This document shows, in pieces, positions 1-35,317 of a stretch of 35,317 nucleotides of DNA. Source of the DNA: a virus; IMG/VR virus record IMGVR_UViG_3300031885_002484, positions 1 through 35,317 of that record, one strand, 5' to 3'. Made by a program: the position numbers and the translations under genes. The notes under the pieces were generated by a model, which was not told the DNA's origin, ran no database searches, and worked only from the letters and a program-made list of their open reading frames with translations. Numbering within the stretch: position 1 is the stretch's first letter; each line of letters opens with the position of its first letter.

Positions 1-210
1 CATAGTTTGTCTAATTTTCTCAATTGCAGCATCACCTTTTTGAATAGTTGGATTATTTTGTAGTGATTTCAATTTTTGATCAAGCGATTTAGTTATACTA
101 CTATCATTAATAACCTGATACAGTTTGCCTGCAGGATCTGAAGTAACCGAAGGGGTTGAAACTATCGGTTTTACTGGAGATGTTGAGGCTGCTTGACCTA
201 AACTTTTCAT
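1..210 (-). CDS. Hypothetical protein, N-terminal part only (runs off the left edge)
   Basis: The minus-strand frame is open from an ATG at 210-208 to the window edge, giving 70 visible residues that begin MKSLGQAASTSPVKP. The first 25 or so residues are rich in Ser, Thr, Pro and Val, which suggests a disordered start. A DPAGKLYQVI stretch and a charged, probably helical part follow. The ATG overlaps the stop of the upstream 543-residue gene (ATGA, 207-210), so translational coupling is likely. I do not recognise the family. A minor virion or assembly protein is possible but not shown. Confidence 0.6.
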   Translation of the reverse strand, partial: MKSLGQAASTSPVKPIVSTPSVTSDPAGKLYQVINDSSITKSLDQKLKSLQNNPTIQKGDAAIEKIRQTM

Positions 211-1838
211 AAATACACTTTGCTATGCATAAAGGTTGCGCCTTCATAACTATCAGCCATTCCGCGTCTGTATAATGGTTGGCAATTACCTTGTTTATCT
301 TGATAAACTTTATGTGTAGGTAATCCCGTATGTCCGCAAATTTCGTGCTGACTCGAAGAACTATTAACAATCATTGCACATTTGCTTGGTTGTTCTACCG
401 TATCTACTTTATGTCCAAGACCATAAGTAAATGCTGCTAATGCAGTTTCATATGCTTTTTCATCATCTGAATCAGATAATACATTTAAAGCATCTTCTGC
501 TTTAATATAATTGCCTTCAGCGATTGCGTTTTTAACCGTATTAACTAATTCTGATGGTTTAACGCCATATAGAGGAGACGCTGATAAGGCTGCAACTCGA
601 TCAAAGCCTTCTGTACGAAGTAAGGATGATACTGCCATTTTATCAAAGGCTGTTACAGAACCATTACAAAGTAAGATAGTTGGAGGTAATACGTTATTAC
701 TTTCAATTTTTAATGGAACTTTGAAAGCAACAGAACCACCATTTAAAGCAACTGAATAAGTAATAGAAGTATCGGTGCTAGCTAACACAGATATATTATA
801 AGTATTAGCTCCACAGCTATGTAATTGTTTCTTAATTAAATCTGCACCACGTTCTATTAATTTAGAACCAAATTTAAAGCTTGCAAATCCTAATTCAGAA
901 TCAAATGTTTTAGCCAATGCTTCAAATTGAGGATCTTCAATTTGAGGTAAATTCAATATTAAATTTGGATTTTCTGATTCTATTTCGGTACCCAATATTT
1001 GTGGTCCAAGATAATCAGCCTTACTTTCACTTTGAGCATTAAGTTTTGTTAAAGCCAAATCTACATTGCTAATTTCGTGATCATTACCTTTAGCAACTAA
1101 AGAAGCTGTTAATACTTCTTCGGCGTGTATTTGCAGTCTATCTCCAGCTTTAGAAGTTAAATAATTATAAACAGTATCTTTTGTAAGCTCTTCTGCACCG
1201 GCGTTGCCGACAAACATAGAAGGACTATATAATACTTTATTTCCCAATATTTCGATTGGTACAAGTATTGAAGTAGTTCCACGAGGAGTTTCAAATGATG
1301 CAGAACAGATTAAAATGTTATCTTTTCCACATAAAACTTTAGATTGAATATGAAAACCCAATTCTTTAAAACGATTAATACATACTGAAACGGCTTGTTT
1401 CATAGCTGTTTGGCTATAATCTTCTTTTGAGCCACCAAATGCTTTGTCTAAAGCTCCCGCAAGTACAGGATCAACTACATTATCAAATGCTTCTTGCATT
1501 ATATCATTTGAAAAAGCTTCCGTATGAGCGGGCACTGGAGCTGTTTGAACTTCAACTTTACCTAATTCATCACCAAATAATGATGCAAATTTGTTATTAC
1601 GACTATAAAACTTTTCATATAAATCTTTTACTTCTGCTCTAGAAATAAAGAGTTTTTCTGAATTAGCCATTTTACCAACTACTCTTGACAACATTCCGAT
1701 CGTATAATCTCCGGGATATTGCTCTTGAGCTTTAGCAAGTTTAACAGTAAAAAGAGGTAATGAGATTTTCTCATTATCTTCTGCGAATTTAGCTAAAGAA
1801 TTAGCTAATTTTAATAGAGTTTGATGAGCATTAGACAT
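207..1838 (-). CDS. Hypothetical protein of 543 residues with a probable internal domain repeat
   Basis: This is a long ORF with no recognised family. GGAG lies 8 nt before the ATG, which supports the start at 1838. The N-terminus (about 1-90) is helical and charged. Residues about 143-214 and 323-395 look like two divergent copies of one alpha/beta unit: a helix, then strands, then a VP-I-N-VL-P type stretch (VPIEILGNKVL in the first, VPLKIESNNVLPP in the second). The C-terminus (about 490-543) carries several Cys and His residues (SSQHEICGHTG). There is no signal peptide or membrane segment. It is coupled to the genes on both sides by 1-4 nt overlaps, so it probably works with them. A structural or virion-associated role is a guess. 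Confidence 0.75.
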   Translation of the reverse strand: MSNAHQTLLKLANSLAKFAEDNEKISLPLFTVKLAKAQEQYPGDYTIGMLSRVVGKMANSEKLFISRAEVKDLYEKFYSRNNKFASLFGDELGKVEVQTAPVPAHTEAFSNDIMQEAFDNVVDPVLAGALDKAFGGSKEDYSQTAMKQAVSVCINRFKELGFHIQSKVLCGKDNILICSASFETPRGTTSILVPIEILGNKVLYSPSMFVGNAGAEELTKDTVYNYLTSKAGDRLQIHAEEVLTASLVAKGNDHEISNVDLALTKLNAQSESKADYLGPQILGTEIESENPNLILNLPQIEDPQFEALAKTFDSELGFASFKFGSKLIERGADLIKKQLHSCGANTYNISVLASTDTSITYSVALNGGSVAFKVPLKIESNNVLPPTILLCNGSVTAFDKMAVSSLLRTEGFDRVAALSASPLYGVKPSELVNTVKNAIAEGNYIKAEDALNVLSDSDDEKAYETALAAFTYGLGHKVDTVEQPSKCAMIVNSSSSQHEICGHTGLPTHKVYQDKQGNCQPLYRRGMADSYEGATFMHSKVYL

Positions 1839-2293
1839 TATGAAAGCTCCGGATATTTGGCTAATATACTTTTTTGTGTATCACGATCGACAGAATTCAA
1901 TAAAGCTTTCACTAAATTTTTATTACTGGCAAGTCTTTTTGGTAAATATTGTTGAGCCAATGATAAATCACTTTCTTGGAAACCTAATAGGGAGGAGGCG
2001 ACCTTACATAAATGCTCTTGTTTGTAAAAAATATGTAAATCTGCGCTTTTTACAAGAACAGACCACGGTTGCAGGCTTGCTGTAACAACCTTATCCTCTT
2101 CATTATAGAGAGCAATAATATAATCTCCATCATCTGAACTCTGTATTTGCCACAATTCGTCGGCAGGGGCATCTTTGAATTTTACAACATCGAACGCAAT
2201 TTTAACTATTTTATCTTTAACGTCAGACAGTTTGTAAGATTTTTTAGATACTACACTTGATACATTATCTAAATCAATCGAAAATTTAGGCAT
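1838..2293 (-). CDS. Hypothetical protein, 151 residues
   Basis: The ORF starts MPKFSIDLDN with GGAG five bases before the ATG. Its TAA shares one base with the ATG of the next gene (TAATG at 1836-1840). The first 100 residues alternate hydrophobic and charged positions, as in a beta-rich fold. The last 45 (FQESDLSLAQQYLPKRLASN and onward) look helical. I see no catalytic motif, Cys cluster or membrane segment and do not recognise it. Tight coupling to the 543-residue gene suggests a shared job. Confidence 0.7.
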   Translation of the reverse strand: MPKFSIDLDNVSSVVSKKSYKLSDVKDKIVKIAFDVVKFKDAPADELWQIQSSDDGDYIIALYNEEDKVVTASLQPWSVLVKSADLHIFYKQEHLCKVASSLLGFQESDLSLAQQYLPKRLASNKNLVKALLNSVDRDTQKSILAKYPELS

Positions 2294-2362
2294 TTATACT
2301 CCAAAGAGGGATTTCAGAGAAATATGAAAATAATAGTAGGAAATAATTAGTTATTTGGCTAA

Positions 2363-3190
2363 TTAAGATTTTTGTTTCCAATATTTAGCACGAATATCAC
2401 TCATTTTAACTTTGGTGCTTTCGGAATGTTCTTTACCAATCCATTTACTAAAATTATTAAGCAACTCTATATTATTAACTTTTAATATACGATATACTTT
2501 ACCATTGCCACCGAAGCCAAACATTGCTTTGATTTCTTTAATAGTTTTACCTTGTTTGTAAGCGGCAACTACTTGATTTTGTATATCTTGTACTTCCATT
2601 CGACTGGTAATGCGTTTGGCAACTGTTTCTGCCGATTGCGGCTTACCGGTTAGTTTTTCACTCATTGCCCGTTTAGCTTCATCGGTATGATGCCTACCAA
2701 GCATAGGATGTTCTTGCTCAACGTGACGCCGTTTCATAAAATCAGAATTGGCAATTTTCCACTCTTCAGTATGTGGAGACTTTGGTATGCCAACAGTCGC
2801 TTCTGATATCTTTTGCCTCGTTTCATTAGAAACAATTCTACCAATATTTGCTTGTGATATTTTTTGCTTTGTTTCTTCTGAATGTTTTCCTAACGATCCG
2901 CCACCTTTAATATTATATCCAATTATATGATTACGACTATCATATTTAACTATATACTCTTCTTCTAATCTATTAGCTTCTACTTGATCAAATGTTTTTT
3001 CTAATATGGTATATATAAAATTTTCTATTCCATATTTATTAATGGCAGAGTATAAATATACTGAATTTTTATAATTTGAGCCATTTTTACCCATACGAAT
3101 ATTTAACTCATACCAACTTTGACCAATATAAATTTTATTATTAACTTGATTTGTTAATAAATAAATTATGCAATAATTATTTCTTTTCAT
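2363..3190 (-). CDS. GIY-YIG homing endonuclease with NUMOD3-type DNA-binding repeats
   Basis: The protein is 275 residues. The N-terminal GIY-YIG nuclease domain begins near residue 8 (IIYLLTNQVNNKIYIGQS) and runs to about 95, with a conserved-looking Glu (LEEEYIVKYDS) and a GYNIKGGG segment. The rest holds several NUMOD3-like units (for example GKHSEETKQKISQANIG and RHHTDEAKRAMSEKLTGK, and a last one near the C-terminus). A helix-turn-helix (YKQGKTIKEIKAMFGFGGNG) lies between them. This layout is typical of phage homing endonucleases such as the I-TevI and Seg families, which cut intron-less or insert-less alleles to spread. The gene begins 14 nt after the stop of the intein-bearing HTH gene and has no clear Shine-Dalgarno sequence. 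The function call is firm; the target site is unknown. Confidence 0.93.
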   Translation of the reverse strand: MKRNNYCIIYLLTNQVNNKIYIGQSWYELNIRMGKNGSNYKNSVYLYSAINKYGIENFIYTILEKTFDQVEANRLEEEYIVKYDSRNHIIGYNIKGGGSLGKHSEETKQKISQANIGRIVSNETRQKISEATVGIPKSPHTEEWKIANSDFMKRRHVEQEHPMLGRHHTDEAKRAMSEKLTGKPQSAETVAKRITSRMEVQDIQNQVVAAYKQGKTIKEIKAMFGFGGNGKVYRILKVNNIELLNNFSKWIGKEHSESTKVKMSDIRAKYWKQKS

Positions 3191-3204
3191 ACATTATTCA
3201 ACTA

Positions 3205-4134
3205 TCAAAACGGATCACTATCTCGTAGATCTGAAATTTGTTGTAATATTTCATTTACTTTAACATCTTCTTTTACTATTTTTTGTAGTTTTAATCTTAC
3301 ACCGCCATATGTTATAGGTTTTCCTTTATTATCCTTATTTTTATAATCAACATTACCATTAATACAATTATGTGTTATTATTCCATTTGCGATGAAATTA
3401 TGATGTGGTGCCTTCATACTTAAATCAAATACTATTTCATTTGATTTATTTTCATATTTAATTATATTTTCCCACCTAATATCTGTCCCGACATCATCTA
3501 ACGTGATAGGAATATCATTAAGTATTGCCAATTGTAGATCTTTTTCTATTATTGTTTGTAATTCTACCCACTCTTGTGTAGTATAAAATTTATGATCGGG
3601 GGTTGCTTTTATATTTTTACCAGAAGTAGTAGTAATTTCTAAAATAGGTTTTTCGCCTTGACAAATTACATTACTAATTGTATTATATTTAATATTATGA
3701 TTTTGATCCATACAAGCAATTTGACGATTCATTATTGAATGTGGATTTAATTCCCACCCCATCCATAAATCAGATAGTCGAGCATTGCCTGCACTGGTAT
3801 AAATTAAAGTATCTCCTGTGAGACATTTTGTTATTGATGATTGATTAACGCCCAAAGTTTTAGCAATTTCTATTTGAGTTTTACCAGAAGCATACAGTTT
3901 AACAACTTCTTTTTGTCTATCTGTAAGATTATCCTCTATAATACGCCACAATTCTTTTTTTAATTGTTCTTCAAGCTCAGCAATATCGTCATTATATGAA
4001 AAAGGGTTTAATTTTTTATAAATTGAATCAGTATCAGAGAAGATATCTAATAATTCGTGAGGGTAGGATATTTCCAAAAGTAAATTTTGGTAGGAATCGC
4101 TTCGATTTTTTATTTTTTTATAATCTCTCATCAT
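3205..4134 (-). CDS. Sigma-region-4-like HTH protein interrupted by a mini-intein
   Basis: The 309-residue precursor contains host-protein residues 1-103 and 257-309, which would join to a 156-residue product. The host part has a charged N-terminus and then LTDRQKEVVKLYASGKTQIE, continuing IAKTLGVNQSSITK. This is a region-4 or LuxR-like helix-turn-helix of the kind found in sigma factors. Residues 104-256 are an intein placed in the recognition helix. After it comes CINGNVDYKNKDNKG and a charged tail. The ATG at 4134 has AAAGG five bases upstream, inside the end of the preceding GIY-YIG gene. A phage sigma factor or transcription regulator is likely. Regions 2 and 3 are not recognisable, so it could also be a different HTH DNA-binding protein, such as a small-terminase type. 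Confidence 0.8.
   Translation of the reverse strand: MMRDYKKIKNRSDSYQNLLLEISYPHELLDIFSDTDSIYKKLNPFSYNDDIAELEEQLKKELWRIIEDNLTDRQKEVVKLYASGKTQIEIAKTLGVNQSSITKCLTGDTLIYTSAGNARLSDLWMGWELNPHSIMNRQIACMDQNHNIKYNTISNVICQGEKPILEITTTSGKNIKATPDHKFYTTQEWVELQTIIEKDLQLAILNDIPITLDDVGTDIRWENIIKYENKSNEIVFDLSMKAPHHNFIANGIITHNCINGNVDYKNKDNKGKPITYGGVRLKLQKIVKEDVKVNEILQQISDLRDSDPF
3367..3825 (-). mobile_element. Mini-intein (153 residues, no endonuclease domain)
   Basis: All splicing blocks are visible in the precursor. Block A is CLTGDTLIYTSAG with the nucleophile Cys104. Block B is GKNIKATPDHKFY with Thr178 and His181 (TxxH). Block F is IVFDLSMKAPHHNFIANG. Block G is IITHN followed by Cys257, with His255 and Asn256. 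Only about 50 residues separate blocks B and F, so no LAGLIDADG or HNH nuclease is present. The key residues are intact, so protein splicing is expected. The insertion point (SITK/CING) lies in the HTH recognition helix, so the unspliced protein should not bind DNA normally. Confidence 0.93.
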
Positions 4135-4135
4135 A

Positions 4136-4972
4136 TTAACCTTTAATATTATTTCTTAATAAAAGATTGCCAATAGTTGTTACACTACATTTATTAATTT
4201 TAGCCAATTCTCTTCTTGATACCATTCCACTTTTATAAATATCACATATTTCCAATTCCTGCTCCAACGTAAATTTATTACAGCCATTAGAAGATTTATT
4301 ATAATTAGATTTTCTAATTTCTACACCATTTCTTTTTAAAATGGTTGTAATCATATTTCTCATACAATCAAACTTCTTTCCCAAAGCATATCCAGACATC
4401 TCTTCTTCCATATATAGTCTGCATATTTCTTTCTCAATTTCTTCTGAAAATCTTCGATGAGCTTTACTTTCCACACCAACTCGAGATTTTGCTATTGCTA
4501 ATCTCCACTCATTATCAAATGTTTTACCTTCATTGGTGCCAGCTTTTCCCATAGATCCTTTAGAAATCTTATTTCTATGCTCTCTGCTGAATGGAATTCC
4601 TTTTAATGGACTTTCGTGCGTTTCATAATGTTTTTTTAAACTATCTGAAATTCTTAAACCAATCTCTGCTGGTCGCGGACTTACAAATCCACCTACATCT
4701 ACATTGTAGCCCTTGAATGGATTACGAGTATCATACTGTTTAATCAATTGCGCTTCGGTTCGATTAACATCTTCTTGAGATTTACAAGTAGCAATTACAT
4801 CAAATTTAAACGCATCAATACCATATTTTACCATAGCCCTCGTCACAACCTGACCGCCTTTATTATACTTGGCATTAGATTTGTGTTGAGACCATCTCAA
4901 ATCAGAATTGTTGGTCTGACCAATATACAACTTATTGTTAGTCGTATTAGTGATCTGATAAATAAAATACAT
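4136..4972 (-). CDS. GIY-YIG homing endonuclease with C-terminal HTH units
   Basis: The protein is 278 residues. The GIY-YIG domain opens the protein (MYFIYQITNTTNNKLYIGQT) and includes RWSQHK and a later Glu (NRTEAQLIKQYDTRNP), then GYNVDVGG. A NUMOD3-like part (PLKGIPFSREHRNKISKG) follows. Two helix-turn-helix-like units follow near residues 185-225 (YMEEEMSGYALGKKFDCMRN) and 240-275 (YKSGMVSRRELAKINKCSVT). The stop at 4136-4138 ends one base before the ATG of the intein-bearing gene and supplies its Shine-Dalgarno sequence. It resembles its partner at 2363-3190 in architecture but is clearly diverged. It probably cuts a site in or near the HTH gene; this is inferred from position only. Confidence 0.93.
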   Translation of the reverse strand: MYFIYQITNTTNNKLYIGQTNNSDLRWSQHKSNAKYNKGGQVVTRAMVKYGIDAFKFDVIATCKSQEDVNRTEAQLIKQYDTRNPFKGYNVDVGGFVSPRPAEIGLRISDSLKKHYETHESPLKGIPFSREHRNKISKGSMGKAGTNEGKTFDNEWRLAIAKSRVGVESKAHRRFSEEIEKEICRLYMEEEMSGYALGKKFDCMRNMITTILKRNGVEIRKSNYNKSSNGCNKFTLEQELEICDIYKSGMVSRRELAKINKCSVTTIGNLLLRNNIKG

Positions 4973-5015
4973 TACACTAACTATATATCTCTGTATTTCT
5001 CATAATTTAGACAAA

Positions 5016-5047
5016 ATAAAACCGACACAGTAAATAACTGCGTCGGT
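5016..5047 (-). terminator. Rho-independent terminator after the Toprim primase gene
   Basis: On the minus strand an 11-bp stem (ACCGACGCAGT pairing with ACTGTGTCGGT, one G-U pair, 5-nt loop; plus-strand arms 5021-5031 and 5037-5047) is followed by TTTATTTTG. It lies 21 bases past the stop of the primase gene, so it probably ends that transcript before the endonuclease/intein block. Confidence 0.75.
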
Positions 5048-5068
5048 TCATCATTTTTTTAACTTTAA

Positions 5069-5836
5069 TTAATGAATTAATGCTTGTTGCAACTCTTCAT
5101 CGCCAGAAATCGGTATCTCACTTAAAAAATCATCTAAATCTTTAAAGCCAGACGGAACATAAACGTTAGTAAAATTTGTATATTTACCATATTTCTCTAA
5201 TATTCTTTCTCTTCCGGAAGCTCCAGCCTCATCATTATCTAATAAGATTTTTATATTATTTGTATAACGTAATAACAATAGTAATTGTTCTGCCGACATA
5301 TTTGAAGAACCAACTGCTACAACGTTATGTATTCCTTTGTTATGAGCTTGAATACAATCAAATTGCCCTTCAACAATATATACATATCCCAAATCAATAA
5401 TATTTTGTTTAGCTTCATATAAACCGAACAAATGTTTACTTTTTTCAAAAGAAGTATTTTTATACTTTGATAGATTTATCGAAGCTCGTTCTTCATCATT
5501 TAACAAAGATCTACCAACAAGAGCTATAATCTTACCATATACGTCTTTGTATGGTAAGATTAAATTATGATTTTCTAAACTTGAAAATAATATTTTATAA
5601 TCGGAATCGATATTCTTCTCATAAATTAAATTACTTTCAATCAAAGTCTCTTCATCTATTAAAGAGAATAGTATTTTTAATTGATCCTGTGGTGGAAAAA
5701 ATCCAAATTTAAATTTCTCTTGTACTGATTTAGTTAATCTTTTATTTAAATAATTTAAAGCATCACTAGCTATTGGACAATTATATAATAAATTACTACA
5801 TACATCTACAATTGTATCATATTTATTTATTTGCAT
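5069..5836 (-). CDS. Toprim-domain primase half (DnaG-like, without zinc finger)
   Basis: The protein is 255 residues. It corresponds to the catalytic middle of DnaG-type primases. Residues about 90-150 match the RNA-polymerase subdomain (GKIIALVGRS, then KYKNTSFEKSKHLFGLYEAK). The Toprim motifs follow: VEGQFD with Glu156 and Asp160, and LLDNDEAG with Asp200 and Asp202, the metal ligands for primer synthesis. The zinc-binding N-domain of DnaG is missing here. A separate CHC2 zinc-finger gene sits at 24112-24675, which suggests a two-gene primase. The helicase-binding C-domain is also absent. The start overlaps the end of the zinc-ribbon gene upstream. A Toprim protein with another role is possible, but the YKN-F-K-LFGL segment favours primase. 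Confidence 0.85.
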   Translation of the reverse strand: MQINKYDTIVDVCSNLLYNCPIASDALNYLNKRLTKSVQEKFKFGFFPPQDQLKILFSLIDEETLIESNLIYEKNIDSDYKILFSSLENHNLILPYKDVYGKIIALVGRSLLNDEERASINLSKYKNTSFEKSKHLFGLYEAKQNIIDLGYVYIVEGQFDCIQAHNKGIHNVVAVGSSNMSAEQLLLLLRYTNNIKILLDNDEAGASGRERILEKYGKYTNFTNVYVPSGFKDLDDFLSEIPISGDEELQQALIH

Positions 5837-6161
5837 TTCCTAACATATTCTGTAACATTGTTTTAAATGGAGCACTTATATTAGTTAATTCTTTTTTACA
5901 AATTTTACACATAAGCTTATCTTTTTCTAGAGATGGAACTCCTTCAGCCGAACAACTGCCACATTTAACAGAATAAGCATCATTTGTTTTTTCTCGTTTT
6001 GTGGTTTGTCCTAATGTTTTAAGAGTATTTTTAGTAAAATGGGTTACATTAGTAATCGTATTCCCGCATTCTGCACATAGTACTGTTCCGCTTAAAACTT
6101 CTAATTTAGCCGCTTGTGGCTTCATACATCCCTTGTTATCGCAATTAATTATTACCGGCAT
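5823..6161 (-). CDS. Small zinc-ribbon protein, 112 residues
   Basis: Two pairs of Cys motifs are visible: CDNKGC near the start with CAEC at about 29-32, and CGSC with CKIC near residues 70-95. Each set fits a zinc ribbon. The rest is short and basic, with a helical C-terminus (APFKTMLQNMLGNANK). The family is not recognised. The gene overlaps both neighbours, DnaJ upstream by 17 nt and the primase half downstream by 14 nt, so it is probably co-expressed with replication and chaperone genes. Nucleic-acid binding is likely from the ribbons alone; nothing more can be said. Confidence 0.75.
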   Translation of the reverse strand: MPVIINCDNKGCMKPQAAKLEVLSGTVLCAECGNTITNVTHFTKNTLKTLGQTTKREKTNDAYSVKCGSCSAEGVPSLEKDKLMCKICKKELTNISAPFKTMLQNMLGNANK

Positions 6162-7137
6162 TTTTGAGTGCTCCTACTAGTGTAGTTATATCAGCCGGAT
6201 AATCTACATTCAACTGTATAATATGTGCTCCATCAGTATTTGTAACGCCACATTTGGGAATACTAATCTGATCAGAGTGTTTGCTTTGTGGTTTTATGAT
6301 AATCTCTTTATTACCATATAAAGTTTCTACTTCTTTAGTGGTACCTTCTAAAGCCTCTAATAAAGAAATAGTTAAGTCTGAATATACATCTTTCTTATTT
6401 TTAAGAAACATATTTTTATATGGAATAACTTTTATATGTACAAATACATCAGTATAATTATCTCCCATAATGTGCCTACCGGCGTAATTACCCTCGCCGC
6501 CTAATCTTAAAGTTTCATTATTAATACTTCCTGCAGGAATATTGATTTTGCCTTCTCGTTTTTCATTTAAGACTTTTTTACCAGAACAAGCAACGCATTT
6601 ATCTGTTTTTGTATTTTTGCCAAAACATTTATCACAAGATGTTTGAAAAATCATACCTTTATTATTTAAAGTCTTTCTTCCAAACCCATCACATTGATCA
6701 CAATCATTTCCAATCTTCTTGCCGCCTGAACCTTGACATAATGAACATTTTAAATTTCTATTGTATATTACTTCTTTCGCACATCCTAATACTGATTCTT
6801 GAAATGAAATTTCTACAGTTATTTTAATATGCATTGGTGGTGGTAATTGATCTTCATCACCTCCAAAAATACCTCCGCCATTATTAAAAAATATATCTCC
6901 CAAATCAACAACAGTATTCCAAAATCCACCTTGCATATTTGGTTGATATTTATTGGGGTTAGCTCTATAATCTTTTACTAATTGATAAGCTTCATTAATT
7001 TGTTTAAATTTATTTGGATCTTTTTTATACAGATCTGGATGATAATCCTTGGCAAGATTTTTCCATTTCTTTTTTAAATCATCATCAGAAATATCTTGAG
7101 ATACATCAAGTATTTTATAAGCTTCTTGTGGAGTCAT
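6145..7137 (-). CDS. dnaJ: DnaJ-type (class A) co-chaperone
   Basis: The 330-residue protein has the J domain at 1-60 with His33-Pro34-Asp35 (DYHPDLYKK), the signature that stimulates the ATPase of Hsp70/DnaK. A short glycine-containing linker follows (about 80-95). The zinc domain has four CxxC pairs (131/134, 146/149, 168/171, 181/184), and beta-sheet substrate-binding domains follow (INIPAGSINNETLRLGGEGN). It is slightly shorter than cellular DnaJ (about 375 residues). No DnaK is in the window, so it probably recruits the host chaperone to phage replication or assembly proteins. It overlaps the RuvC gene by 23 nt and the zinc-ribbon gene by 17 nt. Confidence 0.95.
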   Translation of the reverse strand: MTPQEAYKILDVSQDISDDDLKKKWKNLAKDYHPDLYKKDPNKFKQINEAYQLVKDYRANPNKYQPNMQGGFWNTVVDLGDIFFNNGGGIFGGDEDQLPPPMHIKITVEISFQESVLGCAKEVIYNRNLKCSLCQGSGGKKIGNDCDQCDGFGRKTLNNKGMIFQTSCDKCFGKNTKTDKCVACSGKKVLNEKREGKINIPAGSINNETLRLGGEGNYAGRHIMGDNYTDVFVHIKVIPYKNMFLKNKKDVYSDLTISLLEALEGTTKEVETLYGNKEIIIKPQSKHSDQISIPKCGVTNTDGAHIIQLNVDYPADITTLVGALKNAGNN

Positions 7138-7702
7138 TTTCTTTCCTCTTGCGTTTCATTTCATCTAGTTTGTTTGTCATTTTATAACAACAAAACAACC
7201 CACAAGCAATGGCATCAGCCTCATCATACAATTCTGTACGAATGGCACCAGTTTTCTTGTACTGTCTCGGTAAATTAACACCTAATAGTTTTTCTACAAG
7301 CTCTGGTATCTCTTCTTTTTTTGGCAACTGTGCTGTTAATTTTAATCCGTGCCTAATTGCCATAACACTATATAGTTCTGGTATTTCTCCCAAATACTCA
7401 TAAGTGGTTAAACCAACTAAACGATTATATAATGCTAGTTTAATTATGGTGTTTGCTGAACTTACTTTTGGCATAAATTGCGCAATATCTTCTATTGCTA
7501 CTTTATCTGGCTTATGTTCTTGTAATAACTCTAATATATCTTCTTTTAGAGTTTTTAAATTCTCAAACAAATGTCCCGATTTAGATGGTTTATAAAACCC
7601 GGAATCAAGTAATTTTATATTGTTTGCTTTATCTATATCAAAGATAGCCCAACCAATTACAGAGCTAGATACGTCGAATGACATAACCTTATTGTATAAC
7701 AT
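7115..7702 (-). CDS. ruvC: RuvC-like Holliday-junction resolvase
   Basis: The 195-residue RNase H-fold protein has the four acidic positions of RuvC in order: Asp10 (MSFDVSSSVIGWA), Glu71 (VAIEDIAQF), and Asp160 with Asp163 (YDEADAIACGL). RuvC resolves four-way junctions formed by recombination, so a role in clearing branched phage DNA before packaging is expected. No RuvA or RuvB is nearby. The start is uncertain: the first ATG (7702) has no Shine-Dalgarno sequence, and the second (7684, MSFDV) has AAGG too close. The gene follows the ssb terminator, so it needs its own promoter or read-through. The downstream DnaJ gene overlaps its end. Confidence 0.88.
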   Translation of the reverse strand: MLYNKVMSFDVSSSVIGWAIFDIDKANNIKLLDSGFYKPSKSGHLFENLKTLKEDILELLQEHKPDKVAIEDIAQFMPKVSSANTIIKLALYNRLVGLTTYEYLGEIPELYSVMAIRHGLKLTAQLPKKEEIPELVEKLLGVNLPRQYKKTGAIRTELYDEADAIACGLFCCYKMTNKLDEMKRKRKENDSTRSL

Positions 7703-7725
7703 ATATACATATATACCGATACAAT

Positions 7726-7758
7726 AAAAAAAGAGGCGGATATTGCTATCCGCCTCTT
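7726..7758 (-). terminator. Strong Rho-independent terminator after the ssb gene
   Basis: A perfect 12-bp inverted repeat (plus-strand arms 7731-7742 and 7747-7758, loop TTGC) reads on the minus strand as AAGAGGCGGATA, a loop, TATCCGCCTCTT, and then a run of T. It begins about 20 bases past the ssb stop codon. This is the clearest terminator in the window. Confidence 0.93.
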
Positions 7759-7778
7759 CATATTCATCTAATTAAATA

Positions 7779-8489
7779 TTAGAAGGGTAATGCTGCTGAT
7801 TTTGCATCACTATCTGGAAAGTCCTCACCATCAGTATCTTCACTATTAGAGGCGAAAGATACGGGCTTATCGACTTGTGAAGTTGGCACGTAATCTCCGC
7901 CACCTTTGAGGAAATCTGCTAACAGATTTTCAAAACGCTCTTTAGTTTTTTGTGGATCTGGAGGCGTACAACGACGCTCTAAATCTGCAAGATCAACCAT
8001 CTCTTTGAGAATTAAATCTTGCGCCGAAAGTGGACGTTTTGGTTTTGCAACTGATTTGTAATAATTCATTGGTCCTCCGTGTGGATTAACAACGATATCA
8101 AAATCGTATTGAATTAGCTCTCCCCAATCTTCATCGCTTGCATAAGTTTGAATATCGCTTAAAATTGACCAACTAACATCTAAAATCTTATAAGCATTAG
8201 ATTGTCTATCAATTACACCAAGCAACCAGCGTTTCTTTGGCTTATCACCTTTTGCACAAACAACGCAAGAACCGTGTTTAGCAGAGCAATAAATACGGTG
8301 TCCGAAACCTTTCTCGCCTTCAAACTTATATTTGTGCTGATAATATTGATATGGGTCGGTAAGAACTCTAATTAAATTTGAACCAGGTTTTAATTTAAGA
8401 AAGCGATCTTTACCGCTTGCTGGACGATCTCCGCCAGCAAGAGAACTATCACTCCAAGAAACCTGACCGTGTACTATTTGTGTTGACAT
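7779..8489 (-). CDS. Single-stranded DNA-binding protein (gp32-like, zinc-binding)
   Basis: The protein is 236 residues. The N-terminal part is basic, and the core has LKLKPGSNLIRVLTDP followed by a zinc site (Cys68, His72, Cys75, Cys78: YCSAKHGSCVVCAKGDKPKK) as in T4 gp32-type proteins. The C-terminal 40 residues are acidic and end in SAALPF, like the acidic, hydrophobic-ended tails by which bacterial SSBs (DIPF) recruit partners. It should coat single-stranded DNA in replication and recombination. AGGA precedes the ATG. A promoter lies upstream and a strong terminator directly downstream, so it appears to be a one-gene unit made in large amounts. Its composition is less AT-rich than most neighbours. 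Confidence 0.85.
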   Translation of the reverse strand: MSTQIVHGQVSWSDSSLAGGDRPASGKDRFLKLKPGSNLIRVLTDPYQYYQHKYKFEGEKGFGHRIYCSAKHGSCVVCAKGDKPKKRWLLGVIDRQSNAYKILDVSWSILSDIQTYASDEDWGELIQYDFDIVVNPHGGPMNYYKSVAKPKRPLSAQDLILKEMVDLADLERRCTPPDPQKTKERFENLLADFLKGGGDYVPTSQVDKPVSFASNSEDTDGEDFPDSDAKSAALPF

Positions 8490-8534
8490 TTATTTTCCTA
8501 TTTTTCTACTATGATCTTTTATTATCGTAAGATA

Positions 8535-8563
8535 ATTATATGATCTATTTATATTACTGTCTG
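8535..8563 (-). promoter_or_regulatory. Sigma70-type promoter for the ssb gene
   Basis: On the minus strand CAGACA (8563-8558, four of six matches to TTGACA) is followed by a 17-bp spacer and a perfect TATAAT (8540-8535). The predicted start lies about 40 bases before the ssb ATG. An inverted repeat with 6-bp arms (ATTATC and GATAAT, 8521-8536) overlaps the -10 box and could be an operator. Confidence 0.6.
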
Positions 8564-8572
8564 TCTTACTAT

Positions 8573-8854
8573 TTAACGGCGTGAAAAACTAACTACACGC
8601 TTGCGATCGTGATCTGGCGTACGAGTAAAAGCTACTCGATATCCTTCTCTACGAATGGCTGGAACAACCTTATTCACTACTCGTCGTAATGAGCTTGCTG
8701 AACCTGGCCACATCTCTGGTGCCGTGCGACCTGTAATTGCTGAAAGCAAATCTGTCATTGTACCACGCCAATTACCATTACGGCGTTGGAGTAATGAAAG
8801 AACACGGGCTCGAACTGTTGAAACTACTTCTTTGTTTGTTAATATGTTACGCAT
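8573..8854 (-). CDS. Small basic winged-helix-like protein (G+C-rich gene)
   Basis: The protein is 93 residues with 17 Arg. The C-terminal half (SASSLRRVVNKVVPAIRREG followed by YRVAFTRTPDHDRKRVVSF) resembles the winged-helix unit found at the C-terminus of some phage and plasmid primase/helicase proteins. There, a helix, an R-L-APxLR-like segment and a beta wing recur. Here it stands alone, so DNA binding at an origin or fork is a guess. AGGAAATAATCA precedes the ATG. By hand count 8581-8820 is about 47% G+C, against about 30% in the next gene (8941-9000). Its codon use differs from its neighbours, which suggests recent acquisition. Confidence 0.6.
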   Translation of the reverse strand: MRNILTNKEVVSTVRARVLSLLQRRNGNWRGTMTDLLSAITGRTAPEMWPGSASSLRRVVNKVVPAIRREGYRVAFTRTPDHDRKRVVSFSRR

Positions 8855-8881
8855 TTGATTATTTCCTATTATGTCTTAATA

Positions 8882-9193
8882 TTATTTTTGTTTAAAAATA
8901 AGGTTTTGTATACTTACGATTCGTTGCCAAGGCAACTGCACCTCTTTATATAACCTCTTGTCCGCAGAATTTATAATTTCTTGATAATTAGTGGTAAGTT
9001 TATTTACCTTTTCTTTTGTCTCGATCCCTACTATTGTAACAGAGTATGGGTGTTCATCGAGTTTTATTGCTAAAAATTGACGAGTAGCCATTGCGCTGGA
9101 CGGATCTTCAGTTGTTACCAAATAAACTGGTATAACTTTTTTTTGAGGATCATATGATCTGCTTCCTACTGGCGTAATATCAACGATAGGCAT
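8882..9193 (-). CDS. Hypothetical protein, 103 residues
   Basis: The protein starts MPIVDITPVG and alternates hydrophobic and polar residues (VIPVYLVTTED, FLAIKLDEHPYSVTIVGIET), which suggests a small alpha/beta fold. There is no Cys cluster or catalytic motif. The ATG shares one base with the stop of the recombinase gene (TAATG at 9191-9195), so it is translated from the same message and could be a recombination accessory protein. That link is by position only; I do not recognise a UvsY-like sequence. Confidence 0.7.
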   Translation of the reverse strand: MPIVDITPVGSRSYDPQKKVIPVYLVTTEDPSSAMATRQFLAIKLDEHPYSVTIVGIETKEKVNKLTTNYQEIINSADKRLYKEVQLPWQRIVSIQNLIFKQK

Positions 9194-10194
9194 TAATCAT
9201 CTCCATCTTCATCTTCTTTATCATCCCACCCTTTTATATCGTGTTCTTTTTTAATCTCATCTAAAAGATGAATGCCTGCGGCACTGACAACAATTTCTGT
9301 TTGCGCCAAACAATCAGCACCATCAAAAAGATGGTTCTTTTTAGTTCTAGCAACCGTCTGAATGCCGAATTTAATTTTCTCTCCACCTTTTACTCTTGTT
9401 AAATCTTTTTTACGAGTTAATTGAATAATAAGACTGGAAAGATATTGAAGGGTTTGTCCTCCTTTTTCTGTAACGCCTACACTTCCAATATTTGCATATA
9501 CTTGATTGATACATAATAAAGCGATTGTTGCTTCGCCATTATCTTTGGTAACAAACTCATTCATCATTCTATTGAATTTTCGAAGCGCCCACCCCGTTTC
9601 TTTTGCAGCAACACCCGGTTGTCTTGAAATATCCTCATCATCTTCATCACTCTCGGTAGAGTTAATACTAGCACCTACACTATCCCATACGACAAGTATT
9701 TTAGCACTATGATTTTGTTCTTTAATTGCTTTAATATAATATGCGACCGCTCTTGCTCCGCCAATAATATCATTAGTATCAACAACTAGTAATTGATCGG
9801 ATTTGCCGCCCATTTGTTTGTCAAAACGTTCCGCATTAAATTTACGTTCACTATCCCATAAGATAACAGATACGTCTTGGTCTTGTGCATCTTTCATAAA
9901 AGATAAAGCGTGTGTGGATTTGCCAGAATCTGGACGACCGGAGATTTGGACAATTTTACCGAATGGTATACCTCTTAATCTCGTGAGTTTAAACCAATGA
10001 TCTCCGCCTCTCCATAAAACGAAATCACTATCTTTAGTTGGTCTAATAATGGTGCTACCAGTAGATAATTGACGCTTTAATCCTTTATCTTCTTTGCCAT
10101 AAAATTCTTGTGCTCTTTTAACTATTTTATTAATATCTAATCCTGCAGACATTAACGCTGCTGGTTTTGTATTTTCTGTTTTTTCTTTTATCAT
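9193..10194 (-). CDS. RecA/UvsX-like recombinase
   Basis: The 333-residue protein has a RecA-fold core. Walker A is GRPDSGKS (86-93), and Walker B is ILVVWDSVGA with Asp171. A Gln-containing switch region follows (LLCINQVYANIGSVGVTEKG), then GGQTLQYLSSLIIQLTRK. It should polymerise on single-stranded DNA and drive strand exchange in recombination-dependent replication. AAGGA lies six bases before the ATG. The C-terminus is very acidic (WDDKEDEDGDD), like the regulatory tails of RecA. It is shorter than T4 UvsX (about 390 residues). The P-loop is closer to RecA than to T4 UvsX, so a RecA or a UvsX label would both be defensible. Confidence 0.92.
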   Translation of the reverse strand: MIKEKTENTKPAALMSAGLDINKIVKRAQEFYGKEDKGLKRQLSTGSTIIRPTKDSDFVLWRGGDHWFKLTRLRGIPFGKIVQISGRPDSGKSTHALSFMKDAQDQDVSVILWDSERKFNAERFDKQMGGKSDQLLVVDTNDIIGGARAVAYYIKAIKEQNHSAKILVVWDSVGASINSTESDEDDEDISRQPGVAAKETGWALRKFNRMMNEFVTKDNGEATIALLCINQVYANIGSVGVTEKGGQTLQYLSSLIIQLTRKKDLTRVKGGEKIKFGIQTVARTKKNHLFDGADCLAQTEIVVSAAGIHLLDEIKKEHDIKGWDDKEDEDGDD

Positions 10195-10212
10195 ATGTTT
10201 TCCTTATTTAAA

Positions 10213-10635
10213 TTAAGAACCGAACTCTCGTTTACCTAAATTTCTATAAAAAATATGTCCATTAGAGAGAACATTTAATATGAAATTCCATTTTTTATAT
10301 TCGGCTTCTTTTTTAACCATTTCTTCTTTCATTTTAAAAATTTCATCATCTTTAGATATTGCATGATCTAATGCAGCCTCCGTTAGTTTTTTCTCATTAC
10401 CTAATGCTCCACTTTTATATTCGAAATATTTTTGTGAAGATAGACGTTCAACTTCATTTTTTGCCATTTTAGCTTTTAATTCAGCTTCAGACAAATAGCT
10501 TGATAATCTTAATTGAATTTCTAAAAATAGAGCTGCATTCTTTTCAGCTCTTTCTGGCTCACAATCACCTTGATAAGCAAGATTTAATTCTGCTAAACAT
10601 TTTTCAAGTAATTTTTCTAATTCTTCCTGATTCAT
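10213..10635 (-). CDS. Hypothetical helical protein, 140 residues
   Basis: Almost the whole protein is predicted helical from sequence: charged heptad-like stretches (EELEKLLEKCLAELNLAY, SEAELKAKMAKNEVERL, KDDEIFKMKEEMVKKEAEYK) suggest a coiled coil. The C-terminus (GHIFYRNLGKREFGS) is different in character. No catalytic motif is seen. It lies 18 nt upstream of the recombinase start and probably shares its transcript. A mediator or scaffold role would fit, but the family is unknown. Confidence 0.7.
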   Translation of the reverse strand: MNQEELEKLLEKCLAELNLAYQGDCEPERAEKNAALFLEIQLRLSSYLSEAELKAKMAKNEVERLSSQKYFEYKSGALGNEKKLTEAALDHAISKDDEIFKMKEEMVKKEAEYKKWNFILNVLSNGHIFYRNLGKREFGS

Positions 10636-10652
10636 TGTCTTACTTCAATACC

Positions 10653-11006
10653 TTATTTTTTAGTGGATAATTCTAATAATTTTTCATCTATTAGTTTATT
10701 TTTTTCGTTCATTTGATCTGTTAATGATTTATGTAAAGCGGCAGTTGCTGCGTGCATTTGCCTGACGTGTTGATGTACCATTAAGCCGCTTATAAATAAG
10801 AAAACTTCCATACTTGTATAACGGCTGCTGGGAGGTTTAAGAAAAATAATAATACCATCATTATCGCTTTGGAATAAATCTTTAAATAACTCTTCACCTT
10901 TAAAATTAGGACGATCATATGATCGACAAATAGATTGATACATATCCCATTCTGATGGGGTTAATGCTAACTTTTTATTATCTATAATTTTAATGGAGGT
11001 AGGCAT
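10653..11006 (-). CDS. Hypothetical protein, 117 residues
   Basis: The start is MPTSIKIIDNKKLALTPSEW; the ATG overlaps the stop of the upstream zinc-ribbon gene by one base (TAATG). The N-terminal 60 residues look alpha/beta (GEELFKDLFQSDNDGIIIFL), and the C-terminal 50 are helical (HVRQMHAATAALHKSLTDQM and a Lys/Glu-rich end). I see no known motif. It is tightly linked to the recombinase cluster. Confidence 0.7.
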   Translation of the reverse strand: MPTSIKIIDNKKLALTPSEWDMYQSICRSYDRPNFKGEELFKDLFQSDNDGIIIFLKPPSSRYTSMEVFLFISGLMVHQHVRQMHAATAALHKSLTDQMNEKNKLIDEKLLELSTKK

Positions 11007-11665
11007 TATGACGATCTTTTAATCAAACCGAGAGAGCCGGTCATAGATAATTGTTCTAATTTTTGAAGTTTTTCAATTTCAGCATAATTCATTTGACCAT
11101 TATCTGGCGTCTCAAATAATCCAGCCATAGATTGCATTTCTCTATTTGAAAGTGGTACTTCATTAAATGGAGCAAAATCTTCTCCATCACCTATATCATT
11201 AGTATCTTCAGATGCTTGAGAAACTAATCCGCCTTGAATATCTTTTACCAGTGTTTCGTATTTAATTTTATCAACACCGGCTCTTTTGCTAAATAAATTA
11301 GCCCTATCTGCTGATAATAAAGATTGTTCTTTATCTGTTCGTTTAACTTTTGGAGTAGGTTTTTTAACTACTTTAACTAGCTCTTCTACTTCGGTATCTT
11401 GAGCACGAGGCTCAATTTCGGAATCAGTTTCAGTATCTAACCCAACTTCTTCTTTTTGTACAATTTTAGAACGATGTGTATTTACAAGCCAAATTGCCAA
11501 ATCTCCCAAATCATTACCATCTTTATTAAGAATGGTGGTCATTTGAAGATATAAATCTTTTACATCTTCTTGCATCATAGTTTGACCACATTTGGGACAA
11601 CAGTTAGTTGTAAAAGAATGTTGAAAGTCTGATGAGACTTGACAATTACAATTTTTACATTTCAT
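11006..11665 (-). CDS. Zinc-ribbon protein with acidic middle, 219 residues
   Basis: An N-terminal zinc ribbon is clear: CKNCNC near residues 3-8, then CCPKCG near 22-27. Residues about 60-110 are acidic and then lysine-rich (DTETDSEIEPRAQDTEVEEL, KPTPKVKRTDKEQ), probably disordered. The C-terminus has short helical segments (NREMQSMAGLFETP, NYAEIEKLQKLEQLSMTG). The family is not recognised. It lies directly after the DNA polymerase gene (24 nt gap), so a replication or transcription accessory role is possible. The ribbon suggests nucleic-acid or protein binding. Confidence 0.72.
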   Translation of the reverse strand: MKCKNCNCQVSSDFQHSFTTNCCPKCGQTMMQEDVKDLYLQMTTILNKDGNDLGDLAIWLVNTHRSKIVQKEEVGLDTETDSEIEPRAQDTEVEELVKVVKKPTPKVKRTDKEQSLLSADRANLFSKRAGVDKIKYETLVKDIQGGLVSQASEDTNDIGDGEDFAPFNEVPLSNREMQSMAGLFETPDNGQMNYAEIEKLQKLEQLSMTGSLGLIKRSS

Positions 11666-11689
11666 ATAATATCCTATATTTCCTTATGA

Positions 11690-14600
11690 TTATATATCCA
11701 ACGAAAACGGATCTTCGTTCAAATCAACCAAACCTTCTGCAAATAATTGATCTTCTAATTCCTGAACTAAATCAGAGCTTTCCGTAATTACTGCATCTTT
11801 AATGGACATCTTTTTTGCTTTCAGATCTCTTGGTAAAGCTGGAGGTGGTATGAGTTCGTGTAATGATTCTAAAATAATACCCATTTCATTTTCATATAAA
11901 TTACACGTGCCTGTAAAATGAATAACATATCCTGGTTCAAAAGCTAATTTGCTTGTTTTTAATTTTTGTTTAATTTCATTCCAACGTTCTGGAAAAATAG
12001 TTAAACCGCATTGAACTCCAAATTCATCTTCTAACATAACTTTAGCCATTTCTTGTCCTAAAAATCGACTATTTTCCTTTTTAACTTTTAATTCAAATAC
12101 AGTTTTAATTTCAGCTTTAATAGATGGTATAGCTGTTTTATTTTTACTTAATTTAATAGTAGACATATTGGCGTGCATTTTATCTTGAAAGAATTTACCA
12201 AATGCATCTTTTTTAGTGCATACGAATGCTTCTCCCAGATAATGTTTTTCAAGAGCAAATAATTCTGGTTGAGACCAATCATTTTCCTGAATCCAAGGAA
12301 ACTTAAATGTTTCTGTTTTAGGATCGTGTTTTTTAAGCCACACTTGTAATTTTTTACGATAATCAGAACAATATAGATAAATTGATTTTCTTGGAATTCC
12401 AAAACTATCCATACATCCGCTTGCCGCTAATGCTTGTATTGCAGAAGATCTAACTTTACGAGTATCAGAGCGAAGCATAAAATCATCAAAATCTTTGAAG
12501 GGTCTTTTCTCTAAAATATCTTCAATGGCGTCTGCGCCTAAAAACTTTAAAGCATCTAATCCGGTAAGCAATGTATTACGATCTAATAATTGATAATCCA
12601 TTAGAGATTTATTTAAATTTGGTGGTAAGATTTTTACTTTTTGATTACGTAATTCCATTTTAGCGCGATCAATATTAGAAGCCGCATCTGGCGCATTAGA
12701 ACTATTATCTGCCATCAAATTTGCCAATAAAAATTCTATTGGATAATTTGCTTTTAAATAAGCAGTAATATATGAAATAAAAGAATACATTACAGCGTGT
12801 GATTTATTAAATGTGTAGCCTTGGAATTTATTAATTTCTTCATCCCAAATTCTAGCCGCCATTACACGTTCAATATTATTATTGCTAACGGCGCCTTCAA
12901 TAAATTCTTCTCTCAATTCTTTTACTTTGGCTGGATTTTTACCCTTGTCTTTAATTAATTTACGAATACGATCTGACTCATTGAGTGACCATCCAGCAAC
13001 GTCTTTTCCTAATTGAAGAATAGATTCGTCAAATAATCCGAATCCGTATGTTTTTTCGAAAGCAGTACGTAAAGATGGGTGTAAAAGTTTAAATTCTCTT
13101 TTACCTTCTCTGGTCTTAATAAAATCATCAACAATATTTTTGGCTGCTGGACGAGCTAACGTAGTAATAATTGCTAAATCTTCTATATTTTTTGGTTTGA
13201 TTTTTTTACACAAATCAATGGTGGCAGCGCTGGTTCCGAATTGAAAGACACCAAACGTATCTCCGCGTGAAATAAGATCATATGTTTTTTTATCATAATC
13301 TTCAAAATCAATATCTTCTAAAATAAGTTTTTTATCTCTATTTTTATTAATTAAATTAAGAGTAGTATCTATAAGGTCTAAAGTAGACAATCCTAGAACG
13401 TCTAATTTAAGAAGACCATTTTCTTCTGTATTATATTTTTCATATTCTAAAGCCTGATTATTATCTTTATCTTTTCTGATAGGAACCAATCCGGCAAGGG
13501 GGCGACGAGATATGACTATAGCGGCGGCGTGAGTTGAAAAATTTCTTACTTTACCCAAAATATTTGCATTTTGTGATAATTGTGGATATCTTTTAACATA
13601 CTCCATAAATAATGGACTTGTTTTAAGCTCATTAAACTCTATAGAATTTTTTACTTCTTTAGAAATAGAATCAGCAATTAAATTACCAATTCTAACAGCT
13701 TCTTTTCTATTACCGCCAAATTCCAAAGAACGCGCAATATCTCTCGTATAAACTTTAGGAGTAATTCTACTAAAGTTAGAAACGAAAGCCACCTTATCTG
13801 TTCCATATTTTTGTTGTAAATAATTAATAACTTCGCCTCGTCCCGAAGTGGCGATATCTTGATCTATATCTGGTGGACTTGAACGCTCTCTATTTTGAAA
13901 GCGTGCAAAAATCAACCCGTAGCGTAGAGGATCGGCTTTATGAATATCTAATAAATATGCAATAAGACATCCGCCAACGCTACCGCGCCCGGGTCCAATA
14001 CCAATACCTTTTTTACGTGCCCAATCAATATAATCAGCAACAATTAACATATAGGAACTAAAACCTTGAAAATCTAAAACTGACAATTCTTCTTCAATAC
14101 GTTCTATATATTCGCGCTCTTTAATAAGAGAGACTCTGTTTTTAATTTTACTATTGAATACTTGATAACACTTATAACGTAGATAGGCAGAATCTTCGGC
14201 TAGTGATTGGATATTAACTGTTTGTTCGTTAAGCCATTCTTGAAACTGCGTATAATCAGCTACTTCTTTGACTGGAAAGACTGGCAATTCCTTGCCGTTA
14301 GGATTAGAATACTTCGGATCAATCCATTCTGGTATTTCGCATTTATCAGCAAAATATAATGTGTTTGCGCAAATTTCTTCAGCAAATTTATCGCCAAAAT
14401 TACGGGCAAAAAAGGAACGAACTTCCTCATATGATTTTAAGTAAAAATCTGGTACCGCGTAACGTAAACGAGCATTTGAATACGTGGGTTGCATTGCGCC
14501 AATAGCTAACAAGACATCGTGCATTGACGCGTCTTCTTTTTTTAAATAATGAGTATTGGTGGTTGGAACAACCTTAAGTCCAAATTTCTCGGCTAATTTA

Positions 14601-15196
14601 ATCAAATGGTAATTAGTAAAAACTTGATTAATAGCATTATGATAAGGCGAAGCTGGTCTACTCAATGCATTAGGTTGAACTTCAATGCCCAAATTATCTT
14701 TACCGAAAATTCCAATTAATCTTTTTGCATCAGTTTCTGCTGCTTCAAAATTTCTAGCATTAATACTTTGCCCAAGAATACCATTACCACAAGAAGTTAA
14801 ACAAGTTACTCCTTTATAGCGTTCTTCTAGTAATTTCCAATCTATAACTGGTAAAACTTTACGTCCTGTAATAATTGGATTATCAAATCCAGTCCTATTA
14901 AGAGCTAATACATTTCTATATCCCTCGGCATTTTGAGCTAATAGAATAACGTGTCTCATCTTCTCTTCTTTTTTATGAACATCAGATAAGAAATAAAATT
15001 CAGCACCAACAATTAATTTAACTCCTGTTTCTTTAGATGCTTTATAAGCATCCCAAATCCCGGAAAAAGTCCCGTGGTCAGTTAAAGCCAATGCTGGTTG
15101 ATTAAGTTCTTTCGCTCTTACCAATAAATCTTTAGGTGAAGGTAGTGCGTCAAGAATAGAATAATATGAATGATTGTGTAAACTTACGAAACTCAT
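11690..15196 (-). CDS. dnaE: DNA polymerase III alpha subunit (C-family, DnaE type)
   Basis: The 1168-residue protein is close to the cellular length (about 1160). The N-terminal PHP domain has LHNHS, TDHG, GAEF, RHVILLA, LTSCGNG and TNTHY; compared with intact PHP sites, the Asp of the final D-x-H pair is Asn. The palm has GPGRGSVGGCLIAYLLDI, the catalytic PDIDQDI (Asp443, Asp445) and KLDVLGL (third Asp). Thumb, fingers and OB-type parts follow. QPELF at 976-980 resembles the internal beta-clamp-binding motif. It copies the phage genome, probably with the host clamp, since no clamp gene is seen here. AAAGGA lies seven bases before the ATG. Confidence 0.97.
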   Translation of the reverse strand: MSFVSLHNHSYYSILDALPSPKDLLVRAKELNQPALALTDHGTFSGIWDAYKASKETGVKLIVGAEFYFLSDVHKKEEKMRHVILLAQNAEGYRNVLALNRTGFDNPIITGRKVLPVIDWKLLEERYKGVTCLTSCGNGILGQSINARNFEAAETDAKRLIGIFGKDNLGIEVQPNALSRPASPYHNAINQVFTNYHLIKLAEKFGLKVVPTTNTHYLKKEDASMHDVLLAIGAMQPTYSNARLRYAVPDFYLKSYEEVRSFFARNFGDKFAEEICANTLYFADKCEIPEWIDPKYSNPNGKELPVFPVKEVADYTQFQEWLNEQTVNIQSLAEDSAYLRYKCYQVFNSKIKNRVSLIKEREYIERIEEELSVLDFQGFSSYMLIVADYIDWARKKGIGIGPGRGSVGGCLIAYLLDIHKADPLRYGLIFARFQNRERSSPPDIDQDIATSGRGEVINYLQQKYGTDKVAFVSNFSRITPKVYTRDIARSLEFGGNRKEAVRIGNLIADSISKEVKNSIEFNELKTSPLFMEYVKRYPQLSQNANILGKVRNFSTHAAAIVISRRPLAGLVPIRKDKDNNQALEYEKYNTEENGLLKLDVLGLSTLDLIDTTLNLINKNRDKKLILEDIDFEDYDKKTYDLISRGDTFGVFQFGTSAATIDLCKKIKPKNIEDLAIITTLARPAAKNIVDDFIKTREGKREFKLLHPSLRTAFEKTYGFGLFDESILQLGKDVAGWSLNESDRIRKLIKDKGKNPAKVKELREEFIEGAVSNNNIERVMAARIWDEEINKFQGYTFNKSHAVMYSFISYITAYLKANYPIEFLLANLMADNSSNAPDAASNIDRAKMELRNQKVKILPPNLNKSLMDYQLLDRNTLLTGLDALKFLGADAIEDILEKRPFKDFDDFMLRSDTRKVRSSAIQALAASGCMDSFGIPRKSIYLYCSDYRKKLQVWLKKHDPKTETFKFPWIQENDWSQPELFALEKHYLGEAFVCTKKDAFGKFFQDKMHANMSTIKLSKNKTAIPSIKAEIKTVFELKVKKENSRFLGQEMAKVMLEDEFGVQCGLTIFPERWNEIKQKLKTSKLAFEPGYVIHFTGTCNLYENEMGIILESLHELIPPPALPRDLKAKKMSIKDAVITESSDLVQELEDQLFAEGLVDLNEDPFSLDI

Positions 15197-15276
15197 AACT
15201 GTATCCTTTGTGTATTGTACTCAACAAAAGCCTAACAAGTAGTTCTATGGCTATCGCCATTTTGTTGTAGTAATTG

Positions 15277-15933
15277 TTACATTATTAAAATAGAATTTTT
15301 AACTAAAATTTCTTTTAAATATTTTTCATCTAAATCTTCCATATTATCATAAATATTTTTTATAGATTTAAATCTACTTTTCCAGAAATCTTTTTTTTCC
15401 GAATAGCGTGTGAGGAAATGTTTTAATTCTCCCTCGTTTAGTTCCTTATGTCTATACAGCATATGTGAAATTAATTTTATATCTTCCCAATATTCTATTA
15501 ATATATCGCCAGTGTCATTTTGAACTTGTTTTTTAAATAAAAATCTTGCTTTGCCTGGTTCTGCCAAATTATATGTGTGAATTAATTTTGCAGCATCTTG
15601 AATATCATCAGATGAACCTATACGCAAATGCATTGGAAATTTATCAGAACCACAAATGTCCTGATAATATAATTTCTCTCCAACCATTCCTGCATATAAC
15701 GTTTGTACTTCATAAATTAATAATATTTTAGCTAATAATTTATTTTCTATATTATCAGGATCATATACTTCATACAAAGTATTACCGTGTTCATATTTAT
15801 CTGACATAACAGAAACGTGATACACACGCATAAAATTATACAAACCGCAAATAGTATGCGCAGCCTCGTGCCAACACATTGCGATTAATTCATAGTCGCC
15901 GGCTTGTTTATTAATGATACTGGTATTAGACAT
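15277..15933 (-). CDS. Stand-alone FtsH-type (M41-like) zinc peptidase domain
   Basis: The 218-residue protein carries HEAAH at 22-26 (WHEAAHTICGLY), the zinc motif of M41 peptidases. An AGMVGEKLYY segment corresponds to the GGRxAEE-like stretch of FtsH. GSSDDIQDAAKLI has Asp110 where FtsH has its third zinc ligand. The AAA+ ATPase module and membrane segments that precede this domain in FtsH are absent. It could act as an energy-independent protease, partner a host AAA protein, or interfere with host FtsH. The start at 15933 shares one base with the stop of the gene upstream. The fold call is good; the activity is inferred. Confidence 0.75.
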   Translation of the reverse strand: MSNTSIINKQAGDYELIAMCWHEAAHTICGLYNFMRVYHVSVMSDKYEHGNTLYEVYDPDNIENKLLAKILLIYEVQTLYAGMVGEKLYYQDICGSDKFPMHLRIGSSDDIQDAAKLIHTYNLAEPGKARFLFKKQVQNDTGDILIEYWEDIKLISHMLYRHKELNEGELKHFLTRYSEKKDFWKSRFKSIKNIYDNMEDLDEKYLKEILVKNSILIM

Positions 15934-16214
15934 TATAAATACGCTAAAATAGTTCTTTCAAGTAGTTTAGCACTTTCTTCGCATTTGGCATTTTTACATT
16001 TAATAGTGAATTGATTCATTCCAAAAACGCCGGTTGCCGTTAATCCTTTATCTTCAATATAAATCATACCTGCATCAATATAAGTTTTGACAAAAGAGAA
16101 GCCGGCTCGTTGAAAAATTTCCAAATGATCTTTTTTAATTGGAGTATTAAGCTTCCAAATCATTTGTTTTTTTCCACAACAAGAAACGATTTCTCTTTTG
16201 TCAATTTGAATCAA
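15933..16214 (-). CDS. Hypothetical protein, 93 residues, probable TTG start
   Basis: The frame is open further upstream to 16250, but the best start is a TTG at 16214. It has GGAG seven bases before it and overlaps the stop of the upstream gene as TTGA. The product would begin MIQIDKREIVSCCGKK. Two Cys at the start (CCGKK) and two near the end (CKNAKC) could bind zinc. The middle (FQRAGFSFVKTYIDAGMIYI) looks alpha/beta. The family is unknown. It is coupled to the peptidase-domain gene downstream by a one-base overlap. Confidence 0.62.
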   Translation of the reverse strand: MIQIDKREIVSCCGKKQMIWKLNTPIKKDHLEIFQRAGFSFVKTYIDAGMIYIEDKGLTATGVFGMNQFTIKCKNAKCEESAKLLERTILAYL

Positions 16215-16501
16215 ATACGTACTCCGCGACTTTCTAACATAAATAAACAATATTTAATTTTAGCCGTTTCAGTACCTTTAGCTTCTGCAAATGGAGCTGT
16301 AGCTTCTTTAAGATCTTCTTTCATTTTAGTAATCTTTTCATTAGCATCTCGTTCATTTTCAATTTCGTAGAGATTACGTTCTGATGAAAGAATGAATTTC
16401 TTAATTTCTTCAGTATCTGCTCCCTCCACAGTATCTACATATCCTGCAGCATATTCATTCAATTTTTTTAAATATTTTTCTGGAAAATGTTTATCTTTCA
16501 T
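16211..16501 (-). CDS. Conserved-looking hypothetical phage protein, 96 residues
   Basis: The protein is highly charged and probably all helical: FPEKYLKKLNEYAAGYVDTV, NLYEIENERDANEKITKMKE, then AKIKYCLFMLESRGV. The pattern of an acidic helical pair and a C-terminal AKIKYCLFxLExxG segment recalls small proteins of large phages, but I cannot attach a function. The start at 16501 overlaps the zinc-finger gene upstream by 11 nt. Confidence 0.7.
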   Translation of the reverse strand: MKDKHFPEKYLKKLNEYAAGYVDTVEGADTEEIKKFILSSERNLYEIENERDANEKITKMKEDLKEATAPFAEAKGTETAKIKYCLFMLESRGVRI

Positions 16502-16718
16502 TTTTTAATCTTTCTTTTAATTCTTGTTTTTTGTTGTTTATTTGTTCTTGTGTCAATTTTGGTGTTGATTTATTATTTTTAGATTCACATATAATACATT
16601 TATTAGTATCAATTGGATCACGAACGATAATTGAAGATCTTCCAACAATAAATAATGCCGAGCAGTCTTCGCATTTATAATGCCAATCGCATCCTTTGCT
16701 AAAAATATTTATCAACAT
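16491..16718 (-). CDS. Small zinc-finger protein, 75 residues
   Basis: Two CxxC pairs (YKCEDCSALF and NKCIICESK) about 20 residues apart form a probable zinc ribbon. The C-terminal third is a charged helix (TQEQINNKKQELKERLKNER). The ATG directly abuts the stop of the trigger-factor gene (16719-16721). The function is unknown; nucleic-acid or protein binding is the simplest guess. Confidence 0.7.
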   Translation of the reverse strand: MLINIFSKGCDWHYKCEDCSALFIVGRSSIIVRDPIDTNKCIICESKNNKSTPKLTQEQINNKKQELKERLKNER

Positions 16719-17981
16719 TTATTCAACTATAGTTGAATTCTTTGCAATAAATTCCATTGTAAAATCATCTCTAACAGTTGACACTAATGCATTCATATAT
16801 CCAGATTTATGAATGGTTTCTAATATTTCTTCGTCTGATTTTCCTATCATACCTGGCATAGTAGCATAATCTTTAACATTAGATTTAATCTGTGTCATTA
16901 CTTCTTCGTCAGAAGATTGAGCCTCTGGTTCAACTTCTCTAATTTTATCTAAAATTATAGAAAGTTTCACATTTTTAGTTGCAAATGTAAGAAAATTACT
17001 TTTATTTTCATCTGCTAATTGATCCCAATTTTGTCCGTATTGTCTACATAACATTTTGGCTTCAAAAGTAGCTAACCAATCTGGTACAACAAATTCGTGA
17101 TTTTGAACTAATCTACTAGCTATTTGCTCTGCTATATATTTCTTTTCAAGCTCTTGAACTCTTCTTGACGCCATACCTTGAGTTAAAGAAATCATTTCAG
17201 CCATATCTTTAGCTCCTATTTTAAAAGCAAGAGCATCATCAAGCGCGGCAGGTATAGATTTAGATGCCATAGCAAGTTCTACTTGAAATTTAACGGTTTT
17301 ACCCATTAATTCTATAAATGAAGATGAATCGGGTATTAATGTAGTAAATTCTCTTTTTTCACCAACTTTCATACCTAATAAGTTTTCATTAAAAGATTCA
17401 ACAGATGATTTGCCAATTATAAGAAGCTCTCCTTCAACTTGAGTAACCGGCTCTTCTTGTCCTTCAACATATCCGGTATAATTAACTATCGCAGTATCAT
17501 TATTTTGAATAAAATCATTGTCTGCGAACGGAATAGTTTCTCCATTACGACTTCTTAATTCTTGTAGAATTTTTTCTGCCATTTCTACAGAATCAGGAGT
17601 ATTTCCTTTAGGAATATTAAATCCTTTATATTCTTTTAATTCTACTTCTGGAACTTTATTAACACAAAAATCACATTTGAATTTAGAACCATCTAAATGT
17701 AAAGACAAGAATTGAGGTTGTCCAAATGGTCTAATATTTTTTTCTGCAACGACAATTTGAAAAGCACTTTGTGCTAATTCGCTTTTCATCACTTCATCGA
17801 TTTTATTTTTGAAGTGATGTTTAATGGCGGTTAAAGTTGCTTTGCCTGGTCTAAAGCCTGGAACTTGTCCTGCTTTAAAGTACTGAACAACTTCCGATCT
17901 TTTAGCTTCTACTTGTTTATCATCCGCTTCAAATTTAACATTTAGTCTACAGTACTCTATTTCATTTATTTCTATAAGCAT
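16719..17981 (-). CDS. tig: Trigger factor (ribosome-associated chaperone, peptidyl-prolyl isomerase)
   Basis: The protein is 420 residues, close to the cellular length (432 in E. coli), and all three domains are visible. The N-terminal ribosome-binding domain has the signature loop GFRPGKA (42-48) that docks at the exit tunnel on L23. Residues about 145-245 are an FKBP-type isomerase domain (NNDTAIVNYTGYVEGQ, then LLGMKVGEKREF). The helical C-terminal arms (about 250-420) cradle the nascent chain. GAGG precedes the ATG by five bases. It presumably folds phage proteins as they leave the ribosome, in competition or cooperation with host trigger factor. A complete copy in a phage is unusual. 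It lies 9 nt downstream of the Cas4-like nuclease gene. Confidence 0.93.
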   Translation of the reverse strand: MLIEINEIEYCRLNVKFEADDKQVEAKRSEVVQYFKAGQVPGFRPGKATLTAIKHHFKNKIDEVMKSELAQSAFQIVVAEKNIRPFGQPQFLSLHLDGSKFKCDFCVNKVPEVELKEYKGFNIPKGNTPDSVEMAEKILQELRSRNGETIPFADNDFIQNNDTAIVNYTGYVEGQEEPVTQVEGELLIIGKSSVESFNENLLGMKVGEKREFTTLIPDSSSFIELMGKTVKFQVELAMASKSIPAALDDALAFKIGAKDMAEMISLTQGMASRRVQELEKKYIAEQIASRLVQNHEFVVPDWLATFEAKMLCRQYGQNWDQLADENKSNFLTFATKNVKLSIILDKIREVEPEAQSSDEEVMTQIKSNVKDYATMPGMIGKSDEEILETIHKSGYMNALVSTVRDDFTMEFIAKNSTIVE

Positions 17982-17990
17982 ACTTCCTCT

Positions 17991-18776
17991 TTACCAACTA
18001 GTTTTACCAGTTTTATATTTTCCTGTTATTGTTTTTAATCCGGTGGGACACAAATCTATATAATCACAATATGCACATAATGGACTAGGATTTGGTTCAA
18101 ATTTTTCTTCTTTATGAATTTCATTCGCATAACTTTCATAAATATTTTTTATAGTTAAAATCTCATCTAAATCAAACTCTTTTGTAATAAATTCAATATT
18201 ATGTTTAAGCATAATATATGAGACTCTAACTTTTTTAATCTCTGGATGCTCATTATATATAACGTACGCATATGTTAAAAGTTGTAACAAATCATTTTTT
18301 AAATATTTAGTGGATTTGCTGGTTTTGTAATCTAATACGTGATATACACCATCATCATCTAATTGAATTCTATCAATCATACCTGTTAAAACTACATCTT
18401 TATTTAAAGTTAAATTAAATGTTTTTTCTACACTTAATACTCTTTTAACTTCGTCTTTATGAGTATCTAAATGTTTTAAATACTTGGTGCATATATCGAA
18501 TACTTCGTCTTTTGCTTCTTGAGTTAAAGTGGCTTTAAATTCTTTTAAAGCTTCATTAAAAGAATTGGACATAACTGTAGCATATTTTTCTTTAGATCCG
18601 TCTATGTAAGCTAAATGAAATAACTCTAAAATTCTATGAGCAAATCTTCCAAAGACGTGAAATGACCATTCTTTTCTTGGTAGCTTTTGAATATATGAAA
18701 ATTTATATTTTGCTTTACAACTTTTAAAAGTTGAAGTTTTTGATACGGATAACTTGATGAATTCTGACATTGTCAT
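17991..18776 (-). CDS. Cas4/RecB-like PD-(D/E)XK nuclease with probable iron-sulphur cluster
   Basis: The 261-residue protein has SVSKTSTFKSCKAKYKF near the start, with Cys20. His47 follows (RFAHRIL), then Asp125 (GMIDRI), Asp139-x-Lys141 (VLDYKTSK) and Gln155 (LLQLLTYAY), the order of a RecB-family nuclease site. Three Cys at 234, 237 and 243 (CAYCDYIDLC) complete a four-Cys set with Cys20, as in Cas4 and AddB, so a 4Fe-4S cluster is likely. No cas genes or CRISPR repeats are in the window; a recombination or DNA end-processing role fits the context better. The start could be the first ATG or the third codon. Confidence 0.88.
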   Translation of the reverse strand: MTMSEFIKLSVSKTSTFKSCKAKYKFSYIQKLPRKEWSFHVFGRFAHRILELFHLAYIDGSKEKYATVMSNSFNEALKEFKATLTQEAKDEVFDICTKYLKHLDTHKDEVKRVLSVEKTFNLTLNKDVVLTGMIDRIQLDDDGVYHVLDYKTSKSTKYLKNDLLQLLTYAYVIYNEHPEIKKVRVSYIMLKHNIEFITKEFDLDEILTIKNIYESYANEIHKEEKFEPNPSPLCAYCDYIDLCPTGLKTITGKYKTGKTSW

Positions 18777-18819
18777 CTGTCTATATCAGCTCCGTGAGAC
18801 ACAATAATGAAAATGGCTT

Positions 18820-19812
18820 TTAAGTCAGCACGCTATATCTAAATAAGTTCCAACTGAATACTTTTCCAACACCGCCATTATTACGTCCAAATACCATTCC
18901 GGATAAATTACCCGGATCAGTTTGCTTGGGCTCATAAGGAGATGAAGATATAATCCACCTATTAGTAGAACTATCTCTATAATATGAAGTAATCATTTGT
19001 GTGCGAGGATTATAATATGATCGTAAAAAAGAACCAGTTATAGTTGGAGATTCTAACCCACTTGCATATAATGCAGAACCATCTTTACTGACTTCCAAAT
19101 TTTCCAATGAGAAAGATTGGGGATTAATTTGTGGAGGATTACTAGGGTCCTCTGTAGTAATGTCTTGAAAAATTACCATAGCTTTAGAATTAAATAATGG
19201 ACTTTGTCGTGTAGATTCTTCTGGATTATATTCTAAAGCACTTCTACGTCCAATAATAGTAACTTTGCCTGGGAGATTTCCAACATTAGATGTTGTTTTA
19301 TTTAAATAGTCTGTAGTAGAATAAATATTTAAATAATCATCAAATTTTTCATTTGCAGCAACAGGATCGCCATTAGCGTCATAACCGTATGTAATTTCTG
19401 GCAACGTAGGATCGTCAACCGTAACACCCGCGCCGCCTGGATTTAAATAATTTACCGTAGGAGATGGGGAGTTACTGCCAAAAGGATATTGAGAATAAGG
19501 AGCATTATTAGAATCATCTGATAAAACGGAATGAGGGAGACGGGCATTGTGTAAAATATCAGTTGAATATATTGTTGTAACAATAGCAGAACTATCTACA
19601 CCATTTGTAGCAAATGCCTTTAATATAAATTCTAATACATCTGTTGGTAATGTAATTGCTGAAACATATACTTCCGAAGCCGTAGTAGGTTCCGTACCAT
19701 CTATTGTATAAAAGATGGTCGCCGGCACATTAGCTGATAATGCTACCGTCGTAGGAAATCCCGCCACAATTTGGTCCGAAGATTCAGTTAAAGAAATCGA
19801 AATTACAACCAT
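18820..19812 (-). CDS. Protein with chitobiase C-terminal-like beta-sandwich domain, possible virion part
   Basis: The 330-residue protein has at residues about 10-85 the pattern of the chitobiase/beta-hexosaminidase C-terminal domain (FYTIDGTEPTTASEVYVSAI, continuing into LKAFATNGVDSS). This domain is common in phage and secreted adhesion proteins. The rest is rich in Ser, Thr, Asn, Pro and Tyr and looks beta-rich (RSYYNPRTQMITSYYRDSST near 270). There is no signal peptide. It probably sits on the virion surface or in a fibre or decoration. It lies among replication genes, next to a dNMP kinase, which is an unusual place for a virion gene. No glycosidase active site is seen. Confidence 0.72.
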   Translation of the reverse strand: MVVISISLTESSDQIVAGFPTTVALSANVPATIFYTIDGTEPTTASEVYVSAITLPTDVLEFILKAFATNGVDSSAIVTTIYSTDILHNARLPHSVLSDDSNNAPYSQYPFGSNSPSPTVNYLNPGGAGVTVDDPTLPEITYGYDANGDPVAANEKFDDYLNIYSTTDYLNKTTSNVGNLPGKVTIIGRRSALEYNPEESTRQSPLFNSKAMVIFQDITTEDPSNPPQINPQSFSLENLEVSKDGSALYASGLESPTITGSFLRSYYNPRTQMITSYYRDSSTNRWIISSSPYEPKQTDPGNLSGMVFGRNNGGVGKVFSWNLFRYSVLT

Positions 19813-20130
19813 TTAAACTAATTGAAGAAATTTGTAGTTTCTTTCTGTCAATCCTTTTTTTAAAATTACTCTATATATCTTGTGTGCCGCTTTTCTAAAT
19901 TGACGAGATAGCTCTAAATATACCTCATCACCTTCGCGCCTATAAAGTTTTAAAAACATATCATAATAATCCATTAATTCTAATGCTGGATTAAAGGGAC
20001 TTTTGTCCTTTTCGACCGGCTCCACAATACGGTTTAACGCATAGGTAATGAGGAATTTATAAAATTTTTCCTCACCTACAGTAGTGTATTTATTAATAAA
20101 TAGTTTTTTGATATTATCAGGTTGCTGCAT
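19813..20130 (-). CDS. Hypothetical protein, 105 residues
   Basis: A basic, aromatic, probably all-helical protein (EEKFYKFLITYALNRIVEPV, LELMDYYDMFLKLYRREGDE, RQFRKAAHKIYRVILKKGLT). No motif is recognised. It overlaps the dNMP-kinase gene upstream by 14 nt and abuts the chitobiase-like-domain gene downstream, so it may be part of either group. Confidence 0.7.
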   Translation of the reverse strand: MQQPDNIKKLFINKYTTVGEEKFYKFLITYALNRIVEPVEKDKSPFNPALELMDYYDMFLKLYRREGDEVYLELSRQFRKAAHKIYRVILKKGLTERNYKFLQLV

Positions 20131-20737
20131 TTCGCACTTGTAAATATACCTTATTATTAGAATAATACTTATCTAGTGATAAAGTAACTTTTTCTTTTAA
20201 TTCTTCTAGAGAACAATTATTATTTATAATAACATCAAATTGATCGTCTGTTAGTTCATCTTGTTGAGTTTCAGAAATATCATCAAGTTGCAACTGCTCA
20301 TTACGCTTAATACGACACATCATAAATCCATTTTTTCTTGCCCAAGCAAATTCATCAATAAATCTTAAATCAGAAATAATAAATAATTTTTTATTAGAAT
20401 ATTTTTGTAATTGTCTAGCTATATGAGCAATCCAAATCAAAGGACTATAACTTCTGCCGATTTTACCAATATCGCAACTCACCTGTCTATAAGTAACCTC
20501 ATCACTTAATTCGATATCTAGATCAGAAGTAATTTTATTTTGTCTTAATTCACTCGAACCATACAAAGCTTCTGCATCGCATCCCGGAAATAAACTTTGA
20601 ATGATTTTTTTAATACGAGCAGCAAATGCAGCAATCGTATACTCTTCTTCTCCCAAATGTAAAGTTTCTTGAGCTATAAGTGTTGCGATAGTATTCTTAC
20701 CAACTCCGCCTTTACCAGATAAAGCTATTTTTATCAT
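20117..20737 (-). CDS. Deoxynucleoside-monophosphate kinase-like P-loop enzyme
   Basis: The 206-residue protein has its P-loop at 8-15 (GKGGVGKN, followed by TIATLIA). A SDLRFIDEFAWARKNGFMMC segment followed by RIKR is typical of phage dNMP kinases (T4 gp1 type), where it precedes a short LID region. It would convert dNMPs, such as those from degraded host DNA, to dNDPs for replication. It sits 4 nt downstream of the SbcC gene. Other P-loop kinases of the adenylate-kinase fold cannot be excluded, and the base preference cannot be read from sequence. Confidence 0.8.
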   Translation of the reverse strand: MIKIALSGKGGVGKNTIATLIAQETLHLGEEEYTIAAFAARIKKIIQSLFPGCDAEALYGSSELRQNKITSDLDIELSDEVTYRQVSCDIGKIGRSYSPLIWIAHIARQLQKYSNKKLFIISDLRFIDEFAWARKNGFMMCRIKRNEQLQLDDISETQQDELTDDQFDVIINNNCSLEELKEKVTLSLDKYYSNNKVYLQVRNAAT

Positions 20738-20741
20738 ATTA

Positions 20742-22928
20742 TCACCAATTTATTAATTTGCCTTTAGATACATTGTTTTCATCTTGTTCAATTAAAATAG
20801 CGTGTGAGAATTTATGTTTTAAAGCATCGTCGTGAGTAATTACTAAAACTTTTAGTTCATTTTGAATGACTTTAATAATATCTGAAAAAATTTCAGTACT
20901 ACCAGGATCTAATGGTTGATTAACCTCATCTAATAACATTAATTTAATATCAACTCCTAGCCTCTTATTCATAATAAATAATATTGCTAATTTAAGTGAT
21001 AGTGAAACTATTATTTTCTGTGCTCCTGAAAGTTGCTTATATTCTCTTTGATTACCATCTATAAAATATAATATATCTAATGTGTCTTCTTTTTCTTTAT
21101 CTTTTGATGAATTTTTTTCATTAATAACTACGAATTGTAATTGCAATCCTGGTCGCAATTTCACTAACCACTTATTAGCTTCATCTTGTAAATCATCAAG
21201 AATACTATGTGTAATTAAAGAAGGAATACCGTTAGAACCAAATGCTTGAATTACTTTAGAATGTAATTGTAACGATTTTTCTAATTCTTGTATTTCTTTT
21301 TTAAGATCTATTATTTTAGACTTATTAATAATACATTGTTCAATTTTATGTTTTGTGATAGCTTGTTTACCAATTAACGTAGCCATCTCTGAAGCCAATT
21401 GAGATTCTTTAGTTGATAATTTATGTATATCAATTCTTAACTCATCGAGTCTGGTAAAAGTAACATTATCTTTATCTGATGCGGTTAAAATCTCTAATTC
21501 TTTTTGAATTCCAGTTAATTCTAAATTTTTAGACCTAATAGCTTCTATATGGTCTTCCAATAATGTATTGTAATTTTTATACAATAATCTTTTTGATTCT
21601 AAATCTTTATTTAGATAATCAATCTTATTTTCCATTGAAGATAATTGAACTTTAATGGTTGTATGTTGTCCAATAATTGTATCTAGTTCAGTCCTACTGT
21701 CTACTAGATCGGTTAGCTCTTTATTTAAAGCTATTTTGTCTTTTTCTAAATTTAGAAGTTCTTTTTTATTTTTTTCTGTCCAATTATGCTTATGTTCATC
21801 TGAAACGTTTTGATGACAATGAGTACAAATCTTTTCGTCTGTGATAGGATGATTTAATTCCTCTATTTTTAATCTAACAAGTCTTAAAGAGTTTTTAGCA
21901 TTTAAGAACTTTTCTAATAGTTTAGAAGCTTCGGCATTTAAAGCATCTAAATCAATATTATCTTTTTTATGCACATCTATCCAAGATAGAATACTTGATA
22001 ATTCTGTTTTAATATCTTTAGATTCTACGAGAATAGAGGCATTTTTTGTTTTTAAATCTGCAATAGTTTTATTTGATTTTAACAAACTATCTTTGCAAGA
22101 ATTTTCTGTACTTTTTAGATTGGCTATTTTTGTACGATGTCCAGATACTTTATCTGATAGTAAAGTATATTCTGATTTTAAGGTTGTTAATTTTTCTTTA
22201 ATGGAAAAATTATCATTTGTAAATTTACTTAAAAATTCTTCTGATATATTTTGTTCTTTGAGTAAAGATGCGATTAACGCATCAGGATCTCCAAGAGTGG
22301 ATAAAATAATTTTTTGTTTTTCTAAATTAGATTGTACATTACCAAATTTAGTTTTTGCTAATTTTTCATAATTGGCATAAATATTTAATTGTAGTACTTC
22401 ACGTAAAACAGATTTTCTTTTTTCCGGAGTAAGATTAGGTAAATTACCAAAATCCTTTTGTACATTATTTTCTGAACCAGATTGACTAAATAATACAGAT
22501 GCACAAAATGCTTTATAATTAAAACCTACAATTTTAACAATTTCTTTTTCTGTGTCTGATACTCGTCTTTGAGTAAGGTCCTCCCACTGATCATTATTCT
22601 TTTTATAAAGACGTACGTCAGTTCCGGTTTTACGACTATTGGATCGAACAATTTTATATATAGATTTATCTAATGATGATAAAAATTCAAATTCAACCCT
22701 ACAAACGTCACATCCATCACGTATAATTTTTTCTAAAGCTGAAAATTGAATTTCATTAAATAATACATATTCAATAGCATTGAATATAGTGCTTTTCCCG
22801 GCTCCATTTGAAAAGCGATCATTGTCTTTAACTTTACCAATAATTAGAGCGCTTGAAAAATCATCAAATGAAAATTCAGTTTCAGAATGACCGCAGAAAT
22901 TTTTAAGGCTTAATCTTAATGGTAGCAT
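20742..22928 (-). CDS. sbcC: SbcC/Rad50-like ATPase (T4 gp46 type)
   Basis: The 728-residue protein has its Walker A at 42-47 within SNGAGKSTIFNAIEY. Long coiled-coil arms (about 190-560) flank a zinc hook Cys368-Thr-His-Cys371. The C-terminal ATPase half has the ABC signature (LSGAQKIIVSLSLKLAI) and Walker B with Asp667-Glu668 (LMLLDEVNQPLD). With SbcD it forms a complex that opens and trims double-strand ends, which feeds recombination-dependent replication and host DNA breakdown. It is shorter than bacterial SbcC (about 1050) and nearer to T4 gp46. It starts 2 nt after the SbcD stop, so the two are co-translated. Confidence 0.95.
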   Translation of the reverse strand: MLPLRLSLKNFCGHSETEFSFDDFSSALIIGKVKDNDRFSNGAGKSTIFNAIEYVLFNEIQFSALEKIIRDGCDVCRVEFEFLSSLDKSIYKIVRSNSRKTGTDVRLYKKNNDQWEDLTQRRVSDTEKEIVKIVGFNYKAFCASVLFSQSGSENNVQKDFGNLPNLTPEKRKSVLREVLQLNIYANYEKLAKTKFGNVQSNLEKQKIILSTLGDPDALIASLLKEQNISEEFLSKFTNDNFSIKEKLTTLKSEYTLLSDKVSGHRTKIANLKSTENSCKDSLLKSNKTIADLKTKNASILVESKDIKTELSSILSWIDVHKKDNIDLDALNAEASKLLEKFLNAKNSLRLVRLKIEELNHPITDEKICTHCHQNVSDEHKHNWTEKNKKELLNLEKDKIALNKELTDLVDSRTELDTIIGQHTTIKVQLSSMENKIDYLNKDLESKRLLYKNYNTLLEDHIEAIRSKNLELTGIQKELEILTASDKDNVTFTRLDELRIDIHKLSTKESQLASEMATLIGKQAITKHKIEQCIINKSKIIDLKKEIQELEKSLQLHSKVIQAFGSNGIPSLITHSILDDLQDEANKWLVKLRPGLQLQFVVINEKNSSKDKEKEDTLDILYFIDGNQREYKQLSGAQKIIVSLSLKLAILFIMNKRLGVDIKLMLLDEVNQPLDPGSTEIFSDIIKVIQNELKVLVITHDDALKHKFSHAILIEQDENNVSKGKLINW

Positions 22929-22930
22929 TA

Positions 22931-24115
22931 TTATTTAATATTTTCTTTGTATTCTTGTACAATTAATGAAGCCAAATTTACAAATTCTTCTCGTAAATTT
23001 TCTTCAACTAATGAGGCGTAAGTTTTGATAGCTGATAATTCGGTAACAGTATTATCTATAGTTTCATTAATTTGTTTTTTTAATGAAGTAAACGTGCGTT
23101 CTTCTGAAATTTTCGAAACGTGAAATGCTCCAGCTTTATAAAGAGCCTTCTCTATTATCCCGCGGTCTATAGCATATGAAGCATTACTTGGAAGTATAAT
23201 GGAAACTTTTACAATAGAATTATTCATTTTACCCAGCTTTGCTAACTCTTCTTCGATGAAGGTCGTTGCATTTGCTTCCATTTCTGGCAATTGAAGAACT
23301 ATATTTTGTAATTGTCTAGTAGGTAATTGAATATATTTCAATTTTTCATTAGTGGATTTAGGATCAATTAATGCAATATATTTCTTATGATCCATCTCGC
23401 CAAAATCAGAAATATCCATACTGCCAATATGCCCTATATATGGTTCTTCTGACATTACTTGAAATTTATGTACGTGTCCCATTAAAACATAATCATATCC
23501 TGTAAACATATCTAAAGGACAAAATAATTCATTAGATAATTCATCTAATTCGTATCCAACTGGTATAGCGCCTTCTAGCGCCAAATGTCCAATTAATACT
23601 TTAAGACAATCTTTACCTATCGATTTCATTTCGTAAGGTAATTGAGATTTTAGTATATTAAGAGCTGCACTATTTTCATCAGTATTAAAAGAGCGTCTGT
23701 CTCTAAATGGCATAAATGTAATGCCGACATTATCAAGATTCAATGTAGTTATTTTTTTATAAACAAAAATATTTTCTATATCTGTAGATGATACAATATC
23801 TAATGGAGATGTAGTAAATTGTCCGCTACGCAAAATATCGTGATTACCAACAATAATATGTACAGAGATGTTATAATCTGAACATTTCTGTAGCCACTCT
23901 AAAAATAAAACTACAAGGCTATAATGTGGTTTGGGTTCTTCAAAGACATCGCCAGTTAATACAATATGTTGTACATTATATTCTACAGCTTGCTCATAAA
24001 CCCAATCAAGTAAATTAACTTGATCAGTAATACGACTATTTATAGCTGAACCGACAGATTGTTTTCCTAAATTTTGAGAGCGTCCAAGATGCACATCGCC
24101 AAGAATTAATATCAT
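22931..24115 (-). CDS. sbcD: SbcD/Mre11-like nuclease (T4 gp47 type)
   Basis: The 394-residue protein has the calcineurin-like phosphoesterase motifs in order: ILGDVHLGRS, VLTGDVFEEP, IVGNHDILR, IGHLALEG and MGHVHKFQ. These ligate the two metals of the nuclease site. A capping region and a charged C-terminal helix (about 330-394) that would contact SbcC follow. The start overlaps the stop of the CHC2 primase gene by 4 nt. The pairing with the SbcC gene directly downstream confirms the identification. Confidence 0.95.
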   Translation of the reverse strand: MILILGDVHLGRSQNLGKQSVGSAINSRITDQVNLLDWVYEQAVEYNVQHIVLTGDVFEEPKPHYSLVVLFLEWLQKCSDYNISVHIIVGNHDILRSGQFTTSPLDIVSSTDIENIFVYKKITTLNLDNVGITFMPFRDRRSFNTDENSAALNILKSQLPYEMKSIGKDCLKVLIGHLALEGAIPVGYELDELSNELFCPLDMFTGYDYVLMGHVHKFQVMSEEPYIGHIGSMDISDFGEMDHKKYIALIDPKSTNEKLKYIQLPTRQLQNIVLQLPEMEANATTFIEEELAKLGKMNNSIVKVSIILPSNASYAIDRGIIEKALYKAGAFHVSKISEERTFTSLKKQINETIDNTVTELSAIKTYASLVEENLREEFVNLASLIVQEYKENIK

Positions 24116-24675
24116 TTATAATCTTCTAATTTCTTTTTTAAATTTTTATAAAGCATATTCAATCCTCCCGGATCTAATACACGTCTATTTCTTATTTCAT
24201 CGAAAGCTGAAGATACGTATTCTGCGTAATCTAACGCCTTACTATCATCTCTGTGTTGCATAATAAAGTCTCGCACCAAATGTGAGAACTCCAAATATAT
24301 TCTATAATGATTAACAGATCGTTCATTCATATTTGATGTATTAATCTGATAATTATGAATTATTGATAATGCAGCATTATACTTATTGGTTTCATAATTA
24401 TCGTATGCCGCGATAAACTCGACCGGACCCCCTCCAGCCTTGCATCCAAAACAATAAAAACTATTTGTATCTGGATAATAATAAAAAGAGCCGGAACGTT
24501 CATTGCCACCTTTATGAAAAGAAAAGGGACAACAAGCTTTACGGCTATAAGTATCTATATTTATATTATGTGTATGAAGAATATCTAATAAGTTGGCAGC
24601 ATTAGCTTTATCAATGGTTTGTTTAACTACATCGACTTCAACATATGCTCCAGTGTTTCTATTTTTACTGAACAT
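24112..24675 (-). CDS. CHC2 zinc-finger primase half
   Basis: The 187-residue protein has the DnaG zinc-ribbon pattern: CPFSFHKGGNERSGSF (Cys49, His54) followed by FYCFGCKAGGGPVEFIAA (Cys75, Cys78). This is the DNA-recognition domain of bacterial and phage primases. The Toprim catalytic part is absent; the rest (about 95-187) is helical. The catalytic half is encoded at 5069-5836, about 18 kb away. The two could work as one primase in trans. The gene is followed by SbcD with a 4-nt overlap and is overlapped at its start by a possible 54-residue gene. Confidence 0.88.
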   Translation of the reverse strand: MFSKNRNTGAYVEVDVVKQTIDKANAANLLDILHTHNINIDTYSRKACCPFSFHKGGNERSGSFYYYPDTNSFYCFGCKAGGGPVEFIAAYDNYETNKYNAALSIIHNYQINTSNMNERSVNHYRIYLEFSHLVRDFIMQHRDDSKALDYAEYVSSAFDEIRNRRVLDPGGLNMLYKNLKKKLEDYK

Positions 24676-24791
24676 TTAATCGTTACTATGGAATCTGGGT
24701 TAATTTTGTAATAAGTACATAATTGCAAATAAGAAGAATATTTCTCCCTCTCATCTGCAATTAAGTCTAGAATATTTTGTTTTGATAACAT
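24627..24791 (-). CDS. Possible small protein, 54 residues
   Basis: The frame starts at ATG 24791 (MLSKQNILDLIADEREKYSS) and ends at TAG 24627-24629, overlapping the first 49 nt of the CHC2 gene. It fills the 131-base gap between the CHC2 gene and the unknown gene upstream. GGA lies about nine bases before the ATG. The N-terminal 30 residues look like a sensible helical protein, and the overlapped end is less convincing. The family is unknown. Confidence 0.42.
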   Translation of the reverse strand: MLSKQNILDLIADEREKYSSYLQLCTYYKINPDSIVTIKCSVKIETLEHMLKSM

Positions 24792-24806
24792 CTATTTTCC
24801 AAGATA

Positions 24807-25256
24807 TTAAACAGGAGGTACAATAGATTTTTTTTCTAATTGTTCGATTTTAAACGATAGATTATTTATAATATCTCTTTGTACTAACATACATTTCATC
24901 AATAACATACATAAGGCTGTATTACCAACACCTTGCATTTGCGTTTCATCTTCGTTCATATCAGTTGCTAACTGTGCTAATTTATCAAGAACTTCTTTTT
25001 CTAAATTAACAGCAATAGGTCCTCGATTTGCTACGAGTGTTTTATTTTCAATAAAGGATTTATATTTTATAGATAAATCCCATATTTGCTGTTTATAACC
25101 CTCTATCTTGGCGTACTGCGCGTCTGCTTGATTTTCAAAATTATTTTTAATTTTGGCGCTATTTTCTCCAGGAATAATAGGATTATCCTTTTTGACTCCT
25201 ATTTTTCTTGCTGGTTGAGGGACAACTTCTTCATCATTATTGTCATCAAATGGCAT
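24807..25256 (-). CDS. Hypothetical protein, 149 residues
   Basis: The N-terminus is acidic and then basic (MPFDDNNDEEVVPQPARKIG), probably disordered. The rest is helical (YAKIEGYKQQIWDLSIKYKS, EKEVLDKLAQLATDMNEDET, and MLLMKCMLVQRDIINN near 115-130). The methionine-rich hydrophobic stretch is too short and charged at its edges for a clear membrane segment. No family is recognised. The gene upstream ends one base before this ATG. Confidence 0.68.
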   Translation of the reverse strand: MPFDDNNDEEVVPQPARKIGVKKDNPIIPGENSAKIKNNFENQADAQYAKIEGYKQQIWDLSIKYKSFIENKTLVANRGPIAVNLEKEVLDKLAQLATDMNEDETQMQGVGNTALCMLLMKCMLVQRDIINNLSFKIEQLEKKSIVPPV

Positions 25257-25257
25257 A

Positions 25258-25494
25258 TTAAAACTTTTTGACTTCTATTTTTTCTACTAAAACGTATTTT
25301 TCAACAGAAGTACATTGAAAGCCTGCGCCTAATGCGGTTTCTAAAGCAGGAAGCGTTGCTGTAGCTTTACATTTAATATAGCATTTATTAGGATCAATAT
25401 CCATATATTCACAAAAATCAGAAACTTTTGCAGTCATTGCAAAAACATCAATAGTTTTATCTTTAATTTCATCCCAAACTTTTTTACTTGTCAT
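25258..25494 (-). CDS. Hypothetical protein, 78 residues
   Basis: I choose the internal ATG at 25494 (MTSKKVWDEIKDK) because AGGAG lies seven bases before it. The upstream in-frame ATG at 25509 overlaps that Shine-Dalgarno sequence and would add five residues. The protein is a small alpha/beta candidate with scattered Cys (FCEYMDIDPNKCYIKCKATA) and a repeat of strand-like segments (KYVLVEKIEVKKF). Its function is unknown. Confidence 0.68.
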   Translation of the reverse strand: MTSKKVWDEIKDKTIDVFAMTAKVSDFCEYMDIDPNKCYIKCKATATLPALETALGAGFQCTSVEKYVLVEKIEVKKF

Positions 25495-25518
25495 AACATT
25501 TCTCCTCATTGCTATATA

Positions 25519-25716
25519 TCACGAAATTTTATTTGTTGAAGCCAAACTATCGGGAGATAATTTTTTAAACTCTTCAACTAAATCTTTAGAAATAGTCGTC
25601 ATAGTCTCTTGAATCTCTTCATCATTTAACAAACCCTTTTTAACTAAAAGTTTATTTATGGCTGCTAATTTAACTATAGTTTCTATTAGTAATAGGTCTT
25701 TTGCATTATTATCCAT
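25519..25716 (-). CDS. Hypothetical helical protein, 65 residues
   Basis: GAGG sits four bases before the ATG, which supports a real gene. The sequence is entirely helical in character (DLLLIETIVKLAAINKLLVK, DEEIQETMTTISKDLVEEFK). There is no motif or Cys. It lies directly upstream of a similar small unknown and downstream of the deformylase gene on the same strand. Confidence 0.65.
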   Translation of the reverse strand: MDNNAKDLLLIETIVKLAAINKLLVKKGLLNDEEIQETMTTISKDLVEEFKKLSPDSLASTNKIS

Positions 25717-25738
25717 AATACCTCATTTATGCTTTATA

Positions 25739-26263
25739 TCAATGACAGGGGCATTTTTTGTATTTTTTTCCAGAGCCACAAATACACAAGTCATTCGGTC
25801 GAGTTTTAACATTTAACGGATTTTTAACTATAGCCCTATCAAAAAATAATATACCGTCTAAATGATCTAATTCGTGTTGAATAGCTACTGCCATCAGTCC
25901 AGTTGCTACAAATTCGTGAGGAGCTATGGCATTATTAATTACGTGAATTTCTTCATATCGCATAGTATCATTTAATTGACCATCAAATGATAAACAACCT
26001 TCTTCTTTAAAAAGAGTTGGAGAATATCCTTTTTTAATTTTAGCGTTTATTAAATTAACAGATAAATTATTAGAACTATTAATTCTTACAATAGCCGCTT
26101 TTTTATTAATTCCGATTTGAGGGCAGGCAAGTCCAATACCCGGTCTTCCCATTAACATAGAATAGTTTAAGCCTTTTTCAAGTAATTTAATTAATGAAGC
26201 AGCCTCTTCGAGAGAGACCTCGTCATTTTTAGCTCTTAAAATCTTTTCATCACTTATTATCAT
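25739..26263 (-). CDS. def: Peptide deformylase with C-terminal SEC-C zinc motif
   Basis: The 174-residue product starts at the ATG at 26263 (GGA seven bases upstream); an in-frame GTG at 26281 is less likely because it overlaps the previous gene. All three deformylase motifs are present: GIGLACPQ (42-49), EGCLS (88-92, metal ligand Cys90) and QHELDHLDG (His130, Glu131, His134). It removes the formyl group from new N-termini at the ribosome. After about residue 150 the usual C-terminal helix is replaced by CICGSGKKYKKCPCH (Cys160, 162, 171, 173/His174), a SEC-C motif like the zinc tail of SecA. That tail can contact ribosomes and partner proteins. This fusion is unusual. Confidence 0.93.
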   Translation of the reverse strand: MIISDEKILRAKNDEVSLEEAASLIKLLEKGLNYSMLMGRPGIGLACPQIGINKKAAIVRINSSNNLSVNLINAKIKKGYSPTLFKEEGCLSFDGQLNDTMRYEEIHVINNAIAPHEFVATGLMAVAIQHELDHLDGILFFDRAIVKNPLNVKTRPNDLCICGSGKKYKKCPCH

Positions 26264-26264
26264 C

Positions 26265-26471
26265 TTAATTTCCGCAACCACTGCAACCAGACTTAGGTCT
26301 TTGTTTAGTTGTTATACTATTCAATCTCTTTAAACAAATAGCACACAAATTTTCAGTTTTTGAACAATTATCACATACTACTGGAAGATTAAAATATATC
26401 ATACTTTTACATCTTAAACAAATTCTTTTAGAATTAATTAACGCTAATTTAGTACAATTATTACATAACAT
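26265..26471 (-). CDS. Small multi-zinc-finger protein, 68 residues
   Basis: Five Cys pairs are packed into 68 residues: CNNC, CLRC, CDNC, CAIC and CSGC, so at least two zinc ribbons are likely. It is basic and otherwise plain. The stop ends one base before the deformylase ATG, so the two are co-translated. It might be an adaptor for ribosomes or RNA, but only the zinc binding is supported. Confidence 0.72.
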   Translation of the reverse strand: MLCNNCTKLALINSKRICLRCKSMIYFNLPVVCDNCSKTENLCAICLKRLNSITTKQRPKSGCSGCGN

Positions 26472-26507
26472 TTAAAGCCATAATTTGCTATTAGTATAAA
26501 GGTTTAT

Positions 26508-26672
26508 ATGTCTCTATGGGATTTTTTATATGAAAAAAAGAAAGCAAAAATTAAACCTCAATTACAAGAAGTATACGTAAATATTGAGCCATTACCGATT
26601 AATTCTAATATTGATAAAAAAGAAGCCAATACTACTACTATTATTATTGATTTAATGTCCGATAAAGAATAG
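26508..26672 (+). CDS. Small plus-strand protein, 54 residues
   Basis: One of only two convincing plus-strand genes. It runs from ATG 26508 to TAG 26672 and begins MSLWDFLYEKKKAKIKPQLQ, with AAAGG five bases before the ATG. The C-terminus is Asn/Thr/Ile-rich and acidic (NTTTIIIDLMSDKE). It overlaps the end of the HNH gene on the other strand by 21 bases and diverges from the multi-zinc-finger gene. The gap of 36 bases between the two starts would hold both promoters only partly. The family is unknown. Confidence 0.6.
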   Translation: MSLWDFLYEKKKAKIKPQLQEVYVNIEPLPINSNIDKKEANTTTIIIDLMSDKE

Positions 26673-27155
26673 CCAGTTATCGTGCCATTCTATTTCTCCT
26701 GGGAAATAACATAAATATTTATTAGGGGCAGTAGGTGCTTTTTTCAATGTCATACCAGCTTGTTCTGGCGTTCTATTTCTTTTTTTTCTATTACAAGAAA
26801 TGCAGGCTGTTACACAATTGGTAAAAGAATTAGCTCCTCCGACACTTTTAGGTATCACGTGATCTATGGTCAAGCTGCTATGTTTATATTTTTTATAACA
26901 ATAACAGCAAGTATATTCATCTCTACGTAATACTAATTTACGAGAAAATGTTAATTTAGTGGGACGTAAAGCGACGTGATATTTCATCTTCAATGTAGCT
27001 GGATGTTCTATATAACCACTACTTGAACAAATTTTTCTTCCATTCCATCCTGAAATAACTTCAACCTTACCTTTAAATAAAAGTTTAACTGCCTTGCGTT
27101 CTGTTATAAAAGCAATAATTTGAAAATCATCATTTAAGAGAAGAGTTTTAATCAC
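26652..27155 (-). CDS. HNH endonuclease of the cellular single-domain type
   Basis: The 167-residue protein has an N-terminal segment (LLLNDDFQIIAFITERKAVK continuing into LLFKGKVEVI) and a C-terminal HNH core. The core has Cys83/Cys86 (YTCCYCYKK), LTIDHVIPKSVGGANSF with Asp98-His99, NCVTACISCNRKKRNRTPEQ, and a GMTLKKAP end. This arrangement is that of a widespread bacterial HNH family with unknown role, not the NUMOD-bearing homing type elsewhere in this window. The likely start is GTG (27155), overlapping the upstream gene by 8 nt. It may be a homing relative, a DNA-processing enzyme or a defence factor. Confidence 0.85.
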   Translation of the reverse strand: MIKTLLLNDDFQIIAFITERKAVKLLFKGKVEVISGWNGRKICSSSGYIEHPATLKMKYHVALRPTKLTFSRKLVLRRDEYTCCYCYKKYKHSSLTIDHVIPKSVGGANSFTNCVTACISCNRKKRNRTPEQAGMTLKKAPTAPNKYLCYFPGEIEWHDNWLFFIGH

Positions 27156-27474
27156 TTTTATTCAATGTTTTATTAATTTTTTCTAATAAATCTTCTATGG
27201 CGAGAATTTTCATTTCTCGCAAATTTGTATCAGCATTATCTGCTAATTTAGCATATTCTTTTTTAATTTTTAAATGTTTAGAAAATGTATCTATTCCAAA
27301 ACTTTTAATAGCTGGATCTGACCAAGAACCAATCCACTCCTCCATTGATTTAGGAATTTGGGGTAATGAAGATATTTCTACAGCAATTTGTTTTAATCTT
27401 GTATTAACTTGTGATTGATTACTAGAGTATAATTTAAATAAATCTAGACGAGACGGTTTAAGATATCCATCCAT
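27148..27474 (-). CDS. Hypothetical protein, 108 residues
   Basis: A mostly helical, charged protein (MDGYLKPSRLDLFKLYSSNQ, continuing SQVNTRLKQIAVEI; then IDTFSKHLKIKKEYAKLADN). There is no motif, Cys cluster or membrane segment. The stop overlaps the start of the HNH gene. It may be part of the same unit as the two possible structural genes upstream (27485-28568). Confidence 0.68.
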   Translation of the reverse strand: MDGYLKPSRLDLFKLYSSNQSQVNTRLKQIAVEISSLPQIPKSMEEWIGSWSDPAIKSFGIDTFSKHLKIKKEYAKLADNADTNLREMKILAIEDLLEKINKTLNKSD

Positions 27475-27484
27475 TACTAAAACC

Positions 27485-28132
27485 TTATCTTTTAATAATT
27501 GCTATAGGAAGTTGTAAAGATTTCATTTGTGGAGTAATCTCTATTTCTTGTAAAGCTTCAATTTTATTTAAAGTAGTTGAATCTATTATTTTAGATATAT
27601 GTATGGAATACTTACCTACTGGTAAATAGGTTTGCCATTTACCAACAGCATTTGTTTTTGATTTATTAACAACTTCATTAGTTTCTAAATTAGTAACTAA
27701 TACATCTGCCATAAATAAATCTTTACCTTTATTATCAGTGATACGTTGTCCTACTGGAATTTTTGATTTTTTTTCATCCGCACGTGCGTGTATGGGTGCG
27801 GGTAATTCGGAAGTTGGCATTACTTCTGGTTTTGTAATAATTTGTCTTTTATTAACAATGGGTGAATTTTTATTCACTTCTAATAATACCGGTTGTGAAT
27901 TTTCACGTTTATTATCTGTATCAGCTGTAACTGAAGGCATTTTACCAGACATTACTGGTTCTACAGTTTTAGCTAATAATTTATTTAAATTACCCAATAT
28001 AAGTTTATTATTCATATCATTAGCGGCAACGGTTTTAGTAAGCGTTAGTATTTTTTCTTCGAGGGAAAGCAATATGTCACTAACTTTACGAACGCTAGTT
28101 GTAGCTGTTAGATTTTTATCATCATTACTCAT
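27485..28132 (-). CDS. Protein with C-terminal carboxypeptidase-regulatory-like beta domain
   Basis: The 215-residue protein has a helical N-terminus (VSDILLSLEEKILTLTKTVA, about 15-60). A linker rich in Pro, Lys and Ser follows (about 60-130). Residues about 130-210 resemble a carboxypeptidase regulatory-like or Ig-like sandwich (ADVLVTNLETNEVVNKSKTN, AVGKWQTYLPVGKYSIHISK). Such domains are common in phage baseplate and surface proteins. A structural role is plausible but unproven. It overlaps the 147-residue gene upstream by 8 nt. Confidence 0.68.
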   Translation of the reverse strand: MSNDDKNLTATTSVRKVSDILLSLEEKILTLTKTVAANDMNNKLILGNLNKLLAKTVEPVMSGKMPSVTADTDNKRENSQPVLLEVNKNSPIVNKRQIITKPEVMPTSELPAPIHARADEKKSKIPVGQRITDNKGKDLFMADVLVTNLETNEVVNKSKTNAVGKWQTYLPVGKYSIHISKIIDSTTLNKIEALQEIEITPQMKSLQLPIAIIKR

Positions 28133-28568
28133 CTAAAAATACTCCTATTTTTAATCCAATTCTTTTTAGAATTATTACATCATTAATTTGAGTTTTTTTA
28201 TCTAAAAATTCAGGATGCTCTCTATATAAAATAGATTTTGCTTCAGATAAGATATAATCGTGACTACCGTGAGAAATAACTTTCCCTGACACCATTAACA
28301 CAAATTCACCAATATCTGGCGACTCTGTATTTTTACTAGACATCTTCATACCAAAACCGTAGCTTACTTGTTCATTATTGTCCAATATATGAGATTCAAT
28401 TGTAGAATCTGAAATTGGATTAACCAATTCCCCATCAAGAGTTGAAAAATCTTGTAGAATAGGATTCACATTCAAACGTTTATATTCTGGAACATAAGGA
28501 GTTTGAACTGTATCTGTATTTCTATTTGGATTTTTTATTATATCATCATCTTGATGGGGAGTAGTCAT
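28125..28568 (-). CDS. Hypothetical protein, 147 residues
   Basis: I place the start at 28568 (MTTPHQDDDIIKN) because AAGAAGG lies five to six bases before it, within the end of the bS21 gene. The frame is open to 28595, but that would overlap bS21 more and has no Shine-Dalgarno sequence. The N-terminal 40 residues are polar. The C-terminal 90 alternate beta-like and helical segments (GEFVLMVSGKVISHGSHDYI, ILSEAKSILYREHPEFLDKK). The family is unknown. Confidence 0.7.
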   Translation of the reverse strand: MTTPHQDDDIIKNPNRNTDTVQTPYVPEYKRLNVNPILQDFSTLDGELVNPISDSTIESHILDNNEQVSYGFGMKMSSKNTESPDIGEFVLMVSGKVISHGSHDYILSEAKSILYREHPEFLDKKTQINDVIILKRIGLKIGVFLDE

Positions 28569-28569
28569 T

Positions 28570-28992
28570 TTAGCCTTCTTTACGAGAACGCACATCTTTC
28601 AATTGTTTCTTTAGGTCTTTCAACTTCTGCTTTTTGAGCAATTCTTTTTCAAATTCTCCAGAAAGCATTTTAGCTTTTTTAGCATCCAGCTCCAATCGTT
28701 TTTGCTTCATTTCGTTGCGTTTTCTACGACGCTTGACTGAAGGTTTTTCGAAAGTTTGTTTTTGCTTATATAGTGACAGAATTCTTTCTTTCTGTACTAT
28801 TGCACGGAATGCTTTAAAAGCTTTATCGAAATTATGTCCGTATACCTTCACCTCAAGGGGAAGGAAATCTTTTAAATAAGAATCATCTAAATGATTGGCT
28901 TGCGTCCTTACAATATCACCTCCTCTCAATTGGACCTGCTCACCACGCAGAAAGGAGTTTATTAACTCGTCTTTATTCATATTGTTTTTCAT
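28570..28992 (-). CDS. rpsU: Ribosomal protein bS21, extended at both ends
   Basis: The 140-residue protein contains at residues 48-99 a bS21 core: VKVYGHNFDKAFKAFRAIVQ, then a helix, then FEKPSVKRRRKRNEMKQKR. This matches the DVALRRFKR and FYEKPTxxRKRAK parts of cellular bS21. Residues 1-45 and the Lys-rich tail (about 100-140) are additions, since cellular bS21 is only about 70 residues. bS21 sits on the small subunit near the mRNA-16S anti-Shine-Dalgarno helix, so a phage copy could bias initiation. bS21 is known from other large phages. No Shine-Dalgarno sequence precedes either possible start (Met1 or Met5). A strong promoter lies upstream. Confidence 0.88.
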   Translation of the reverse strand: MKNNMNKDELINSFLRGEQVQLRGGDIVRTQANHLDDSYLKDFLPLEVKVYGHNFDKAFKAFRAIVQKERILSLYKQKQTFEKPSVKRRRKRNEMKQKRLELDAKKAKMLSGEFEKELLKKQKLKDLKKQLKDVRSRKEG

Positions 28993-29005
28993 TACTGAAA
29001 ATCAT

Positions 29006-29021
29006 CAGGATTATTATCCTG
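29006..29021 (-). promoter_or_regulatory. Small hairpin in the bS21 mRNA leader
   Basis: An inverted repeat with 6-bp arms and a 4-base loop (CAGGAT, loop, ATCCTG) lies 13 bases before the bS21 ATG. It is inside the predicted 5' leader and holds the only AGGA near the start. It could serve as a translational control element. The stem is short, so this is tentative. Confidence 0.35.
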
Positions 29022-29044
29022 CCTCTGTTTAATGTTAAATTAAC

Positions 29045-29081
29045 GGATACAAATTGTATCCAATGTTCTATATATCGTCAA
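29045..29081 (-). promoter_or_regulatory. Sigma70-type promoter with overlapping palindrome upstream of bS21
   Basis: On the minus strand TTGACG (29081-29076, five of six matches) is followed by a 17-bp spacer and TACAAT (29058-29053, five of six). The predicted start is near 29046, about 54 bases before the bS21 ATG. A perfect inverted repeat with 8-bp arms (plus-strand GGATACAA, A, TTGTATCC, 29045-29061) covers the -10 box and looks like an operator. It is the best promoter in the window. It lies 27 bases past the stop of the topoisomerase gene. Confidence 0.78.
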
Positions 29082-29107
29082 ATTTAGGTATATGTGAAAA
29101 AATCAAC

Positions 29108-30904
29108 TTATGCACAGTTTTTTAATTCTACTGACGTAGAATAATTACAAAATGGAAATAAAGCGCATCCCCAAAATTTAGTATCATTTTTACCATTCTT
29201 TAAATACATTGGAGCAGAACACTTATCGCACATTTTGCCGTGATGATCTAAATGAGCTGCTTTTAATTTATCTTGAAACCTTAAATAGAAATCAGTTAAT
29301 ACCGTTAAGTTATTCAATTTTCCTTCAGAAATTTCGTCCATTTGTTTTTCAAGTTCGGCGGTATAATCATACTCCATAAAATCAAAGTATTTAGTTAATA
29401 CTGTGGTAATATCATCTCCAAGTTTGGTACCGTGATAAGTATTACCTTGTTTTTCTACATAATGTCTACTTGTTATCTTGCTAATAATTTCAGTATAAGT
29501 TGAAGGTCTCCCAATACCTTTGGTCTCTAACTCTTTAATTAAAGAACCATAATTATATCTTGCAGGTGGCTGTGTAAATTTTTGCTCTAATGAAATAGAC
29601 TTATCATCAAATAAGTGAAGTAAATCTTGCGAATCTATAGTAGGAAATGTTTCTTGTGAAACAACCTTATCTTCCAATATAGCTAAATACCCTGGTGACA
29701 CTAATAATTTACCAGTCAATTTAAATTGATGTTTTCCGAGTATGGTATGTACAATCTTTGCTTCCAAAGTATCATATACTGCTGGACACATTTGAGATGA
29801 GACAAAATAATTCCAAATAGTTTTATATAATAATTTAGTATCATTAGCCAAATTCATAGTGTCTGGCATATTATTTAAATTAGTTGGTCTAATACATTCG
29901 TGGGCATTTTGTGATGCATCTTTATTTTTAAAGGTATTTGGCTTGACAGGTATTTCAAATTTATTATTTGACAACCATTCTCTTACATTATCTAGCGCCG
30001 TATCTGATGCGCGCACGGAGTCAGTTCTAATATAAGTACAATATCCAGATTCATATAATGACTGCGCTGCAGCCATTGTACGTTCGCCTTCAAATCCATA
30101 TTTTGACGCCATTACTTGTTGCATTTTGGCAGTTGTTAAAGGTGATTCGGAATTTTCTTTTTTTGGTTTTTTAGAGACAGATAATACTTGAAATAAAGAA
30201 TCAGCGATATTTGGTTGTTCAATATCTAATTTAATCTGATCTGCAATTTCTTTAGATTTAACTTTACCTTGATATTTAGCAATAAATGATTGCTTATCTT
30301 TGGTTAAATTAACATTTATATTCCAATATTCTTGTGGTTCAAATTTAGAAATTTCTCGTTCTCTTTCAATAACCATACGAGTGGCAACAGATTGCACTCT
30401 GCCGGCAGATAAATTTGCCCCATATGAATTGATGAGAAATGGAGATACCATAAATCCTACAAGTCTATCAAGAATACGTCTCGTCTCTTGTGCTTTGAAT
30501 TTATTAATATCAATGTCAGAAACTTGCCTTAAACCTTCAACAATTCCTTCTTGAGTAATTTCGTGAAACTCTGCTCTAAAAATTGGTTTATTTAAATGTT
30601 TAAATTTTTCTGCAATATGCCAAGCAATACCGTGACCTTCTGTATCTGGGTCGGTACAAATAATTATTTTGTCAATATTATCAGCATTAGATATAATTTT
30701 ATCTAAAAAATAAACTTTATCAGGCATTAAAGTATAAAAGGTTTTAAACTTATCAATAGGATTAACTCCTATACCGTACCTACCGCCTTTGGCTAAATTT
30801 ACTATTTGTCCATTAGATGCGCAAACAATATATTTATCTCCCAGATATTTTTGAATTGATTGAACTTTACCGGGAGATTCAACTATTATAATTGTTTTTT
30901 TCAT
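29108..30904 (-). CDS. topA: DNA topoisomerase I (type IA)
   Basis: The 598-residue protein has an N-terminal Toprim domain (IIIVESPGKVQSIQKYLGDK; the later CTDPDTEGHGIAWHIAEKF carries the acidic metal site). The core has SAGRVQSVATRMVIERERE and the active Tyr291 (GYCTYIRTDS), and a GIGRPSTYTEII segment follows. One C-terminal zinc finger (CDKCSAPMYLKN, CALFPFC) ends the protein. It relaxes negative supercoils during replication and transcription. It is shorter than E. coli TopA (865 residues), mainly because it has one zinc finger instead of several. It diverges from a plus-strand gene at 30938. Confidence 0.97.
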   Translation of the reverse strand: MKKTIIIVESPGKVQSIQKYLGDKYIVCASNGQIVNLAKGGRYGIGVNPIDKFKTFYTLMPDKVYFLDKIISNADNIDKIIICTDPDTEGHGIAWHIAEKFKHLNKPIFRAEFHEITQEGIVEGLRQVSDIDINKFKAQETRRILDRLVGFMVSPFLINSYGANLSAGRVQSVATRMVIEREREISKFEPQEYWNINVNLTKDKQSFIAKYQGKVKSKEIADQIKLDIEQPNIADSLFQVLSVSKKPKKENSESPLTTAKMQQVMASKYGFEGERTMAAAQSLYESGYCTYIRTDSVRASDTALDNVREWLSNNKFEIPVKPNTFKNKDASQNAHECIRPTNLNNMPDTMNLANDTKLLYKTIWNYFVSSQMCPAVYDTLEAKIVHTILGKHQFKLTGKLLVSPGYLAILEDKVVSQETFPTIDSQDLLHLFDDKSISLEQKFTQPPARYNYGSLIKELETKGIGRPSTYTEIISKITSRHYVEKQGNTYHGTKLGDDITTVLTKYFDFMEYDYTAELEKQMDEISEGKLNNLTVLTDFYLRFQDKLKAAHLDHHGKMCDKCSAPMYLKNGKNDTKFWGCALFPFCNYSTSVELKNCA

Positions 30905-30937
30905 TTTATATTTCTTTTAATAAAACAGTATTTAAGT

Positions 30938-31336
30938 ATGAGAATTCATTCATCATTACGAAATTATTTCGAGAATGCTTTTGAAGATTTGCCAGTTCAA
31001 AATGAACTAAAAGCATATATGGTTAGTATATTTGCAAAATATCAATATGCTAATTATGATTTATCTAAAACGAGTTTAACGCTCGAATATGCTTTGGCGA
31101 AAAATGATAGAGATTTTGAAAAATTTCAAAATGTTGGAGATTATATATTTTTTGTTAATTCATTATATCCTGAAAGTTTAAAATACGCTTCCAAAGATTA
31201 TTATTATTCTATAGGGCAAATGAGTTATTCACAATGCCATTCTATATTAAATAAGCAATGGAAGATATATGAACAATTGGCGGATCAATTTATTGATTTG
31301 AGTGATCAAGCTCGTATTATTATTCGTAAATTTTGA
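30938..31336 (+). CDS. Hypothetical protein on the plus strand, 132 residues
   Basis: I choose the ATG at 30938 (MRIHSSLRNYFENAFEDLPV) because the frame further upstream runs into the start of the topoisomerase gene and is a hydrophobic shadow. The protein is mostly helical. The middle and end (VGDYIFFVNSLYPESLKYAS, SKDYYYSIGQMSYSQCHSIL) recall a bacterial family with a GDxxLFxxGxFPE-type stretch, but I cannot name it. No good Shine-Dalgarno sequence is seen. Its last 17 bases overlap the convergent phosphatase gene. Confidence 0.7.
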   Translation: MRIHSSLRNYFENAFEDLPVQNELKAYMVSIFAKYQYANYDLSKTSLTLEYALAKNDRDFEKFQNVGDYIFFVNSLYPESLKYASKDYYYSIGQMSYSQCHSILNKQWKIYEQLADQFIDLSDQARIIIRKF

Positions 31337-32099
31337 ATTTATGTTTATAAATTCTTGATTTATTATCTTTAATCATAGCACAATTCATAGAATTTAATTC
31401 AAATAAAATGAGTTTAGATGGAGCGCCGCCGCCCAACATAAAATATTTAGAATAAATGAATGGTAATTTACTTTTAAAGTTGTGAGCACCAACATAAACC
31501 TTATCATTTGATAATAAAGGATGCTGCTTATCTTTAACAAGTTTTTTAATTACTTGAGAAGAATAAGTATCTGAAACCCACATATATTCGGCGGTTTGTT
31601 CTATTGATTGTTTTAAATCAAATCCTCCGTGAAATAAAATATAATCTTCTAATACGATATGTGTAGGTAGAGAATTTAAAAAATTTAAATGAGAAATTGG
31701 AACAATATCAGATAAACGAGAAAATGGTAATAATTCTGGATCGGAATCTAATTTTAAATTAAAAAGATAACTTTTTATTGTAAAAACTCCCCCTTGTAAT
31801 AACCAATGTCTATAATCAGTTTCTGATTTAAGAGCGTTTAGAAATAATGCTTCGTGATTTCCTTTGATACAAATAAAATTTTCTTTATATTCTTCTTGTA
31901 AAGAAATCAAAAGATTAAGCACTTGACAAGAATCATTTCCTTTATCTATAAAATCCCCTAGTAAAATTATTTTATCTTCTTGATTAAGAGAAAATCTTAA
32001 AGGTAAGATTCTATTAAATATAATTTTTAATGAATCTATGGCTCCGTGAATTTCTGGAATTACATAGATACATTTATGCCAAGGTCTCCATTTTCTCAT
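31320..32099 (-). CDS. PPP-type (calcineurin-like) serine/threonine phosphatase
   Basis: The 259-residue protein carries the metallophosphatase motifs of bacteriophage lambda-type protein phosphatases: PEIHG (15-19), LLGDFIDKG with Asp49 and Asp52, IKGNHEALF with Asn81-His82, and a later LFHGGFD. The first motif normally reads GDxHG; here Glu16 replaces the Asp ligand. GDxxDRG has Lys for Arg. Either change could alter metal preference or activity. Possible substrates are host phosphoproteins or nucleotides. The ATG overlaps the stop of an HNH relic upstream. Confidence 0.85.
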   Translation of the reverse strand: MRKWRPWHKCIYVIPEIHGAIDSLKIIFNRILPLRFSLNQEDKIILLGDFIDKGNDSCQVLNLLISLQEEYKENFICIKGNHEALFLNALKSETDYRHWLLQGGVFTIKSYLFNLKLDSDPELLPFSRLSDIVPISHLNFLNSLPTHIVLEDYILFHGGFDLKQSIEQTAEYMWVSDTYSSQVIKKLVKDKQHPLLSNDKVYVGAHNFKSKLPFIYSKYFMLGGGAPSKLILFELNSMNCAMIKDNKSRIYKHKFKIYE

Positions 32100-32206
32100 T
32101 TTTTTCGATGCCTTATTTTATTAGGACCTTCTATATTATTTAGTTTTGCCGATAATGGTCGTAAATTATCTAACGACCAACATTTCTGAAAATTAGGATG
32201 ATCCAT
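32096..32206 (-). pseudogene. Relic: C-terminal fragment of an HNH homing endonuclease
   Basis: On the minus strand a 36-residue frame (MDHPNFQKCWSLDNLRPLSA, ending in NKIRHRKK) matches the last 35 residues of the intact HNH protein at 33691-34389 (KKCWALSNLRPLLAKQN, IRHKK). The nuclease core upstream is missing. The same frame runs back directly to the FtsK stop codon. The relic ends in a TGA that overlaps the phosphatase ATG, exactly as the intact copy ends on the DUF192 ATG. It is most likely the remains of a second insertion. Whether the peptide is made is unknown. Confidence 0.75.
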
Positions 32207-32221
32207 ACTATCATTATGTAT

Positions 32222-33241
32222 TTATGCACTATTTATTTTCTCATTTAGTAAATTCACTATATCATTAGGAGACGCATATGAGACTTGAAATTTTTCAAGA
32301 CTATACTTATAATTATTAAGTATTGCTTCGCCTATATTGGCGATGTTTTCCGCACCATTATGATCTAATATAATTCTGGAATCAATTTTAGATGCAACTT
32401 TACAAGCAATACGAGCCGGAAAATTTGCCTTAATAATACCAGTGATAATATCAACTGATGGTCTTTGTGTTGCTAAAATACAATAGATACCTGCGGCTCT
32501 ACATTTTTGTATCAATCTACATAACAATGTATAGCATTCTTTTGTTGCGTCTTGCATAGCTAGATCTGCAAACTCATCTATAATTAATATTATAGGTTTA
32601 AAATGTTCATTATTAATGATATTAATATCAGGATAATTTTGCAAGAATTCATAACGATTTTCCATAACGGCTATTAAGTATTGTAATAGCAAACGATATT
32701 CTTCAAACTTATCTATGATAGATACTCTAGAAGAGATTGCAGCATAACGTGAAAATTCGATAGCTTTCGTATCAATAATATGTAGTGTAGCTTTTGTAGA
32801 AAGCAATAAATTACTAATTATAGTATGAAGCACGCTACTTTTTCCAGAGCCAGTGGAGCCTCCTATTAACATATGAGGATTTTTATTAATATCAATTATT
32901 ACTTTTTCGCCGTGCAATGATGTGCCAAGTGTGATTGGTAATTCAATTGAACTATATTCAATATTTGACAAATCCTCAATTAAATTTGAGGCTGGCAATT
33001 TCTCTACTACAGTTTCTACCTGCAGCAAACCAGTATCCAGTTTAAATTTAGTTGTCGGAATAGAAAATGATTTTAAATTAAGCATTAACTCTTTTGAGAG
33101 AGTTGAAAACTTTGCTAATCTAAAATTATTATCTATTTGAACATCAAACACATTCATACAACCTTTTTTGGTTGCATCAATGCATTTGGCGTGCAGTTTA
33201 TTTGCTGTCAAAAAATTATTGAAGACTTCTATCTTTTCCAT
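32222..33241 (-). CDS. FtsK/SpoIIIE-like DNA translocase motor
   Basis: The 339-residue protein corresponds to the alpha and beta motor domains of FtsK. Residues about 15-85 match the alpha domain. Walker A is GGSTGSGKS (127-135, after NPHMLI) and Walker B is LIIDEFADL (Asp222-Glu223). The hallmark AAGIYCILATQRPSVDIITG and SKIDSRIILDHNGAE segments follow. The membrane N-domain and the gamma DNA-recognition domain of FtsK are absent. It should pump double-stranded DNA. In a tailed phage the task is not obvious: segregation, clearing or remodelling of DNA, or a packaging aid. It is the first gene after a 54-base gap holding a weak promoter-like sequence. Confidence 0.92.
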   Translation of the reverse strand: MEKIEVFNNFLTANKLHAKCIDATKKGCMNVFDVQIDNNFRLAKFSTLSKELMLNLKSFSIPTTKFKLDTGLLQVETVVEKLPASNLIEDLSNIEYSSIELPITLGTSLHGEKVIIDINKNPHMLIGGSTGSGKSSVLHTIISNLLLSTKATLHIIDTKAIEFSRYAAISSRVSIIDKFEEYRLLLQYLIAVMENRYEFLQNYPDINIINNEHFKPIILIIDEFADLAMQDATKECYTLLCRLIQKCRAAGIYCILATQRPSVDIITGIIKANFPARIACKVASKIDSRIILDHNGAENIANIGEAILNNYKYSLEKFQVSYASPNDIVNLLNEKINSA

Positions 33242-33295
33242 ACTAACAATATAATAATCGTTAGGAGATCAAGAAAGCAAGTATTTCAAAATAGT

Positions 33296-33694
33296 TTAAA
33301 CAGACAGTAGCTTACCAAAAGCTTCTTTAGATAAACTCATTTTGACATCATCTCCAACCTTGAAACCAAATTTTTCGTGAATATTGACAGGAAACTCTAA
33401 TACTAAATCTGAATATTGATCCTTACCTACTAATCTAGTAGAGTATGCTTCAGCCTTGACAATCTCAATAATTTTACCCTTATAGCAAAATAAAATATCT
33501 AAATCGTCATTAACATTTTTCATCCAAAATTTATTAATTTGTGGTCTAGTATATACGAATGCCATAGATGTTAATGGTGGTTCAATATGCATTAAACCAT
33601 TTGTTTGTTCATTTTCATCAATAGCAAGTGATACAGCAAACCTGTTGCCTCTAATTACTACAAAACCTTTATTCATCGATTTTATTGTATTCAT
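33296..33694 (-). CDS. DUF192 family protein
   Basis: The 132-residue protein matches the DUF192 pattern. It has TNGLMHIEPPLTSMAFVYTR (family: RxxGLMxRxxLxxxxGMLFxF), then FWMKNVNDDLDILFCYKGKI (WMxNTxxPLDMxF), a LEFPVN segment and KVGDDVKMS at the end. The function of this small beta-rich family is not settled; many cellular members are exported, but no signal peptide is seen here. It follows the HNH endonuclease with a 4-nt overlap (ATGA). Confidence 0.88.
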   Translation of the reverse strand: MNTIKSMNKGFVVIRGNRFAVSLAIDENEQTNGLMHIEPPLTSMAFVYTRPQINKFWMKNVNDDLDILFCYKGKIIEIVKAEAYSTRLVGKDQYSDLVLEFPVNIHEKFGFKVGDDVKMSLSKEAFGKLLSV

Positions 33695-34389
33695 TTTTTA
33701 TGCCTTATCCTTTTAACACCATCTAAAATGTTTTGTTTCGCTAATAATGGTCGTAAGTTCGATAATGCCCAACATTTCTTTATTTCTTCTGGATTACTAA
33801 AGTCGAACATACTTTGAGGAATTATATGATCTAATTGCCATTTCCAGGTATTAGGATCATTATCGTTCCAAGTTTTTGGATTGTATCTTCCCTGATTCTC
33901 TTTGGTCATCCAAATGTTGCCATCAGATGTAAGATTATCTTGATGAACAAAAAGTGATTCGAGATGATTCCAAAGAACATCTATAGATGCGAATGGAACA
34001 ATTTTCATACAAGATTTTCCATTTTTATTAAGACCAATCGATTTAAGTAATATACAAATAGAGCTTGAAATATATCCTCTTAATTTAAAAGATGAATCGG
34101 TTTTTCTTTTAAGCTTTTCTTGCCAGTTTCTTTTTTCTTTATTCTCTGAACGATACTGTTTATTGTATTCTCGAAGACTATCTTTATGATCTAATTGATA
34201 TTGTTTATTAATTTTTTTTGTAGCTTCTTTATTATCTAAACGATACTGTTTGCTTTTATCTTGAATATTTTCTTTATTATTTAAATAATATTGTTTCTTA
34301 TTTTCACTATAGCAGACTAGACATATATTCTGTTTTTTACAAAATAAACTCTCTTCATCACATAAATTACATTCTCTACAGGTTTTCAT
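33691..34389 (-). CDS. HNH homing endonuclease with N-terminal zinc finger and repeats
   Basis: The 232-residue protein starts with a Cys cluster (CRECNLC, then CLVC). Residues about 30-95 are four imperfect repeats of about 14 residues, each with a KQYxLDNKE-type unit (KQYYLNNKE, KQYRLDNKE, KQYQLDHKD, KQYRSENKE), probably a helical DNA-binding segment. The C-terminal HNH core has WQLDHIIPQSMFDF, a Cys-Trp (KKCWALSNLRPLLAKQN) and IRHKK at the end. Phage HNH endonucleases with such repeats are free-standing mobile genes. The stop overlaps the DUF192 ATG. A degraded relative lies at 32096-32206. Confidence 0.88.
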   Translation of the reverse strand: MKTCRECNLCDEESLFCKKQNICLVCYSENKKQYYLNNKENIQDKSKQYRLDNKEATKKINKQYQLDHKDSLREYNKQYRSENKEKRNWQEKLKRKTDSSFKLRGYISSSICILLKSIGLNKNGKSCMKIVPFASIDVLWNHLESLFVHQDNLTSDGNIWMTKENQGRYNPKTWNDNDPNTWKWQLDHIIPQSMFDFSNPEEIKKCWALSNLRPLLAKQNILDGVKRIRHKK

Positions 34390-34427
34390 TTTACACCTTG
34401 GAAAACGACAATTTTGTATTATTCATT

Positions 34428-35317
34428 TTACCACCCAGGTTTATCTACGTCTCGTTGAATCTGTCGATTAAAGAACCTTCCCGCAGGGTCTAATATATTA
34501 TGCTTACGTTTGTTTGAGCCGGGCTCATAATATTTATCCTTGTATAGCATATTTAAACGATTAAGTGGTTCGCTTATTTTAGCCATAAGTTGATCGGTTT
34601 CGGTAACTTTAACGATTAAATCTCTAGAATTCAAATGTTTGTCTTCAAGAAGATTCATAATCGTATCGATGTTGATTTTCATTTCTCGTATAATATTATA
34701 TATTTCTATACGAGAAGCAGAGGACGCGTCTTTCGAGTGTTCGTGTCTATATTTATTATAGTATCGTGAAACAAAATTACCTGCTAATTTTGTTAATTCT
34801 GAATTATCATTAGAAGCATTTGCTTGTAAATTGCGAATTTCTTCTAAAGTGATATTTTTAGGTAATTTTTGTTCTATTTCATTTTCAATGAATGATTTCA
34901 AATTATCAAATAATTCATAATATATGTCACGCAATCTATCCGTAACAAGAGCCACTTTATTTGGATCTTTAACAGTTTTGTTGGCGTGATATAAGTCTAA
35001 AAATACTTTAACATCAGCTACAGTAAAACCTAAAGTAAGCATCGATTGTACTTCTTTAAATAGCTGATGCATATTCATAGTACTAACCGATTGGCTTTTT
35101 GTTGCTGGTGGTTTTGCTGGCGGTGAGATAGTTGGTGATTTTGCCAGTGACGATTGTGTTGGTGGTGATTTTACTGGCGGTGTAATCTGTTGTGATTGTT
35201 GTTCGGAATTATTTGATTGAACATCTGGATGTTTCAATTTAACAATTTTATTTACATCGTGTTTGAGTGTATCTATATTATTTACAATAAGTAAATATGA
35301 ATTAAGAACTTTTTCCA
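34428..35317 (-). CDS. Proline-rich hypothetical protein, N-terminus beyond the right edge
   Basis: The frame ends at 34428 and stays open through the window edge: the 26 codons before the TTG at 35237 have no stop, so the true start lies outside. Residues in the first visible third are rich in Pro, Ser, Lys and Gln (VKSPPTQSSLAKSPTISPPA), coded by imperfect tandem GGTGG-rich DNA at about 35100-35190. The rest is helical and charged (QLFKEVQSMLTLGFTVADVK). The C-terminus has LDPAGRFFNRQI, which recalls DPAGKLYQVI in the leftmost protein. A virion or scaffold protein is possible. Confidence 0.72.
   Translation of the reverse strand, partial: EKVLNSYLLIVNNIDTLKHDVNKIVKLKHPDVQSNNSEQQSQQITPPVKSPPTQSSLAKSPTISPPAKPPATKSQSVSTMNMHQLFKEVQSMLTLGFTVADVKVFLDLYHANKTVKDPNKVALVTDRLRDIYYELFDNLKSFIENEIEQKLPKNITLEEIRNLQANASNDNSELTKLAGNFVSRYYNKYRHEHSKDASSASRIEIYNIIREMKINIDTIMNLLEDKHLNSRDLIVKVTETDQLMAKISEPLNRLNMLYKDKYYEPGSNKRKHNILDPAGRFFNRQIQRDVDKPGW

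Follow-up and report, generated by a model that had tools for sequence, protein, structure and literature searches.

A putatively ribosome-linked set of protein-biogenesis genes in the replication block of a huge tailed-phage lineage

Genes of the locus

The window, that is, the whole stretch of DNA analysed in this work, consists of 35,317 nt and represents positions 1 to 35,317 of the IMG/VR record IMGVR_UViG_3300031885_002484. Gene calls were based on Pfam and NCBIfam scans of the window proteins. These scans, complemented in one case (M41) by a predicted structure and invariant residues, confirmed the five genes that an earlier note on this DNA had recognised from the sequence, i.e., those coding for bS21, a peptide deformylase, a trigger factor (TF), an M41 peptidase domain, and DnaJ, all of them located on the minus strand. 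Scanning the window for tRNAs and Rfam families did not retrieve any.

The bS21 gene (28570..28992, minus strand) codes for a protein of 140 aa, recognised by PF01165 (48.6 bits) and TIGR00030 (44.5 bits), both over cut-off. It possesses the PF01165 core, in which the motif EKPSxKxRxKxxE is kept in 10 sequences, and two extensions, one of about 45 residues at the N-terminal and a basic one at the C-terminal; the protein aligns with the bS21 chains of solved ribosomes. A topoisomerase I gene (29108..30904, minus strand; PF01131, 361 bits) is the conserved upstream neighbour.

The second gene (25739..26263, minus strand) encodes a peptide deformylase with a C-terminal SEC-C (SecA MBD-type) tail, CICGSGKKYKKCPCH (PF01327, 100.4 bits; PF02810, 27.4 bits, over cut-off). 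Its motifs GIGLACPQ, EGCLS, and QHELDHL correspond to the GxGxAAxQ, EGCLS, and QHExDHL of the family, and the alignment revealed GxGxAxxQ, EGCLS, and QHExxHL in the relatives, one of which (G005) has an HELGH variant. A longer GTG start (26281) suits the relatives less well than the ATG chosen in the earlier note (26263). The CXCX8C(H/C) motif of SEC-C is present in the window as CICGSGKKYKKC. The tail was found in 27 out of 34 deformylases of the clade, with a longer spacing in some of them; it is typical of the main subclade and absent from one subclade. The adjoining 68-aa zinc-ribbon-like ORF (26265..26471, minus strand), with CxxC pairs in its sequence, is confined to those mapped relatives having the tailed deformylase.

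The TF gene (16719..17981, minus strand) is full-length, with matches over cut-off to PF05697, PF05698, PF00254, and TIGR00115; the score against the NCBIfam equivalog "tig" is 187.7 (cut-off 180.2) over nearly the full length. The three domains, namely the ribosome-binding Trigger_N, the PPIase FKBP_C, and the chaperone Trigger_C, are all present; the sequence could be aligned to E. coli TF (1w26) across residues 13-412, and the top match of the predicted fold is the ribosome-bound E. coli TF (2vrh). The putative ribosome-docking motif GFRPGKA aligns with the GFRKGK of E. coli, and G[FY]R is present in 16/16 aligned TFs; a strict regular expression for the docking motif misses seven of 40 TF copies. 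Three small ORFs (h105, h96, and h75; 15933..16718, minus strand, from the ORF list) join the TF gene to the M41 gene by overlaps, and two of them (h96 and h105) are conserved within the block of the relatives.

The M41 gene (15277..15933, minus strand) codes for a stand-alone FtsH-type peptidase domain of 218 aa, whose PF01434 score (20.9 bits) is below the cut-off of 29.9; no NCBIfam match was obtained for this protein. Its structural model (pLDDT 86.8) matches FtsH-family structures (best E 5e-5), the top matches all being FtsH, AFG3L2, FtsHi, or YME1 chains, and the predicted zinc ligands (HEAAH ... D110) include H22, E23, H26, and D110, invariant in nine sequences. The FtsH-like character that had been attributed to this domain is borne out by the M41 fold, HExxH, and distal Asp that it has in common with the AAA-M41 protease FtsH; the protein is not FtsH itself, since it lacks both the AAA ATPase and the transmembrane part of the latter. 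One close viral relative, sharing 38% identity, was retrieved from BFVD (A0A6J5RJ76).

The fifth gene (6145..7137, minus strand) encodes a type A DnaJ (PF00226, 49.7 bits; PF01556, 83.3 bits; both over cut-off), with the HPD motif, four CxxC zinc motifs, and DnaJ_C. The HPD motif is present in 22/22 DnaJ sequences, and the zinc repeats are mostly gone in two relatives (G017 and G018). The start of dnaJ is overlapped by a RuvC-like nuclease gene (7115..7702, minus strand; PF02075, 33 bits) and its stop by the gene for a small zinc-ribbon-like protein (5823..6161, minus strand; CxxC pairs, conserved in the block), followed by the catalytic half of the DnaG primase (DNAG_N and Toprim in the domain scan; 5069..5836, minus strand), whose position is conserved. 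RuvC and DnaJ genes abut or overlap in 18/20 cases, the zinc ribbon abuts DnaJ in 18/22, and the zinc ribbon abuts the primase in 15/22.

The replication/recombination block through which the five genes are scattered comprises about 33 conserved genes, the others (approximately 28) being mostly involved in replication or of unknown function. The block is anchored by the gene for DNA polymerase III alpha (11690..15196, minus strand; domain scan) and embeds a RecA-like recombinase gene (9193..10194, minus strand; PF00154, 52.6 bits), which was used as the probe for relatives, and a separate gene for the zinc-binding half of DnaG (24112..24675, minus strand; PF01807, 44 bits), conserved in position and lying 18 kb away from the catalytic half. 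DnaE, RecA, SbcCD, TopA, and the split primase share one block. At the start sites, G peaks at -8 to -11, and SD-like words are about two to three times as frequent as after shuffling.

Conservation of the set among relatives

Fifty-two related viral records were gathered, the longest of 481 kb. The alignment-based scans revealed that bS21, deformylase, TF, and DnaJ occur together in 33 of them, far above the chance level; the number of independent cases is lower than 33, since several records are near-duplicates of one another. The order and strand of the four genes are identical wherever they were mapped, and all the records covering the locus have the four of them, the absences in the remaining ones being consistent with contig ends inside the block. 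The exception is the M41 gene, found in 27 of the 33 records and missing from one subclade. The co-occurrence in related phages that the earlier note had proposed as a check was therefore found, and it is syntenic. DnaJ was present in 25/25 records found through RecA. Purifying selection acts on the deformylase, TF, M41, and DnaJ genes where measurable (dN/dS of 0.12-0.35); for bS21, dS is saturated.

A Terminase_6N match (E<=0.001; frames of about 630 aa) was retrieved from eight of the 16 large relatives, in three of the 16 over cut-off, and none inside the window itself. According to these sequence data, the lineage belongs to the tailed phages (Caudoviricetes), as judged from the large terminase of the relatives, and the window is a 35-kb piece of a genome of this huge-phage lineage.

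Identity among the TFs of the lineage falls to about 30%; they form one clade, separate from four bacterial TFs (support 0.97), which is consistent with an old single acquisition. A single-sequence TF scan of the viral data gave no match, and alignment-based scans were required. A TF match in an Acinetobacter "phage" (CAKLQH) was rejected as a piece of bacterial chromosome with leuA, clpP, and clpX; other matches in the annotated phage collection were not counted (22-26% identity, mostly unannotated records). The assignment of a host from TF kinship was dropped, the sole close match of the genome scan being a 7-kb Thioploca MAG contig that is nested in the phage clade and might represent misbinned phage DNA.

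Proposed role of the set and alternative explanations

The reading that we favour, with moderate confidence, is that the replication core block of a huge tailed-phage lineage, passed on by vertical descent, includes protein-biogenesis factors of the phage's own that are linked to the ribosome. Three members make up a ribosome trio, accompanied by two proteostasis genes, which falls short of a proven five-part pathway. The docking motif of the TF, the active-site residues of the deformylase, and its ribosome-binding-type tail fit an action of bS21, deformylase, and TF on the ribosome, and the set as a whole suggests that the phage brings its own machinery to start, trim, and fold its proteins on host ribosomes.

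In this scheme, the phage bS21 would take the place of host bS21, an exchangeable protein, on the 30S platform and bias initiation; indeed, the bS21 of another phage enters E. coli 70S ribosomes (PMC6375957). The deformylase would act at the tunnel exit upon the flood of formylated phage chains; in the main subclade, the SecA-type tail would tether it to the ribosome, standing in for the C-terminal helix of bacterial deformylases. A SecA metal-binding domain fused to SUMO co-sediments with ribosomes (PMC6620043), and by analogy the SEC-C tail may bind the ribosome (or SecB). The phage TF would dock at the exit via the GFRxGK loop and take over the first folding, and the M41 domain would be a motor-less accessory peptidase trimming or removing particular proteins. 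Neither the M41 domain nor the SEC-C tail is essential to the scheme, both being missing in one subclade. A more elaborate version, in which an altered bS21 marks the 30S, tailed deformylase and TF displace their host counterparts, and a TF-coupled M41 provides quality control in a phage-specific biogenesis environment, appears to us speculative and rather unlikely.

The main alternative, which is quite possible even though we would not bet on it, is that there is no dedicated kit: the replication core would be inherited as a unit, each proteostasis gene having its own task, and co-occurrence would reflect common descent. Linkage alone does not prove a kit, since the five genes are interspersed among those of the replication block, where DnaE, RecA, SbcCD, TopA, and the split primase also lie. 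In particular, DnaJ and host DnaK might remodel replication or recombination complexes, just as they remodel the P-DnaB complex of phage lambda. A search of 16 records measuring 200-481 kb retrieved no Hsp70/DnaK; thus, the phage DnaJ presumably relies on host DnaK, which it would recruit probably for replication/recombination complexes and possibly for assembly. This, together with the tight RuvC-DnaJ-zinc ribbon-primase chain, makes a replication role at least as likely. Moreover, DnaJ also occurs in huge phages without a TF match (the uncultured LR745206, LR756502, and LR756511, which have bS21 and DnaJ). DnaJ may therefore serve replication or assembly rather than nascent chains. However, no role in replication is known for bS21, deformylase, or TF, and the three are kept together across the deep divergence seen in the TF. 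Of the coordinated takeover envisaged in the earlier note, the fit of these three proteins to the ribosome is upheld at the sequence level; DnaJ is coupled to RuvC and primase, and neither its part, nor that of M41, nor a dedicated kit gains firm support.

It is somewhat doubtful that the main purpose of the set is to stand in for host proteins that are switched off, broken down, or in short supply in a long infection, with ribosomes not being redirected to phage mRNA. All five are homologous to host functions, their catalytic parts look ordinary, and phage deformylases were earlier proposed to sustain the translation of needed proteins (PMC7162821); nevertheless, the bS21 extensions beyond the bacterial core and the added deformylase tail suggest more than replacement. 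An even smaller probability is assigned to a late role of TF, DnaJ, and M41, mainly in virion assembly or protein maturation and not on nascent chains: jumbo-phage DNAJ proteins were proposed to help folding and assembly via host HSP70 (PMC7824862), and one relative (G006) has a terminase match about 7 kb beyond the block, but the genes lie within the replication block, not among virion genes, and the TF docking loop is retained. Finally, that the set opposes host defences acting on ribosomes or sensing chaperones (e.g., a DnaJ-dependent NLR-like system), as proposed for the heat-shock proteins of another phage lineage (PMC12619734), is improbable.

Comparison with known systems

Single genes of this kind in large phages, as the earlier note had stated, are documented: huge phages were already known to encode bS21, deformylase, or DnaJ. 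In the literature searched, no description of a phage TF, of a SEC-C-tailed deformylase, or of the whole set was found, and one viral survey explicitly reports no TF analogue (PMC8407431). The huge phages of Al-Shayeb et al. 2020 (PMC7162821) share with the window lineage bS21, deformylase, other translation genes, and the takeover idea; the main text names no chaperone or TF and describes no fixed block of all these genes. The Moraphages (PMC12619734) are large aquatic phages which, like the window lineage, have DnaJ; some of them also encode DnaK, which was not found in the 16 large records, and S21, deformylase, and TF are unmentioned.

The bS21-encoding Bacteroidetes phages (Chen et al. 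2022, PMC9723584) are large as well (<=331 kb), with their own bS21, proposed as a ribosome substitution, and some chaperones/proteases; the terms "Trigger factor" and "deformylase" are absent from that text. In those phages, the bS21 gene is reverse-strand, is surrounded by terminase, capsid, and portal genes, and is tied to late expression, whereas in the window lineage it shares the strand of the replication block in which it lies, and the start sites have an SD-like purine peak; such start sites disfavour a Bacteroidetes-type bS21 setting.

The deformylase shares its catalytic domain with other viral deformylases; the SEC-C tail, present in most members here, was also found in about one-third of 80 IMG/VR viral deformylases, distant ones included, and would offer a simple, testable route for steering a viral enzyme to the ribosome. 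The lone M41 domain, in turn, poses the question of an FtsH-type peptidase working without its own motor. Phage translation takeover has so far been discussed gene by gene; this lineage keeps initiation-to-folding factors, TF included, in one conserved block.

Gene identities, selection and partners

The window corresponds to a complete virus record of 35,317 bases, whose minus strand carries almost all of the genes (ORF listing). The five genes named by the earlier note, coding for bS21 (28570-28992), a deformylase (25739-26263), a trigger factor (TF, 16719-17981), an FtsH-type M41 peptidase domain (15277-15933) and DnaJ (6145-7137), were all found at these positions by Pfam and NCBIfam scans. 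TF is the best-supported identity: its three domains and the NCBIfam equivalog scored over the cut-off, the profile alignment covers residues 13-412 of the Escherichia coli trigger factor, and, for the predicted model (pLDDT 86), the top structural match is the ribosome-bound E. coli protein. M41 is the least supported; its Pfam score is under the cut-off, but a structural comparison of the predicted model (pLDDT 87) places FtsH-family proteins first, and the zinc ligands do not vary across the aligned sequences.

Compared with two relatives (simple Nei-Gojobori), deformylase, TF, M41 and DnaJ gave dN/dS values of 0.12-0.35, approximate at a dS of about 1 (that of bS21 is saturated). In the tree, the phage TFs stand apart from the four TFs of a small bacterial sample (support 0.97). 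L228 (JAAUSR010000128.1) is a contig of 7 kb from a Thioploca sp. bin, and its TF falls inside the phage clade; this contig represents either misbinned phage DNA or a hint of the host. L014 (CAKLQH020000005.1), labelled Acinetobacter phage MD-2021a, was rejected, being a piece of bacterial chromosome (leuA, tig, clpP, clpX).

No Hsp70 was found in the 16 relatives of 200-481 kb; thus, the phage DnaJ presumably works with the host DnaK. Eight of the same 16 relatives gave a terminase match, in keeping with tailed phages.

Co-occurrence and gene order in related viruses

Relatives (up to 481 kb) comprised 24 IMG/VR records retrieved with a RecA-like protein and 27 further ones retrieved with a TF alignment. 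Since none of the five genes was used to choose its members, the former set represents a fair test of co-occurrence; including the window, it harbors DnaJ in 25/25, TF in 18/25, and bS21 and deformylase in 12/25 each. Where absences could be mapped, the contig stops within the block, short of the expected position of the missing gene; for G007 and some short contigs, absence was assessed from length and match position only. In the TF-found set, bS21 occurs in 23/27, deformylase in 24/27 and DnaJ in 25/27. According to our own tally, bS21, deformylase, TF and DnaJ are found together in 33 records, 27 of which also harbor M41; these counts are not independent, because some records are near-duplicates, and they concern phages similar in RecA or TF, more distant ones being invisible to such sampling. 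The co-occurrence noticed in the earlier note is, therefore, well founded, and stronger than a single sequence could reveal.

A single gene order is common to the window and to the nine relatives mapped over the full interval: TopA, bS21, deformylase, primase zinc half, SbcD, SbcC, nucleotide kinase, Exo, TF, two small genes, M41 (if present), DnaE, RecA, ssb-like, RuvC, DnaJ, zinc ribbon and primase catalytic half, with single genes (e.g., TopA or the kinase) undetected in a few relatives. The partial mappings of the remaining relatives are consistent with it, and the bS21-to-DnaJ distance is 22-39 kb across the mapped records. The five-gene set thus forms part of a replication core, a setting that cuts both ways, being strongly conserved yet not specific for translation genes.

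DnaJ touches or overlaps RuvC in 18/20 cases and the zinc ribbon in 18/22, and the zinc ribbon touches the primase in 15/22, which links DnaJ to recombination and priming. In the window, TF is joined to M41 through three small ORFs in an unbroken chain, in which neighboring genes abut or overlap; h105, one of these ORFs, downstream of TF, touches M41 in 8/9. bS21 is closely followed by two genes of unknown function.

The DnaG primase is split into separate genes 18 kb apart (catalytic half, 5069-5836; zinc-binding half, 24112-24675), and the mapped relatives have both halves in the corresponding places. A CHB_HEX_C_1/Fn3_assoc protein (18820-19812) also lies within the block and is kept in the relatives covering that place. 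Upstream of TopA, a DUF192 protein (33296-33694) is located near a HerA/FtsK-like ATPase, as in four mapped relatives (G009, G011, G017 and G024). Lastly, a 309-aa ORF (3205-4134) has an HTH part followed by an intein splicing domain (PF14890), and GIY-YIG homing-endonuclease-like genes lie on both sides (2363-3190 and 4136-4972); its counterpart in most relatives is about 145-165 aa long, which suggests an intein only in the copies of the window and of the relative G006.

The deformylase tail and the ribosome reading

The C-terminus of the window deformylase, CICGSGKKYKKCPCH, is a SEC-C motif, present in 27 of the 34 deformylases of the lineage (with longer spacing in a few). The subclade lacking the tail also lacks M41, and the tail without M41 occurs in G046 only. 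The SecA metal-binding domain (MBD) is known to bind SecB as well as ribosomes. Its pattern is given as CXCX8C(H/C), and co-sedimentation with ribosomes is described for a SUMO-MBD fusion (PMC6620043), so that the tails of the lineage deformylases might, by analogy, bind the ribosome. Among 80 viral deformylases retrieved from IMG/VR, in part from the lineage itself, about one third have such a tail (25 matched a regex, and a few others were recognized by eye). Tailed forms are also found among more distant viral deformylases (L247-L269); others carry strongly basic C-terminal tails (e.g., L262), possibly alternative ribosome-targeting ones. A 68-aa zinc-ribbon-like ORF (26265-26471) adjoins the deformylase and, among the mapped relatives, is present only where the latter has the SEC-C tail.

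The earlier note had read the five genes as a phage takeover of initiation, N-terminal processing, folding and quality control. On homology, motifs and context, on which the functional statements for all five are based, this reading appears plausible for bS21, deformylase and TF; the case for M41 is weaker, and that for DnaJ, whose gene is coupled to RuvC and primase, is doubtful.

Comparison with known phages

In the main texts of open-licence papers, no description of a phage trigger factor or of a deformylase/SEC-C fusion was found, although an earlier mention elsewhere is possible; a viral survey reports that it did not find a trigger factor analogue in viruses (PMC8407431). TF is matched by the PHROG family phrog_26774, and BFVD holds one close relative of M41; hence, members of both families are already in public data, with their role undescribed. 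DNAJ is known from some jumbo phages (PMC7824862, PMC12619734), and the huge-phage translation model includes bS21 and deformylase (PMC7162821). E. coli ribosomes can take up a phage bS21 (PMC6375957); in Bacteroidetes bS21 phages, the gene lies among virion genes (PMC9723584), whereas in this lineage it belongs to the replication block.

Follow-up and report, generated by a model that had tools for sequence, protein, structure and literature searches.

The window, a stretch of 35,317 nucleotides spanning IMG/VR record IMGVR_UViG_3300031885_002484, encodes on its minus strand a peptide deformylase that continues into a C-terminal SEC-C motif, a small cysteine-rich protein directly upstream of it and, further away, a trigger factor and a DnaJ-type co-chaperone (Table 1). 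The coordinates of the deformylase in an earlier note on this DNA proved right: the reading frame starts at an ATG at 26263 on the minus strand, comprises 174 codons plus stop, and ends with the stop codon at 25741–25739. The stop codon of the cysteine-rich gene occupies 26265–26267, leaving a single base between it and the deformylase start codon, as had been described.

Table 1. Features of the window bearing on the deformylase fusion (all on the minus strand).
Feature	Coordinates	Strand	Basis
Peptide deformylase with C-terminal SEC-C	25739..26263	(-)	174 aa; Pfam PF01327 and PF02810, AlphaFold2, Foldseek
SEC-C tail, residues 157–174, NDLCICGSGKKYKKCPCH	25742..25795	(-)	PF02810 match at 25751–25795
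Short linker after the GILFFDR (η3-like) segment	25796..25834	(-)	Alignment; E. coli tail comparison; pLDDT about 79
Ten-cysteine protein, 68 aa, CxxC pairs, possible zinc-binding partner	26265..26471	(-)	Relatives beside deformylase
Trigger factor homologue, full length, 420 aa	16719..17981	(-)	Pfam Trigger_N 2.9e-19, Trigger_C 2.4e-6, FKBP_C 3.1e-4
DnaJ-type co-chaperone, J domain and DnaJ_C	6145..7137	(-)	Pfam DnaJ 3.9e-13, DnaJ_C 2.3e-23

Residues 5–144 of the protein match the Pep_deformylase family (PF01327, E = 1.3e-28). All three deformylase motifs are intact, in agreement with the earlier note: motif 1 (GxGxAAxQ) as GIGLACPQ at residues 42–49, motif 2, with the metal-binding cysteine, as EGCLS at 88–92, and motif 3 (QHExDHLxG) as QHELDHLDG at 129–137. 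The catalytic residues Q49, C90, H130, E131 and H134 are all present and are unvarying across 64 non-redundant deformylase–SEC-C fusions. An AlphaFold2 model built with these 64 fusions as the alignment had a mean pLDDT of 94, and the best Foldseek matches to it were solved deformylases, including that of phage S-SSM7 (PDB 3uwa, E = 1.5e-11), so that the predicted fold is that of a deformylase. Among PDB deformylases, those nearest by sequence come from cyanobacteria, Bacillus and plants. The window protein is thus a peptide deformylase with a complete catalytic core, and is predicted to be enzymatically active.

Past motif 3 the protein reads GILFFDR-AIVKNPLNVKTRPNDL-CICGSGKKYKKCPCH. A profile search of the kind the earlier note had called for identified SEC-C (PF02810) at residues 157–171 with 27.5 bits (E = 2.8e-6), above the curated Pfam cut-off of 20.4 bits, and the final 24 residues searched alone scored 32.3 bits (E = 8.8e-8). 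In the model, residues 161–170 of the motif have a pLDDT of about 89. The metal ligands are arranged as CxCx8C-P-C-H where the usual pattern is CxCx8C(C/H); the first three are in place and the fourth is one residue off. The same displacement occurs in one other fusion (L046, as CSCH), with nearly all others having the standard pattern. When a fusion tail was used as the query for phmmer, the tails of YchJ and SecA came first. By sequence, the window tail has the same motif as YchJ and the SecA metal-binding domain (PDB 1sx0, 1tm6 and 1ozb), but it is joined to a deformylase and ends in CPCH rather than C(C/H). A genuine SEC-C therefore stands directly behind the deformylase core, and it is predicted to bind metal.

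The fusion is not a local oddity. Two IMG/VR contigs carry syntenic deformylases 75% identical to that of the window, with the tail kept (endings CSCGSNKKYKRCC and CICGSGIKYKRCC); the window genes with counterparts in these contigs are in identical order, and the ten-cysteine gene is 60–62% identical. Other fusions, a search for which had also been proposed, were sampled with DNA patterns for HExxH...CxCG and with searches for relatives, some of which used SEC-C itself. The resulting sample, which is enriched for fusions, comprises 154 distinct deformylases, most of them viral, and 107 of these carry SEC-C. Pfam matches SEC-C in 60 of the 64 non-redundant fusions, whose identity to the window protein falls as low as 25%; this, and its retention in the two close relatives, makes the tail more than a chance ending. 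Residues C160, C162, K167, K169 and C171 are unvarying in the 64, and C173 nearly so. The fusion tails have a median net charge of +7, and 16–35 residues separate the HExxH motif from the first tail cysteine. Several variants were also seen: in L042, L045, L052 and L053 the loop that separates the CxC from the CC ligands is longer (for example CICGKVDPRTKHPKKFKKCC), and in L023 (2917–3687) the SEC-C is internal, with about 80 more residues after it.

A tree was built from deformylase cores alone, with bacterial and cultured-phage references. The SEC-C label requires at least nine changes on this tree, three of them forced by strong branches, at a resolution that does not separate gain, loss and transfer. 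References without SEC-C, both bacterial and from cultured phages, sit between the fused groups, and a 634-kb uncultured phage record (LR745206.1) holds a fusion in a very different deformylase branch. The fusion therefore recurs in many divergent viral deformylase lineages. Searches of phage records returned it only in LR745206.1, and SEC-C was absent from the cultured-phage deformylase tails that were read (Kikimora, DLP6, S-SSM7, VP16T, Mx1 and Vibrio 1.250). Two fusions searched against plasmids gave 768 and 879 records, and the best 25 matches of each stopped before SEC-C. A pattern for fusions with a short linker of 40–70 bases gave no match in 84,980 genomes, but since it recovers none of the 78 fusions from the other scans, this zero is no argument against cellular fusions with longer linkers. 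The idea that the fusion is confined to viruses was abandoned, as the cellular absence covers short-linker fusions only. No paper describing a deformylase–SEC-C fusion was found in the openly licensed literature.

It is very improbable that the fusion is coincidental or decaying and has no function. SEC-C can be lost, as in four members of the window's own clade, and in the window tail the fourth ligand is out of its usual place; however, three cysteines and two lysines are strictly conserved over 64 sequences of identity down to 25%, and the fusion recurs in many lineages. The residue conservation already contradicts a functionless tail.

Helix α3 of the E. coli enzyme enters the groove between uL22 and bL32 on the ribosome (PMC12690207), which agrees with the premise of the earlier note that the C-terminal helix anchors bacterial deformylase to the ribosome. 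The window protein shares its catalytic core with this type 1B enzyme, and has GILFFDR after motif 3 where E. coli has GKLFMDY. From there the two diverge: in E. coli a basic helix α3 follows, whereas alignment places SEC-C at that position and has the window sequence run directly from the core into it. The model has no long helix past residues 140–143, so the helix that follows η3 in type 1B enzymes appears to be missing. Across the deformylases compared, unfused viral enzymes have at this position a basic helix, nothing at all, or a tail of the GRNxxVxVxx..VKYKxV type. Helical tails are present in E. coli, Kikimora, DLP6, Mx1, L069, L078, L080, L082, L087 and L090. The VP16T and S-SSM7 enzymes end directly after the core; fold and motifs of the huge-phage and cyanophage enzymes (S-SSM7, PDB 3uwa) are as in the window protein, which differs in going on into SEC-C. 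A helix and SEC-C were not seen together in any deformylase compared. The suggestion that the fusion replaces one anchor with another is thus well supported as anatomy, and the swapping of tails at a single position is the strongest sequence argument that helix and SEC-C share a role. Three enzymes (L108, L077 and L226, the last from LR756508.1) carry at the SEC-C position a tail, GRNDRVRVRNKDGVVSTVKYKYVSDQIENG, that has none of the SEC-C ligands and no significant Pfam match, and shares with SEC-C the GRN leader and KYK; these tails are possibly a metal-free counterpart.

That the SecA zinc tail can contact ribosomes, as the earlier note stated, is a published result. When fused to SUMO, the metal-binding domain of SecA on its own cosediments with ribosomes; AMS modification of the metal-site cysteines in the SecA tail abolishes this cosedimentation, and the tail can be crosslinked to uL23 (PMC6620043). 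The NCBIfam model NF008970 (PRK12318; methionyl aminopeptidase, 291 positions) matches SEC-C at positions 2–18 and 2–23, so that a SEC-C form exists of each of the two enzymes that carry out N-terminal methionine excision, although in the aminopeptidase the motif is N-terminal and on an unrelated fold. Yeast Map1 places N-terminal zinc fingers next to eL22 on the ribosome (PMC10118133). No phage methionine aminopeptidase with SEC-C was present among those read, and that candidate was rejected.

Taken with the intact core, the position of SEC-C at that of α3, the invariant residues, the basic tail and the recurrence of the fusion, these precedents point to the SEC-C tail standing in for the C-terminal helix as a ribosome anchor close to the exit tunnel. 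We put the probability of this reading at roughly 60%. A SecA-type metal knuckle would take the place of the ribosome-binding helix, and the lysine-rich, metal-bound tail would dock on the large subunit beside the exit tunnel. Docking would probably occur at uL23/uL29, the side on which crosslinks of SecA and of its tail have been reported, and not in the uL22/bL32 groove of the E. coli enzyme. The tail would thereby keep the phage enzyme near the emerging formyl-methionine. Competition with the host deformylase, which had been proposed, is possible. Several observations weaken the anchor reading. Isolated SEC-C has weak affinity for ribosomes, and SecA from which it was removed keeps its affinity (PMC6620043). 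The motif is also found in YecA and YchJ, two proteins of unsettled function, and binds SecB when part of SecA (PMC8076867). An anchor is also not always needed, since certain viral deformylases without any tail are active in vivo (PMC5591237).

A structural or metal-handling role with no partner is also conceivable, though we regard it as unlikely: a zinc or iron knuckle might cap the shortened C-terminus, hold the η3 segment or load the Fe(II) site. The C-terminal end can control activity in a viral deformylase, that of VP16 (PMC5591237), and SecA-like metal-binding domains bind iron in vivo, according to Cranford-Smith 2020 as relayed in PMC8076867. Packing of the knuckle on the core fits poorly with a linker that is modelled at a pLDDT of only about 79 and varies across the fusions over the 16–35 residues given above, and the conserved residues other than ligands are lysines, as expected of a surface facing RNA or the ribosome.

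The remaining alternative is that the tail is a docking site for another protein, which could be host SecB (as for SecA and perhaps for YecA) or the ten-cysteine protein of the phage; the deformylase would then be directed to one class of nascent chains instead of to every ribosome. SecA needs its metal-binding domain to bind SecB (PMC6620043; PMC8076867), but many such domains are conserved in species that lack SecB (PMC6620043). The ten-cysteine protein matches no Pfam family above cut-off. In 28 of 36 members of the window's clade, relatives of it are encoded upstream, next to the deformylase gene. They accompany 28 of the 32 fused members and none of the four unfused ones (p = 0.001 if members are treated as independent, a figure confounded by the shared subclade of the unfused four). 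At least three fused members of that same subclade (L056, L060 and L166) retain SEC-C and lack the neighbour too, so co-occurrence was rejected as proof of partnership. Most fusion lineages, moreover, lie outside the clade, to which the neighbour counts are limited. Of the proposal that this zinc-finger neighbour is a partner, the conserved adjacency stands, while the association with SEC-C is confounded by subclade; a partnership with the deformylase is no more than suggestive. Docking on either protein as the main role of the tail is, in our judgement, improbable.

The anchor reading draws further support from the genomes in which the fusion is found. The window falls within a clade of huge phages, recognised as phages by the terminase and sheath-like proteins of its larger relatives, although most of the sheath matches fall under the curated cut-off. 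Its trigger factor has the ribosome-docking signature GFRPGK, with the N-terminal ribosome-binding, PPIase-like and C-terminal domains all matched, and GFRxGK is kept in nearly all trigger factors read from relatives. A single-sequence scan for viral relatives of this protein found none, but a profile search of the clade contigs did. Trigger factor is encoded in 38 of 38 clade contigs (the window; G002, one of the two syntenic relatives, in which it is 60% identical; 29 further contigs; and seven more of which four lack SEC-C), and none of the 41 non-clade contigs covered by the same two surveys encodes one. The clade proteins include that of the window and L009, L010, L191–L210 and L295–L299. 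It lies 8.3 kb from the deformylase in the window and 8.7–12.6 kb from it in 29 other clade contigs measured. Methionine aminopeptidase is present in 12 of 13 clade contigs longer than 200 kb (G002 152496–153182, L011; L212–L222), elsewhere in the genome than the deformylase. The linked trigger factor and the aminopeptidase support the anchor reading, and the persistence of trigger factor in the four members without SEC-C weakens it. Should the tail act as an anchor, the phage would have factors of its own to deformylate, trim and chaperone its proteins as the host supply falls behind.

A wider and more tentative proposal, to which we give distinctly less than even odds, is that this clade brings a complete exit-tunnel station of its own, consisting of deformylase, methionine aminopeptidase and trigger factor. 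SEC-C would then serve as a transferable tag for ribosome docking that viral deformylases have acquired again and again. It would bring them to uL23/uL29, unlike the host enzyme, and phage and host could process N-termini without competing for one site. The presence of deformylase in huge phages is itself known: the survey of Al-Shayeb 2020 (PMC7162821) names it among translation genes and makes no mention of SEC-C, trigger factor or methionine aminopeptidase. The many viral enzymes without a ribosome-binding tail sharpen the question why phages carry a deformylase at all, and the recurrent swap from helix to SEC-C suggests that tethering matters to many of these viruses. Enzymes with SEC-C, helical or no tails form a natural set for testing this, and the fusions allow the SecA tail to be studied apart from SecA: were SEC-C by itself able to bring an unrelated enzyme to the ribosome, it would be a docking tag of general use. 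Judging by the linked trigger factor and the aminopeptidase, takeover by these phages may extend beyond initiation and elongation to the first steps after synthesis.

Other genes of the window include the DnaJ-type co-chaperone, which is also kept in G002. A helix-turn-helix, sigma-region-4-like protein encoded at 3205–4134 on the minus strand has an intein splicing domain inserted. The primase is split over two minus-strand genes 18 kb apart (5069–5836 and 24112–24675), which comprise a CHC2 zinc-ribbon part and a catalytic/TOPRIM part.
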